A stretch of 40,137 nucleotides of DNA from a virus: the IMG/VR virus record IMGVR_UViG_3300047469_000384, positions 1 to 40,137 of that record, one strand, 5' to 3'. Of the stretch, positions 1-40,137 are shown one piece after another. The notes under the pieces were generated by a model. The model had not been told where the DNA came from. It worked only from the letters and a program-made list of their open reading frames with translations, and ran no database searches. Both the position numbers and the translations under genes were made by a program. How positions within the stretch are numbered: position 1 is the stretch's first letter; each line of letters opens with the position of its first letter.

Positions 1-1083
1 TCATGGCTTCACGATCCTGACTCTGATGTTGGTGACGTTCATCTTTCTAAAAAGCTTGAGGGCCGCGATCTTTTGTTTTTCGTTGGGAACCTCCCATGTT
101 CCGATCAGGCGATTTTGCGCCAGCACCTCGGACTGGCGCAATAGCTGGGCTCGCGCGTTTGGAGCGTCCACGACTTTCCACTTCCGATCGATAACATACT
201 CATTTTGTATGCCATCAAACTTCACCGGCCGTTTCGAGCCATCCGGCATCGTCCGCATCAACGTCGGTGCTTGGCCGAGCCGGGCCCCCGTCGCGGAATC
301 ATTGTATAGTTTTGCCGGAGTGTTGCGACCGAGATTCTCTTTCGCCCATCCGATCTGCGGCGGATCATAGCTTGTGCGAGGCGCTGCCCCGCGAAGGCGG
401 CGCAAGGCGGAAATCTTGCCGAGCGCCGCACCGGGCGTGGCTGCCAAAGCGACGTTGCCAGCGACCGATCCGGTCGCTCGGCCAATCTCACGCGGCGAGG
501 CATTGGCGACCGCGTCCACCGCCCGCGAAACCTGGATGCGAGCTCGCGTATCTTCGGCCGCTATCGCCGTATCGATCATGCTGGCGATCCCAACACCGGC
601 GTTACGAATGGTGGTGGCCGGATTCGTCGTCAGCACGGAATGCGCCGCCGCGACCGCCCCTTCCGCAACACCGTACACCCCTTCACCGACACCGCCGACA
701 AATTCAGCGGCCGGATTTGGCTGATCTCCGAGCCGCGACGCAATGGGCTTTGGCTGTCCCCCGGTCGCCCGGCGCTCCTCTGGTCTCCCGCTGAGTCTCG
801 CTGGTTGCTCCGCGCGCCGGGCTTCCGGCTTCGGCCCTGCCGCGATCCGCGGCTTCTGAGGATTGTCGCGACCGAGGATGTTAGGCACGCGGGAGGTGGA
901 TTTGGCCTTACCCGCACCGTAATAATGTCCCGTCTCGGCAAAGGTGAACCTGCCGTCCGACGGATCGTACCAAGGATTGAACTTGCGCTCGATCGCATCA
1001 TTCTTCGTGGATGCGGGCAATCTTCCCGTGCGCAACCATATCAGAAAAGCACGGCGCCATTCGTCTTCTGACATTTCGATCAT
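1..1083 (-). CDS. Polymorphic-toxin-like protein with C-terminal PD-(D/E)xK-type nuclease domain
   Basis: A 360-residue protein read leftward, ending at the first base of the window. Residues 1-55 form a short leader ending in a FNPWYDPSDGRFTFAE segment, a style seen in secreted or phage-linked toxins. About 55-130 is basic, proline-rich linker and 130-175 is a glycine/alanine-rich hydrophobic stretch. The last ~90 residues have FDG, then IDRKWKV (a D-x-K pair) and a QLLRQ helix followed by a strand and WEVP, the layout of restriction-endonuclease-fold toxin domains. Catalysis and family are inferred from this motif order only. It lies outside the proposed prophage. Any immunity gene downstream would be past the left edge. 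Confidence 0.55.
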   Translation of the reverse strand: MIEMSEDEWRRAFLIWLRTGRLPASTKNDAIERKFNPWYDPSDGRFTFAETGHYYGAGKAKSTSRVPNILGRDNPQKPRIAAGPKPEARRAEQPARLSGRPEERRATGGQPKPIASRLGDQPNPAAEFVGGVGEGVYGVAEGAVAAAHSVLTTNPATTIRNAGVGIASMIDTAIAAEDTRARIQVSRAVDAVANASPREIGRATGSVAGNVALAATPGAALGKISALRRLRGAAPRTSYDPPQIGWAKENLGRNTPAKLYNDSATGARLGQAPTLMRTMPDGSKRPVKFDGIQNEYVIDRKWKVVDAPNARAQLLRQSEVLAQNRLIGTWEVPNEKQKIAALKLFRKMNVTNIRVRIVKP

Positions 1084-1285
1084 GCCGCATCACCTCTGCT
1101 GCGAGGCAAGAACATTTCAGAAACATTATCTAACAAGTCAAGCTGGATCGCTTGAGTTCTGACCCTGCTGGTCTGGCGGCGTTCCGCAACACGAAACAGT
1201 CCAATTCAGTGGACTAGAACGACCGGTCCCAGCTAGTCCTCTATGGTGCCTAGCTAACAGTCGCTTTTCTGCGGATTTCAGGAAA

Positions 1286-1330
1286 TGGTGCCGCTTACAG
1301 GACTCGAACCTGTGACCCCCGCATTACGAA
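1286..1330 (-). other. Attachment site candidate (attL): orphan 3' half of tRNA-Thr(CGU)
   Basis: On the minus strand this stretch reads from the anticodon loop (TTCGTAA, anticodon CGT) through a variable loop, a perfect T arm (ACAGG, TTCGAGT, CCTGT), the acceptor 3' strand AAGCGGC and an encoded CCA. The bases upstream of the anticodon loop (1331 onward) cannot pair with TGCGG, so the 5' half is missing and the gene is not functional. A 3' half ending at CCA is the usual mark of tyrosine-integrase insertion into a tRNA gene. The orientation predicts an intact minus-strand tRNA-Thr just right of the integrase. In the surrounding 1084-1604 I see no gene, only upstream regions for the two flanking genes. 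Confidence 0.75.
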
Positions 1331-1604
1331 AACATAGGCTGTTTAACGCTCCTGCCATGTTGTCTCTGATGCGCACTTACTGAAGCAGCTCCGAAAATCG
1401 CAGTTTTCCGTTCGCAATTTTCAGTTGCACCGGAAACGCACCGGACGCCTATTTCAGCACCAGCAAGTTCGTCCGCGACGCAGTCGAGTTTCTGCATCGC
1501 GCCAATCGACTCCTGATCCGGGGGGCCGACGTGACGTCGCTGTTTATCCAAATCTCCGCTATTCCATCCATCCCTGCCAACCTTCTCGCCACGGGAGCAT
1601 CCGC

Positions 1605-2294
1605 ATGACGGCGCGCTCCTTTGGTCAGATCGCTGGTAGCTTCGCTGATCGCCGTAACCCCGATCGTGAAAAAACGCCCCGGCGCAACAGCTATGACATC
1701 AATGATCGACGGGCGCAGATCTTCAGTCCCGTTCGGGACGGCTGGGACTGGATCGGCGCCATCATGCAGGCATTCGATGAGTTGCTGCATGATCAACGCA
1801 CCACACGATACAAGGAAGCCGACCGGCTACAGGATGGCGACCGTCGTATTCTGCTCAGCTTCCTGAAGCTCATCGATTTCAAGACCGGCCAGTTGGATCC
1901 GAGTTATCAGCAATTGGCCGACCGTGCGGGATGCCATCGAGCGACCGCCATCGAGGCCTGCAAGCGCTTCGCCAAATGGCTGGGCCTGAAATGGGTCCGA
2001 CGTACCATCGTCGCGGAGACAGTCGGCATGGCAGGACCACAGCGCGAGCAAATCAGCAACGCCTTCGTCTTTGACCTCAGCAGCGCGCCACGCCGCGTCT
2101 GGGCCACGTTCAAGGCGGCCCTTCGCCGCAAGGTCATCAAGCGCAGGGGCAAGGCTCCCCAACACCTGAATAAAGCGCCAGCGCGGGCCGACGACCCTAC
2201 TCTTCTCGCTGCGTTAAATTCCTTGGGCAAAGCGCTCGACGAAGGGGGTAGCGCTAGTCGGGAGTCCCGACACTATCCAGGGGTAGAAATATAA
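1605..2294 (+). CDS. Helix-turn-helix protein, possible phage replication initiator
   Basis: A 229-residue basic protein. I chose ATG 1605 because GGGAG lies 8-12 bases upstream and the earlier part of the frame looks noncoding. Residues 75-130 hold a winged HTH of the HTH_36 type: DGDRRILLSFLKLIDFKTG, then YQQLADRAGCHRATAIEACKR, then a short wing. The C-terminus (195-229) is low-complexity. HTH proteins of this shape are often annotated as plasmid or phage replication proteins in alphaproteobacteria. It lies between the proposed attL and cos, the right end of the packaged genome, where P2 keeps its replication gene A. No gpA-like nickase is visible elsewhere. A replication role is inference; it may instead be an island regulator. 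Confidence 0.6.
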   Translation: MTARSFGQIAGSFADRRNPDREKTPRRNSYDINDRRAQIFSPVRDGWDWIGAIMQAFDELLHDQRTTRYKEADRLQDGDRRILLSFLKLIDFKTGQLDPSYQQLADRAGCHRATAIEACKRFAKWLGLKWVRRTIVAETVGMAGPQREQISNAFVFDLSSAPRRVWATFKAALRRKVIKRRGKAPQHLNKAPARADDPTLLAALNSLGKALDEGGSASRESRHYPGVEI

Positions 2295-2527
2295 AAGGGG
2301 GAAAGGACTGGCTTCGCCAGACGTAGTTTGACCGGACCACCATCATCGTCGCCTGAAAAGGCCATCAAGCACTCACGACGCGCGGTCGGGGGCCGGAGCC
2401 GCATACGCGTCTCCGGGGGCTTCCCAGAGGGAGCCCAGGGCGAAACGAGTGCATCTCACGGCGGCTGCGCAAGCGGCCCTGTAGCTGCATCGAAACGCAT
2501 CAGCACATCGTGCCGTCTGATGGGCTT

Positions 2528-2548
2528 CCGGCCTAGGACTTAGGCCGG
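2528..2548 (+). terminator. Candidate terminator downstream of the HTH gene
   Basis: Perfect 8-bp stem CCGGCCTA / TAGGCCGG with a 5-base loop, followed by only a short T run (TTTGAG). It lies 234 bases past the stop at 2294 with no gene between. The weak U-tract makes function uncertain. Confidence 0.4.
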
Positions 2549-2597
2549 TTTGAGGCAGTAGCCACGCCTGCATCAAAAGGGACATAAAAAGCGCGCG

Positions 2598-2620
2598 GGC
2601 GAGGCGGGGGGAAAAGCGAG
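2598..2620 (+). other. cos site candidate (P2-type cohesive end)
   Basis: The stretch begins GGCGAGGCGGGG and continues GGAAAAGCGAG. From memory, the P2 19-base cohesive end is GGCGAGGCGGGGAAAGCAC, so the first 12 bases are identical and the rest matches with a small insertion. It has the P2 orientation and place: just outside the leftward Q-side genes, reading into them. The noncoding stretch 2295-2767 around it also holds two hairpins and a short palindrome. Terminase P and M would cut here. The assignment rests on sequence similarity and position. Confidence 0.65.
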
Positions 2621-2688
2621 TTTTTAGGGGTGGCAGCCCGGAATTGTTGGATTTGGGATCTCTCGCCTCCAAACACCCATGACACGAC

Positions 2689-2705
2689 GCGTAATATTAT
2701 TACGC
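2689..2705. repeat. AT-centred 17-bp palindrome next to cos
   Basis: GCGTAAT-ATT-ATTACGC, perfect 7-bp arms around a 3-base centre, lies 70-85 bases inside the proposed cos site and just beyond the methylase terminator. It could be a protein-binding site for packaging or replication, or simply part of the terminator region. No function can be assigned. Confidence 0.4.
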
Positions 2706-2712
2706 AACAAAA

Positions 2713-2741
2713 AGGGCGACCCGCGCGCTACGGATCGCCCT
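2713..2741 (-). terminator. Rho-independent terminator of the leftward P-Q-dam operon
   Basis: AGGGCGA / TCGCCCT stem, extended by CCG/CGG after a one-base interruption. On the minus strand the stem is followed by a run of five T (2713-2709). It starts 27 bases after the methylase stop codon, so it fits the end of the leftward transcript. Confidence 0.75.
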
Positions 2742-2767
2742 GGATCATCTCACCATGCGCAGTGGCT

Positions 2768-3571
2768 TTAGCCGGGCAACGGAAAATTGCTCACGATCAG
2801 TTCGGCCACCGCCTTGTTCTGCACGCCAATCGAATAGGTCGTCGGGGTTTCGGTAACATGGAAGCGACCGAAGGTCTCCCACGCGCCCGGCGTCGCGTTG
2901 ATGGAGAGCAGGAACTTGCCCTTGATGCCCTCCAGCTGGTCGGCCAACTGCGCGAAATCCTTGCGCGAGAAGACGTCCTGCCCATAGTGCGTCTCACATC
3001 CCCAATAGGGCGGATCGAGATAGAACAGCGCCCCGACACGGTCGTATCGGCGGATGAAATCCCCATAGGCCAGCTGCTCGATGATAACGCCCGCCAATCG
3101 CTCATGAATGTCCGCCAGCATCGGCTCGAGCTTCGTGACATTGAACCGTCCGCCGGCAACCCGGTCGACACCGAAATTCCGGCCCGACACCTTACCGCCA
3201 AAGGCGAGCCGCTGCAGATAGAGGAACCGCGCCGCGCGCTGCAGGTCCGTCAGCCGGTCGGCCGGCAACGCCCGCAGCCGCTCAAATTCCGCCCTGCTCG
3301 AAACCCGCCAGCGCAGCATATCGATGAAATAGGGGTAATGCTCCTGCAGGACGCGGAAGAAGGTGGCGACGTCCCCGCTGATATCGTTGATCGCCTCGGC
3401 CCTGGGCCGCGCGGGACGCCTCAGGAAGATGCCGCCCATTCCCACAAACGGCTCGGCATAGCTGTCATGCGGCACCTGGCTGATGATCGATATGAGCCGC
3501 CGCGCCAGATTGCGCTTGCCGCCAATATATCCGGCGGCGGGAGAAACGGGGTGAACATTTTCGAGTGACAT
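2768..3571 (-). CDS. dam: DNA adenine-N6 methyltransferase, D12 (Dam) class
   Basis: 267 residues, the usual size for Dam-class enzymes, which methylate adenine (GATC for most members) with S-adenosylmethionine. The motifs are in order: GYIGGKRNL at 14-22 (motif X), EPFVGMGG at 40-47 (SAM-binding FxGxG), NDISGD at 62-67 and catalytic DPPY at 186-189. The start at 3571 gives MSLENV, which leads straight into the conserved region. It is the last gene of the leftward P-Q operon and is followed by a terminator. Phage adenine methylases often protect DNA from restriction or affect packaging and replication. The exact target sequence cannot be read from the protein. Confidence 0.92.
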   Translation of the reverse strand: MSLENVHPVSPAAGYIGGKRNLARRLISIISQVPHDSYAEPFVGMGGIFLRRPARPRAEAINDISGDVATFFRVLQEHYPYFIDMLRWRVSSRAEFERLRALPADRLTDLQRAARFLYLQRLAFGGKVSGRNFGVDRVAGGRFNVTKLEPMLADIHERLAGVIIEQLAYGDFIRRYDRVGALFYLDPPYWGCETHYGQDVFSRKDFAQLADQLEGIKGKFLLSINATPGAWETFGRFHVTETPTTYSIGVQNKAVAELIVSNFPLPG

Positions 3572-3715
3572 GTAGGATTCTCGCTCACAGATGAACCACC
3601 GCCCTGATGAGAGCGGGGCGGCCAGGGTGGCCGATTGGTTGTGGCGAGAGCATCCTCGTCGGTGGCCGCGTTGCAGCGCGGTCATCCCCGCTTTCACGGA
3701 AATATGGTCATGGCC

Positions 3716-4768
3716 TCACGGCGCGATGCGCACGCGCTCCCGGAACTGCAGCGCCTCGAAGCCCAGTTGGTCATTGAGTTCCAGAAAGACAGACTGCAAC
3801 GGCTCGATCTCCAGTTCGAAGAAGCTGTCGAGCGCCTTGGCCGGATCGCCGAAGCCTCCCGCATTCGCCGGGATGATGCCAAGCAGCTGCGGCGGCACGC
3901 GGTGCGCGGCCAGCACGTCATCCCGCGTCGTATTCTTGATCCCCAGAAAATCGTCCTTGGCCCCGACCTCCGCGATCGGGATGATCTTGATCCCGCCATC
4001 CTTCCCGTCCGGGGAATGCACGAACATGTTGCGAAAATTGCCCGGCCCCTTCGCGCGTTTCAGCGCATCCCGCATCGCATCGATATCGTTGTCGGCGAAC
4101 TGGCCAGTGGCATAGAGGATGTAGCCCGCATGGCTCCCATTTTCGAAATAGCGGCGACGGAACAGGGTCGCGTTCTCGTTAAGCAGCGCCGATTGCAGCG
4201 CCGAAAGATATTCGGGCAGGCCATAGATCTCCTGATTGATGTCCGGCGCGAGGATCTGATGCACCGTGCCGGGCTCGAATTCGCTCTCGTTGCGATACCC
4301 TGGCACCCACCAGAAACGGCCCGGCACGACACCGCGCCGCGTATATTTGGCAAGGCAATGGTCTAGCCGCATCACCCCGCCAAGCCGGTTCCTGACCTCC
4401 TGCACATAGGCATTCCCCATCACCAGATAGTCCTGCACGATGCCGGCGAACGTCTTGCGCGACATCCATGGCGTCGGATCAAGGCTGGCCGCCAGCATGT
4501 TGCGCTTCAGGATGATGGCGCTGCTATGATGCGGCGATGCCCGGAATGCGCGGGCAAGGCCGTCCAGCGAGACTGGCGGCTCATACCAGCGGCCATTGTC
4601 CCAGCATTCCAGCATGTCGAGCATGGTGGCCCGGCTCAGCACCGGCTCAGGATCCCCGAAGGTGAACGCCTCGACCGCGCCGCGGCGGTTATCGTTGGCC
4701 GCGACAATCGCGCCCTGCGACGCTGTGGCCGTTTCCCGGCGGTTCATACGGCGTGCGCGCTTGCTCAT
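3716..4768 (-). CDS. Q: Portal protein (P2 gpQ family)
   Basis: 350 residues, close to P2 gpQ (about 344). Portal proteins form the dodecameric ring at the capsid vertex through which DNA enters and to which the tail joins. Recognisable segments are FTFGDPEPVL near residue 36, the LKRNMLAA region, GNAYVQEVRNRLGG, and a C-terminal part with NTTRDDVLAAHRVPPQLLGI. The ATG at 4768 overlaps the terminase stop by four bases (ATGA), showing translational coupling. The N-terminal 25 residues are basic and poorly conserved, so MNRRE seven codons later is a possible alternative start. Confidence 0.95.
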   Translation of the reverse strand: MSKRARRMNRRETATASQGAIVAANDNRRGAVEAFTFGDPEPVLSRATMLDMLECWDNGRWYEPPVSLDGLARAFRASPHHSSAIILKRNMLAASLDPTPWMSRKTFAGIVQDYLVMGNAYVQEVRNRLGGVMRLDHCLAKYTRRGVVPGRFWWVPGYRNESEFEPGTVHQILAPDINQEIYGLPEYLSALQSALLNENATLFRRRYFENGSHAGYILYATGQFADNDIDAMRDALKRAKGPGNFRNMFVHSPDGKDGGIKIIPIAEVGAKDDFLGIKNTTRDDVLAAHRVPPQLLGIIPANAGGFGDPAKALDSFFELEIEPLQSVFLELNDQLGFEALQFRERVRIAP

Positions 4769-6621
4769 TCGATAATCTCCATCGTGCCCTTTGGCGCTTC
4801 CTTGCCATCGAGCGGTTCATTCATGAGGATGTGCATGGTGGCCCAAGCGAGATCCGCATGGCCGTCATTGCCGCCGCGCCCCGCCTTGAAGGTGACGTTG
4901 CGCCCGCTGGTGGTCAGCGTCTTCTTGATCGAGACGAAGGCCGACACGATGTCGAGCATCCCGCTGTCAAAGGCGAGCCGCCCCCGGCGGACGACATTTT
5001 GCGCCTTCATGATCATGCCGGCCTTCACTTCCAGCGAATATTCGATCTTCGCGACCGAACAGCCAGGTATCGCCCCCGGCTTGGCGAGCAGCTGATACAC
5101 ACCAGCGCCCACGCCCTTGGCGTCGATGCCCAGATAGGTGCAATTATACCGGCTCAGCACCGCCTTGATGAATTCCGCCTGCTGCTCGAAATCCAGCCCG
5201 CGCAGCTGATGGCGCTCAAGGATCCTGAACGGCCCACCTTCGGTTGACGGTGGCGCGGCGATCACCAGCGCGGCATTGTCGCCATTCTCGCTTTCCTGCG
5301 GATCATAGCCAGCCCACACAGAGCGATTGCCATAAGGCCGGGCCGCCTCGGGGTCGAAATCCACCCATTCGATCAGGCTGTCACAGCCGCAGGAAATCAG
5401 GTCGTTGAACTTGAACGCCGACAGGCTGTCGTCAACAAACTCGCACATGTAGAGGTTGGCGAATTCGTCGGGCGCATATTCGTCTTCCAGTTCCTCCATA
5501 TCAAACAAGTCGCAACCGCCCATGGCCGCGTCGCTGATGGTGACGATGTTGCGCCAGATGCGATCCGGGCCGACGCTGCCGATGGCAAGCGCTGCATGGC
5601 TGACGTCGATCTCTATCCGGTCGGCTTTCTTGCGGCGACGGTTGCGCCGTTCCCCGGTCCAGTAGGGATAGGCCGGATGCGCGATGGTCGATGGCGTAGA
5701 GAAATAGGTTTTTCGCCATTTCTTGTGCGTCGCCATGCCAGAAGCGACCTTGTTCAGCTCCTCGAACGAGTGGACCCAGAAAAATTCGTCAAAGTAGAAA
5801 TTGCCGCTGCGCCCCTGTGCCGTGCGGAAGTTCGTGCCCAGAAAGTGCAGTTCCGCCGCCGCGTCCTCTTCCGCCCGCAGGTCGGACGTGATCAGCATCG
5901 GATCGCCGGTCAGGGTTACACCCACCAGCTTGGCGAAGCTGACGATATAGGACCGGAACTGATGCGCCTGGGCTTTTGATGCCGACAGGAAGATCTGGTT
6001 ACGGCCCGTCTCGATCGCGTCCATCAACGCTTCGAAGGCGAAATAGTAGGTCGCGCCGATCTGCCGCGACTTCAGGATCATGCGGGTCCGCCGATCCTTC
6101 TCCTCCCACCAACGCAGCTGATAATCGAAGCATCCTGCAAGGAAGATGCGCTTGAGCTCTTCCGCCTGCTCTTCAGTGAAATGGTTCTTTTTGGGCTTCT
6201 TGCGCGGCCCGGCATTCCGGTTCCCGACCTTTTCGTTCAGATCGCCTGCATGGCCGCCGGGAGCGTCATAGCGGCGCACGCGGGCCAGCGTCTCGATGGA
6301 GCGATTGAGCGCATCCATTTCGACCAGATCGGCGCTGGTCTTCTTTTCCTTGGCGATCAGGGTCAGCAGCCGGATTTCCAGCCCGTCCTCGATCTTCTTG
6401 ATCGATGGCGCCTCATCCCAGCGCTGACGTTGTTTCCATGATTCGATCGTGGCGCGCGGGAAGGGCTTGCCCTTGTCATTCACCACGCCGTGCAGCGCGA
6501 ATTCATCCGCAATCTGGGTGACACCCCACCCACGCCAGTAAAGGCTGCGCGCGTGGCGCTCGGGATCGAACCGCAGATAGGGCGATAGCGGGCCGCTCTG
6601 GTGAAGGACGTGCGTGGTCAT
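4765..6621 (-). CDS. P: Terminase ATPase subunit (P2 gpP family)
   Basis: 618 residues (P2 gpP is about 590). It is the large terminase subunit that cuts concatemers at cos and pumps DNA into the head. An N-terminal HTH (residues 28-65, GWGVTQIADEFALHG) probably binds cos. The ATPase has Walker A KSRQIGAT at 184-191, Walker B FYFDEF at 275-280 and motif III FSTPST at 307-312. The C-terminal nuclease region shows AGYDPQE, YLGIDAKGVG and GNDGHADLAW, supplying the acidic residues. The start at 6621 has no Shine-Dalgarno and follows a late-promoter palindrome by 45 bases. Confidence 0.96.
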   Translation of the reverse strand: MTTHVLHQSGPLSPYLRFDPERHARSLYWRGWGVTQIADEFALHGVVNDKGKPFPRATIESWKQRQRWDEAPSIKKIEDGLEIRLLTLIAKEKKTSADLVEMDALNRSIETLARVRRYDAPGGHAGDLNEKVGNRNAGPRKKPKKNHFTEEQAEELKRIFLAGCFDYQLRWWEEKDRRTRMILKSRQIGATYYFAFEALMDAIETGRNQIFLSASKAQAHQFRSYIVSFAKLVGVTLTGDPMLITSDLRAEEDAAAELHFLGTNFRTAQGRSGNFYFDEFFWVHSFEELNKVASGMATHKKWRKTYFSTPSTIAHPAYPYWTGERRNRRRKKADRIEIDVSHAALAIGSVGPDRIWRNIVTISDAAMGGCDLFDMEELEDEYAPDEFANLYMCEFVDDSLSAFKFNDLISCGCDSLIEWVDFDPEAARPYGNRSVWAGYDPQESENGDNAALVIAAPPSTEGGPFRILERHQLRGLDFEQQAEFIKAVLSRYNCTYLGIDAKGVGAGVYQLLAKPGAIPGCSVAKIEYSLEVKAGMIMKAQNVVRRGRLAFDSGMLDIVSAFVSIKKTLTTSGRNVTFKAGRGGNDGHADLAWATMHILMNEPLDGKEAPKGTMEIIE

Positions 6622-6666
6622 AGGGGCGGACCATGCCCCGCACCCAAGCCTATGATCATGGGCGTC

Positions 6667-6692
6667 TATTTGGACAGGCGGCTATCCAAATG
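6667..6692. promoter_or_regulatory. Late-operon palindrome copy 1 (Ogr-type site) between P and O
   Basis: ATTTGGA (6668-6674) and TCCAAAT (6685-6691) flank a 10-base centre that is the reverse complement of the centre in the other two copies. The core is TGG-N12-CCA, the geometry of the P2 Ogr/Delta site TGT-N12-ACA. The centre is 58.5 bases from the P start (leftward) and 104.5 from the O start (rightward). One site therefore seems to serve two divergent late promoters. Confidence 0.8.
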
Positions 6693-6783
6693 CAGGGACT
6701 TGAGACTGCCCGCCCGACGGCCCTTTTCTGGCCACCGACATCAGGGGCTCACTGCCCCGCAACCACGGGAACCGGAACCGACC

Positions 6784-7629
6784 ATGGCCAAGAGCAAATT
6801 TTTCCGCGTCTTTGTCGAAGGCTTCACCGCCAGCGATGGCCGCAAGATCGAGGCATCGTGGATCGACGACATCGTCTCCACCTTCAACGCCGCCACCTAC
6901 ACCCCGCGCATCAACATCGAGCATATCAAGGGCTACAGCCCGGAACCGCCGTTCAACGGCTATGGCGATGTCGTCGCGGTCAAGGCACAGACCGATGAAC
7001 TGGTGATCAACGGCCAGACTGAACGCCGCCGCGCGCTCTACCTGCAGGTTGACCCCAATGAGCAGTTGATCGCCATGCGCGCCAAGGGCCAGAAGCCCTT
7101 TCCCTCGGTGGAAATCTCGCCCGATTTCGCCGGCACCGGCAAGGTGGGGCTGGTGGGCCTCGCCCTTACCGACAATCCCGCCTCTCTGGGCACCGAAGCG
7201 TTCAACTTTTCGGCTTTCAAACCGATGTTCGACGCCCGAAAATCCGCGCCGAACAACCTCTTCTCGGAAGCCTTCGAAGCGGTGGACATCGTCATGGAGG
7301 ATGCGCCTGTGGACGGCACCGGCATCGCCGCCGCCATCGCATCCGGCTTCGCAAGCCTCGCGGCGAAATTCACCGGCAGCGGCGATGGCAAGAAGGAACA
7401 GCCGAGCGAACCGCCCAAGCCCGCCAACGACAACAGCTTCGACGTCGCCGCCTTCACCGCCGGCCTCGCGGAACAAGTCGCCGCCGCCGTGAAGCCGGCC
7501 AATGATGCAGTAACCAAGATCCAGGGCGATTTCGCCGCGCTGCTCGCCAAGCTGGAATCCACCGAGCAGACCGGATTTTCACGCGCGCCCGCGACCGGCG
7601 GTTCCAACGCGATCCAGACCAACTGCTGA
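6784..7629 (+). CDS. O: Capsid scaffolding protein / prohead protease (P2 gpO family)
   Basis: 281 residues, matching P2 gpO (284). gpO is both the internal scaffold and the serine protease that matures the capsid and then degrades itself. The N-terminal protease half shows KFFRVFVEG, WIDDI, a histidine in INIEHIKG (about residue 46), DELV and a serine in PFPSVEISPDF (about 110), consistent with the H-S-D triad. From residue 180 on the protein is alanine-rich and helical, as expected for a scaffold. The ATG at 6784 lies after a 90-base leader from the late palindrome. Confidence 0.94.
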   Translation: MAKSKFFRVFVEGFTASDGRKIEASWIDDIVSTFNAATYTPRINIEHIKGYSPEPPFNGYGDVVAVKAQTDELVINGQTERRRALYLQVDPNEQLIAMRAKGQKPFPSVEISPDFAGTGKVGLVGLALTDNPASLGTEAFNFSAFKPMFDARKSAPNNLFSEAFEAVDIVMEDAPVDGTGIAAAIASGFASLAAKFTGSGDGKKEQPSEPPKPANDNSFDVAAFTAGLAEQVAAAVKPANDAVTKIQGDFAALLAKLESTEQTGFSRAPATGGSNAIQTNC

Positions 7630-7671
7630 TCCTCGCCGCCGCCCGCCTCAACACCTTGGAGTAATCCCCAC

Positions 7672-8724
7672 ATGCGTCGTGAAACCCGTATCGCGTATAA
7701 CGCCTATCTGGCCCAGATTGCGCGCCTCAATGGCGTGGAACTGGCGACCGAAAGCTTTTCGGTCGCCCCGACCGTCCAGCAGACGTTGAGCGAACTCATC
7801 CAGCAGTCCAGCGCTTTCCTTCAGAAGATCGCGTTCGAAACCGTGCCCAATCAAGAAGGCCAGAAGGTCGGCGTGGGCGTAACCCGCCCGCTGGCTGGCC
7901 GGGTCAATACGCGCGGCGGCACGCGCCGAACGCCCACCGATCCGACCGACACCAGCGACGGCGGCAACTACCGGTGCGAACAGACCTTTTATGACCATGC
8001 ACTCAGTTGGGAACGGCTCGACGCATGGCGCCACAAGCCCAATTTCCAAACGCTGGTCCGTGACGTTATCGTGCAGCGTCAGGGGCTCGACCGCATCACC
8101 ATCGGCTTTCACGGCACGTCGGTCGCCGCCACCACCAATCTGGTCGCCAATCCGCGCCTTCAGGACGTCAACAAGGGCTGGTTGCACAAGATCCGCCAAT
8201 ATGCGCCGGAACGTGTGCTGGACGACGGCGCGCTGACGGCTGCGGGCAAGGCGATCTATGTTGCCGACACCGACGACGCCACCAAGCGCGACTATGTCAA
8301 TCTCGACGCGCTGGTGAAGGACGCCGCAGCCGGCCTGCTCGATGAATGGCATCAGGAAGCCGATGACCTCGTCGTGATGATCGGCCGGGATCTCGTCCAC
8401 GACAAGCAGATGCCGATCGTCAACAAGGCGGGCAACACCCCTACCGAACAGCTGGCGCGTGACATCATCCTGCGCGGCGCCAATCAGGTCGGCGGCTATT
8501 ATGCCGAGCGCGTCCCCGACTTCCCGACCGCGACCCTGCTCATCACCAGCTACAAAAATCTGGCGATCTATGAGCAGGAGGAATCGCGCCGCCGCTACGT
8601 CAAGGACGAACCGGAACTGACCCAGATCGCCAACTATGAAAGCGTCAACGAGGCTTTCGTGGTCGAGGATTACGGCAAATGCGCCCTGGTCGAAAACATC
8701 GTCATGGGGCCGAAGCCCGCCTGA
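7672..8724 (+). CDS. N: Major capsid protein (P2 gpN family)
   Basis: 350 residues, equal to P2 gpN (357) within a few residues, and with the same opening pattern (MRRETRIAYNAYLAQIARLN). Further family blocks are SVAPTVQQTLSELIQQSS, GVGVTRPLAGRVNTRGGT, LDRITIGFHGTSVAATT and VNKGWLHKIRQYAPERVL. It has the HK97-type fold and builds the icosahedral shell; gpO normally trims its N-terminus. A GGAG Shine-Dalgarno sits 12 bases before the start. It follows O by 42 bases in the head operon. Confidence 0.97.
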   Translation: MRRETRIAYNAYLAQIARLNGVELATESFSVAPTVQQTLSELIQQSSAFLQKIAFETVPNQEGQKVGVGVTRPLAGRVNTRGGTRRTPTDPTDTSDGGNYRCEQTFYDHALSWERLDAWRHKPNFQTLVRDVIVQRQGLDRITIGFHGTSVAATTNLVANPRLQDVNKGWLHKIRQYAPERVLDDGALTAAGKAIYVADTDDATKRDYVNLDALVKDAAAGLLDEWHQEADDLVVMIGRDLVHDKQMPIVNKAGNTPTEQLARDIILRGANQVGGYYAERVPDFPTATLLITSYKNLAIYEQEESRRRYVKDEPELTQIANYESVNEAFVVEDYGKCALVENIVMGPKPA

Positions 8725-8771
8725 TCGGCGCGGCCCTGAACGCAATCCGCTCCATCTGACAGGACACGCAT

Positions 8772-9599
8772 ATGAGCCTCGCTCGTCGCAATCGTGATCG
8801 CATCCTCGCTGCCCAGACCATCAGCGCAGCGGCTGCACCTGCTGGTGGAGCGGGCGCCGCCCCTGCTGCCGATAATCTCCAGGCAGCAGGGGCGGTCAAT
8901 CCTTCCCCCGCCAATCGCGCCGCGGCGCAGATCGGCCTGCGCCTGACGCATGATCTGCGCCGCCTGAAGGAAATCCGGTCCATCGACCTCAAGATTGCCG
9001 CCAAGCGCGAAATGCTGCCGGAATATCGCGATTGGGTGGCCGGCGTCGTCGGCGCGGATGCAGGTGTCGGCACCGGCCTTGCGGCTGATGTCGTGCCGAC
9101 CATCATGGTCTGGCATATCGACACCGGCGCCTATGCCGCCGCGCTCGACATCGCCGATTTCCTGCTGAGGCATAAGGTCGCGATGCCGTCGCGCTATCAA
9201 CGCGATGCCGCGACGATCGTGGTGGAAGAAATCGCCACCGCCGCGCTCAAAGCACAGGGCGCCGACGCGTCCTTCCCGCTCGAAATCCTCGATCACGTTT
9301 CCGACCTGACCGCCGCCTGCGACATCCATGACGAGGTACGCGCCAAGCTGCTCAAGGCGATCGGCATAGAGCAGCTGCGCGACGCTGAGGATCTTTCCGC
9401 AGATGATGCCTTCGCCGCCCTGACAGCGGCAGTCTCCACCCTGAACGAAGCCCAGCGTCTCAATGACCGGGTCGGCGTGAAGGACAGGATCAAGCGCGGC
9501 CTAAAGCTGATGGCAGCCATCACCGCTGCCCGCGAAAAGGCCATCGCCGAACAGAACAACGAACAGGGCGGCCTGGACCAGAACGGTTCCGGCGCCTGA
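8772..9599 (+). CDS. M: Terminase endonuclease subunit (P2 gpM family)
   Basis: 275 residues (P2 gpM 247; the extra length is an alanine/glycine-rich insert at 18-50). In the P2 family this subunit makes the cos cuts together with gpP. Family features are the N-terminal SLARRNRDRILA, the LRLTHDLRRLKEIRSIDLKIAAKREMLP helix, MVWHIDTGAYAAALDIADFLLRH, and a long helical C-terminus. It follows N by 47 bases and leads into an unusual small gene before L. Confidence 0.93.
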   Translation: MSLARRNRDRILAAQTISAAAAPAGGAGAAPAADNLQAAGAVNPSPANRAAAQIGLRLTHDLRRLKEIRSIDLKIAAKREMLPEYRDWVAGVVGADAGVGTGLAADVVPTIMVWHIDTGAYAAALDIADFLLRHKVAMPSRYQRDAATIVVEEIATAALKAQGADASFPLEILDHVSDLTAACDIHDEVRAKLLKAIGIEQLRDAEDLSADDAFAALTAAVSTLNEAQRLNDRVGVKDRIKRGLKLMAAITAAREKAIAEQNNEQGGLDQNGSGA

Positions 9600-9721
9600 C
9601 AGGCTCGCCCCCGGCGCTCAGGGGCGGATCGCGCGATGCGGGAGGCCTTCGGGCCGCAGGGCCGCACTCTGCCCCGATCCTCACCCCTGTAAGCCGGCGG
9701 GCCGGCCGGAATGGAGACGTT

Positions 9722-9946
9722 ATGACCATTGCCCTCGCCATCTGGCTCATCTTCAAATGCCTGTTCCTCACCCTGTCGGCGTTGATCTTCGCCGCCCTTG
9801 GCATCGGATGCGGCATCGGCGCCATGCTGGCGGTGGATGATGGTTCGCATCCCGCACTGGCGCCCTCTCTGCTGGGCATCAGTCTTTATTTTCTGTGCTG
9901 GGAAATCGCCTTCATCGCCCTGCTGGCGCGGATGATCATTGCATGA
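9722..9946 (+). CDS. Small two-helix membrane protein between M and L
   Basis: 74 residues with two hydrophobic segments (about 4-36 and 49-72) separated by a short charged loop VDDGSHP. The ATG follows GGAGACGTT, a good Shine-Dalgarno, and the stop overlaps the L start by four bases (ATGA), so it is coupled to the head operon. P2 has no gene at this spot. The fold would fit a holin, antiholin or superinfection-exclusion protein, but no motif decides. The 120-base gap before it is GC-rich and holds no other gene that I can support. Confidence 0.65.
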   Translation: MTIALAIWLIFKCLFLTLSALIFAALGIGCGIGAMLAVDDGSHPALAPSLLGISLYFLCWEIAFIALLARMIIA

Positions 9947-10425
9947 CCTTCGTCGCCCGCCCTCCCGCATCCGAAATCGATCAGCCACCGGGGCCGGAAG
10001 CCGACGTCATCAACGACAGCTTTTTCCCGGATATCAACCCGGCGGCTGTTCGCGAGGCCGCGAGGATCCCGACCAGCATCACGCCCGCCCGCCTGCGCGC
10101 CGCCATCCTTGGCGCGATCATGACGGTGGAGATCGACCTGCGTGCATTCGCCGCGGCGTCCATCGCCGCAGGCCATGCCACGCTCGCCGCCGTCCCCGCG
10201 CCGCAGCTGGATGGACAGAGCGTGCAGCTGCTCCGCTACGGCCGCGCCATCGCCCTTTACGCCAAGGCCGAATTGATCGAACGCCACCGGGATTTCGACA
10301 CCACGGCAGCCGGCGGCGGTCAGGTGGACGAACTCACCCCGTCCATCGGCGAACTGCGCCGCGATGCGCAACATGCCGTGCGCGACATGCTCGGTCGCAC
10401 CCGCACCGTGGTCGATCTCATCTGA
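9943..10425 (+). CDS. L: Head completion/stabilization protein (P2 gpL family)
   Basis: 160 residues (P2 gpL 169). It seals filled heads by joining the portal before the tail attaches. The family pattern is clear: INDSFFPDINPAAVREAARIPTSITPARLRAAILGAIMTVEIDL near residues 22-65, a central RYGRAIALYAKAELIERHRDFDTT, and ELRRDAQHAVRDMLGR near the end. The start at 9943 overlaps the upstream stop by four bases; the stop shares one base with the X start. Confidence 0.94.
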   Translation: MTFVARPPASEIDQPPGPEADVINDSFFPDINPAAVREAARIPTSITPARLRAAILGAIMTVEIDLRAFAAASIAAGHATLAAVPAPQLDGQSVQLLRYGRAIALYAKAELIERHRDFDTTAAGGGQVDELTPSIGELRRDAQHAVRDMLGRTRTVVDLI

Positions 10426-10649
10426 TGCCGGCCGAACAGCGCCTTGTGGCCCTACAGGGGGACAAGCTGGACCTGCTGCTCTGGCGCGATGCCGGGCTTG
10501 GCCCCGCCGAAATCGCCCGTGTGTGCGACGCCAATCCCGGCCTTGCCGCCCTTGGCCCTGTCCTACCGCGCGGCACCGTGGTCATCGTGCCCGCCACCAC
10601 CGATGCCGGCGCCGCCCGCGCGCTCCCCCTCATTCAGCTTTGGGACTGA
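10425..10649 (+). CDS. X: Tail protein X (P2 gpX family, LysM-like)
   Basis: 74 residues, like P2 gpX (67). It is a small essential tail protein with a LysM-like fold, thought to belong to the baseplate hub region. Visible pattern: LVALQGDKLDLLLWRDAG, AEIARVCDANPGLAALGPVLPRGTVVIVP, ending in IQLWD, as in the family. The ATG at 10425 shares its A with the L stop codon. Confidence 0.92.
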   Translation: MPAEQRLVALQGDKLDLLLWRDAGLGPAEIARVCDANPGLAALGPVLPRGTVVIVPATTDAGAARALPLIQLWD

Positions 10650-10652
10650 TCC

Positions 10653-10985
10653 ATGGACCTGCAAAACTCCCTCGAATCGGCGGCAGACCTGATCCGCTCG
10701 CTCACCCCCTCGCTGATCGGCTCCGCCGTCGCACAGGCATGGAAGCCCTCGCTGCCCTTCCGCCAGCGCTTCCTGCAATGGGTGGTGGGTTCCACCGTCA
10801 GTTTCTACGCCACCAACGCCATCACGGCGCTGACGGGCTGGAACGGCTTTGTCGCACAATCGATCGCCTTCGGCATCGCCCTGATCGCCGTGGACGCCAC
10901 CCCGCGCATCGCCAAGGCCGCGATCGACACGCTCAGCAGCGTGCCGGGCCGCCTCGCTGACCGCTTTCTGCCGAAGAAGGACTGA
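10653..10985 (+). CDS. Putative holin
   Basis: 110 residues beginning three bases after X and directly before the endolysin, the classic holin position. Two hydrophobic segments (about 44-62, WVVGSTVSFYATNAITAL, and 66-84, GFVAQSIAFGIALIAVDA) are followed by a basic C-terminal tail ending in KKD. Holins form the inner-membrane holes that release the endolysin. The assignment rests on topology and context, since holins share little sequence. It does not resemble P2 gpY. Confidence 0.75.
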   Translation: MDLQNSLESAADLIRSLTPSLIGSAVAQAWKPSLPFRQRFLQWVVGSTVSFYATNAITALTGWNGFVAQSIAFGIALIAVDATPRIAKAAIDTLSSVPGRLADRFLPKKD

Positions 10986-10988
10986 CCC

Positions 10989-11441
10989 ATGCAGCTGTCG
11001 CCCAACTTTAGCCTGGCCGAATTTACCGCGTCCGCAACCGCCGTGGCCCAGCGGATCGACAACACCCCCAGCGCCGTCCAGATCGCGGCGATGAAGCTGC
11101 TCTGCGCCAAGGTGCTGGAGCCGCTTCGTGCCCATTTCGGCAAGCCGGTGCATGTCACGTCGGGTTTCCGTTCACCAAAGCTTTGCCTCGCGATCGGATC
11201 GGCAGTCACCAGCCAGCACGCCTTTGGCGAAGCCGCCGATTTCGAGATCCCCGGCATCGACAATGTGACGGTCGCCACCTTCATCCGCGAACGCATGGCG
11301 TTCGACCAGTTGATCTTGGAAAATTACACGCGCGGTCAGCCAAACAGCGGCTGGATCCACGTCAGCTATCGTGATGGCCGGCTGCGCAAGGATGTGCTGA
11401 CCTATTCGCGTCGCGCCTATTTCAAAGGGCTGCTGGGATGA
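10989..11441 (+). CDS. Endolysin, zinc D-Ala-D-Ala peptidase (M15_3 family)
   Basis: 150 residues. The zinc ligands of the M15 fold are visible: H77 in TSQHAFGEAAD, D84 in the same block and H124 in WIHVS. The conserved arginine lies in SGFRSP (58-63). The enzyme cuts peptide crosslinks in peptidoglycan, whereas P2 gpK is a glycosidase-type lysozyme, so the lysis enzyme has been replaced here. No signal peptide or SAR helix is seen, so it depends on the holin upstream. The stop overlaps the Rz start by four bases. Confidence 0.93.
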   Translation: MQLSPNFSLAEFTASATAVAQRIDNTPSAVQIAAMKLLCAKVLEPLRAHFGKPVHVTSGFRSPKLCLAIGSAVTSQHAFGEAADFEIPGIDNVTVATFIRERMAFDQLILENYTRGQPNSGWIHVSYRDGRLRKDVLTYSRRAYFKGLLG

Positions 11442-11833
11442 TCGGGAAATCGCATCTCGCTATGGCCGCCGCACTGGCCGCCTGCACGGCCGGCATCGGT
11501 GGCTTCTTCTATGGCACCAGCGTTGGCAGTGCGCAGGAACAGGCTGCGCAGAAGCGAGCGGACGATGCTCGGGATGCCGCCGCCAAGAAGCTGCAGGGCC
11601 AGATCGACGCCGCGACCGAGCGCGCACAGGCAGTGGAATATGCCCGCCAGGGCGTTGTCAGGGAAATTTACAATGAAACGCAGAAGGTCATCGAAAAGCC
11701 GGTCTATCGCAATCTGTGCGTTGATGCTGACGGCGTCGGCCTGCTCGACCGCGCCGCGTCCACGGCCAACAGCGAAGATCTCTGGCGCATATCTGGCGAC
11801 ACCCGCCCCATTGCCGAAGGTCCAGCGGAATGA
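11438..11833 (+). CDS. Rz: Rz-like inner-membrane spanin subunit
   Basis: 131 residues: an N-terminal signal-anchor (about 7-27, AMAAALAACTAGIGGFFYG), then a charged alanine-rich coiled-coil-like helix (30-90), then CVDADGVGLLDRA, the usual Rz C-terminal pattern. i-Spanins span the periplasm and pair with an outer-membrane lipoprotein to fuse membranes in the last step of lysis. It overlaps the endolysin stop by four bases. The partner Rz1 begins inside it in another frame at 11673. Confidence 0.85.
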   Translation: MIGKSHLAMAAALAACTAGIGGFFYGTSVGSAQEQAAQKRADDARDAAAKKLQGQIDAATERAQAVEYARQGVVREIYNETQKVIEKPVYRNLCVDADGVGLLDRAASTANSEDLWRISGDTRPIAEGPAE

Positions 11834-11963
11834 GGCGGGAGAGATGACCGGGGCGCAATGCCTCGGAAGTCTCACCAACATTTATGACGTCGCGGGCCAG
11901 ATCCGTGCTGCCCTGATCGAATTGCAGGCGCAGGCCCGCATGGCGAACGCACAGGCGGATTGA
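11673..11963 (+). CDS. Rz1: Rz1-like outer-membrane spanin lipoprotein, overlapping Rz out of frame
   Basis: 96 residues, translated in the +1 frame relative to Rz and overlapping it for 161 bases. A basic start (MKRRRSSKSRS) is followed by hydrophobic IAICALMLTASAC with a lipobox-like ASAC (C near residue 23), then a proline-rich part (STAPRPRPTA, LATPAPLPK), the hallmark of Rz1. The last 40 residues continue beyond Rz and may interact with it. An AGGG precedes the ATG. The next gene, R, starts three bases after its stop. The overlap architecture plus lipobox make the call fairly safe. Confidence 0.8.
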   Translation: MKRRRSSKSRSIAICALMLTASACSTAPRPRPTAKISGAYLATPAPLPKVQRNEAGEMTGAQCLGSLTNIYDVAGQIRAALIELQAQARMANAQAD

Positions 11964-11965
11964 CG

Positions 11966-12484
11966 ATGCGCAAGGCCGACAGTCTGCGGCAGTGGCTCAC
12001 CGCCTTCCTGCCTGATCTAAAAACCCATCCCGACCGGCTTCAGATCTATGTCGAGGCCGGCCAGATCAACGCGCGGCAATCGCGCACCCTGTCCTTCGCC
12101 TATGCCTATACGCTCAAGGTCGGCATCTGGGATTTCGCGGGCGATGCCGACACGATCATGGTGCCGGTCCTGGCATGGATCGAGAAGGAACAGCCCCAGC
12201 TGCTGCGCCGCACCGATGCCCAGCCCTTCACCTTCGAAGCGGAACTGCTCGACAGCGAGGCGTCAGATATTCTGATCTCCATCGACCTCACCGAAAATGT
12301 GCTGGTGATGCCGCGCGCGGATGGCAGCGGCTATGATCTCGACCATCCCGCCGAACCAGATTTTTCGGACAGTTTCGACGGTGAACAGCCCACCTTCCTG
12401 CAAGGCTTCGCCGCGACCGAAAATGTTTTGGAATCGTCAGATCCCAATGCGGTGCTGACCCCGGCCATTCCGCCCAATGCCTGA
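11966..12484 (+). CDS. R: Tail completion protein (P2 gpR family)
   Basis: 172 residues (P2 gpR 155). Segments typical of the family are KADSLRQWLTAFLPDLKTHPDRLQIYVEAGQI near the N-terminus and IMVPVLAWIEKEQPQLL in the middle. gpR is needed to finish the tail and join it to the head. An upstream TTG at 11960 is in frame, but ATG 11966 gives the better family start. The C-terminal 35 residues are acidic and variable. Confidence 0.9.
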   Translation: MRKADSLRQWLTAFLPDLKTHPDRLQIYVEAGQINARQSRTLSFAYAYTLKVGIWDFAGDADTIMVPVLAWIEKEQPQLLRRTDAQPFTFEAELLDSEASDILISIDLTENVLVMPRADGSGYDLDHPAEPDFSDSFDGEQPTFLQGFAATENVLESSDPNAVLTPAIPPNA

Positions 12485-12493
12485 TCCCGCCAC

Positions 12494-13165
12494 ATGACCG
12501 AAGATCTGGCCGAAATCGAACGGATCGCCGGGGCACTGCTCCGCAGCCTCTCCTCAGGCCAGCGCCGCACCCTCATGCGCCGTATGGCCCGCACCTTGGG
12601 CCAGAGCCAGCGCGAGCGCATCGCCGCCCAGCGCCAGCCTGACGGCGCGAAATTCGAAGCCCGCAAGGAAAAAACCCCGCCGGTGTCGGGCCGTGGCGCA
12701 ACCTGTTTCCTCTACCCGGCCAGCGGTGGCGGCGAACCGCGTAAGGTCATCATGAAAAGCTTTGCCTGGGGCAATGACCGCATGATGACCGGCTTCGATA
12801 TCGAGGCCGGCGCCATCCGCTCTTTCGCCTTCGACAAGGTGGTGAAGTGGCTCCCGGTGCCGGTGGAATATCGCAATGCCGGCGGCAGCAGCCTGCGCCG
12901 CCGGGGCGGCCTGCGTCGCCGCGCCATGTTCCGCCGTCTCGCCAGCGCGCGCTTCCTGCGCACCGGCGCCGACGATCAGGGCTTTTGGGTCGGCTTTTCC
13001 GGCAAGGTGTCGCAGATCGCGGGCGTCCACCAATATGGTCTGCGCGACAAGCCGTCGTTGCGGGCGGAGGCGGTGCCCTATCCCAAGCGTGCATTGCTCG
13101 GCGCGACAGCAAGAGACCGCGAGCAACTGCTCGATCTGCTTTACACCCACATTTCAGATGCCTAG
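12494..13165 (+). CDS. S: Tail completion protein / virion morphogenesis (P2 gpS family) with internal insertion
   Basis: 223 residues, much longer than P2 gpS (150). The N-terminal block (1-55, RRTLMRRMARTLGQSQRERIAAQRQPDGAKFEARK) and the C-terminal block (from about 138, LRRRAMFRRLASARFL to GVHQYGLRDKPS and LLGATARDREQLLDLLY) are standard gpS. Between them lies an insert of about 70 residues including SGRGATCFLYPASGGG and WGNDRMMTGFDIEAGAIRSF. A second, diverged copy of the last 35 codons follows the acyltransferase at 14392-14511. Confidence 0.88.
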   Translation: MTEDLAEIERIAGALLRSLSSGQRRTLMRRMARTLGQSQRERIAAQRQPDGAKFEARKEKTPPVSGRGATCFLYPASGGGEPRKVIMKSFAWGNDRMMTGFDIEAGAIRSFAFDKVVKWLPVPVEYRNAGGSSLRRRGGLRRRAMFRRLASARFLRTGADDQGFWVGFSGKVSQIAGVHQYGLRDKPSLRAEAVPYPKRALLGATARDREQLLDLLYTHISDA

Positions 13166-13243
13166 CCAATCGGCTGCTCCGGCGGCAATATGGCATCCAA
13201 ATAGAACAAATCGCTCCATTGCTGCCAGATTTCCACGAATGAT

Positions 13244-13272
13244 TTGGTGAAGCATCGATTTTGGTGCATTAT
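13244..13272 (+). promoter_or_regulatory. Candidate promoter of the acyltransferase moron
   Basis: TTGGTG (13244-13249), 17-base spacer, CATTAT (13267-13272), a plausible sigma-70 promoter inside the 137-base AT-richer gap after S. A host-type promoter would let the gene be expressed from the silent prophage. Based on spacing and hexamers only. Confidence 0.4.
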
Positions 13273-13302
13273 TGCACTGCACAATTGCTAGGGGATGAAA
13301 TT

Positions 13303-14352
13303 GTGGGTGACGTGAATGCGGCAGGCCTGAGCATCAAGCCACAGAAACAGGAATTTCTGTCCATCCAGGTGTTGCGCGGGGTCGCGGCTCTGAGCGTCGT
13401 CATCTTTCATTCGCTCATGAGGTTCGGGACGGAGGTAAATGCTCTTGCCGCCGGCGTGGACATATTTTTTGTCATTTCGGGCTTCGTCATGGTTGCATCT
13501 ACGGATGGCAAGCCACTCACGCCCGGAACATTTCTGAAGCGCCGGCTGCAAAGGATCGTTCCCCTCTACTGGATCGCGCTGGCCGCGACGTTGGTGACGA
13601 TCATGGTCGGGGTCATGGACAGGCCACTGCCTCCGCCAGACGAGATCTTGAAATCCTTCTTCTTCATTTTTTATACCGACAGCCACAGCCTCAAGCCGCT
13701 CCCATTCCTGGGAGTGGGCTGGACACTCAATTATGAGATGCTGTTCTACCTGCTGTTCGCGGCCACCATGGCGCTGGGAACGCTGCGTCAGATCTTCGTC
13801 CTGGCGGTCGTCTTCGCCCTTGCAGTGGCTGCCCGAAAATTCATTGATCCCAACAATGGATTTGCCCTGCGGATGACGAGCCCGCTGCCTTTCGAATTTC
13901 TGTTTGGCATGTGCATCGCCTATTTTCGTCCGATCATACTCAAGGTGCCAACCGCACTCTTGGTCATCGCACTGACCGTTGGCGTCGCCATACTCATAAT
14001 GGATATCCAAAGCGCGCGTACGATAACGGGCGGCATCCCCTCAGCAATGATCGTCGCTGCCGCTGTGGGCCTTGAGCGTCGTCTACCTTGGGGTGCGTTC
14101 AAACCCGCGCTCTGGATCGGTAACGCGTCCTATGCCTTGTACCTGTTCCATGGGCTTGTAATTGATATTCTTCTGGAGTTTGGACCCAAGGTCAATATTG
14201 TGGTTGGAACGCTGTTTTTCACTATCTGCTCAGTGATCTCCGCATTATTGATCTATTCATTCATTGAAAAGCCGATCATGAATTTCATGAGAAGCATTTC
14301 AACTGCGAAGAGATCGTCCATCGGCAACGAGAATGCTGCGACCATCTCTTAG
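13303..14352 (+). CDS. Membrane acyltransferase (AT-3 / OafA type), lysogenic-conversion moron
   Basis: 349 residues from the GTG at 13303, chosen because AGGGG lies 8 bases upstream; in-frame TTG 13261 is an alternative. Family signs: LSIQVLRGVAALSVVIFHSL (catalytic histidine of acyltransferase-3), GVDIFFVISGFVM, LKRRLQRIVPLYWIA, GVGWTLNYEMLFYLLFA and about ten hydrophobic segments. Such enzymes O-acylate surface polysaccharide, often changing phage receptors. It lies between the complete S gene and a stray S 3' end, has its own promoter and is less GC-rich than its neighbours, all signs of a recently acquired moron. The sugar target is unknown. Confidence 0.9.
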   Translation: MGDVNAAGLSIKPQKQEFLSIQVLRGVAALSVVIFHSLMRFGTEVNALAAGVDIFFVISGFVMVASTDGKPLTPGTFLKRRLQRIVPLYWIALAATLVTIMVGVMDRPLPPPDEILKSFFFIFYTDSHSLKPLPFLGVGWTLNYEMLFYLLFAATMALGTLRQIFVLAVVFALAVAARKFIDPNNGFALRMTSPLPFEFLFGMCIAYFRPIILKVPTALLVIALTVGVAILIMDIQSARTITGGIPSAMIVAAAVGLERRLPWGAFKPALWIGNASYALYLFHGLVIDILLEFGPKVNIVVGTLFFTICSVISALLIYSFIEKPIMNFMRSISTAKRSSIGNENAATIS

Positions 14353-14391
14353 ATCAGCGATTTCACACTGCTCGGCGGATTGAGACATTTG

Positions 14392-14511
14392 GGGTTCCCC
14401 CTGCGTGTGCAGGCCGAGCCCTATCCGAAACGCGAACTGCTAGGCGCGTCGGAGGCCGACCGCGAGGCGCTGCTGGATTTGCTATACAGCCAGATCACCG
14501 AAGCCGCCTAG
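14392..14511 (+). pseudogene. Remnant: second copy of the 3' end of gene S
   Basis: From 14401 this frame encodes LRVQAEPYPKRELLGASE and on to a TAG at 14509, aligning without gaps to the last 35 residues of the gpS encoded at 12494-13165 (about 23 of 35 identical). No start codon or N-terminal part is present. The two copies differ too much to be a fresh duplication, so the fragment probably came with the acyltransferase from a related phage. The stop codon shares its last base with the first base of the IS. Confidence 0.8.
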
Positions 14512-14523
14512 GGTGCGGACTCA

Positions 14524-14991
14524 TTAGAGCCACCAGATGACGGCGGCGGCGAGGCTGATGGCACCCATGAAGTTTTTGAGGTTGCGATCGAAGCGGGTGG
14601 CGATGCGGCGCCAGTCTTTGAAGCGGCAGAACATTCGCTCGATGACATTACGCTGTTTGTAGATCGCTCGATCGTAATCGTACTGGATCTTGCGGTTCTT
14701 GCGCGGCGGGATGACGGCCTGGGTGCCGCGCTCGTCAAGCCATTCGCGCAGGGCCTGACTGTCATAGCCTTTGTCGGCGACGAGTTGGGCCGAGGGCGGC
14801 ATGGCCTCGATGCAAAGCTGCGCGACCTTGCAATCATGGACGTTTCCGGGCGTCAGGAGCAGGACGCAGGGGCGGCCTTTCTCGTCGCAGACCGCGTGGA
14901 GCTTGGTGTTGCGTCCGCCTTTCGTGCGGCCGATACCATGAGCCAAGGCCCCCCTTTCCCACCACCGGCGCAGCGGTGGACCTTGATGCAA
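14524..14991 (-). CDS. IS5-family transposase, OrfB (DDE domain)
   Basis: 155 residues in the -1 frame relative to OrfA. It carries the rest of the DDE domain: TKGGRNTKLHAVCDEKGRP, second aspartate in QLVADKGYDS, RGTQAVIPPRKNRK, and the glutamate in NVIERMFCRFKDWRRIATRFD (the Y-(2)R-(3)E-(6)K region). It is probably made mainly as an OrfA-OrfB fusion by programmed frameshifting. Confidence 0.85.
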   Translation of the reverse strand: MHQGPPLRRWWERGALAHGIGRTKGGRNTKLHAVCDEKGRPCVLLLTPGNVHDCKVAQLCIEAMPPSAQLVADKGYDSQALREWLDERGTQAVIPPRKNRKIQYDYDRAIYKQRNVIERMFCRFKDWRRIATRFDRNLKNFMGAISLAAAVIWWL

Positions 14992-15278
14992 CTGCTGTCG
15001 ATGAACAGGCGATCTGGAGCGTCGCCGGCTCCAGCCAGCGCGCTGAAAATACCTTCCCAGATGCCGCGTTCGGACCAGCGGACGAACCGATTGTAGAGCG
15101 TCTTCTTCGGACCATAAACCTCAGCACAGTCCGCCCAGCGCCCGCCGCAGCGAAGCGCGTGGATGATCCCGCTCAACACTCGACGATCATCCACACGAGG
15201 CTTGCCGCGAACATCCGTCGGCAAAAACGGCTCGATCCGAGCCCACTGCGCATCGGAAAACCAAAAGAAATCAGACAT
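14853..15278 (-). CDS. IS5-family transposase, OrfA
   Basis: The first reading frame of the IS transposase, 141 residues from the MSDFFWFSD start. It has the N-terminal DUF4096-like region (WARIEPFLPTD, RCGGRWADCAEVYGPKKTLYNRF) and the first catalytic aspartate in LFIDSSCIKVHR. It overlaps OrfB; the run GGGAAAGGGGGGCC on the minus strand (14960-14947) is the likely -1 slippage region joining the two frames. Alone it lacks the other two catalytic acids. Confidence 0.85.
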   Translation of the reverse strand: MSDFFWFSDAQWARIEPFLPTDVRGKPRVDDRRVLSGIIHALRCGGRWADCAEVYGPKKTLYNRFVRWSERGIWEGIFSALAGAGDAPDRLFIDSSCIKVHRCAGGGKGGPWLMVSAARKADATPSSTRSATRKAAPASCS

Positions 15279-15351
15279 CTCACCGCCTCCTCGCCGAAGC
15301 ACTGAATCATAATCTGATCACCAAAGGAATCCGGTTATTGGGTCCGGACCC

Positions 15352-15456
15352 TAGAGCATTTTCCAGTCAGATGGGATCATCTGACGACTCGGAAAATACG
15401 GAAAACAAAAGACAAATAGAGCATGGTCCGATTCAATCTGATCGGATCATGCTCTA
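15352..15456. repeat. MITE-like palindromic repeat element
   Basis: About 105 bp bounded by TAGAGCAT and ATGCTCTA. Inside are a perfect hairpin GTCAGATG-GGAT-CATCTGAC (15366-15385), flanking ATTTTCC / GGAAAAT arms, and a second stem TAGAGCATG (15417-15425) / CATGCTCTA (15448-15456). I recall similar intergenic repeats being frequent in sphingomonad genomes. It contains no gene and directly abuts the IS. Confidence 0.65.
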
Positions 15457-15459
15457 GGA

Positions 15460-15801
15460 TCATATCAGATCGTCAATCGCGATCCCCAATGCATCGGCCA
15501 GCTTGCGCAGCGTCTCGACCGATCCGTTCTTCATGCCGGTCTCGATATTCACGATCTGCACACGGTTCACCGCGGATGCCTGTGCGAGCGCGGTCTGGGT
15601 TAGCCCGCGATATTCGCGCCAGACCCTGAGCGGGCTTTCACCAGCGATCATCCGTTGCGCCTGATCGGCGGGGATCAATTCGTCCTCACCACGGTCAAGC
15701 GCGGCCATGGCGCGATCATATGCGCGCAGATCCACCAGCTCTTCGACTGCCATTTTCAAAGACCTGTATTCATCCAGCGGGATAGTGACCATTTCTCCCA
15801 T
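15460..15801 (-). CDS. HigA-like HTH antitoxin
   Basis: 113 residues. The N-terminal 50 residues (MVTIPLDEYRSLK, then an acidic helix) resemble an antitoxin or prevent-host-death-type segment. Residues 57-113 form an XRE helix-turn-helix (VWREYRGLTQTALAQASAVNRVQIVNIETG). It neutralises the toxin encoded just upstream and probably represses the operon. GGAGGATCAAG precedes the ATG, a strong Shine-Dalgarno giving good antitoxin yield. The toxin-first order and 12-base gap match the HigBA arrangement. Confidence 0.87.
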   Translation of the reverse strand: MGEMVTIPLDEYRSLKMAVEELVDLRAYDRAMAALDRGEDELIPADQAQRMIAGESPLRVWREYRGLTQTALAQASAVNRVQIVNIETGMKNGSVETLRKLADALGIAIDDLI

Positions 15802-15813
15802 CTTGATCCTCCA

Positions 15814-16062
15814 TCAATCGTAAATATTGCCGCGAGGGCCGATTTCGAGCACCGCCAGCACCATGCCGTCATGCATGATCACACGCCAGTCACCAACCCG
15901 CAGTCGAATGCCTTCCCTGCCTTTCAAGGCCTTCACATTATTGGCCTGCAACGCAGGGTCCGTTGCATATTCCTCGATCTTGCTCACGATCCGTTCTGAT
16001 ACATTGGCGGGCATCCGGCGGAGGGCCTTGATCGCGGCGCGGGTATAGGTGATCGGCTTCAT
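15814..16062 (-). CDS. RelE/ParE-superfamily (HigB-like) toxin
   Basis: 82 residues from ATG 16062; a GTG two codons upstream (16068) is possible. The family pattern is clear: YTRAAIKALRRMPANVSERIVSKIEEYATDP, KALKGREGIRLRVGDWRVIMHDG, ending in VLEIGPRGNIYD. RelE-type toxins cut mRNA on the ribosome and the conserved R-x-GDWR-V strand is visible. It is the first gene of the pair and lies directly behind two tandem operators. Such pairs on prophages stabilise the element or block other phages. Confidence 0.9.
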   Translation of the reverse strand: MKPITYTRAAIKALRRMPANVSERIVSKIEEYATDPALQANNVKALKGREGIRLRVGDWRVIMHDGMVLAVLEIGPRGNIYD

Positions 16063-16069
16063 GACCACT

Positions 16070-16104
16070 TGTAGCCAGTGGCTACACTGTAGTCAATGGC
16101 TACA
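16070..16104 (-). promoter_or_regulatory. Two tandem palindromic operators of the toxin-antitoxin operon
   Basis: TGTAGCCAGTGGCTACA (16070-16086) is a perfect 8-bp palindrome around one base. TGTAGTCAATGGCTACA (16088-16104) is a second copy with one arm mismatch, 18 bases away. Both lie immediately upstream of the toxin start, where an HTH antitoxin would bind cooperatively and repress its own operon. Confidence 0.8.
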
Positions 16105-16117
16105 TTTGCCATTGCTG

Positions 16118-16143
16118 CATTTGGATAGCCGCCTGTCCAAATG
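16118..16143. promoter_or_regulatory. Late-operon palindrome copy 2 (Ogr-type site) upstream of J
   Basis: CATTTGGA-N10-TCCAAATG with perfect 8-bp arms; the centre TAGCCGCCTG is identical to copy 3. The flank GCAGG is shared with the other two copies. The centre is 57.5 bases before the J start codon. Its core TGG-N12-CCA has the spacing of the P2 Ogr site. It lies 14 bases from the toxin-antitoxin operators, so the two systems share this control region. Confidence 0.8.
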
Positions 16144-16187
16144 CAGGGGCATAGCGCACCCCCATGGCATGCCGCGACATGGCGGCC

Positions 16188-17081
16188 ATGGCCGAAACCA
16201 CCTTCACCGCCGTTGATCTGTCGCGCCTTCCCGCGCCTGACATCATCGAGCCTCTGGATTATGAGACGCTGCTTTCCACCGCCACCGCGCGGCTGCAGCA
16301 ACTCGTACCCACGTTCGAAAACCGGGACAGCGACCCGGCGACGAAGCTGCTGCAGACCTTCGCCTATCTCGCGCAGCTGGTGCGCCAGCGCGTCAATGAC
16401 GGCGCGCGCGCCGTCATGCCTGCCTATGCCACGGGCGCGGATCTCGACAATATCGCCGCACGCCTCCGCGTCACGCGACAGATCATCACCCCCGCCGATG
16501 ATCTTCTGGGCATCCCGGCGGTGCTGGAAAGCGATGCCGATTTGCGCAATCGGTTGGTGCTGGCACCGGAAGGCTATTCCGTCGCCGGGCCAGAAGGCGC
16601 CTATATTTTCCACGCGCTCTCCGCTGATCCTGACGTGCTGGACGCCAGCGCCACCAGTCCGGCACCGGGGCAGGTTCTGGTCTGCATCCTCTCACGCACC
16701 GGCTCGGGCGAAGCGCCGCTCGATCTGATCTCCACCGTTGAAAATTACCTGTCCAGCGAGACGCGACGCCCGATGACGGACCTCGTCACGGTCCAGTCTG
16801 CCGCGATCGTGGAATATATCGTCGATGCGACGATCAAGACGTTCAGCGGGCCCGACAGCGGCCTTGTGCTGGCCACCGCCCGTGCAAGGCTGGATGATTA
16901 TATCGCGTCTTGCCATCGCCTTGGGCGCGACGTGGCCCGATCGGGTATCCTTGCTGCCCTGCATGCCGGCGGCGTTCAGAATGTCACCCTGACCTCGCCA
17001 CCGGCGGATATCCTCGTCACGCGCGAACAGGCGTCGTGGTGCACGGGCATCAGCATCAATTTCGCGGGCACGGACGAATGA
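16188..17081 (+). CDS. J: Baseplate assembly protein (P2 gpJ family)
   Basis: 297 residues (P2 gpJ 302). The opening FTAVDLSRLPAPDIIEPLDYETLL matches the family start, which decides for ATG 16188 over two upstream in-frame ATGs. Other family blocks: SDPATKLLQTFAYLAQLVRQRVND, GADLDNIAARLRVTR and YSVAGPEGAYIFHALSADPDVLDA. gpJ forms the baseplate wedge with gpI and gpW. No Shine-Dalgarno is visible. The stop overlaps the I start by four bases. Confidence 0.95.
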   Translation: MAETTFTAVDLSRLPAPDIIEPLDYETLLSTATARLQQLVPTFENRDSDPATKLLQTFAYLAQLVRQRVNDGARAVMPAYATGADLDNIAARLRVTRQIITPADDLLGIPAVLESDADLRNRLVLAPEGYSVAGPEGAYIFHALSADPDVLDASATSPAPGQVLVCILSRTGSGEAPLDLISTVENYLSSETRRPMTDLVTVQSAAIVEYIVDATIKTFSGPDSGLVLATARARLDDYIASCHRLGRDVARSGILAALHAGGVQNVTLTSPPADILVTREQASWCTGISINFAGTDE

Positions 17082-17656
17082 CCTATCCGTCCATCCTGCC
17101 CCCCGGTTCCACGCCGCTGGAACTCTCTCTCGAACAGGTCGTCGCGCTCCTGCTCGATATCCCGGTGCCCATCCCTGACACATGGTCGCCTGATGATTGC
17201 CCGGTGGCGCTGCTGCCATGGCTCGCATGGGCGCTCAGCGTGGACGAATGGGACACCAACTGGTCGGAAACCCAAAAGCGCAACGCCATCAAGACGAGCC
17301 TGTCTGTTCATATGCGCAAGGGCACGATCGGCGCGGTGCGAGAAGCCATGGCCGCGCTCTCCTTCACCGCGCGCGTGCAGGAATGGTTCAATCAGGTGCC
17401 GCCCGGCGATCCTCACACCTTTCGCCTGCTGCTGGAGGCCGATCAGGTTGGCATCAGTCAGACCGGCTTTGGCGTGCTGCTTGGCGTGATCGAGCGCACG
17501 AAAAACCTGCGGTCGCATCTTTCTGAAATCGAACTGTCGGTGCGCAGCGTGGCCGGGCCTTGCCTGGTGGTGGCGGCCGCCATGGGAAACGACTTCGCAC
17601 TGGCTGGCTATAGACCGCCGTCCACGACGCTGAACGAAACGTCTATCTGCTTTTGA
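17078..17656 (+). CDS. I: Baseplate / tail protein (P2 gpI family)
   Basis: 192 residues (P2 gpI 176). Family pattern: ILPPGSTPLELSLEQVVA, then DCPVALLPWLAWALSVDEWDTNWSETQKRNAI and VHMRKGTIGAVREAM. It is the wedge protein that connects baseplate to tail fibres in P2-like phages. ATG 17078 overlaps the J stop (ATGA). The C-terminal 30 residues are variable, as usual next to fibre genes. Confidence 0.93.
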   Translation: MTYPSILPPGSTPLELSLEQVVALLLDIPVPIPDTWSPDDCPVALLPWLAWALSVDEWDTNWSETQKRNAIKTSLSVHMRKGTIGAVREAMAALSFTARVQEWFNQVPPGDPHTFRLLLEADQVGISQTGFGVLLGVIERTKNLRSHLSEIELSVRSVAGPCLVVAAAMGNDFALAGYRPPSTTLNETSICF

Positions 17657-17669
17657 TCTGGGTAACAGC

Positions 17670-20258
17670 ATGGAACTGAAAAATTTCTTCGCGCAGGACG
17701 CCAACGGCAACGTCATTCCGGCCGCGACCGCATATCTTTATCTTGCCGACACCGTTCCGCCGACGCTGGCCACGGGGCTGCAGAACGCCGCTGGCGCCGC
17801 GCTGCCGAACCCGTTCACAGCCACGGCGCAGGGGCAACTGCAGGTAGCGGCGCCCGATGGGGACTATGACTTGCGCGTGACCGGCGCCGGCCGCGATTTC
17901 ACCATGCGCGTCCGCTTCATTGACGCCGACCCGCTGCTTGATCTGGTGGAAACGCTCAAAGAAGAAACGATCATTGTCGAGCGCTTCACCGGCGCGGACG
18001 ATACCGCAAAATGGCGGGCCGCTATCAATGCGGCATCGGCGCGCGGCGGCGGCACCGTCAAGGGCACGGCCATGTCCTACACCCTGCGGAATCTTCTGGT
18101 AACGACTGACAATATCCATCTGGACTTCAACGGTGCGCACCTCACCGCAAACCCGGCCAATCCGGCCGCACCGGACCATAGCGGCGCACCGATGATTTAT
18201 GCCCATGGGTCGGCCGGTGCAGGCAGGACATTTGCTGCCGTGGCAGCGCAGGCAAAGACCATCGATGTCGCGGGTTTCGGTGCAGATTTCGCGGTGGGTG
18301 ACGCAATCCTTTTGCGTGATGACCGCTTTTTGCCGTCGTGGAATTTCGGGCAACCCGGTGCTTCTGTCGGCCCCGGCATTTCCTATCGTGCGGAAATCAA
18401 CAAGGTCGTCGGCAAGGACGGCGATGTGCTGACGTTGGAACTGCCCACGATGTTCGATTACGACACCGGGCAGACCGTCCGCAAACTGACGATGCTGAAA
18501 AACTTCAAGGTGATGAATATCGCCGGCCTTACCGAGCCTGATCCCGGCGGCCCATATACCGGCGATTTCGGAACCATGGCGAACACGCCGTTCATCATCG
18601 GCGTGGAATATGCCGATCACCCGGAAGTCATCGACGTGTCTGCAACCAGCTGGCAGCTGCAGCTTGTGAATTTCAAGTTCACCCGCGACGGCAGGGCTGT
18701 GCGCGTCAATGGCGAGAAGCCCATTCGCCCGGCGACCGGCGGCCATGGCTATATCAACCGCGCGGATCGCAGCCTTGGTTGCTACTTCACTGAATGCATC
18801 GGCCATGGCGTTCGCCATGTCGTCGATTGCGTCATGTCGCGCGACACCGTCAGCACGAAGAACAAGGGCTATGACAGCGTCGCTTCATCGTTCGCGGCGC
18901 ACGGTCATTTCTCTCGCGGCTTTACCTCCATCGACGATACCGATTTCAACGGCAATGCGGGATGGGCGATCGGCAATGGCTCCTTTGCCGCCGACCATGA
19001 AAGCAAGATCATCAACCCCACCGCGATTGGATCACCCATCGCAATTCTGCTCGCGTGCCTCTCCGAAGACATCGAGATCATCAACCCGCAGTTCCGAAAC
19101 GTCCGCAGGGGAATCTATGCCGTGGCGGGCGTGAAGCGCTGCACGGTCTCCGGCGGTCGCATGACGCCGATGTCCACAACCCCCGCGCTGATCTTGTTCC
19201 GATCCAAGCAGAATGATGGAGACGCCTTCGCTGTCCCCTGCGAGGATATCCGGGTCTTGGGCGGGATCTATGAAACCCGTGGCGGGCCGGTGGGACAGGC
19301 GCCGATCGTGATCGGCGCAAACGGTCTTATCGAGGTTTCGGACAACTACTTCCGGTTCGATGATCCGTGCTTTGCCGGCGTGTACATCACCTCGCAGGAT
19401 GGCGTGGCACTTGCGCCCACGGAATTCATCTTCGAGCGGAATCGCGGCTGGGGCACGGCGGCAGGGCGCTTTTTCTCGCAGACGCTGGTGCCGTCCAACC
19501 AGTTCGTGTTCCGCAACAACGTGAATTACGGCGCCGCCCGCAATAATTACATCGCACCGCTCGAATCGTTTCGCTTCACGATGACCGGCAACAACAACGG
19601 CCAGGGTGGCTGGGTGTTCAGCACCCCCATTCAGGACGCCATCACGGCCGGGGGCACCGTCGCCTTCAACTATCCCGACATCTCGGGCGGCTGGTTCAAT
19701 CGCCTGAAGCAGCTGATGGTCGACACGTTCAGCGCCAAGGGACTGAGCGCAGCCGTTCTCGCCGGCGCGAACGGTGACATCACCTTTGGATCTTACACGG
19801 ATCCAAGCCTGTCTCCCCAGTTCAACAGCTATAATCCGCGCTGGATCTTTCGGAAAAACAACGCTGCCGAAGGTGGCGGCAACGCAGGGTCGGATTTGCA
19901 GATCCTGCGCCGGGCCGATGACGGATCCGCGCTCGGCGTACCGATCTCGATCGCGCGCGCCACCGGCGACATTGCCATGGTGGACGGGCGGCTTTCCCAG
20001 ACCGGCACCTATCTGAGGCCGTTCGTCATCGCCGGCATGCGGATCTGGCAAAATGCGAGCACGACGCAGCTGCGCTATCGCCATGGAAGTGATCCCACAT
20101 CCGATGGTGACGGCAATCCGCTCGTCAGGATGGTCGGCGCTCCTGCGTCGGCCGCCGCGCAGGGCACGCCCGGCGATCTGGCTTTGGTCAATGGTTATTT
20201 GCACGCCTGCATCGCCAGCGGAAACTGGCAGCGCGCCGCACTGACCGGCGGATATTGA
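17670..20258 (+). CDS. Tailspike with right-handed beta-helix (pectate-lyase-like), probable polysaccharide-binding or cleaving
   Basis: 862 residues. Residues 1-95 form a small beta-rich virion-attachment domain (NFFAQDANGNVIPAATAYLYLADTVPP, DGDYDLRVTGAGRDFTMRVRF). From about 105 (FTGADDTAKWRAAINAASARGGGTVKG) begins the pectate-lyase-3-type beta-helix, which runs to about 640 with repeated short strands (IEIINPQFRNVRRGIYAV, IEVSDNYFRF, FIFERNRGW). The C-terminal 200 residues carry fibre-tip motifs such as GTPGDLALVNGYLHACIASGNWQRA. Such spikes bind and often cut surface polysaccharide; the substrate cannot be predicted here. It replaces the spot where P2 has only H after I. Confidence 0.85.
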   Translation: MELKNFFAQDANGNVIPAATAYLYLADTVPPTLATGLQNAAGAALPNPFTATAQGQLQVAAPDGDYDLRVTGAGRDFTMRVRFIDADPLLDLVETLKEETIIVERFTGADDTAKWRAAINAASARGGGTVKGTAMSYTLRNLLVTTDNIHLDFNGAHLTANPANPAAPDHSGAPMIYAHGSAGAGRTFAAVAAQAKTIDVAGFGADFAVGDAILLRDDRFLPSWNFGQPGASVGPGISYRAEINKVVGKDGDVLTLELPTMFDYDTGQTVRKLTMLKNFKVMNIAGLTEPDPGGPYTGDFGTMANTPFIIGVEYADHPEVIDVSATSWQLQLVNFKFTRDGRAVRVNGEKPIRPATGGHGYINRADRSLGCYFTECIGHGVRHVVDCVMSRDTVSTKNKGYDSVASSFAAHGHFSRGFTSIDDTDFNGNAGWAIGNGSFAADHESKIINPTAIGSPIAILLACLSEDIEIINPQFRNVRRGIYAVAGVKRCTVSGGRMTPMSTTPALILFRSKQNDGDAFAVPCEDIRVLGGIYETRGGPVGQAPIVIGANGLIEVSDNYFRFDDPCFAGVYITSQDGVALAPTEFIFERNRGWGTAAGRFFSQTLVPSNQFVFRNNVNYGAARNNYIAPLESFRFTMTGNNNGQGGWVFSTPIQDAITAGGTVAFNYPDISGGWFNRLKQLMVDTFSAKGLSAAVLAGANGDITFGSYTDPSLSPQFNSYNPRWIFRKNNAAEGGGNAGSDLQILRRADDGSALGVPISIARATGDIAMVDGRLSQTGTYLRPFVIAGMRIWQNASTTQLRYRHGSDPTSDGDGNPLVRMVGAPASAAAQGTPGDLALVNGYLHACIASGNWQRAALTGGY

Positions 20259-20269
20259 AGGAGGGAAAG

Positions 20270-20530
20270 ATGGTTCACGGTTTTATGAAGATGGCGCCGG
20301 ACTTCAGCGCCAAATATTTCATCGCACGGTATGAGGACGGTCGTCTGGCCGCCACCGGCTGGGTCAACCCTTTGGCTGCTTTCAACGGCACCGCGACCGA
20401 ATGGCATATGGTCGAGGACGTGGCAGGCTTCGATGATGAAGGTTTCGCCGACATCGGGGATTTCGAAGATCCGGTTATCGGCAGGATCATCATAAGGGAG
20501 GCGTCGGCCCCCGAGCAGCCGGCGGAGTAG
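20270..20530 (+). CDS. Small tailspike-associated protein, function unknown
   Basis: 86 residues with a strong AAGGAGGG Shine-Dalgarno five bases before the ATG, 11 bases after the tailspike stop. The sequence (YFIARYEDGRLAATGWVNPLAAFNG, EWHMVEDVAGFDDEGFADIGDFEDPVIG) is acidic, with no membrane segment. Position and size suggest a spike chaperone or accessory tail protein. I do not recognise a named family. Confidence 0.7.
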   Translation: MVHGFMKMAPDFSAKYFIARYEDGRLAATGWVNPLAAFNGTATEWHMVEDVAGFDDEGFADIGDFEDPVIGRIIIREASAPEQPAE

Positions 20531-20534
20531 CATC

Positions 20535-20633
20535 ATGGCACGCCCGCGCCAGGACGTGGGCATGGCCCCATCGGCCGACATATTCCGCCTGCCAGCGCGA
20601 CCGAACCCGGTTCGCATCCCCCAAAAGGCCTGA
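20535..20633 (+). CDS. Possible 32-residue small ORF between tailspike accessory gene and H
   Basis: MARPRQDVGMAPSADIFRLP followed by a short proline/arginine-rich tail, filling most of the 109-base gap between two tail genes. The start is close to the upstream stop, but there is no clear Shine-Dalgarno. It may be noncoding spacer. Confidence 0.3.
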   Translation: MARPRQDVGMAPSADIFRLPARPNPVRIPQKA

Positions 20634-20639
20634 AGAAAA

Positions 20640-22370
20640 ATGCCTGACTTCAAAACAATTCACACGCGTTCCGGGCTTATAGCGATGGCTCAGGCTGAGG
20701 CCATGGGCACCCCGGTCAACCTGACCCACATGGCGGTGGGTGATGGCAGTGGTCTCCCTGTCACGCCGGATGAAGGGCAGACCAATCTGGCACGGGAAGT
20801 CTTCCGCGACGCCATCAACCGCGTCTATCAGTCGCCCACAGAGCCAAACCGCTTCACCGCGGAACTGGTGGTCCCAGCTATCATCGGCGGCTTTACCATG
20901 CGCGAGGTCGGCGTGTTCGACGCCGATGGCAGCCTGTTCGCGGTCGGCAATCTGCCCGCCACCTATAAGCCGATGGCCAGCGAAGGCGCCTATGCCGACA
21001 CCGTGGTCCGCCTCGAATTCATGGTCACGAACGCGGATGTCGTTACGCTGACGCTCGACCCGAATGTGGCCGTGGCCAGTCAGGCATGGGTGTTCAACAA
21101 CACGCATGGCATCCCGCCCGGCGGCACCACCGGGCAAGCGCTGCTGAAACAATCCAATGGCGATTTCGACGCCGACTGGCAGGGCCTTGGCGATCTGAAC
21201 GTGGTTGTCGCGGTGATCGAGGAAACGCAGGAACTCGCTGACGGTCAAACCATCATCGATCTGGCGTTGACCACGACAAACAGTCTGGCGGTCTATGTCG
21301 AAGGCAGGCGCCTGCGACCGGACGAATGGACGCCGGACCCGATGATCCCGACCCGGCTTGCTCTGGATCATTCATATCCCGACGGAACGATGATCGTCGC
21401 CACCCAGAACGAGCCGAATGGCAGCGTCGGCGCACCCCTGATGCAGGCGCTGAACCTCTATGACGTTCCCGACAAAGCCGCCGCGCGGAGCAATCTTGAT
21501 GTCTTCAGCCGGGCAGAGGCGCGGCAGATGTCGCCTGCAGGGCAGGTCGCCTATTTCGCGCGCAGCGCCGCCCCGACAGGCTGGCTGAAGGCGAACGGCG
21601 CCGCCGTGTCACGCGCGGCCTATTCCGATCTGTTTGCCGCGATCGGCACCAGCTTCGGCGGGGGCGACGGCTTCAACACGTTCAACCTGCCTGACCTGCG
21701 CGGCGAATTCATTCGCGGGTGGGATGATGCGCGCGGCGTGGATATCGGGCGATCCTTCGCCAGCTGGCAGGCGAGCCAGAATATCTCGCATGTGCATACT
21801 GGCAGCAGCGAAGCCGCCGGCGATCACAGCCATAGCGGCAACACGGGCAACGGTGGCGGTCATATCCACGCCGCCGCCACGGCCGGTGCCGGTGGGCATA
21901 GCCATGATGCAGGCACCGGCGGGGCTGGCGGCCATGCGCACGCCGCCTCTGCGTCGGACGTCGGCAATCATCAGCACGCCCTGGCATCAGGTCCGCTGGC
22001 CGGCGGCAATGCCACGCTGACGATCGGCGGCACGCTGGCGGTCGAGAAGACGTCAGAAGGTGACAGCGGCTATCGCCTCATCAACAATGGCATCAATTCC
22101 GCCGCCCCGACGCTCGGCCTGTCCAGCGCCGCTGGCGCGCACAGCCACGCAATCACGGTCAACGGCGTCGGGGATCACACGCACGGGGTCTATATCAACG
22201 GCGTCGCCGACCATGCCCATGGCGTCACCGTCGCTGCCGGAGGCGATCACTTGCACAGCTTCACCACCGGCACGGCGGGCCAACATGCCCACAGCTTTAC
22301 GACCGCAGCATCGGGTGGCGGCGAAGCGCGCCCACGCAACGTCGCGCTGCTCGCCTGCATCAAATATTAA
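20640..22370 (+). CDS. H: Tail fibre protein with collar domain and HxH metal-site repeats (P2 gpH-like)
   Basis: 576 residues. The N-terminal ~150 residues (FKTIHTRSGLIAMAQAEAMGTPVNLTHMAVGDG, FTMREVGVFDADG) are the gpH/DUF3751 tail-collar-fibre domain that fixes the fibre to the baseplate. About 305-360 is a phage tail collar domain (GWLKANGAAVSRAAYSDLFAAIGT, FNLPDLRGEFIRGWDD). The last 190 residues hold eleven H-x-H motifs in a glycine/alanine-rich setting, as in metal-centred trimeric fibre shafts such as T4 gp12. The end RPRNVALLACIKY is typical of fibre tips. Receptor binding is the expected role. Confidence 0.92.
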   Translation: MPDFKTIHTRSGLIAMAQAEAMGTPVNLTHMAVGDGSGLPVTPDEGQTNLAREVFRDAINRVYQSPTEPNRFTAELVVPAIIGGFTMREVGVFDADGSLFAVGNLPATYKPMASEGAYADTVVRLEFMVTNADVVTLTLDPNVAVASQAWVFNNTHGIPPGGTTGQALLKQSNGDFDADWQGLGDLNVVVAVIEETQELADGQTIIDLALTTTNSLAVYVEGRRLRPDEWTPDPMIPTRLALDHSYPDGTMIVATQNEPNGSVGAPLMQALNLYDVPDKAAARSNLDVFSRAEARQMSPAGQVAYFARSAAPTGWLKANGAAVSRAAYSDLFAAIGTSFGGGDGFNTFNLPDLRGEFIRGWDDARGVDIGRSFASWQASQNISHVHTGSSEAAGDHSHSGNTGNGGGHIHAAATAGAGGHSHDAGTGGAGGHAHAASASDVGNHQHALASGPLAGGNATLTIGGTLAVEKTSEGDSGYRLINNGINSAAPTLGLSSAAGAHSHAITVNGVGDHTHGVYINGVADHAHGVTVAAGGDHLHSFTTGTAGQHAHSFTTAASGGGEARPRNVALLACIKY

Positions 22371-22379
22371 GGAGGCAAC

Positions 22380-22697
22380 ATGTCCACGAAGACGGCCTAT
22401 CAGTTCAACAATGCCGGCCATTTCGCCGGAGAAACGGACGCTGACGAAAGTCCGCTGGAGCCGGGCGTGTTCCTGCTCCCTGCCCGCTGCACATTCACAC
22501 CGCCTCCCGCCAATGTGCCGGATGACAAATGGCCACGCTGGAACGGCGCCAGCTGGCTTTTGGAAAAGCGCACGGCTTCGACGCTCAGGGATGATGCGCT
22601 GTCGAAATTGCAGCAATTCCTCTCGACCAATCCCGATGTGGCAACCTTCCTCGCTTCCTTCGGAGCGCTCTCACACAATGATGTGCGACTTGGTTAA
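22380..22697 (+). CDS. Tail fibre assembly / gpG-like chaperone
   Basis: 105 residues, with AAGGAGGCAAC before the ATG and directly following the fibre gene. The middle segment LPARCTFTPPPANVPDDKWPRWNGASWLL is the compact proline/tryptophan signature seen in tail fibre assembly proteins and fibre tips. The C-terminus is a short helix. Its place after H equals that of P2 gene G, a fibre-folding chaperone. Sequence similarity to gpG itself is too weak to name it safely. Confidence 0.65.
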   Translation: MSTKTAYQFNNAGHFAGETDADESPLEPGVFLLPARCTFTPPPANVPDDKWPRWNGASWLLEKRTASTLRDDALSKLQQFLSTNPDVATFLASFGALSHNDVRLG

Positions 22698-22850
22698 AGT
22701 CAGGATCGATTGCCAGATATAAAACAAATAAAAATGTAAGTTGAAAAAGAGACAGAATTATAATTTTGATTTTTAACAAAAACTTCTGTCCTACACATTC
22801 TCCGCAATTGCATATGAAAAACTCCATGATGGTTGGAGATGGTGGTTCAT

Positions 22851-24827
22851 ATGTCGACATATTACATCAGTGCTGTTGGTGACGATTCCAACACAGGGCG
22901 CGATCCTAGCAGCCCTTGGCAAACCTTGGCCAAAGTCGCTGCCACGACACTTTGGCCTGGCGACGTCATTCTTTTTCGTGCTGGCGATGCATTCTACGGT
23001 ATCCTCCAATGCAACTATGGCGCAGCGATTCCTCGAACACAGGATGTTCGGCCAATCATGTGCAGTTCCTATGGAGCGGGCGCGAAGCCAAAAATCTCTT
23101 ACTATAAGCGTTTGGTGACTGGAAATTGGACGAATGAGGGCGGAGGTGTTTGGTCATTCCCTATCAACAACAACGGCGGAGTTGTTGTTACAGGAAATTA
23201 CACGATCGTCGGCGCCAACGGAGCAAATATTGGATTTCTGAGAGTCGATAGTCAGATTTTCGGCTTCAAGCGGAAAACACTTGCTGAACTTACTCAACCC
23301 CTGCAACCGACCGCACAGACTGAATGGCAGGTTCCAAGGTCGCCAGCGCAATGGGACTTCTTCAGCAACGAGGTAGACAAGCTGTATGTTTACTCACCAG
23401 CTGGCGATCCTTCACTTCTCGCAACGGAAATTCTGGCCGCACCTAACGGCAATCTTGTTGCCTCGAACCTAAACGGAATGTCCATAAGCGGCCTTCATTT
23501 TGAAGGCAGCGGTGGCCATTGTGTTGGTTCGATCAGCGATTGCTTGTTCGAGAATAATGTTGTGGCAGAAATCGGCGGGAGCCGCTTGCTGGCTGACGGC
23601 ACGCGTTACGGCAATGGATTTCAGAATTACGCTAACGGCGGCACGCAAGCTCGATGCCGGATTCGAAACAACGAGTTTCGGGACATTTACGATGTCGCAT
23701 TTACATGTCAGGGGCCGAATAATACGCTCGCGACGCATGGCTTCGAAGATATCGATTTCAGCCAGAATGTGATCCTGCGATGCTCACAGGCATATGAATT
23801 TTGGGCGACATCCGGCAATCAGGTGGCAGACCCGGCCGCAGACCCCAATGCCGGATTCCGCCGCATTCGCGTTGTCGGCAATCAGGATATCGATACGGGT
23901 TTCTGTTGGGGATATGACACGCGGACGGACCAGCTTGCAGGCGGCGTTAGCAAGGGCGTGCCACTGCTCTGCTATTCCATGCTCGTGCCTAAAATCGATA
24001 TCATCATCGACAGGAACGAGAGCTATAATCCCCGATCGCTTGCCTTTTTTCTTACCCCACCTGCTCCTGGATATAGGTGGACAAATCACAGGGTTTTCGC
24101 TCGGCCGGGTACCGGGCTTGATCCCAGAAATGTTCCCGGTTCGGTCGTAGACAATTTTGACGCCTATATTTTGGCGACGGGGCGCGGCCAAGGAAGCGTA
24201 TTTTTCCCGCTTGATGAAAACCCAAGCGAACTGGACGTACAATCCAACGTTCAGCAAATTTTGTCGTTTATCAACTCTGTGGCGTTAAAAACCGAACTGC
24301 TCGAAGACGCGCTACGTGCAGTTGGAGGAACTGCCTCTCAGGCGCTGGAAAGCGCTAAAACCGCTCTTCTCCCTATATTTAGCCAGGCGAATCTTCCCGC
24401 GAGTGCCTATGGGTCCGGCCAACTAGCATATGTCACGAATATCGGCGGCTCAGGCGGCTTGGTGATGTCGCTTTTTAATAAGTGGCGACGCCTTAGTACG
24501 GGAGGTGTCAATTCGTTCAGCGGTGCGGGAAATCATACCATCTCATACCCGCTTTCTGCCTGCATGGTGAAATATGTTGGTGATCAGACGACGTCTAACG
24601 CCAACACCATCCTATCATCGCCTGGACAAATTAGCGGTGCCGAGATTGAATTGGTGCGGACAGCCACCGGCACCGGCCGGCGGATCGTTCAAGCTACAAG
24701 CGCTGCAGGCACGTCTGTCAATCTTGTGTCGCTAGGACAGAATTCCTGGGCGAAGTTCAGGGGAGACGACGGGACGCCATATATTTGGCACGTGGTTGCT
24801 TGGGGCGGCGATGTGATCATTCTTTGA
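22851..24827 (+). CDS. Second right-handed beta-helix protein, moron-like, likely alternate tail spike or surface enzyme
   Basis: 658 residues from ATG 22851, chosen because MSTYYISAVGDDSNTGRDP is the usual start of this beta-helix type; ATG 22839 is possible. Residues 1-420 show repeated short strands with asparagines (GMSISGLHFEGSGGHC, DCLFENNVVAEIGGS, RCRIRNNEFRDIYDVAFTC). The last 150 residues carry a tail-fibre-like module (LPASAYGSGQLAYVTNIGG, FNKWRRLSTG). The gene and its 150-base upstream gap are clearly AT-richer than the phage, and a strong terminator follows, so it is an autonomous insertion where P2 carries its Z/fun locus. A polysaccharide target is likely but unproven. Confidence 0.75.
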   Translation: MSTYYISAVGDDSNTGRDPSSPWQTLAKVAATTLWPGDVILFRAGDAFYGILQCNYGAAIPRTQDVRPIMCSSYGAGAKPKISYYKRLVTGNWTNEGGGVWSFPINNNGGVVVTGNYTIVGANGANIGFLRVDSQIFGFKRKTLAELTQPLQPTAQTEWQVPRSPAQWDFFSNEVDKLYVYSPAGDPSLLATEILAAPNGNLVASNLNGMSISGLHFEGSGGHCVGSISDCLFENNVVAEIGGSRLLADGTRYGNGFQNYANGGTQARCRIRNNEFRDIYDVAFTCQGPNNTLATHGFEDIDFSQNVILRCSQAYEFWATSGNQVADPAADPNAGFRRIRVVGNQDIDTGFCWGYDTRTDQLAGGVSKGVPLLCYSMLVPKIDIIIDRNESYNPRSLAFFLTPPAPGYRWTNHRVFARPGTGLDPRNVPGSVVDNFDAYILATGRGQGSVFFPLDENPSELDVQSNVQQILSFINSVALKTELLEDALRAVGGTASQALESAKTALLPIFSQANLPASAYGSGQLAYVTNIGGSGGLVMSLFNKWRRLSTGGVNSFSGAGNHTISYPLSACMVKYVGDQTTSNANTILSSPGQISGAEIELVRTATGTGRRIVQATSAAGTSVNLVSLGQNSWAKFRGDDGTPYIWHVVAWGGDVIIL

Positions 24828-24838
24828 AATTGTAAGGT

Positions 24839-24860
24839 AAAGGCCCCGAAAGGGGCCTTT
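24839..24860 (+). terminator. Rho-independent terminator after the beta-helix moron
   Basis: Perfect AAAGGCCCC / GGGGCCTTT stem with a GAAA tetraloop, 11 bases after the stop codon, followed by TACTG. It insulates the next late operon (V onward) from the moron and explains why V has its own promoter element. Confidence 0.85.
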
Positions 24861-24907
24861 ACTGTCTAGGTATCGGGTTTTCTCTGACATCAGAACCCAC
24901 CCCCCGG

Positions 24908-24933
24908 CATTTGGATAGCCGCCTGTCCAAATG
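24908..24933. promoter_or_regulatory. Late-operon palindrome copy 3 (Ogr-type site) upstream of V
   Basis: CATTTGGA-N10-TCCAAATG, identical over all 26 bases to copy 2 and continuing with GCAGG. The centre is 55.5 bases before the V start. A 12-base element CATGGTCCGCCC (24964-24975) directly precedes the V ATG and recurs two bases before the P ATG (6635-6624, minus), where a -10 box would lie. Confidence 0.8.
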
Positions 24934-24975
24934 CAGGCACGCGAAAGCTGCCGTGCCCCGCGCCATGGTCCGCCC

Positions 24976-25548
24976 ATGGCCAGTTTCCACGATACAGAAC
25001 AGCAGGTCGGCGAAGCGATCCAATATGGCGTCGTCGCGTCAGTCGATCATGCGAACGCCACCTGCACCATCACACTTGGCGGGCTGACCAGCGGCAAACT
25101 GCCATGGGTTGCCCAGCGGGCCGGCAGCCTGCGCTGCTGGTCGCCGCCCACCGTGGGCGAGCAGTGCGTTGTCCTGGCACCGGAGGGCGATCTGGAAAAC
25201 GGCCTCGTCATCCTTGGGCTCTATTCCGACGCCAACCCGCCACCGACCAGCGATCCTGACGTCGTTCACATGGCGTTCCCGGATGGCGCCGCGATCAGCT
25301 ACAACCACGCCGCCCATGTGCTGGCCGTCTCGCTGCCCGCCGGCAGCACGGCGACGATCGACGCCACCACCATCACGATCAATGCCGACGATGTCACGAT
25401 CAACGCCAATGTGGCGGTGGATGGCGATGTCACGATCAGCGGCACGGCAACTGCGATCACAGACGTCATCGGCGGCGGTAAGAGCCTGAAGGATCATAGG
25501 CACGGCGGCGTACAGTCCGGCGGTGCGCAGACCGGGGCGCCGGTCTGA
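24976..25548 (+). CDS. V: Baseplate spike protein (P2 gpV family)
   Basis: 190 residues (P2 gpV 211). gpV trimers form the membrane-piercing central spike. An OB-fold N-terminal part (GVVASVDHANATCTITLGGLTSGKLPWVAQRAGSLRCWSPPTVGEQCVVL) is followed by short repeated strands (TATIDATTITINADDVTINANVAVDGDVTISG) forming the needle beta-helix, then a KSLKDHRHGG segment, an H-x-H iron site as in P2-type tips. No Shine-Dalgarno is seen. The stop shares one base with W. Confidence 0.95.
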   Translation: MASFHDTEQQVGEAIQYGVVASVDHANATCTITLGGLTSGKLPWVAQRAGSLRCWSPPTVGEQCVVLAPEGDLENGLVILGLYSDANPPPTSDPDVVHMAFPDGAAISYNHAAHVLAVSLPAGSTATIDATTITINADDVTINANVAVDGDVTISGTATAITDVIGGGKSLKDHRHGGVQSGGAQTGAPV

Positions 25549-25898
25549 TGTCCGGCATGGCACGCACCACCGGCGCGGTGCTCGACGGGCTTGAGCATAT
25601 CCGGCAGTCGGTCGCCGATATCCTCTCCACACCCCTCGGCACGCGCGTCGGGCGCCGTGGCTATGGCTCGCTGCTGCCCGATCTGGTCGACCAGCCCATG
25701 ACCCCGGCCAACATCCTGCGGGTCTATGCGGCCACGGCCGTCGCCATTTCGCGCAATGAAGACCGCATCCGCCTTCGCCGCGTCGGTCTTGCCGCCGGAG
25801 AACGCCCTGGCGCCGCTACCATCATCCTTGACGCGGAGCGGACCGACACCGGTACCGCAACCAGCCGCGCCCGCCTCGTCCTGCCCCTCAATCTCTAG
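25548..25898 (+). CDS. W: Baseplate wedge protein (P2 gpW family, gp25-like)
   Basis: 116 residues, the size of P2 gpW (115), belonging to the gp25-like lysozyme-related wedge family. The pattern EHIRQSVADILSTPLGTRVGRRGYGSLLPDLVDQP is the gp25 signature. The ATG at 25548 shares its A with the V stop; a second in-frame ATG nine bases later is possible. It works with gpJ and gpI in the baseplate wedge, although here these are 8 kb upstream. Confidence 0.95.
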   Translation: MSGMARTTGAVLDGLEHIRQSVADILSTPLGTRVGRRGYGSLLPDLVDQPMTPANILRVYAATAVAISRNEDRIRLRRVGLAAGERPGAATIILDAERTDTGTATSRARLVLPLNL

Positions 25899-25927
25899 TC
25901 CCCTTGCCAGCCTCAAAGGAACCGAAA

Positions 25928-27103
25928 ATGCCGTTCAAGCATGGAGTCACCCTTATCGAAATCAGCGACGGCGCCCGCACGCTGACCGCCGTTTCGACCG
26001 CCATCATCGGTCTTGTTGCCACGGCGCCCGATGCCGACGCCGATATCTTCCCGCTCGATCGCCCGGCGCTCATCACCGATGTGGAAGGCGCCATTGGCGA
26101 TGCTGGCACGGACGGCACGCTGGCTAACGCCCTGCGCGCCATTGCCGACCATGCCCGCCCGATCGTCGTCGTCGTCCGCGTCGAGGAAGGTGACACGGCT
26201 GCCGAGACCGCCAGCAACGTCATCGGCACCACCGGCGCCGATGGGATCAAGACCGGCATGCAGGCGCTGCTGGCGGCGCAGGCACAGTTGGGCGTCAAGC
26301 CGAAGATCCTCGGCACGCCGGGCCTCGAAACGCAGGCTGTCACCACGGCTCTGGCCGTCGTCGCGCAAAAGCTGCGCGGCTTCGCCTATGCCCGCGCCAT
26401 CGGCGAAACCGTCGCTGCAGCAATCGCGTATCGCGCCAATTTCAGTCAGCGCGAACTGATGCTGGTGATGCCCGATTTCCTCGCATGGGACACCGCGACC
26501 AGTGCGGACATCACCAGCTATGCCGCCGCCCGCGCCATGGGTCTGCGCGCGCTCATCGACACGCAGACCGGGCCGCACAAGACCCTGTCGAACGTGGCGG
26601 TGGAAGGCGTCGTGGGCCTGACCAAGGATATCCATTGGGACATCGAGGATCAGTCCAGCGAAGCCGGCCTGTTGAACGCCGAGGAGATCACGGCGCTCAT
26701 CCGCACGGACAGCGGCTATCGCTTCTGGGGCAATCGCACCTGCGCGGATCCGGCCAGCCTGTTCGTCTTCGAAAGCACCGTACGCGTCGCGCAGCTGCTG
26801 GCCGACACCATCGTCAATGGCATGATGTGGGCGCTCGACAAGCCGCTGACCCCGGCGCTGGCCAAAGACATCATCGAGACGATCAACGGCTTTTTCCGCC
26901 AGCTAAAGGCGCAGGGGATCATCCTGGGCGCCAATGCATGGTTCGATGAAGCGAACAACAGCACCGCCAGCCTCAAGGCCGGCAAGCTGCGCATCGACTA
27001 TGACTACACCGTGCCGCCGCCGCTGGAGGATCTGGGTTTCAACCAGCGCATCACGGACAGCTATTTCGCCGACTTCGCGAGCCAGCTGACACAGGTGGCC
27101 TGA
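25928..27103 (+). CDS. FI: Tail sheath protein (P2 gpFI family)
   Basis: 391 residues (P2 FI 396). Contractile sheath subunit: FKHGVTLIEISDGARTLTAVSTAIIGLVATAPDAD at the N-terminus, then PLDRPALITDVEGAIGDAGTDGTLANALRAIADHA. The C-terminal domain has DSGYRFWGNRTCADPASLFVFESTVRVAQLLADTI and ends FNQRITDSYFADFASQL, the conserved sheath core. AAAGGAACCG before ATG 25928 serves as Shine-Dalgarno. Confidence 0.97.
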   Translation: MPFKHGVTLIEISDGARTLTAVSTAIIGLVATAPDADADIFPLDRPALITDVEGAIGDAGTDGTLANALRAIADHARPIVVVVRVEEGDTAAETASNVIGTTGADGIKTGMQALLAAQAQLGVKPKILGTPGLETQAVTTALAVVAQKLRGFAYARAIGETVAAAIAYRANFSQRELMLVMPDFLAWDTATSADITSYAAARAMGLRALIDTQTGPHKTLSNVAVEGVVGLTKDIHWDIEDQSSEAGLLNAEEITALIRTDSGYRFWGNRTCADPASLFVFESTVRVAQLLADTIVNGMMWALDKPLTPALAKDIIETINGFFRQLKAQGIILGANAWFDEANNSTASLKAGKLRIDYDYTVPPPLEDLGFNQRITDSYFADFASQLTQVA

Positions 27104-27139
27104 TCCGCCCCGCTCATCCAACAATCATAGGAAACCGCC

Positions 27140-27652
27140 ATGGGACTTCTCCGCACCCTTAAAGACATGATCCTGTTCAACGAAGGCCTGAGATATCTGG
27201 GCGAATGTAGAACAGTGTCTCTGCCCACCCTCACCCGCAAGACCGAAGAATATCGGGGTGCAGGCATGAGCGCGCCGCTGATGATGGACATGGGCATGGA
27301 GGCAATGGAACTGTCGTTCACCTGCTCCGCGCCGATGCGCGATGTCTTGCGCCAGTGGGGCACACCCACGGTTGATGGCGTCTATCTGCGCTTTGTGGGC
27401 AATTACCAGGAAGATGATACCGCTGCGGTCGATCATATCGAAGTGATCGTTCGCGGTCGCCACACCGAAATCGAAATGGGCGATCAGGAAACCGGTGAAG
27501 TCGGCGAATTCAAGGCCACCTTCGCCGTGGCCTATTACAAACTGGAATGGAACGGCCGCACGGAAATCGAGATCGACCCGATCAACATGATCGAAGTCGT
27601 GAACGGCATCGATCGCCTTGCGGAACGTCGCGCCTCCCTTGGCATCTTCTGA
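27140..27652 (+). CDS. FII: Tail tube protein (P2 gpFII family)
   Basis: 170 residues (P2 FII 172). It forms the inner tube under the sheath. Family pattern: LKDMILFNEGLRYLGECRTVSLPTLTRKTEEYRGAGMSAPLMMDMGMEAMELSF, then WGTPTVDGVYLRFVGNYQEDD and KLEWNGRTEIEIDPINMIEVVNG. It follows the sheath gene by 36 bases. Confidence 0.96.
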   Translation: MGLLRTLKDMILFNEGLRYLGECRTVSLPTLTRKTEEYRGAGMSAPLMMDMGMEAMELSFTCSAPMRDVLRQWGTPTVDGVYLRFVGNYQEDDTAAVDHIEVIVRGRHTEIEMGDQETGEVGEFKATFAVAYYKLEWNGRTEIEIDPINMIEVVNGIDRLAERRASLGIF

Positions 27653-27661
27653 TCCCCCCGG

Positions 27662-27680
27662 CCCGGCGCGCGTCGCCGGG
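27662..27680 (+). other. GC hairpin between FII and E
   Basis: Perfect CCCGGCG / CGCCGGG stem with a 5-base loop, 10 bases after the FII stop, without a T run. It could reduce read-through or protect the abundant sheath and tube mRNA from 3' decay, lowering downstream E-T expression. Function is inference. Confidence 0.4.
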
Positions 27681-27711
27681 CGGCCCTTATACCTGAATCT
27701 TGGAGAGCATC

Positions 27712-28020
27712 ATGAGCGAAGCTACCGATCCCCTTTTCCGCACCGTCGCCCTAGACGGCCCGATCCAGCGTGGTGAAACCAGCATCGCCGCCTTGAAGCT
27801 GCGCAAACCGCGGTCGGGCGAATTGCGTGGCCTCTCGCTGGTCGACCTGGGGCAACTGAAGGTTGACGCCCTGACGAAGATCCTGCCGCGCATCACAGTG
27901 CCACAGCTAACGGAGGCAGAAGTCGGCAACATGGAACCGGCGGACCTGCTGGCCTGTGGCGCGGAGATCGGCAGTTTTTTGCTGCAGAGGTCGCAACGTG
28001 CGGCTGTCCTCGATCAGTAG
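27712..28020 (+). CDS. E: Tail assembly chaperone (P2 gpE family)
   Basis: 102 residues (P2 gpE 91). It helps load the tape measure during tail assembly. Pattern: DGPIQRGETSIAALKLRKPRSGELRGLSLVDLGQLKVDALTKILPRITVPQLT. TTGGAGAG precedes ATG 27712. Near its end lies a T TTT TTG heptamer in the correct phase, so a fraction of ribosomes should slip -1 and add the E' sequence, giving about 149 residues. Confidence 0.92.
   Translation: MSEATDPLFRTVALDGPIQRGETSIAALKLRKPRSGELRGLSLVDLGQLKVDALTKILPRITVPQLTEAEVGNMEPADLLACGAEIGSFLLQRSQRAAVLDQ
27975..27981 (+). other. Programmed -1 frameshift site joining E and E'
   Basis: T TTT TTG, with the first T as third base of an AGT codon in frame E, exactly the X-XXY-YYZ phase. 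P2 uses the same T6G heptamer in its E gene. After slippage the -1 frame is open from 27981 through 28160 and runs straight into the E' ORF. Confidence 0.88.
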
Positions 28021-28028
28021 ATGACGCG

Positions 28029-28160
28029 ATGGCGGACGTGGCGATCATCTTCCACTGGTCGCCCGCCGTCATGGACGGAATGGATCTGTCCGAACTGATG
28101 GGCTGGCGCGAACAGGCCGCCCGGCGATCGAAACCCCCTGAAAAACCCGGAAAACGATAA
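28029..28160 (+). CDS. E': E' tail protein (GpE-prime segment, made as E-E' frameshift fusion)
   Basis: 43 codons if started at ATG 28029, but probably translated as the C-terminal part of an E-E' fusion through the slippery site at 27975. The pattern MADVAIIFHWSPAVMDGMDLSELMGWREQAARR is that of the short GpE/E' family of P2-like phages. No good Shine-Dalgarno precedes 28029, supporting the fusion route. Its TAA shares the last A with the T start codon. Confidence 0.9.
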   Translation: MADVAIIFHWSPAVMDGMDLSELMGWREQAARRSKPPEKPGKR

Positions 28161-30508
28161 TGGCGGACAAGAATCTTCGGCTGCAGATCATCCTCGAGGC
28201 GCTGGACAAGGTCACATCGCCCCTCAAATCCATCACCGGTGCGTCATCCGCCGCACGCCGGGATCTGGCGAAGACGCAGGCCGAACTGAAATCGCTCGAT
28301 GCCCTGCAACAGCAGGTCGGGCGCTACAAAGCGGCGGAAACCCGCTTTGCCGACGACAGCCGGAAATATCAGGAAACCCAGACCCGCCTTGCCGCCCTGC
28401 GCGACCAGCTGGCGGCGACGGAAAAACCCACCAAGAAGCTGCGCGACGAATTCGCGCGGACCGAAAAGCAGGCGGCGGCGCTCACCGCCCGCATCGACAA
28501 TGGCGGTTCGGAATTGCAGCAACTGTCCTCCCGTCTGTCTGCCGCCGGGATCGATGTGGCAGAACTCACCACCCATGAAAGCCGCCTCGCGACCCGCACC
28601 ACCGAAGCCAATCAGGCCCTGCGCCAGCAGACGGCCCAGCTGGAGAAGGTGGCGAAGGCCAATCGCAATTCGGAAAAGCTGAACGCGGTCAGCCAGAAGG
28701 CGACCGGCATGGGGCTCGGCATGGTCGCTGCCGGCACCGCCGCCGGGGCGCCGATCGTCATGGCGACGCGGCAGGCGATGACGCTGGAAAGCGCCATGGC
28801 AGACGTCCGCAAGGTCGTGGATTTCCCGACGCCGCAGGCCTTCAACCAGATGTCGAACGACATATTGGACATGAGCACGCGGATCCCGATGGCGGCGGAA
28901 GGCATTGCCCAGATTGTCGCTGCCGCCGGCCGCGCCAATGTCCCCCGCGAAGAACTGATGAAATTTGCGGAAGATGCCGCGAAAATGGGCGTGGCTTTCG
29001 ACAGCACTGCGGAAGATGCGGGCAACACCATGGCGAAGTGGCGCACCGCCTTCGGCCTTCCGCAGGACGGCGTCGTGGCTCTGGCCGATCAGATCAACGC
29101 GCTGACCAACAGTTTCGGCGGCAATGTCGGCGCTGTGACCGATATGGTGACGCGAATCGGCCCGCTCGGCAAGGTCGGCGGCCTCGCTGCCGCGCAGATC
29201 GCCTCAATGAGCCAGGTGCTTTCCAGCGTCGGCGTAGAATCGGAAGTCGGCGCGACCGGCATCAAGAACATGATGTTGGCGCTCACCAAGGGCACGTCGG
29301 CCACGGAATCGCAGCAGGCGGCCTTCAAGGCGCTGGGGCTGGACGCCGTCCAGATGTCCAAGGACATGCAGAAGGACGCGGGCGGCGCGATCACCAACGT
29401 CCTGGAGCGCATCCAGAAACTGCCGAAGGAAGCGCAGGCCGGGATGCTGACCGAACTCTTCGGTTCCGAAAGCGTGGCCGCGATCGCGCCGATGCTCACC
29501 AGCCTCGACCAGCTGCGCACCAACTTCGCATTGGTCGGCGACAGGAGCAAATATGCCGGGTCGATGAACAAGGAATTCCTGTCGGCCATCGCCACCACCG
29601 AAGGGGCGACCGGCCTTGCGGGCAATGCCCTGTCCGCCCTCAACATCACCATGGGCCAGTTTCTGCTCCCCACCATCGCCAAGGTATCGGGCTATGTCAG
29701 CGCTGCTGCCGTTGCTGTGCGTGGTTGGGCCCAGGAGCATCCGGTGCTGGCAAAGGGCATCATGGTCTTCCTGGGCGCGGGATCGGCGCTGTTGATCCTG
29801 CTGGGCGGCCTCGCTCTGGCCTTCGCCGCCCTGACCGCTGCTGCCGCACCACTGGGCATCGCCCTGGGGCCGCTGCTGCTGATCGTCGCAGCCATCGCTG
29901 CGGTCGCCGCCGCTGCGTATCTGATCTACGACAATTGGGACGGGATTACCGGTTGGCTCTCCGGCATCTGGGACAGCATCATGGCAAAGGTGAACGGCGC
30001 GCTGAATTGGTTTCGTGCGCTGGACTTCGGCCAGATCGGCCGCGACCTTATTCAGGGGTTGATCAACGGCATTACCGCCAGACTTGGCGCACTCAAGGAT
30101 ACCGTCGTCGGCACCGCCAGTTCCGTGGCGAATTGGTTCAAGTCGAAGCTGGGCATCCACTCGCCCTCCCGCGTGTTCGCCGGGCTTGGCGGCTTCGTCA
30201 TGGCCGGTCTGGATCAGGGGCTTGCCGCCAACACATCCGGCCCGCTGTCCCGCATCACGGATCTGTCGGCGCAGATGACCCGCGCCCTTACTGTTGGAGC
30301 GGGTGGCGCGGCCATCGCCGCCGCTGCGCCCGCCGCCGCTGCAGCGCAACCGCCGGGCACAGCCGCCGCCGGTACGCCGATGCAGGCCAATTACACCATC
30401 ACCATCCACGCCACTGGCGGCGAGGCGCAGGACATTGCCGACAAGGTCCGCGAAGCGATCGAGCAGATCGAGCGCGAGCGGCGCGGTCGCGGCTTTGGCG
30501 ACGAATAA
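28160..30508 (+). CDS. T: Tail tape measure protein (P2 gpT family)
   Basis: 782 residues (P2 gpT 815), setting tail length. Residues 1-180 are coiled coil (LAKTQAELKSLDALQQQVGRYKAAETRF and following). The TP901-type core follows (MTLESAMADVRKVVDFPTPQAFNQMSNDILDMSTRIPM; ATGIKNMMLALTKG). Hydrophobic membrane-like helices lie at about 530-600 (GIMVFLGAGSALLILLGGLALAFAAL; LLLIVAAIAAVAAAAYLIYD). Near 670 is FKSKLGIHSPSRVFAGLGG, the usual end motif. The gene is full length. Confidence 0.96.
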   Translation: MADKNLRLQIILEALDKVTSPLKSITGASSAARRDLAKTQAELKSLDALQQQVGRYKAAETRFADDSRKYQETQTRLAALRDQLAATEKPTKKLRDEFARTEKQAAALTARIDNGGSELQQLSSRLSAAGIDVAELTTHESRLATRTTEANQALRQQTAQLEKVAKANRNSEKLNAVSQKATGMGLGMVAAGTAAGAPIVMATRQAMTLESAMADVRKVVDFPTPQAFNQMSNDILDMSTRIPMAAEGIAQIVAAAGRANVPREELMKFAEDAAKMGVAFDSTAEDAGNTMAKWRTAFGLPQDGVVALADQINALTNSFGGNVGAVTDMVTRIGPLGKVGGLAAAQIASMSQVLSSVGVESEVGATGIKNMMLALTKGTSATESQQAAFKALGLDAVQMSKDMQKDAGGAITNVLERIQKLPKEAQAGMLTELFGSESVAAIAPMLTSLDQLRTNFALVGDRSKYAGSMNKEFLSAIATTEGATGLAGNALSALNITMGQFLLPTIAKVSGYVSAAAVAVRGWAQEHPVLAKGIMVFLGAGSALLILLGGLALAFAALTAAAAPLGIALGPLLLIVAAIAAVAAAAYLIYDNWDGITGWLSGIWDSIMAKVNGALNWFRALDFGQIGRDLIQGLINGITARLGALKDTVVGTASSVANWFKSKLGIHSPSRVFAGLGGFVMAGLDQGLAANTSGPLSRITDLSAQMTRALTVGAGGAAIAAAAPAAAAAQPPGTAAAGTPMQANYTITIHATGGEAQDIADKVREAIEQIERERRGRGFGDE

Positions 30509-30520
30509 GGGGAGCATGAC

Positions 30521-30934
30521 ATGCATTTGATGGCGCTCGGCATGTTCCTCTTTGAAATCGGGAGCCTGCCCTATGATGAAATGCAGCGGAAAACGGATTG
30601 GCAACATGCCCGCTCCGCCCGCGTCGGCGCACGGGACGCCACGCAATATGTCGGTCCCGGCGAGGAAACGATCAGCCTGTCAGGCGCCGTCTATGATGAG
30701 ATCGCAGACGGGCGCGTTTCGCTCGATGACCTGCGCACCATGGCGGACGATGGCGAGGCCCTGCCCTTGGTCGATGGCAGCGGCACCGTCTATGGCAATT
30801 TCGTCATCACCGCGATCGATGAACGGCACGCCTTCCTGATGTCCGATGGCCGCGCGCGGCGCATCGACTTCGGCATAGACCTGCTGCGCGTCGATGATCC
30901 CGCGCGCGGCAACAATGCCTGGTGGGCGGCATGA
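30521..30934 (+). CDS. U: Tail terminator / completion protein (P2 gpU family)
   Basis: 137 residues (P2 gpU 159). Pattern: MALGMFLFEIGSLPYDEMQRKTDWQHARSARVGARDATQYVGPGEETISLSG and LPLVDGSGTVYGNFVITAIDE. gpU caps the tail tube. AAGGGGAGCATGAC precedes the ATG. The stop overlaps the D start by four bases. Confidence 0.95.
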   Translation: MHLMALGMFLFEIGSLPYDEMQRKTDWQHARSARVGARDATQYVGPGEETISLSGAVYDEIADGRVSLDDLRTMADDGEALPLVDGSGTVYGNFVITAIDERHAFLMSDGRARRIDFGIDLLRVDDPARGNNAWWAA

Positions 30935-31941
30935 GCGAGGCGATCAGCAATATCGCGGACTGGCGCGTCACGATGGATGGCAAAGACCTGTCCGACCGTC
31001 TGCGCCCCCGTCTCGTCTCCCTCTCCCTGTCAGAAAAGCGCGGTGATGAGGCCGACCAGCTGGACATCGTGCTGAACGACACCGACGGCATGTTGGGGAT
31101 CCCGAAGGAAGGTGCCCTGCTTTCCGTCCAGCTGGGCTGGAAACAGGGGCGCGACGTCACCGCCGGACTGATCGACAAGGGCAGTTTCAAGGTAGACGAC
31201 GTCTCGCATAGCGGCCCGCCCGATCAGATCACGATCAAAGCCCGCGCCGCCGACTTCACCAGCCAGATCCGCAACCGCCGGGAACAGAGCTGGAAGAACA
31301 CGACGCTGGGCGCAGTGCTGAAAGACGTTGCCGGCCGCAATGGCCTGACACTGAAAATCGCGCCGGATCTGTCGTCGATCGCCCTGCCCTCGATCAGCCT
31401 GAGCCGCGAAAGCGAAATTGCCTTTCTGCGCCGGCTAGGGCGTGAGAATGATGCCGTGGCGACCATCAAGGACGGGCATCTTGTCTTCGCGCGGAAAGGC
31501 GCCGGCACCGCCCCCAGCGGCAGGGCATTGCCGACCCTCACGATCCGCCGCACCGATGGCGACCGCCACAACTGGCAGCGGCAGAAGCGGGACGGTCAGG
31601 AAGGCGTCACGGCCAGCTGGCACGACAGGAAGGGCGCGGCGCGTAAAACCGTCACCATGGGCAAGGAAGAAGGCGCGAAGAAGCTGCGCAAGATCTATCC
31701 CGATGAAGCATCGGCAAAGCGCGCCGCGATAGCCGAACGGGACCGGATCAAGCGCGCGCCGGCTACCCTGGACATGAAGCTGGCGCTGGGCCGCGCCGAT
31801 GCCATCCCCGAAGCCCGCGTGACCGTCAGCGGCTATAAGGATGAGATCGACGCGACCACTTGGCTGATTTCGGAAGTGACGCACCGGCTCGATAAATCGG
31901 GCGGGTTCGTCACCGATTTGAAGATGGAAACCGCGCCCTAG
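30931..31941 (+). CDS. D: Tail hub protein / late control protein (P2 gpD family)
   Basis: 336 residues (P2 gpD 387). It is the baseplate hub on which the gpV spike sits; the older name late control gene D is historical. Pattern: RLVSLSLSEKRGDEADQLDIVLND, PPDQITIKARAADFT, LSRESEIAFLRRLGRENDAVATIKDGHLVF, ending EVTHRLDKSGGFVTDLKMETAP. ATG 30931 overlaps the U stop. A second, diverged copy of its last ~24 codons lies at 33992-34063 after the inserted IS1595-type element. Confidence 0.95.
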   Translation: MSEAISNIADWRVTMDGKDLSDRLRPRLVSLSLSEKRGDEADQLDIVLNDTDGMLGIPKEGALLSVQLGWKQGRDVTAGLIDKGSFKVDDVSHSGPPDQITIKARAADFTSQIRNRREQSWKNTTLGAVLKDVAGRNGLTLKIAPDLSSIALPSISLSRESEIAFLRRLGRENDAVATIKDGHLVFARKGAGTAPSGRALPTLTIRRTDGDRHNWQRQKRDGQEGVTASWHDRKGAARKTVTMGKEEGAKKLRKIYPDEASAKRAAIAERDRIKRAPATLDMKLALGRADAIPEARVTVSGYKDEIDATTWLISEVTHRLDKSGGFVTDLKMETAP

Positions 31942-32059
31942 AGGGCTGCGTCGATCATCGCTTGCAATCTGGCTTCAGCGGATCTTCAGCGTCCAGGCCA
32001 TGGAAACGGGACCGATATACATGTTTGACCCAATCTGATTTCCCTGCCATGTAGGGGGT

Positions 32060-32545
32060 ATGGAACGCAGCGCTCCGCAAAAGCAGCACTTCAATAGCCT
32101 CATCCAGATGATGAAGGCGATCCCCGATGAGCAGGCCGCTATCAAGCATTTCACCGCGATCCGCTGGATGCATGGCGCGTTCTGCCCTCATTGCGGCTCG
32201 ACCAAGGTTTACCACTTTTCGGACTGTCGCACCCACAAGTGCGGTGACTGCCGCAAACGGTTCTCGATTAAGGTCGGTACGATTTTCGAGGATAGCAAAA
32301 TCGGCCTGCGAGAATGGATGCTCGCCGTTTGGCTTATCATCAGCCACAAGAAGGGTATCGCCAGCACCCAACTTGCCAAGGATATTGGCGTCACCCAGAA
32401 AACCGCGTGGTTTATGCTTCACCGGCTGCGCTATGCCGCACAAACGAAGTCCTTCAATCGCCCGCTGGATGGCGAGGTTGATCGGGTCAATTCGCTGCTG
32501 GATCAGGTCTCCGGTCGCCTTACCTACAAGGAACTCATTGCATGA
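32060..32545 (+). pseudogene. IS1595-family transposase with the catalytic domain deleted
   Basis: 161 residues. An N-terminal zinc ribbon (CPHCG at about 43-47 and CGDCRKRFSIKVGTIFEDSKI) and HTH (KGIASTQLAKDIGVTQKTAWFMLHRLR) are intact. At about residue 140 (PLDGEVD), where the DDE/ISXO2-like domain should begin, the protein jumps to RVNSLLDQVSGRLTYKELIA, the usual C-terminal tail of the family. The whole catalytic core is therefore missing, although the reading frame is preserved. It may still bind the IS ends. The stop overlaps the dinD start by four bases. Confidence 0.85.
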
Positions 32546-33870
32546 CAGACAATCGCAAGCTGGATGGTCCGGTGAAGTATGACTTCGATTTCGACGAAGC
32601 GATGGAACGCATCGCGCAAACCAATCCGAATGAGGTAACAGAGTTGGTGCAGGCCGCTGGCGAGGCGGATAGCATCGACGCGCTGATTGACCAGTTTGAA
32701 CAAGCAGGACACGACGCACCGAATGACGACAAAACGTGGCTTGCTCGCGATCTACAGGCGCTGCTCGGCTACCAAAAATGGGACAAGTTTGAGCAGGTTG
32801 TCGAGCGAGCAATGATCGCATGTGTAAATGCAGGCCACCCTGCCAGCGATCACTTCCAGGAGGTTTTTCCCCAAACGGGGAAAAACCCCAAGGGAGGGCG
32901 ACCGGCGAGAGATTTCCAGCTTGATCGGTATGCTTGCTACCTGATCGCGCAAAATGCCTCTTCCTCCATGAAGCAGGTTGCCTTCGCGCAAACCTATTTT
33001 GCCATCCAGACACGGCGTCAGGAGCTTACCGATCGAGATGGCATCGACTTCGACAAATTGTCTGAAAGCCACAAACGGCTCTACCTGCGAAACCAAGTGG
33101 TCGCAGAGAATAAGAAGCTCAACAGCGCCGCCAAGGCGGCGGGTGTTACGACCGGCCCGGACTTCGGCAAGTTCCACAACAAGGGCTATCAGGGCCTATA
33201 CGGAGGGCGTGGTGTTGATGAGATCAAAAGCTATAAAGAGCTGCCAGCCAAGGCCAACGTACTCGACCATATGGGTAGCACTGAGCTAGCTGCGAACCTC
33301 TTCCGCATCACGCAGACTGAAGAGAAGCTGCGTAGCAAGAATATCGTCGGCAAGGAAAACGCCTGCAACGCGCACTATGAGGTCGGTCTGAAGGTTAGGC
33401 AGACGATGAAGGAACTTAGCGGCATCATGCCCGAGGACCTTCCTGTTGCTGAGAACGTGAAGAAAATTGCAGCGCAGGAACGCAAGCAGCAGCGGATGCG
33501 GGCAATCCCGGCGCAGACACGTATCGAACAGCCGCTAGCCGCCCCGAAGGCTGCTGATCCGGTTGAAATCGAACTCGGCAAAGACCTTTGGAAGTACGCG
33601 CTCCTTATCATGTCCATTCGGCCCGATGGGACTATCACGACTAGCGATCTGATTGACGAGCTACCTAACTACGTGAAGCTATCTGATGAACACACCGCGA
33701 CAAACGCGAGCCGCAAGGACTCCAAGTTTTCGCAGATTGTCCGCAATCTCAAATCTCACAAGACCACGAAAACGAACTTCATCTATCAGGGTTACGCCGA
33801 GGATATTCGGGGTGGTTTCAAGATCACATCTAAGGGCATGGAATTTGTGTGGAACTACTTCAAGGAGTAG
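32542..33870 (+). CDS. dinD: DinD-like (DNA-damage-inducible protein D) with C-terminal winged-helix extension
   Basis: 442 residues against about 275 in E. coli DinD. Residues 60-305 match DinD closely: LARDLQALLGYQKWDKFEQVVERA, RYACYLIAQNASS, QTYFAIQTRRQEL, HNKGYQGLYGG, LDHMGSTELAANLFRITQTEEKL and VGLKVRQTMKELSGIMPEDLP. E. coli DinD (RarB) inhibits RecA filaments. About 345-442 is an extra domain (LWKYALLIMSIRPDGTITTSDLIDELPNYVKLSDE to GGFKITSKGMEFV) that looks like the winged-helix N-terminal domain of Mrr. The first 50 residues are also extra. The gene is translationally coupled to the transposase remnant inside the IS. No LexA-type box is visible upstream. Confidence 0.88.
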   Translation: MTDNRKLDGPVKYDFDFDEAMERIAQTNPNEVTELVQAAGEADSIDALIDQFEQAGHDAPNDDKTWLARDLQALLGYQKWDKFEQVVERAMIACVNAGHPASDHFQEVFPQTGKNPKGGRPARDFQLDRYACYLIAQNASSSMKQVAFAQTYFAIQTRRQELTDRDGIDFDKLSESHKRLYLRNQVVAENKKLNSAAKAAGVTTGPDFGKFHNKGYQGLYGGRGVDEIKSYKELPAKANVLDHMGSTELAANLFRITQTEEKLRSKNIVGKENACNAHYEVGLKVRQTMKELSGIMPEDLPVAENVKKIAAQERKQQRMRAIPAQTRIEQPLAAPKAADPVEIELGKDLWKYALLIMSIRPDGTITTSDLIDELPNYVKLSDEHTATNASRKDSKFSQIVRNLKSHKTTKTNFIYQGYAEDIRGGFKITSKGMEFVWNYFKE

Positions 33871-33991
33871 CTTCCAATTCCGCTTGGGCCACTAATGTAT
33901 ACAGCCCCCACGGAAACGATCTAATGCTGTGCGGCATTTGTCCGCAATTTCATCTGACCGCCAGAATTGCGGGACTCTGAACAATGCGTCG

Positions 33992-34063
33992 ATTGCGGAA
34001 GTGATGCACCGGCTCGACAAAGCAGGCGGTTTCGTCCCCGATCTGAAGATGGAGACCGCGCCG
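33992..34063 (+). pseudogene. Remnant: second copy of the 3' end of gene D
   Basis: The frame reads IAEVMHRLDKAGGFVPDLKM and then ETAP, matching the last 24 residues of gpD at about 20 of 24 positions. It continues without the gpD stop codon into YWRNDTSRN and ends at 34114. No upstream part of gpD is present. Like the S remnant at 14392-14511, it is a diverged gene end lying beyond an insertion. Confidence 0.82.
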
Positions 34064-34138
34064 TACTGGCGGAACGATACGTCTAGAAACTGCCTACTCA
34101 ATTTCGTGAGTTGATGTGACGATTGCCAGTGGGCGGGA

Positions 34139-34618
34139 CTACCGGATGGAGGTAAACAGGAAAACGTCCGACCTCACGCCGAAGCTGTCAATACCAGCGG
34201 ACAACGATTCTACCTCACCAATGTCGCCGTTGAATCGAAAGAGGATATCAGTCGATTGTCCGGGTTCAAGGTGGCGATAGCCTCCAATATGCCTGGGTGG
34301 ATCCTGTTCTTCTCCACCGATAGAAATCCAACTGACTGGAAAGCGCCGGCCACCCCTTTCCGCTAGATAGCTATGCCGCGAATATCGTACTAGCATTCTT
34401 CGCTTCGCCGTCAGCGTCAGCGCGCATTCCACCCCGAACGATAGCCTTTGGCAGCGGTTCAGGACAAAGCGATAGTTCGGCTTCTCGACAACCGGATTTA
34501 CGGCTATCAGCCGAACTTCGCTCGCGGTGATTTTGGCGAACACTTCACCTGGACACAGGCTCAGAAAGCACAGTACCAGCGCGCTAGTCGCGCGGATAAG
34601 GGTTTTACCTTTTAACAT
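34139..34618 (-). CDS. Secreted protein of unknown family, second gene of a leftward pair
   Basis: 159 residues from ATG 34618. A clear signal peptide (KGKTLIRATSALVLCFLSLCPGEVFA, cut predicted after VFA at about 28) is followed by a soluble beta-rich domain (ITASEVRLIAVNPVVEKPNYRFVLN, CQRLSFGVECALTLTAKRRML) with two cysteines (about 55 and 63) that could form a disulfide. It should be periplasmic. The start overlaps the end of the upstream gene by seven bases, so the two are coupled. No named family is recognised. Neighbours and location suggest lysogenic conversion or exclusion. Confidence 0.75.
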   Translation of the reverse strand: MLKGKTLIRATSALVLCFLSLCPGEVFAKITASEVRLIAVNPVVEKPNYRFVLNRCQRLSFGVECALTLTAKRRMLVRYSRHSYLAERGGRRFPVSWISIGGEEQDPPRHIGGYRHLEPGQSTDILFRFNGDIGEVESLSAGIDSFGVRSDVFLFTSIR

Positions 34619-35361
34619 CGAAGAAAATCCTCCCCTCTGCCTTCGTTGCCGATCCATTGCCGGAAGGTGCCGGCACCAAATTCGAAATAGCGCTCTATTC
34701 CGCGCTCATCCTTGGCTTTGATCTGGTCACCATCAGTGCCCGGATCGAAAGAGAAAATTTCCTGCTTTGCTCGGCCATCTTCCGGTAATGGGATCCAGAT
34801 GATCTGGCCCGGCCCAATTTCGAGGCGGACCGAGCATGCCCTGTCGCGCTCGCCCCTCCACCTTCCTTCAGCCACGGTCTTCAATCGCGGGCTGACCTTA
34901 TCGATGGCGGACGGATTATGTGGCGCAGCCCGAAGTTCAGGAGGTGCTGATGGACTGGCACTGGACGGCCTCGCAGGTAACTCTTCTCGGTTCGCCGGGG
35001 CCGGTGCCGGCGCCGGCACCGGCTCAACCTTCGTAATGTTATCGAGTTGGGTATCTGCTGTGTTTCCCTCGGACGCTCCATCATCTGGCACACGCGGAGT
35101 TTCATTTCGTGACTCAGCCAGAATAGCAGCGCCGTAGGCGGCAGCTGCTGACAACAGCAAAGCGAAAAAGACTATGAGTTTGGTCCGGAGATCCGACTTG
35201 TTAAAAAAGAAGAATGCGAGGGCAGCTAAGGCCAAGCAGAAGAGAGCGAGAATCCCGAGCGGGCTCTGCTGGGCATTCCAGATTATATCAGCGACATTGG
35301 CATCGACACGGCCCGTAAGCGTCGCCCCGGCTACACTTGTTGTGATTTCGATCGCCCCCAT
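34612..35361 (-). CDS. Membrane-anchored protein of unknown family, first gene of a leftward pair
   Basis: 249 residues. Two membrane helices (about 34-54, LGILALFCLALAALAFFFF, and 61-83, KLIVFFALLLSAAAAYGAAIL) are followed by a proline/alanine-rich linker (85-155, VEPVPAPAPAPANRE) and a C-terminal ~95-residue domain (EGRWRGERDRACSVRLEIGPGQIIWIPL to FRQWIGNEGRGEDFLRC) with a cysteine near its start and another as last residue. The topology suggests the C-terminal domain is held off the inner membrane, probably in the periplasm. It has its own -10 box and sits beside the repressor, so expression in the lysogen is likely. Function unknown. Confidence 0.78.
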   Translation of the reverse strand: MGAIEITTSVAGATLTGRVDANVADIIWNAQQSPLGILALFCLALAALAFFFFNKSDLRTKLIVFFALLLSAAAAYGAAILAESRNETPRVPDDGASEGNTADTQLDNITKVEPVPAPAPAPANREELPARPSSASPSAPPELRAAPHNPSAIDKVSPRLKTVAEGRWRGERDRACSVRLEIGPGQIIWIPLPEDGRAKQEIFSFDPGTDGDQIKAKDERGIERYFEFGAGTFRQWIGNEGRGEDFLRC

Positions 35362-35410
35362 CTACCTAATTCTATGGCATATCATGCTGCCGCCGCAAAG
35401 CGCATCCATC

Positions 35411-35416
35411 ATTATA
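35411..35416 (-). promoter_or_regulatory. -10 box of the leftward membrane/secreted gene pair
   Basis: On the minus strand this is a perfect TATAAT, preceded by TTG and about 50 bases from the start codon at 35361; the predicted leader is about 43 bases. The -35 region is weak. The rest of the 288-base gap 35362-35649 after the repressor shows no gene that I can support. Confidence 0.5.
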
Positions 35417-35649
35417 CAAGACGGGAGCGTTGGAGGCCATGCCCGTTCGTTTCCATGCCGAAACTTCGCCTGGGTTGCCCGTAAGCGACTTGTCCACAAG
35501 GAATTTCTCGCGCCGCGCCTTGCCTCTTTCCTACTCACTCCGATTCGGAGAGAATGAGAACAAATAGGGAATATGCAAGGATAGACGGTTGAACGGGGAA
35601 GCGATCAGACTAACGCCGGGATGTGAATTTGCCTGCTTAGAATGTCGGA

Positions 35650-36195
35650 TCAGGTGCGCGACGGCTGTTCAGGTGCGGGATGATCTGTGGCGGGAGATTG
35701 AGGCACTGCTGCGCTTCCAGTCGCATGTCGCATGCCCTGATCGATCACGAACGGTCCGATTGCTGCAAAGCCAGATGGAAGCCGCTGAGCGAGAATTCGA
35801 GCGGCTTCGGCCCGTGTCGCATCCTCGGGCACCAATGCCAGCAGACTTTCAAACATGTCGGACAGCGCTGCTTCACTAGGCAGTGCGATCGGCAGGCTTA
35901 TGAAATGAACCTGCGGTAAAGCGGCTTCGATTACGCGCGCTTCCGGCTCGACTTCACCGTCAGTCATGCCCGTGAGCTTCATTACATCAGCAGGATCAAC
36001 GCCGCGCTCAGCAAGAATCGCAGCGACTTTCCTTGTAAAATCCATAGGTAAATATGGCTTCTTGTAGGCCTGCTCGCGTTCATAAAAATTGTACGAAGCG
36101 TGTGGGATGCCGAGCGCATCAGCCATACCCCTGATCGAAATCGGAGGGCGCGCGCTCAGGCGCAATGCTTTTAGCTTTGGACCGACAGGAGGCAT
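35650..36195 (-). CDS. Prophage repressor (XRE/HTH type, C-like)
   Basis: 181 residues from ATG 36195 (MPPVGPKLKALRL). In-frame ATG 36291 is rejected because it would overlap the divergent Cro-like gene and its operator. The N-terminal HTH covers about 5-55 (SIRGMADALGIPHASYNFYEREQAYKKPYL). The C-terminal part lacks the Ser-Lys protease residues of LexA/lambda-CI repressors, so like P2 C it should not be cleaved after DNA damage. It is transcribed divergently from the Cro-like gene across an 84-base operator region and keeps the early operon silent. Confidence 0.85.
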   Translation of the reverse strand: MPPVGPKLKALRLSARPPISIRGMADALGIPHASYNFYEREQAYKKPYLPMDFTRKVAAILAERGVDPADVMKLTGMTDGEVEPEARVIEAALPQVHFISLPIALPSEAALSDMFESLLALVPEDATRAEAARILAQRLPSGFAAIGPFVIDQGMRHATGSAAVPQSPATDHPAPEQPSRT

Positions 36196-36264
36196 TTCGG
36201 GAGCTATGCGAAATTCCTGCACACTGTCCGCTTGAAATAATTGTTGCGTAAGGTTTGAAAATAC

Positions 36265-36280
36265 TGCACATGCCTGTGCA
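36265..36280. promoter_or_regulatory. Operator palindrome in the repressor/Cro switch region
   Basis: TGCACA-TGCC-TGTGCA ends on the first base of the Cro-like start codon, so binding would block translation start and early transcription. A further half site TGCACA lies at 36218-36223 near the repressor start. The AT-rich middle (TTGAAATAATTGTTG) probably holds the divergent promoters. Confidence 0.6.
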
Positions 36281-36573
36281 TGGAACAGCAAGCCTCAATC
36301 TTCGCGCTGTTCGGTGGCATCCGCCCCATGGCTCGCGCCATCGGCGAACCGCCGTCGAACGTGGCCGCTTGGAAGCGCGTGGGTCGTATCCCCGCAGAAA
36401 AGCAGCCGCATGTGCTGGAGGTTGGTCAGGTGCTCGGCCTTCCCATTACCGCTGAACATGTCGTGTTCCCTCTGGGTCGGCCAGGTGCCGCCGCCCCTGT
36501 CGATCTAGCCGCTGAGCCGGCCCCCGTCGCCTGCGATCGGAAGCCGGAAACGCAACGAAAGGACATCCACTGA
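36280..36573 (+). CDS. Cro-like HTH protein (YdaS/Cro family)
   Basis: 97 residues. The N-terminal 60 residues (FALFGGIRPMARAIGEPPSNVAAWKRVGRIPAEKQPHVLEVGQVLGLPI) form a Cro/YdaS helix-turn-helix with the typical VxxWKxxGRIPxxxxPxV pattern. The tail is proline/alanine-rich. As first gene of the rightward early operon, divergent from the repressor, it should repress the repressor during lytic growth. The stop shares one base with the next start. Confidence 0.85.
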   Translation: MEQQASIFALFGGIRPMARAIGEPPSNVAAWKRVGRIPAEKQPHVLEVGQVLGLPITAEHVVFPLGRPGAAAPVDLAAEPAPVACDRKPETQRKDIH

Positions 36574-36764
36574 TGCCCCGGAAAGATTATCGCCTGCGCG
36601 GGCAATTTGTCTCGCGTGAGACCTTCGTTGTGTCCGAAGATCTGGCCGCGCGCCGTACAGAACGCGCGCCAACATGGCCCCGCTGGTACAGCCTCGCCAC
36701 CTTCTTCGTCCTCAGCAACGCTACCCTCTTCGCTATGTGCGCGATCGGGAGGCCGGGGGCATGA
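36573..36764 (+). CDS. Small single-pass membrane protein in the early operon
   Basis: 63 residues, with a basic N-terminus (PRKDYRLRGQFVSRE) and one hydrophobic helix near the end (YSLATFFVLSNATLFAMCAI). The ATG at 36573 shares its A with the Cro stop, and the TGA overlaps the next start by four bases. No family recognised. Confidence 0.65.
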   Translation: MPRKDYRLRGQFVSRETFVVSEDLAARRTERAPTWPRWYSLATFFVLSNATLFAMCAIGRPGA

Positions 36765-37249
36765 CAAAAGTCCGCGCTCCTCTCTCCTTCTCCCTCGCCA
36801 TCACAACGGTCGTCGGCGTGATTGGCTGGGTCGATGCCGCACGCATCACCCGCCGCGCCAACCGCACCCTGCGCCATTGGAGCGAAAGCGATCGGAAGGG
36901 CACGCCCACGCTCGATCAGGCCATCGCCCTGGACCGCGCCTTTGTGGAGGCTGGCGGCGGCTATGCGCCAATCCTTGAAAGCTATGCGCGGCAGTTGGAC
37001 GTCGCACTGGCACCGTCCTTGGCCTGTCACGCCGCATTGGGCGAAGACATTGCCGCCGTCTCCCGCGAAACCGCCGATGCGATCGGCGCCAGCATTCAGA
37101 TCATTCAGCCCGGCGCTTCGGCGACCGTTGTGCATCGCGCCATTGCCGAAACGGAGGAAGCCGGGGTCCGCCTGACCCGCCTTCTGGGACGGCTGAAATC
37201 CTTCTTGCCCGGCAATGGGGCCGGACAGGGGCTAAGCGGGGGACGCTGA
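36761..37249 (+). CDS. Early-operon protein of unknown function with N-terminal membrane segment
   Basis: 162 residues from the ATG that overlaps the previous stop (ATGA). A hydrophobic stretch at 8-24 (LSFSLAITTVVGVIGWVDA) may anchor it. The rest is mostly helical and acidic (TLDQAIALDRAFVEAGG, YARQLDVALAPSLACHAALGEDIAAVSRE, AETEEAGVRLTRLLGRLKSF). I do not recognise a family. It is followed immediately, with no gap, by the Ogr-type gene. Confidence 0.65.
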   Translation: MTKVRAPLSFSLAITTVVGVIGWVDAARITRRANRTLRHWSESDRKGTPTLDQAIALDRAFVEAGGGYAPILESYARQLDVALAPSLACHAALGEDIAAVSRETADAIGASIQIIQPGASATVVHRAIAETEEAGVRLTRLLGRLKSFLPGNGAGQGLSGGR

Positions 37250-37558
37250 ATGTCGGGACGACCCAATCAAATGCCACATGTGACCTGTCCTGCCTGTGGA
37301 GGCCGTGCCTTTGCGCGCACCATTGGCAAGCGCAGCGCCACCTATCGGGAACTCTATTATCATTGCCGCAATCCCGATGCCTGCGGTCATGAATTTGTGG
37401 TGTCGATGGAAGCCGTCCGCACGATCAAGGTCAGCCGCTACCCCAGCCCATTGATCGCTCTGCCCGTCAGCCAGTGGCACGCCGCGGCGAATGACCGTGC
37501 GGCCAATGACGATGACAGACCGCCTAACGAACCCGTCGCAGACGCCGTGACCGGCTAA
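37250..37558 (+). CDS. ogr: Ogr/Delta-type zinc-finger late-gene activator
   Basis: 102 residues (P2 Ogr 72). The finger C13-x2-C16 ... C39-x5-C45 in VTCPACGGRAFARTIGKRS and YYHCRNPDACGHEF parallels P2 Ogr (C-x2-C-x22-C-x4-C), followed by the conserved V-x-M-E-A-V-R-T-I segment. Ogr binds upstream of late promoters and recruits RNA polymerase through the alpha subunit. Three matching palindromes occur before P/O, J and V. In P2 ogr follows D; here it sits inside the early operon, so it is made early without needing D read-through. A shorter start at codon 8 is possible. Confidence 0.9.
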   Translation: MSGRPNQMPHVTCPACGGRAFARTIGKRSATYRELYYHCRNPDACGHEFVVSMEAVRTIKVSRYPSPLIALPVSQWHAAANDRAANDDDRPPNEPVADAVTG

Positions 37559-37665
37559 CATATCGCGGGCGAAGCGACCCGCATCCCGCACCAAATTGCC
37601 CTGTCCACCGGCTACCCCCGTTTGCCGGAACGCCCTTCCTTTGCCCTCAGTCAGGAGTACCGAAC

Positions 37666-38064
37666 ATGGGCCACGTCGATCTGTCCCGCTCCATTGGCGA
37701 AACGCCAGTCATTCAAGCCTGGGACTATGTCGCCATGCGTCGCCGCGCCGCTGGCCTGACCATCAAGCAGGTCGCGGCCATGCTTGGCGGCAGGGCTCAT
37801 GAGCGCCATCTGCGGATGTTGGAGACGCCCGGTATCCGCATCAAGATCATCGCCAATCTATCGGCCGTCATGCCCTTCAGCGAAGGCGTCTATCGCCAGC
37901 TGGCGGACCTCCCTCCACACCAGCATCCGCGCCTTTGCCTCCGCTGCGGCTGGGACGACCATATGACCGTCCCCGATCGCCTGGACGGCTTCGCGACTTG
38001 GTCGCGGCAAGACCCGACCATCTGCACCTATTGCGAACAGCAAGCATCGGCAGTCGCCGCATGA
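37666..38064 (+). CDS. HTH plus zinc-ribbon regulator of the early operon
   Basis: 132 residues with an AGGAG Shine-Dalgarno. The first half is helix-turn-helix-like ([37 protein letters not shown]). The second half has C-x2-C (LCLRCGW, about 102-105) and C-x2-C (ICTYCEQ, about 121-124), which could bind one zinc. It may be a Cox-type or early transcription regulator. The 107-base gap before it holds nothing that I can assign. The stop overlaps the next start (ATGA). Confidence 0.72.
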
Positions 38065-38162
38065 CGCACGTCGCCCGCGCTTTGCTGATCGTCGCCGCGA
38101 TCCTGACCGTCCCCTTCCTCATTGCGGGGGCGCTCTCCAACCTGAAAGGAAACTCACGATGA
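38061..38162 (+). CDS. 33-residue membrane peptide in the early operon
   Basis: A single hydrophobic helix ([21 protein letters not shown]) with a short basic tail. Both ends overlap neighbouring genes by four bases (ATGA), which strongly suggests translation. Function unknown. Confidence 0.6.
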
Positions 38163-38401
38163 GCGATGGAAATGTAGCTGCCGAACAACTCCGCCTCTTC
38201 ATTGAGCGCATCGAGCGCCTGGAAGAGGAAAAGAAGGGCCTGCAGGACGACATCAAGGATGTCTATCTGGAGGCGAAGTCCAACGGCTATGACGTGAAGA
38301 CGATCCGGTCGATCGTGCGCCTGCGCAAGCTGGAAAGCCATGTGCGGCAGGAAGCCGAAGCCCTCCTTGAAACCTACAAGAACGCGCTCGGCATCGGGTG
38401 A
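38159..38401 (+). CDS. GapR-family (DUF2312) nucleoid-associated DNA-binding protein
   Basis: 80 residues, full length for the family: [52 protein letters not shown] followed by an acidic-basic helix. GapR of alphaproteobacteria forms a clamp around overtwisted AT-rich DNA ahead of polymerases and is needed for replication. The lysine/arginine residues of the DNA-binding face ([11 protein letters not shown]) are present. A phage copy could assist its own replication or compete with host GapR. Coupled by ATGA to the upstream peptide. Confidence 0.92.
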
Positions 38402-38511
38402 TGCCCAGCCCCTTCGCATCCTGCCGGCTGGCTGACCAAATGGCCCGGATTGACGGCGCGCACCGCGCGTCGTCGTTCGGCCTGTCACCTCAATCAGGAT
38501 GCCGGGCATGA
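38401..38511 (+). CDS. Short early-operon ORF, 36 residues
   Basis: It begins [20 protein letters not shown], starting on the last base of the GapR stop and ending in an ATGA overlap with the next ORF. No family is recognised. Coupled overlaps at both ends are the main support. Confidence 0.5.
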   Translation: MPSPFASCRLADQMARIDGAHRASSFGLSPQSGCRA

Positions 38512-38639
38512 AGCCAGCCATTTGCAACTGCGCCGAGTGCGCGCGTCTAAACCGCGACCATCCGCGCGAGGGCAAACAGCTTTCGCTCATCCCGATCAAG
38601 GTCAATCGGCGCCGCGCCACACAACAGGAGGTCCGATGA
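38508..38639 (+). CDS. Short early-operon ORF with Cys cluster, 43 residues
   Basis: Starts MKPAICNCAECARLNRDHPR, with a C-x-C-x2-C cluster that could bind metal, followed by a basic tail. Overlaps both neighbours by four bases (ATGA). Function unknown. Confidence 0.55.
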   Translation: MKPAICNCAECARLNRDHPREGKQLSLIPIKVNRRRATQQEVR

Positions 38640-38977
38640 CCACCGCTATCGTGAAACTCGACACCCGCGTCAGCCGGGCAGTCGGCATCGGCAAAGGCAT
38701 CCGCCTTGAACCCGCCGACCTCGATCTCCTCGTCAGCCTCGGGCTGATCGACATTCTCCATGACGCCAAGACACAAGCGCTTAAGGAACAGGCAGCATGC
38801 CGGCAAAATCGACGCCAATCTATCGGCGCGGCAAATATTGGCTCGATTGGGACGTCAACGCAGACGGATCGCTCCGATCCCCCAATCTCACCATCTTCTG
38901 GTACGATCCCGACGCGAGACGTGTCCGCAGCGCATCAGCGCGCACGGCGGACGAGGACGCCGGGATCCTCGCATTAG
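38636..38977 (+). CDS. Early-operon ORF overlapping the integrase start
   Basis: 113 codons, with AGGAGG 6 bases before ATG 38636. The first 55 residues (TTAIVKLDTRVSRAVGIGKG, LEPADLDLLVSLGLIDILHDAKTQ) look like a compact real protein. The rest runs through the first 180 bases of the integrase in another frame and is low-complexity, so the end may be a by-product of lacking a stop codon. Function unknown. Confidence 0.5.
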   Translation: MTTAIVKLDTRVSRAVGIGKGIRLEPADLDLLVSLGLIDILHDAKTQALKEQAACRQNRRQSIGAANIGSIGTSTQTDRSDPPISPSSGTIPTRDVSAAHQRARRTRTPGSSH

Positions 38978-40137
38978 ATCGCCGCTACCTCGCCGATGCC
39001 AGCGAAGCGCCAGCATTTTGCCATGCATGCGGACAGCCCCTGGCGCTCGCCCAGGCATATCTGCTGACCGATGCCGTGGCCGATTATCGGCTCGAATGGG
39101 GCGATTCGCGGTTGTCGGGCGTGACCATCGAAGGCCGACTGAAGCGCCTCACCGAATTCCTTGAAGCGCAGGATGCCGATCCCGAAAGCAAATTCGGGCT
39201 GGACACGACATGCGCTGCCGCTTGCACGAAGGTTTTCGTCAACGCCTTCCGCGCTTGGCTGAGCCAGCGCCCGGTAGAGTGGAAAAATAAGAACGGTGAA
39301 GTCACCGTTTCTCGCCCGCGCTCGCCTGCAGCGGTTGAAGCGGCCATCGCGCAAGTGATCGCCGTCCTCAATCACGCTGCCAATGCAGATCCGCCACGGT
39401 CGGACAAACGCCCAACCTATCGCCCGCTCTCTGCCGCGCTGGTGCAACGCAAGCGCCGCACGCGCATCGGCGTGCCCGAACTGGCCCAAATGCTGCAATA
39501 TGCGGCAGATGCGGAGAAACCACGTGCCTCACTGCATGCCTTCCTGATCGGCACCCTCTGCACGATCGCGCGGCCCAGCTCCGTTGTGGACATCTCGGTG
39601 CAGCCTGCCCGTGAACAGTGGTGGCCCGGTTCTTCGACCATCGATCTCAACCCCGCCGGCCGCCGCCAGACCAAGAAATTTCGCGCGATGCTTCCGGTGC
39701 TGCCGCTGCTGGACGAATGGCTGCGCGCCGCGCATGCCGATTGGCTCGCCGTGGAAGACGGGCTGAAGCCGTCGCGCGGCTGGCTGGTCCACTATTATGG
39801 CCGGGGCGTTCAGGACGTCGACCGCGCATGGGACACGATGCTCCGCGCGCTCGACTATCCCACCGGACGCGAGTGGCGCTCCTATGTGCTGCGCCATAGC
39901 CTCGCGACCCTCTGCCGCAACCGCGGCGCCGAGCGCTGGGATCTGGAAGGCTTCATGGGCCACCGCTCCCCGTCGCAGACCGAAGTCTACGCAATGGGCG
40001 ATTTCCCGTCCGTTCAGAAGGCGCTGCAGGGAATCATCGACGAAATCGACAAGCGGGCACCCGGCGTCCTGCACCGCGTCCACACCGGACCGCGCTGGTC
40101 TTTCCAAACCGGAAAGGATCAAAAAATGTCAGGATAA
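38797..40137 (+). CDS. int: Tyrosine-recombinase integrase
   Basis: 446 residues, longer than P2 Int (337). The catalytic set is visible: R259 (TIARPSS), lysine near 293 (RQTKKFRA), Y363-x2-R366 (the H-x-x-R box with Y for H), H389 (FMGHRS) and nucleophile Y398 (TEVYAMGDF). The N-terminal part has a C-x2-C (FCHACGQ, 75-78) and a core-binding domain at about 90-195. It recombines attP with the host site, probably the tRNA-Thr gene whose 3' half remains at 1286-1330. AAGGAA precedes the ATG. It closes the early operon, unlike P2 where int reads with the repressor. Confidence 0.95.
   Translation: MPAKSTPIYRRGKYWLDWDVNADGSLRSPNLTIFWYDPDARRVRSASARTADEDAGILALDRRYLADASEAPAFCHACGQPLALAQAYLLTDAVADYRLEWGDSRLSGVTIEGRLKRLTEFLEAQDADPESKFGLDTTCAAACTKVFVNAFRAWLSQRPVEWKNKNGEVTVSRPRSPAAVEAAIAQVIAVLNHAANADPPRSDKRPTYRPLSAALVQRKRRTRIGVPELAQMLQYAADAEKPRASLHAFLIGTLCTIARPSSVVDISVQPAREQWWPGSSTIDLNPAGRRQTKKFRAMLPVLPLLDEWLRAAHADWLAVEDGLKPSRGWLVHYYGRGVQDVDRAWDTMLRALDYPTGREWRSYVLRHSLATLCRNRGAERWDLEGFMGHRSPSQTEVYAMGDFPSVQKALQGIIDEIDKRAPGVLHRVHTGPRWSFQTGKDQKMSG

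Follow-up and report, generated by a model that had tools for sequence, protein, structure and literature searches.

We found three copies of a palindrome in the window, the whole stretch of 40,137 bp of an IMG/VR virus record that was analysed, and these copies stand at fixed positions before the late operons, are conserved at the same places in related phages and covary in spelling with the Ogr protein of the phage. It is very probable that these palindromes serve a P2-like phage as late operators and are read by its own Ogr, which would recruit RNA polymerase to four late promoters, with P, J and V leaderless and with a spelling that changed along with that of the activator. In this mechanism, Ogr would bind two CATTTGG half-sites 12 bp apart, in a site whose centre lies some 55 bp before the predicted transcription start, and may bring host RNA polymerase to the divergent promoters of P and O, which would share one site, and to those of J and V. 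The P, J and V transcripts would start on the start codon or no more than a few bases from it, and the O transcript would have a leader. Within this host group, the spellings of activator and operators would have changed in concert from phage to phage. The features concerned are listed in Table 1.

Table 1. Putative late operators, predicted promoter elements and genes of the window
Feature	Position	Strand	Remarks
Late operator 1 (P/O)	6667..6692	.	putative; in the gap separating divergent P and O; one arm reads TATTTGG, a single mismatch to the core CATTTGG-N12-CCAAATG
Late operator 2	16118..16143	.	putative; perfect palindrome upstream of J
Late operator 3	24908..24933	.	putative; perfect palindrome upstream of V
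P, terminase large subunit	4765..6621	-	PHROG; ATG 58.5 nt from dyad centre; probably leaderless
O, scaffold/protease	6784..7629	+	PHROG; predicted transcript leader of about 48 nt
J, baseplate	16188..17081	+	PHROG; likely ATG 57.5 nt from dyad centre; presumably leaderless
V, baseplate spike/assembly	24976..25548	+	PHROG; likely ATG 55.5 nt from dyad centre; presumably leaderless
Putative -10 CATGGT, P promoter	6630..6635	-	47 bp from dyad centre; conserved in P alignments; function predicted
Putative -35 TTGAGA, O promoter	6700..6705	+	CtTgAG conserved in 30 phages; function predicted
Putative -10 CTTTTC, O promoter	6723..6728	+	46 bp from dyad centre; CctTTt conserved; function predicted
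Putative -10 CATGGC, J promoter	16178..16183	+	gacatGg conserved in 32 phages; function predicted
Putative -10 CATGGT, V promoter	24964..24969	+	gccatgGtc conserved in 38 phages; function predicted
ogr, Ogr/Delta zinc-finger activator	37250..37558	+	PF04606, 51.6 bits; phrog_603

The sequence-only reading had described the palindrome in three copies in the gaps before P/O, J and V, and our analysis confirmed both the copies and the identities of the genes, which are backed by PHROG families. Copies 2 and 3 are the perfect CATTTGGA-N10-TCCAAATG, while copy 1 has a single mismatch (TATTTGGA...) in the outermost base on the P side. Three matches with at most three mismatches were found in the window against 0.20 expected by chance, and none of 100 dinucleotide shuffles reached three. 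Copy 1 had also been said to carry the same centre inverted, and indeed its minus strand shares 28 identical nucleotides with copy 2 (CTGCATTTGGATAGCCGCCTGTCCAAAT). An oriented centre was considered as a functional feature and rejected, as the orientation at P differs among relatives; because it is not conserved, the orientation is probably not functional. The 3-N12-3 core of the earlier description fits the geometry of the sites of P2 and Smp131, but the core that is really conserved is longer, namely CATTTGG-N12-CCAAATG. This geometry by itself is weak evidence for an Ogr-type site because every palindrome with an even gap holds some 3-N12-3 pattern, and the case for Ogr operators is carried by fixed position and co-variation.

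The ogr product passes the Pfam Ogr_Delta family well above its cut-off of 26.3 bits, which agreed with the zinc-finger gene proposed from the sequence. Its cysteines are arranged as C-x2-C-x22-C-x5-C and depart from the CX2CX22CX4C pattern of P2 (PMC3931495). The Pfam model tolerates this difference of one residue, and C-x5-C represents a variant of the motif and not the loss of a zinc ligand. The C-x5-C had been linked to the new specificity; it is present in the window Ogr, but it is not the source of the TGG arms, since the whole sphingomonad Ogr clade has it in all operator classes, including the TGT-N13 and CATATGG-N13 phages. The second knuckle reads RNPDxC in N12 phages and, within this clade, R[ND]V/I..C or LDLRDC in N13 phages. 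When solved structures were searched by sequence, no member of the Ogr/Delta family turned up. The predicted structure of Ogr was poor (mean pLDDT 65.9) and Foldseek with this model gave no significant match (best E 0.73, a topoisomerase I complex), so the residue positions of Ogr could not be placed on DNA. Ogr_Delta matches above the cut-off were found in 28 of 299 Sphingomonadaceae genomes versus only 3 of 385 genomes sampled from the whole class; the Sphingobium centre genome itself is one of these three.

The gene order of the window is that of a P2-like phage, with P and Q divergent from O and N and with J, V, sheath, tube, tape measure and D present; there are Pfam matches for the sheath, tube and tape measure proteins of the tail and for GPD. 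It is reported that the sites of P2 and of Stenotrophomonas phage Smp131 have the form TGT-N12-ACA and that their Ogr proteins have CX2CX22CX4C (PMC3931495). The P2 record (NC_001895) places the centres of the activator sites 55.5 bp (V), 55 bp (O), 56 bp (P) and about 57–59 bp (F) from the transcription start, and the V transcript starts at the first base of the V start codon, as computed from the annotated coordinates. As in the P2 Ogr/P4 Delta system, the window has a PF04606 zinc finger, a single site for the divergent P and O, and site centres about 55 bp upstream, measured in the window from the start codon; a V transcript beginning at its start codon is likewise predicted. Unlike in P2, the arms are TGG (CATTTGG) in place of TGT, the dyads are perfect over 7 bp or longer where those of P2 are imperfect, the Ogr has C-x5-C instead of C-x4-C, and the J and V operons stand where P2 has V and F. 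Smp131 resembles the window more in its arrangement, with four promoters (PP', PO', PJ' and PV') and sites at P/O, J and V, but differs in its TGT-N12-ACA arms and in its Ogr cysteines. The Ralstonia phages phiRSY1 and phiRSA1 have TGTTGT-N13-ACAACA sites (PMC5694545) and share with the window four late promoter regions and long dyads about 50–90 bp before start codons, whereas their arms are TGT with N13 and a TGG class was not reported. Dyads with a 12-bp gap (13 bp in phiRSY1) and a centre about 55 bp upstream thus precede each late operon, with TGG...CCA arms in the window and other arms in relatives, and we predict that the window sites are P2-like late operators that are not of the TGT type. 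The system belongs to a known kind and varies in its arm bases; its added interest lies in the matched variant set and the residue correlation. Our literature search found nothing on Ogr in sphingomonads, and related searches led only to TGT-type sites.

The search of related sphingomonad phages that the sequence-only reading had called for gave a clear answer: the palindromes are kept at the same three places, upstream of P/O, J and V, in dozens of Sphingomonadaceae P2-like phages and prophages. Among viral contigs, 18 stretches carry the exact 22-mer core and 12 carry Ogr relatives. Alignment of the regions upstream of P, J and V in the viral records of relatives showed that the core CATTTGG-N12-CCAAATG is conserved and that the middle varies in sequence and orientation. 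A search with the family alignment found Ogr relatives on genome contigs of Sphingobium, Novosphingobium, Sphingomonas and Croceibacterium. Sphingobium abikonense NBRC 16140 is a lysogen with a close relative, L066/L149. Among 13 genomes carrying Ogr, the pattern CATTTGG-N12-CCAAAT occurred on the prophage contigs in two or three copies or not at all, and one genome (G037) had one additional match away from them. Frequent occurrence outside prophages would have spoken against the operators, but the pattern was absent from 289 of 299 family genomes, and nine of the ten that have it hold it at one or two places. The only genome with three copies (G027) carries a window-type ogr; in whole genomes, the pattern comes in threes only alongside this gene.

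The distance from the dyad centre to the start codon is nearly constant in the sphingomonad phages: 56.5–59 bp for P (30/30), 55.5–58.5 bp for J (32/32) and 55.5–58 bp for V (38/38). No Shine-Dalgarno-like tetramer was found before the starts of P (30), J (32) and V (38) in the relatives, and one was found before the internal gene N in 30 of 30 phages and before O in 6 of 30. Conserved blocks lie near +46 (CATGGT or CATGGC), and toward O there is CtTgAG followed by CctTTt; these blocks would suit the -10 and -35 positions of a promoter that needs an activator. The data suggest that the P, J and V mRNAs are probably leaderless and that the O mRNA probably has a leader. Zymomonas belongs to the same order as the sphingomonads. 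Leaderless transcripts have been documented in Zymomonas, in 119 of 2,675 TSS-gene pairs (PMC7566282).

Phages that carry Ogr and lack the TGG pattern were found to have other dyads at the same places. These fall into the classes CATTTCG-N12 (G033, G339 and G338), CATCGGG or CAGCGGG-N12 (G036 and G355), CATTGGG-N12 (G047), CATATGG-N13 (G348, G349 and G351–G353) and CATTTGT-N13 (G038, G343–G345, G347 and G354), several operator classes being represented by one to three related phages each. The more distant C-x4-C phages mostly have TTGT-N13-ACAA and also TCGT-N13, TCGG-N13 and variants with N12 and N14; no clear palindrome was found in the more distant Ogr phages G191 and G608. In phages with two or three readable sites, the arms were identical, the exceptions being some degenerate half-sites (G047 V, G355 J and G360 J). 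The sites of G320, G040, G155a, G020 and G023 were read by eye or pattern and those of P2 were taken from the annotation, and the survey left KS14 and other Burkholderia phages aside. The specificity proposed for the window differs from that of the TGT arms as claimed, but it is not unique to this phage, as TGG-N12 is the commonest class of the sphingomonad clade (23 of 40 tabulated phages).

The spelling of the operators follows Ogr and not the other late genes. Among the 30 phages for which all genes were available, the six operator classes required 5 changes on the Ogr tree, the fewest possible, versus 7 on the J tree, 9 on that of O and 8 on that of P; shuffled labels gave a mean of 12.4 changes on the Ogr tree and a minimum of 10. 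Removing the candidate specificity columns from the Ogr alignment left the count at 5. Operator distance correlated with Ogr distance in the Mantel test (r 0.68, p 0.0002) and did so equally in the partial test given J, O and P (r 0.68, p 0.0005), and J, O and P showed no correlation with operator distance in these 30 phages once Ogr was controlled. This agreed with the co-evolved activator and operator pair that had been suggested earlier, since the spelling tracks Ogr and none of the controls P, O, J, the gene abutting ogr and the GapR-like gene. Linkage alone is a poor explanation of the covariation because the operators sit 12–30 kb from ogr in the window. Some co-inheritance of modules or blocks does exist, because the GPD tail gene near ogr, which correlates with operator class (r about 0.54), keeps a correlation of 0.25–0.29 given Ogr (p about 0.004).

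Another DNA-binding protein of the phage might read the sites, the likeliest being the product of the gene abutting ogr (36674–37249) or of the GapR-like gene (38159–38401). Like ogr, both are conserved, being present in 38/38 and 34/38 flanks, respectively. We consider this improbable: operator class changed 9 times on the tree of the abutting gene, 10 times on that of GapR and 6 times on that of the GPD tail protein versus 4 times, the minimum, on that of Ogr, and the partial correlation given Ogr was 0.08 (p 0.20) for the abutting gene and negative for GapR. Position and geometry also fit the Ogr sites of P2 and phiRSY1.

Still less probable is a role of the palindromes as RNA or DNA structure, such as a hairpin, a terminator or a recombination site. 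The repeats are highly identical and could form stems of 8–11 bp, but their arms vary among phages in step with Ogr, the spacing to the start codons is fixed, the centre differs in sequence and orientation among relatives, and the site would sit upstream of the transcription start. Host factors act on many phage promoters, and a host regulator might read the sites, with the resemblance to Ogr sites being coincidental. We regard this as just as improbable as a structural role, as the pattern is almost missing from the 299 host-family genomes and a single host factor would not explain the two spellings in host genome G155. This genome has two P2-like prophages (L131/L106 and L133/L146) with different Ogr proteins and with operators of TTGT-N13 versus TCGT-N13, which suggests insulation between co-resident prophages.

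Within the reading of the sites as Ogr operators, one residue is a candidate for base recognition. The residue seven positions after the second cysteine (Cys2+7) is Arg23 in the window Ogr; all 50 phages with Arg or Lys at this position lack C at the middle two bases of the inner four of the arm, and all 5 with Glu or Gln have C there (Fisher p 3e-7, ignoring relatedness, with about three Ogr lineages by eye). This rule was framed post hoc on the same data, and further phages were fetched afterwards. Two later phages with His at this position, G273 (TCCT-N13 at three sites) and G232 (TCGT-N13 at two sites), agreed with the rule, and so did G510 from the class-wide draw, which combines Arg with TTGT arms 11 bp apart; no clear dyad was seen in G191 (Cys) or G608 (Arg). 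Ala at position 17 is confined to the CGGG phages; at position 18 the N12 classes have Gly, TGT13 has Glu or Lys and CATATGG-N13 has Ala or Gln, these residue-operator correlations coming from few lineages. The Cys2+7 residue is thus a candidate predictor of C in the site core. We lean, with some reserve, toward the wider view that the Ogr of sphingomonad P2-like phages radiated into many specificities of arms and of 12- or 13-bp spacing with a readable code, in which Cys2+7 (Arg/Lys versus Glu, His or Gln) would decide the central C, residues 17–18 and 42–44 would set the other arm bases and the spacing, and co-resident prophages would be insulated.

Matched natural activators and operators of varied spelling make the DNA recognition of the Ogr zinc-finger family directly testable, which matters because the sites that we found described in print are all TGT-armed and sequence searching turned up no solved structure of a relative. 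They would also provide activator-promoter pairs for Alphaproteobacteria that are already at hand and may not interfere with one another, and they hint at how prophages in one cell avoid activating each other's late genes.

Some other features of the window were observed near these genes. The stop codon of the open reading frame upstream of ogr (plus strand; PHROG 38866; in 38/38 relatives) directly abuts the ogr start codon, and translational coupling of the two is possible. The GapR-like DNA-binding protein downstream of ogr, also on the plus strand, matches PF10073 with 116.5 bits; GapR itself is mainly familiar as a nucleoid protein of the host. The 3' end of the D (GPD) gene is duplicated over 75 nt with 87% identity, at 31866–31940 and 33991–34065, and the two copies flank an open reading frame judged by eye to be transposase-like (32060–32545) and a Bro-N protein (32542–33870). 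The segment between them resembles a cargo insertion in which the end of the gene was duplicated.
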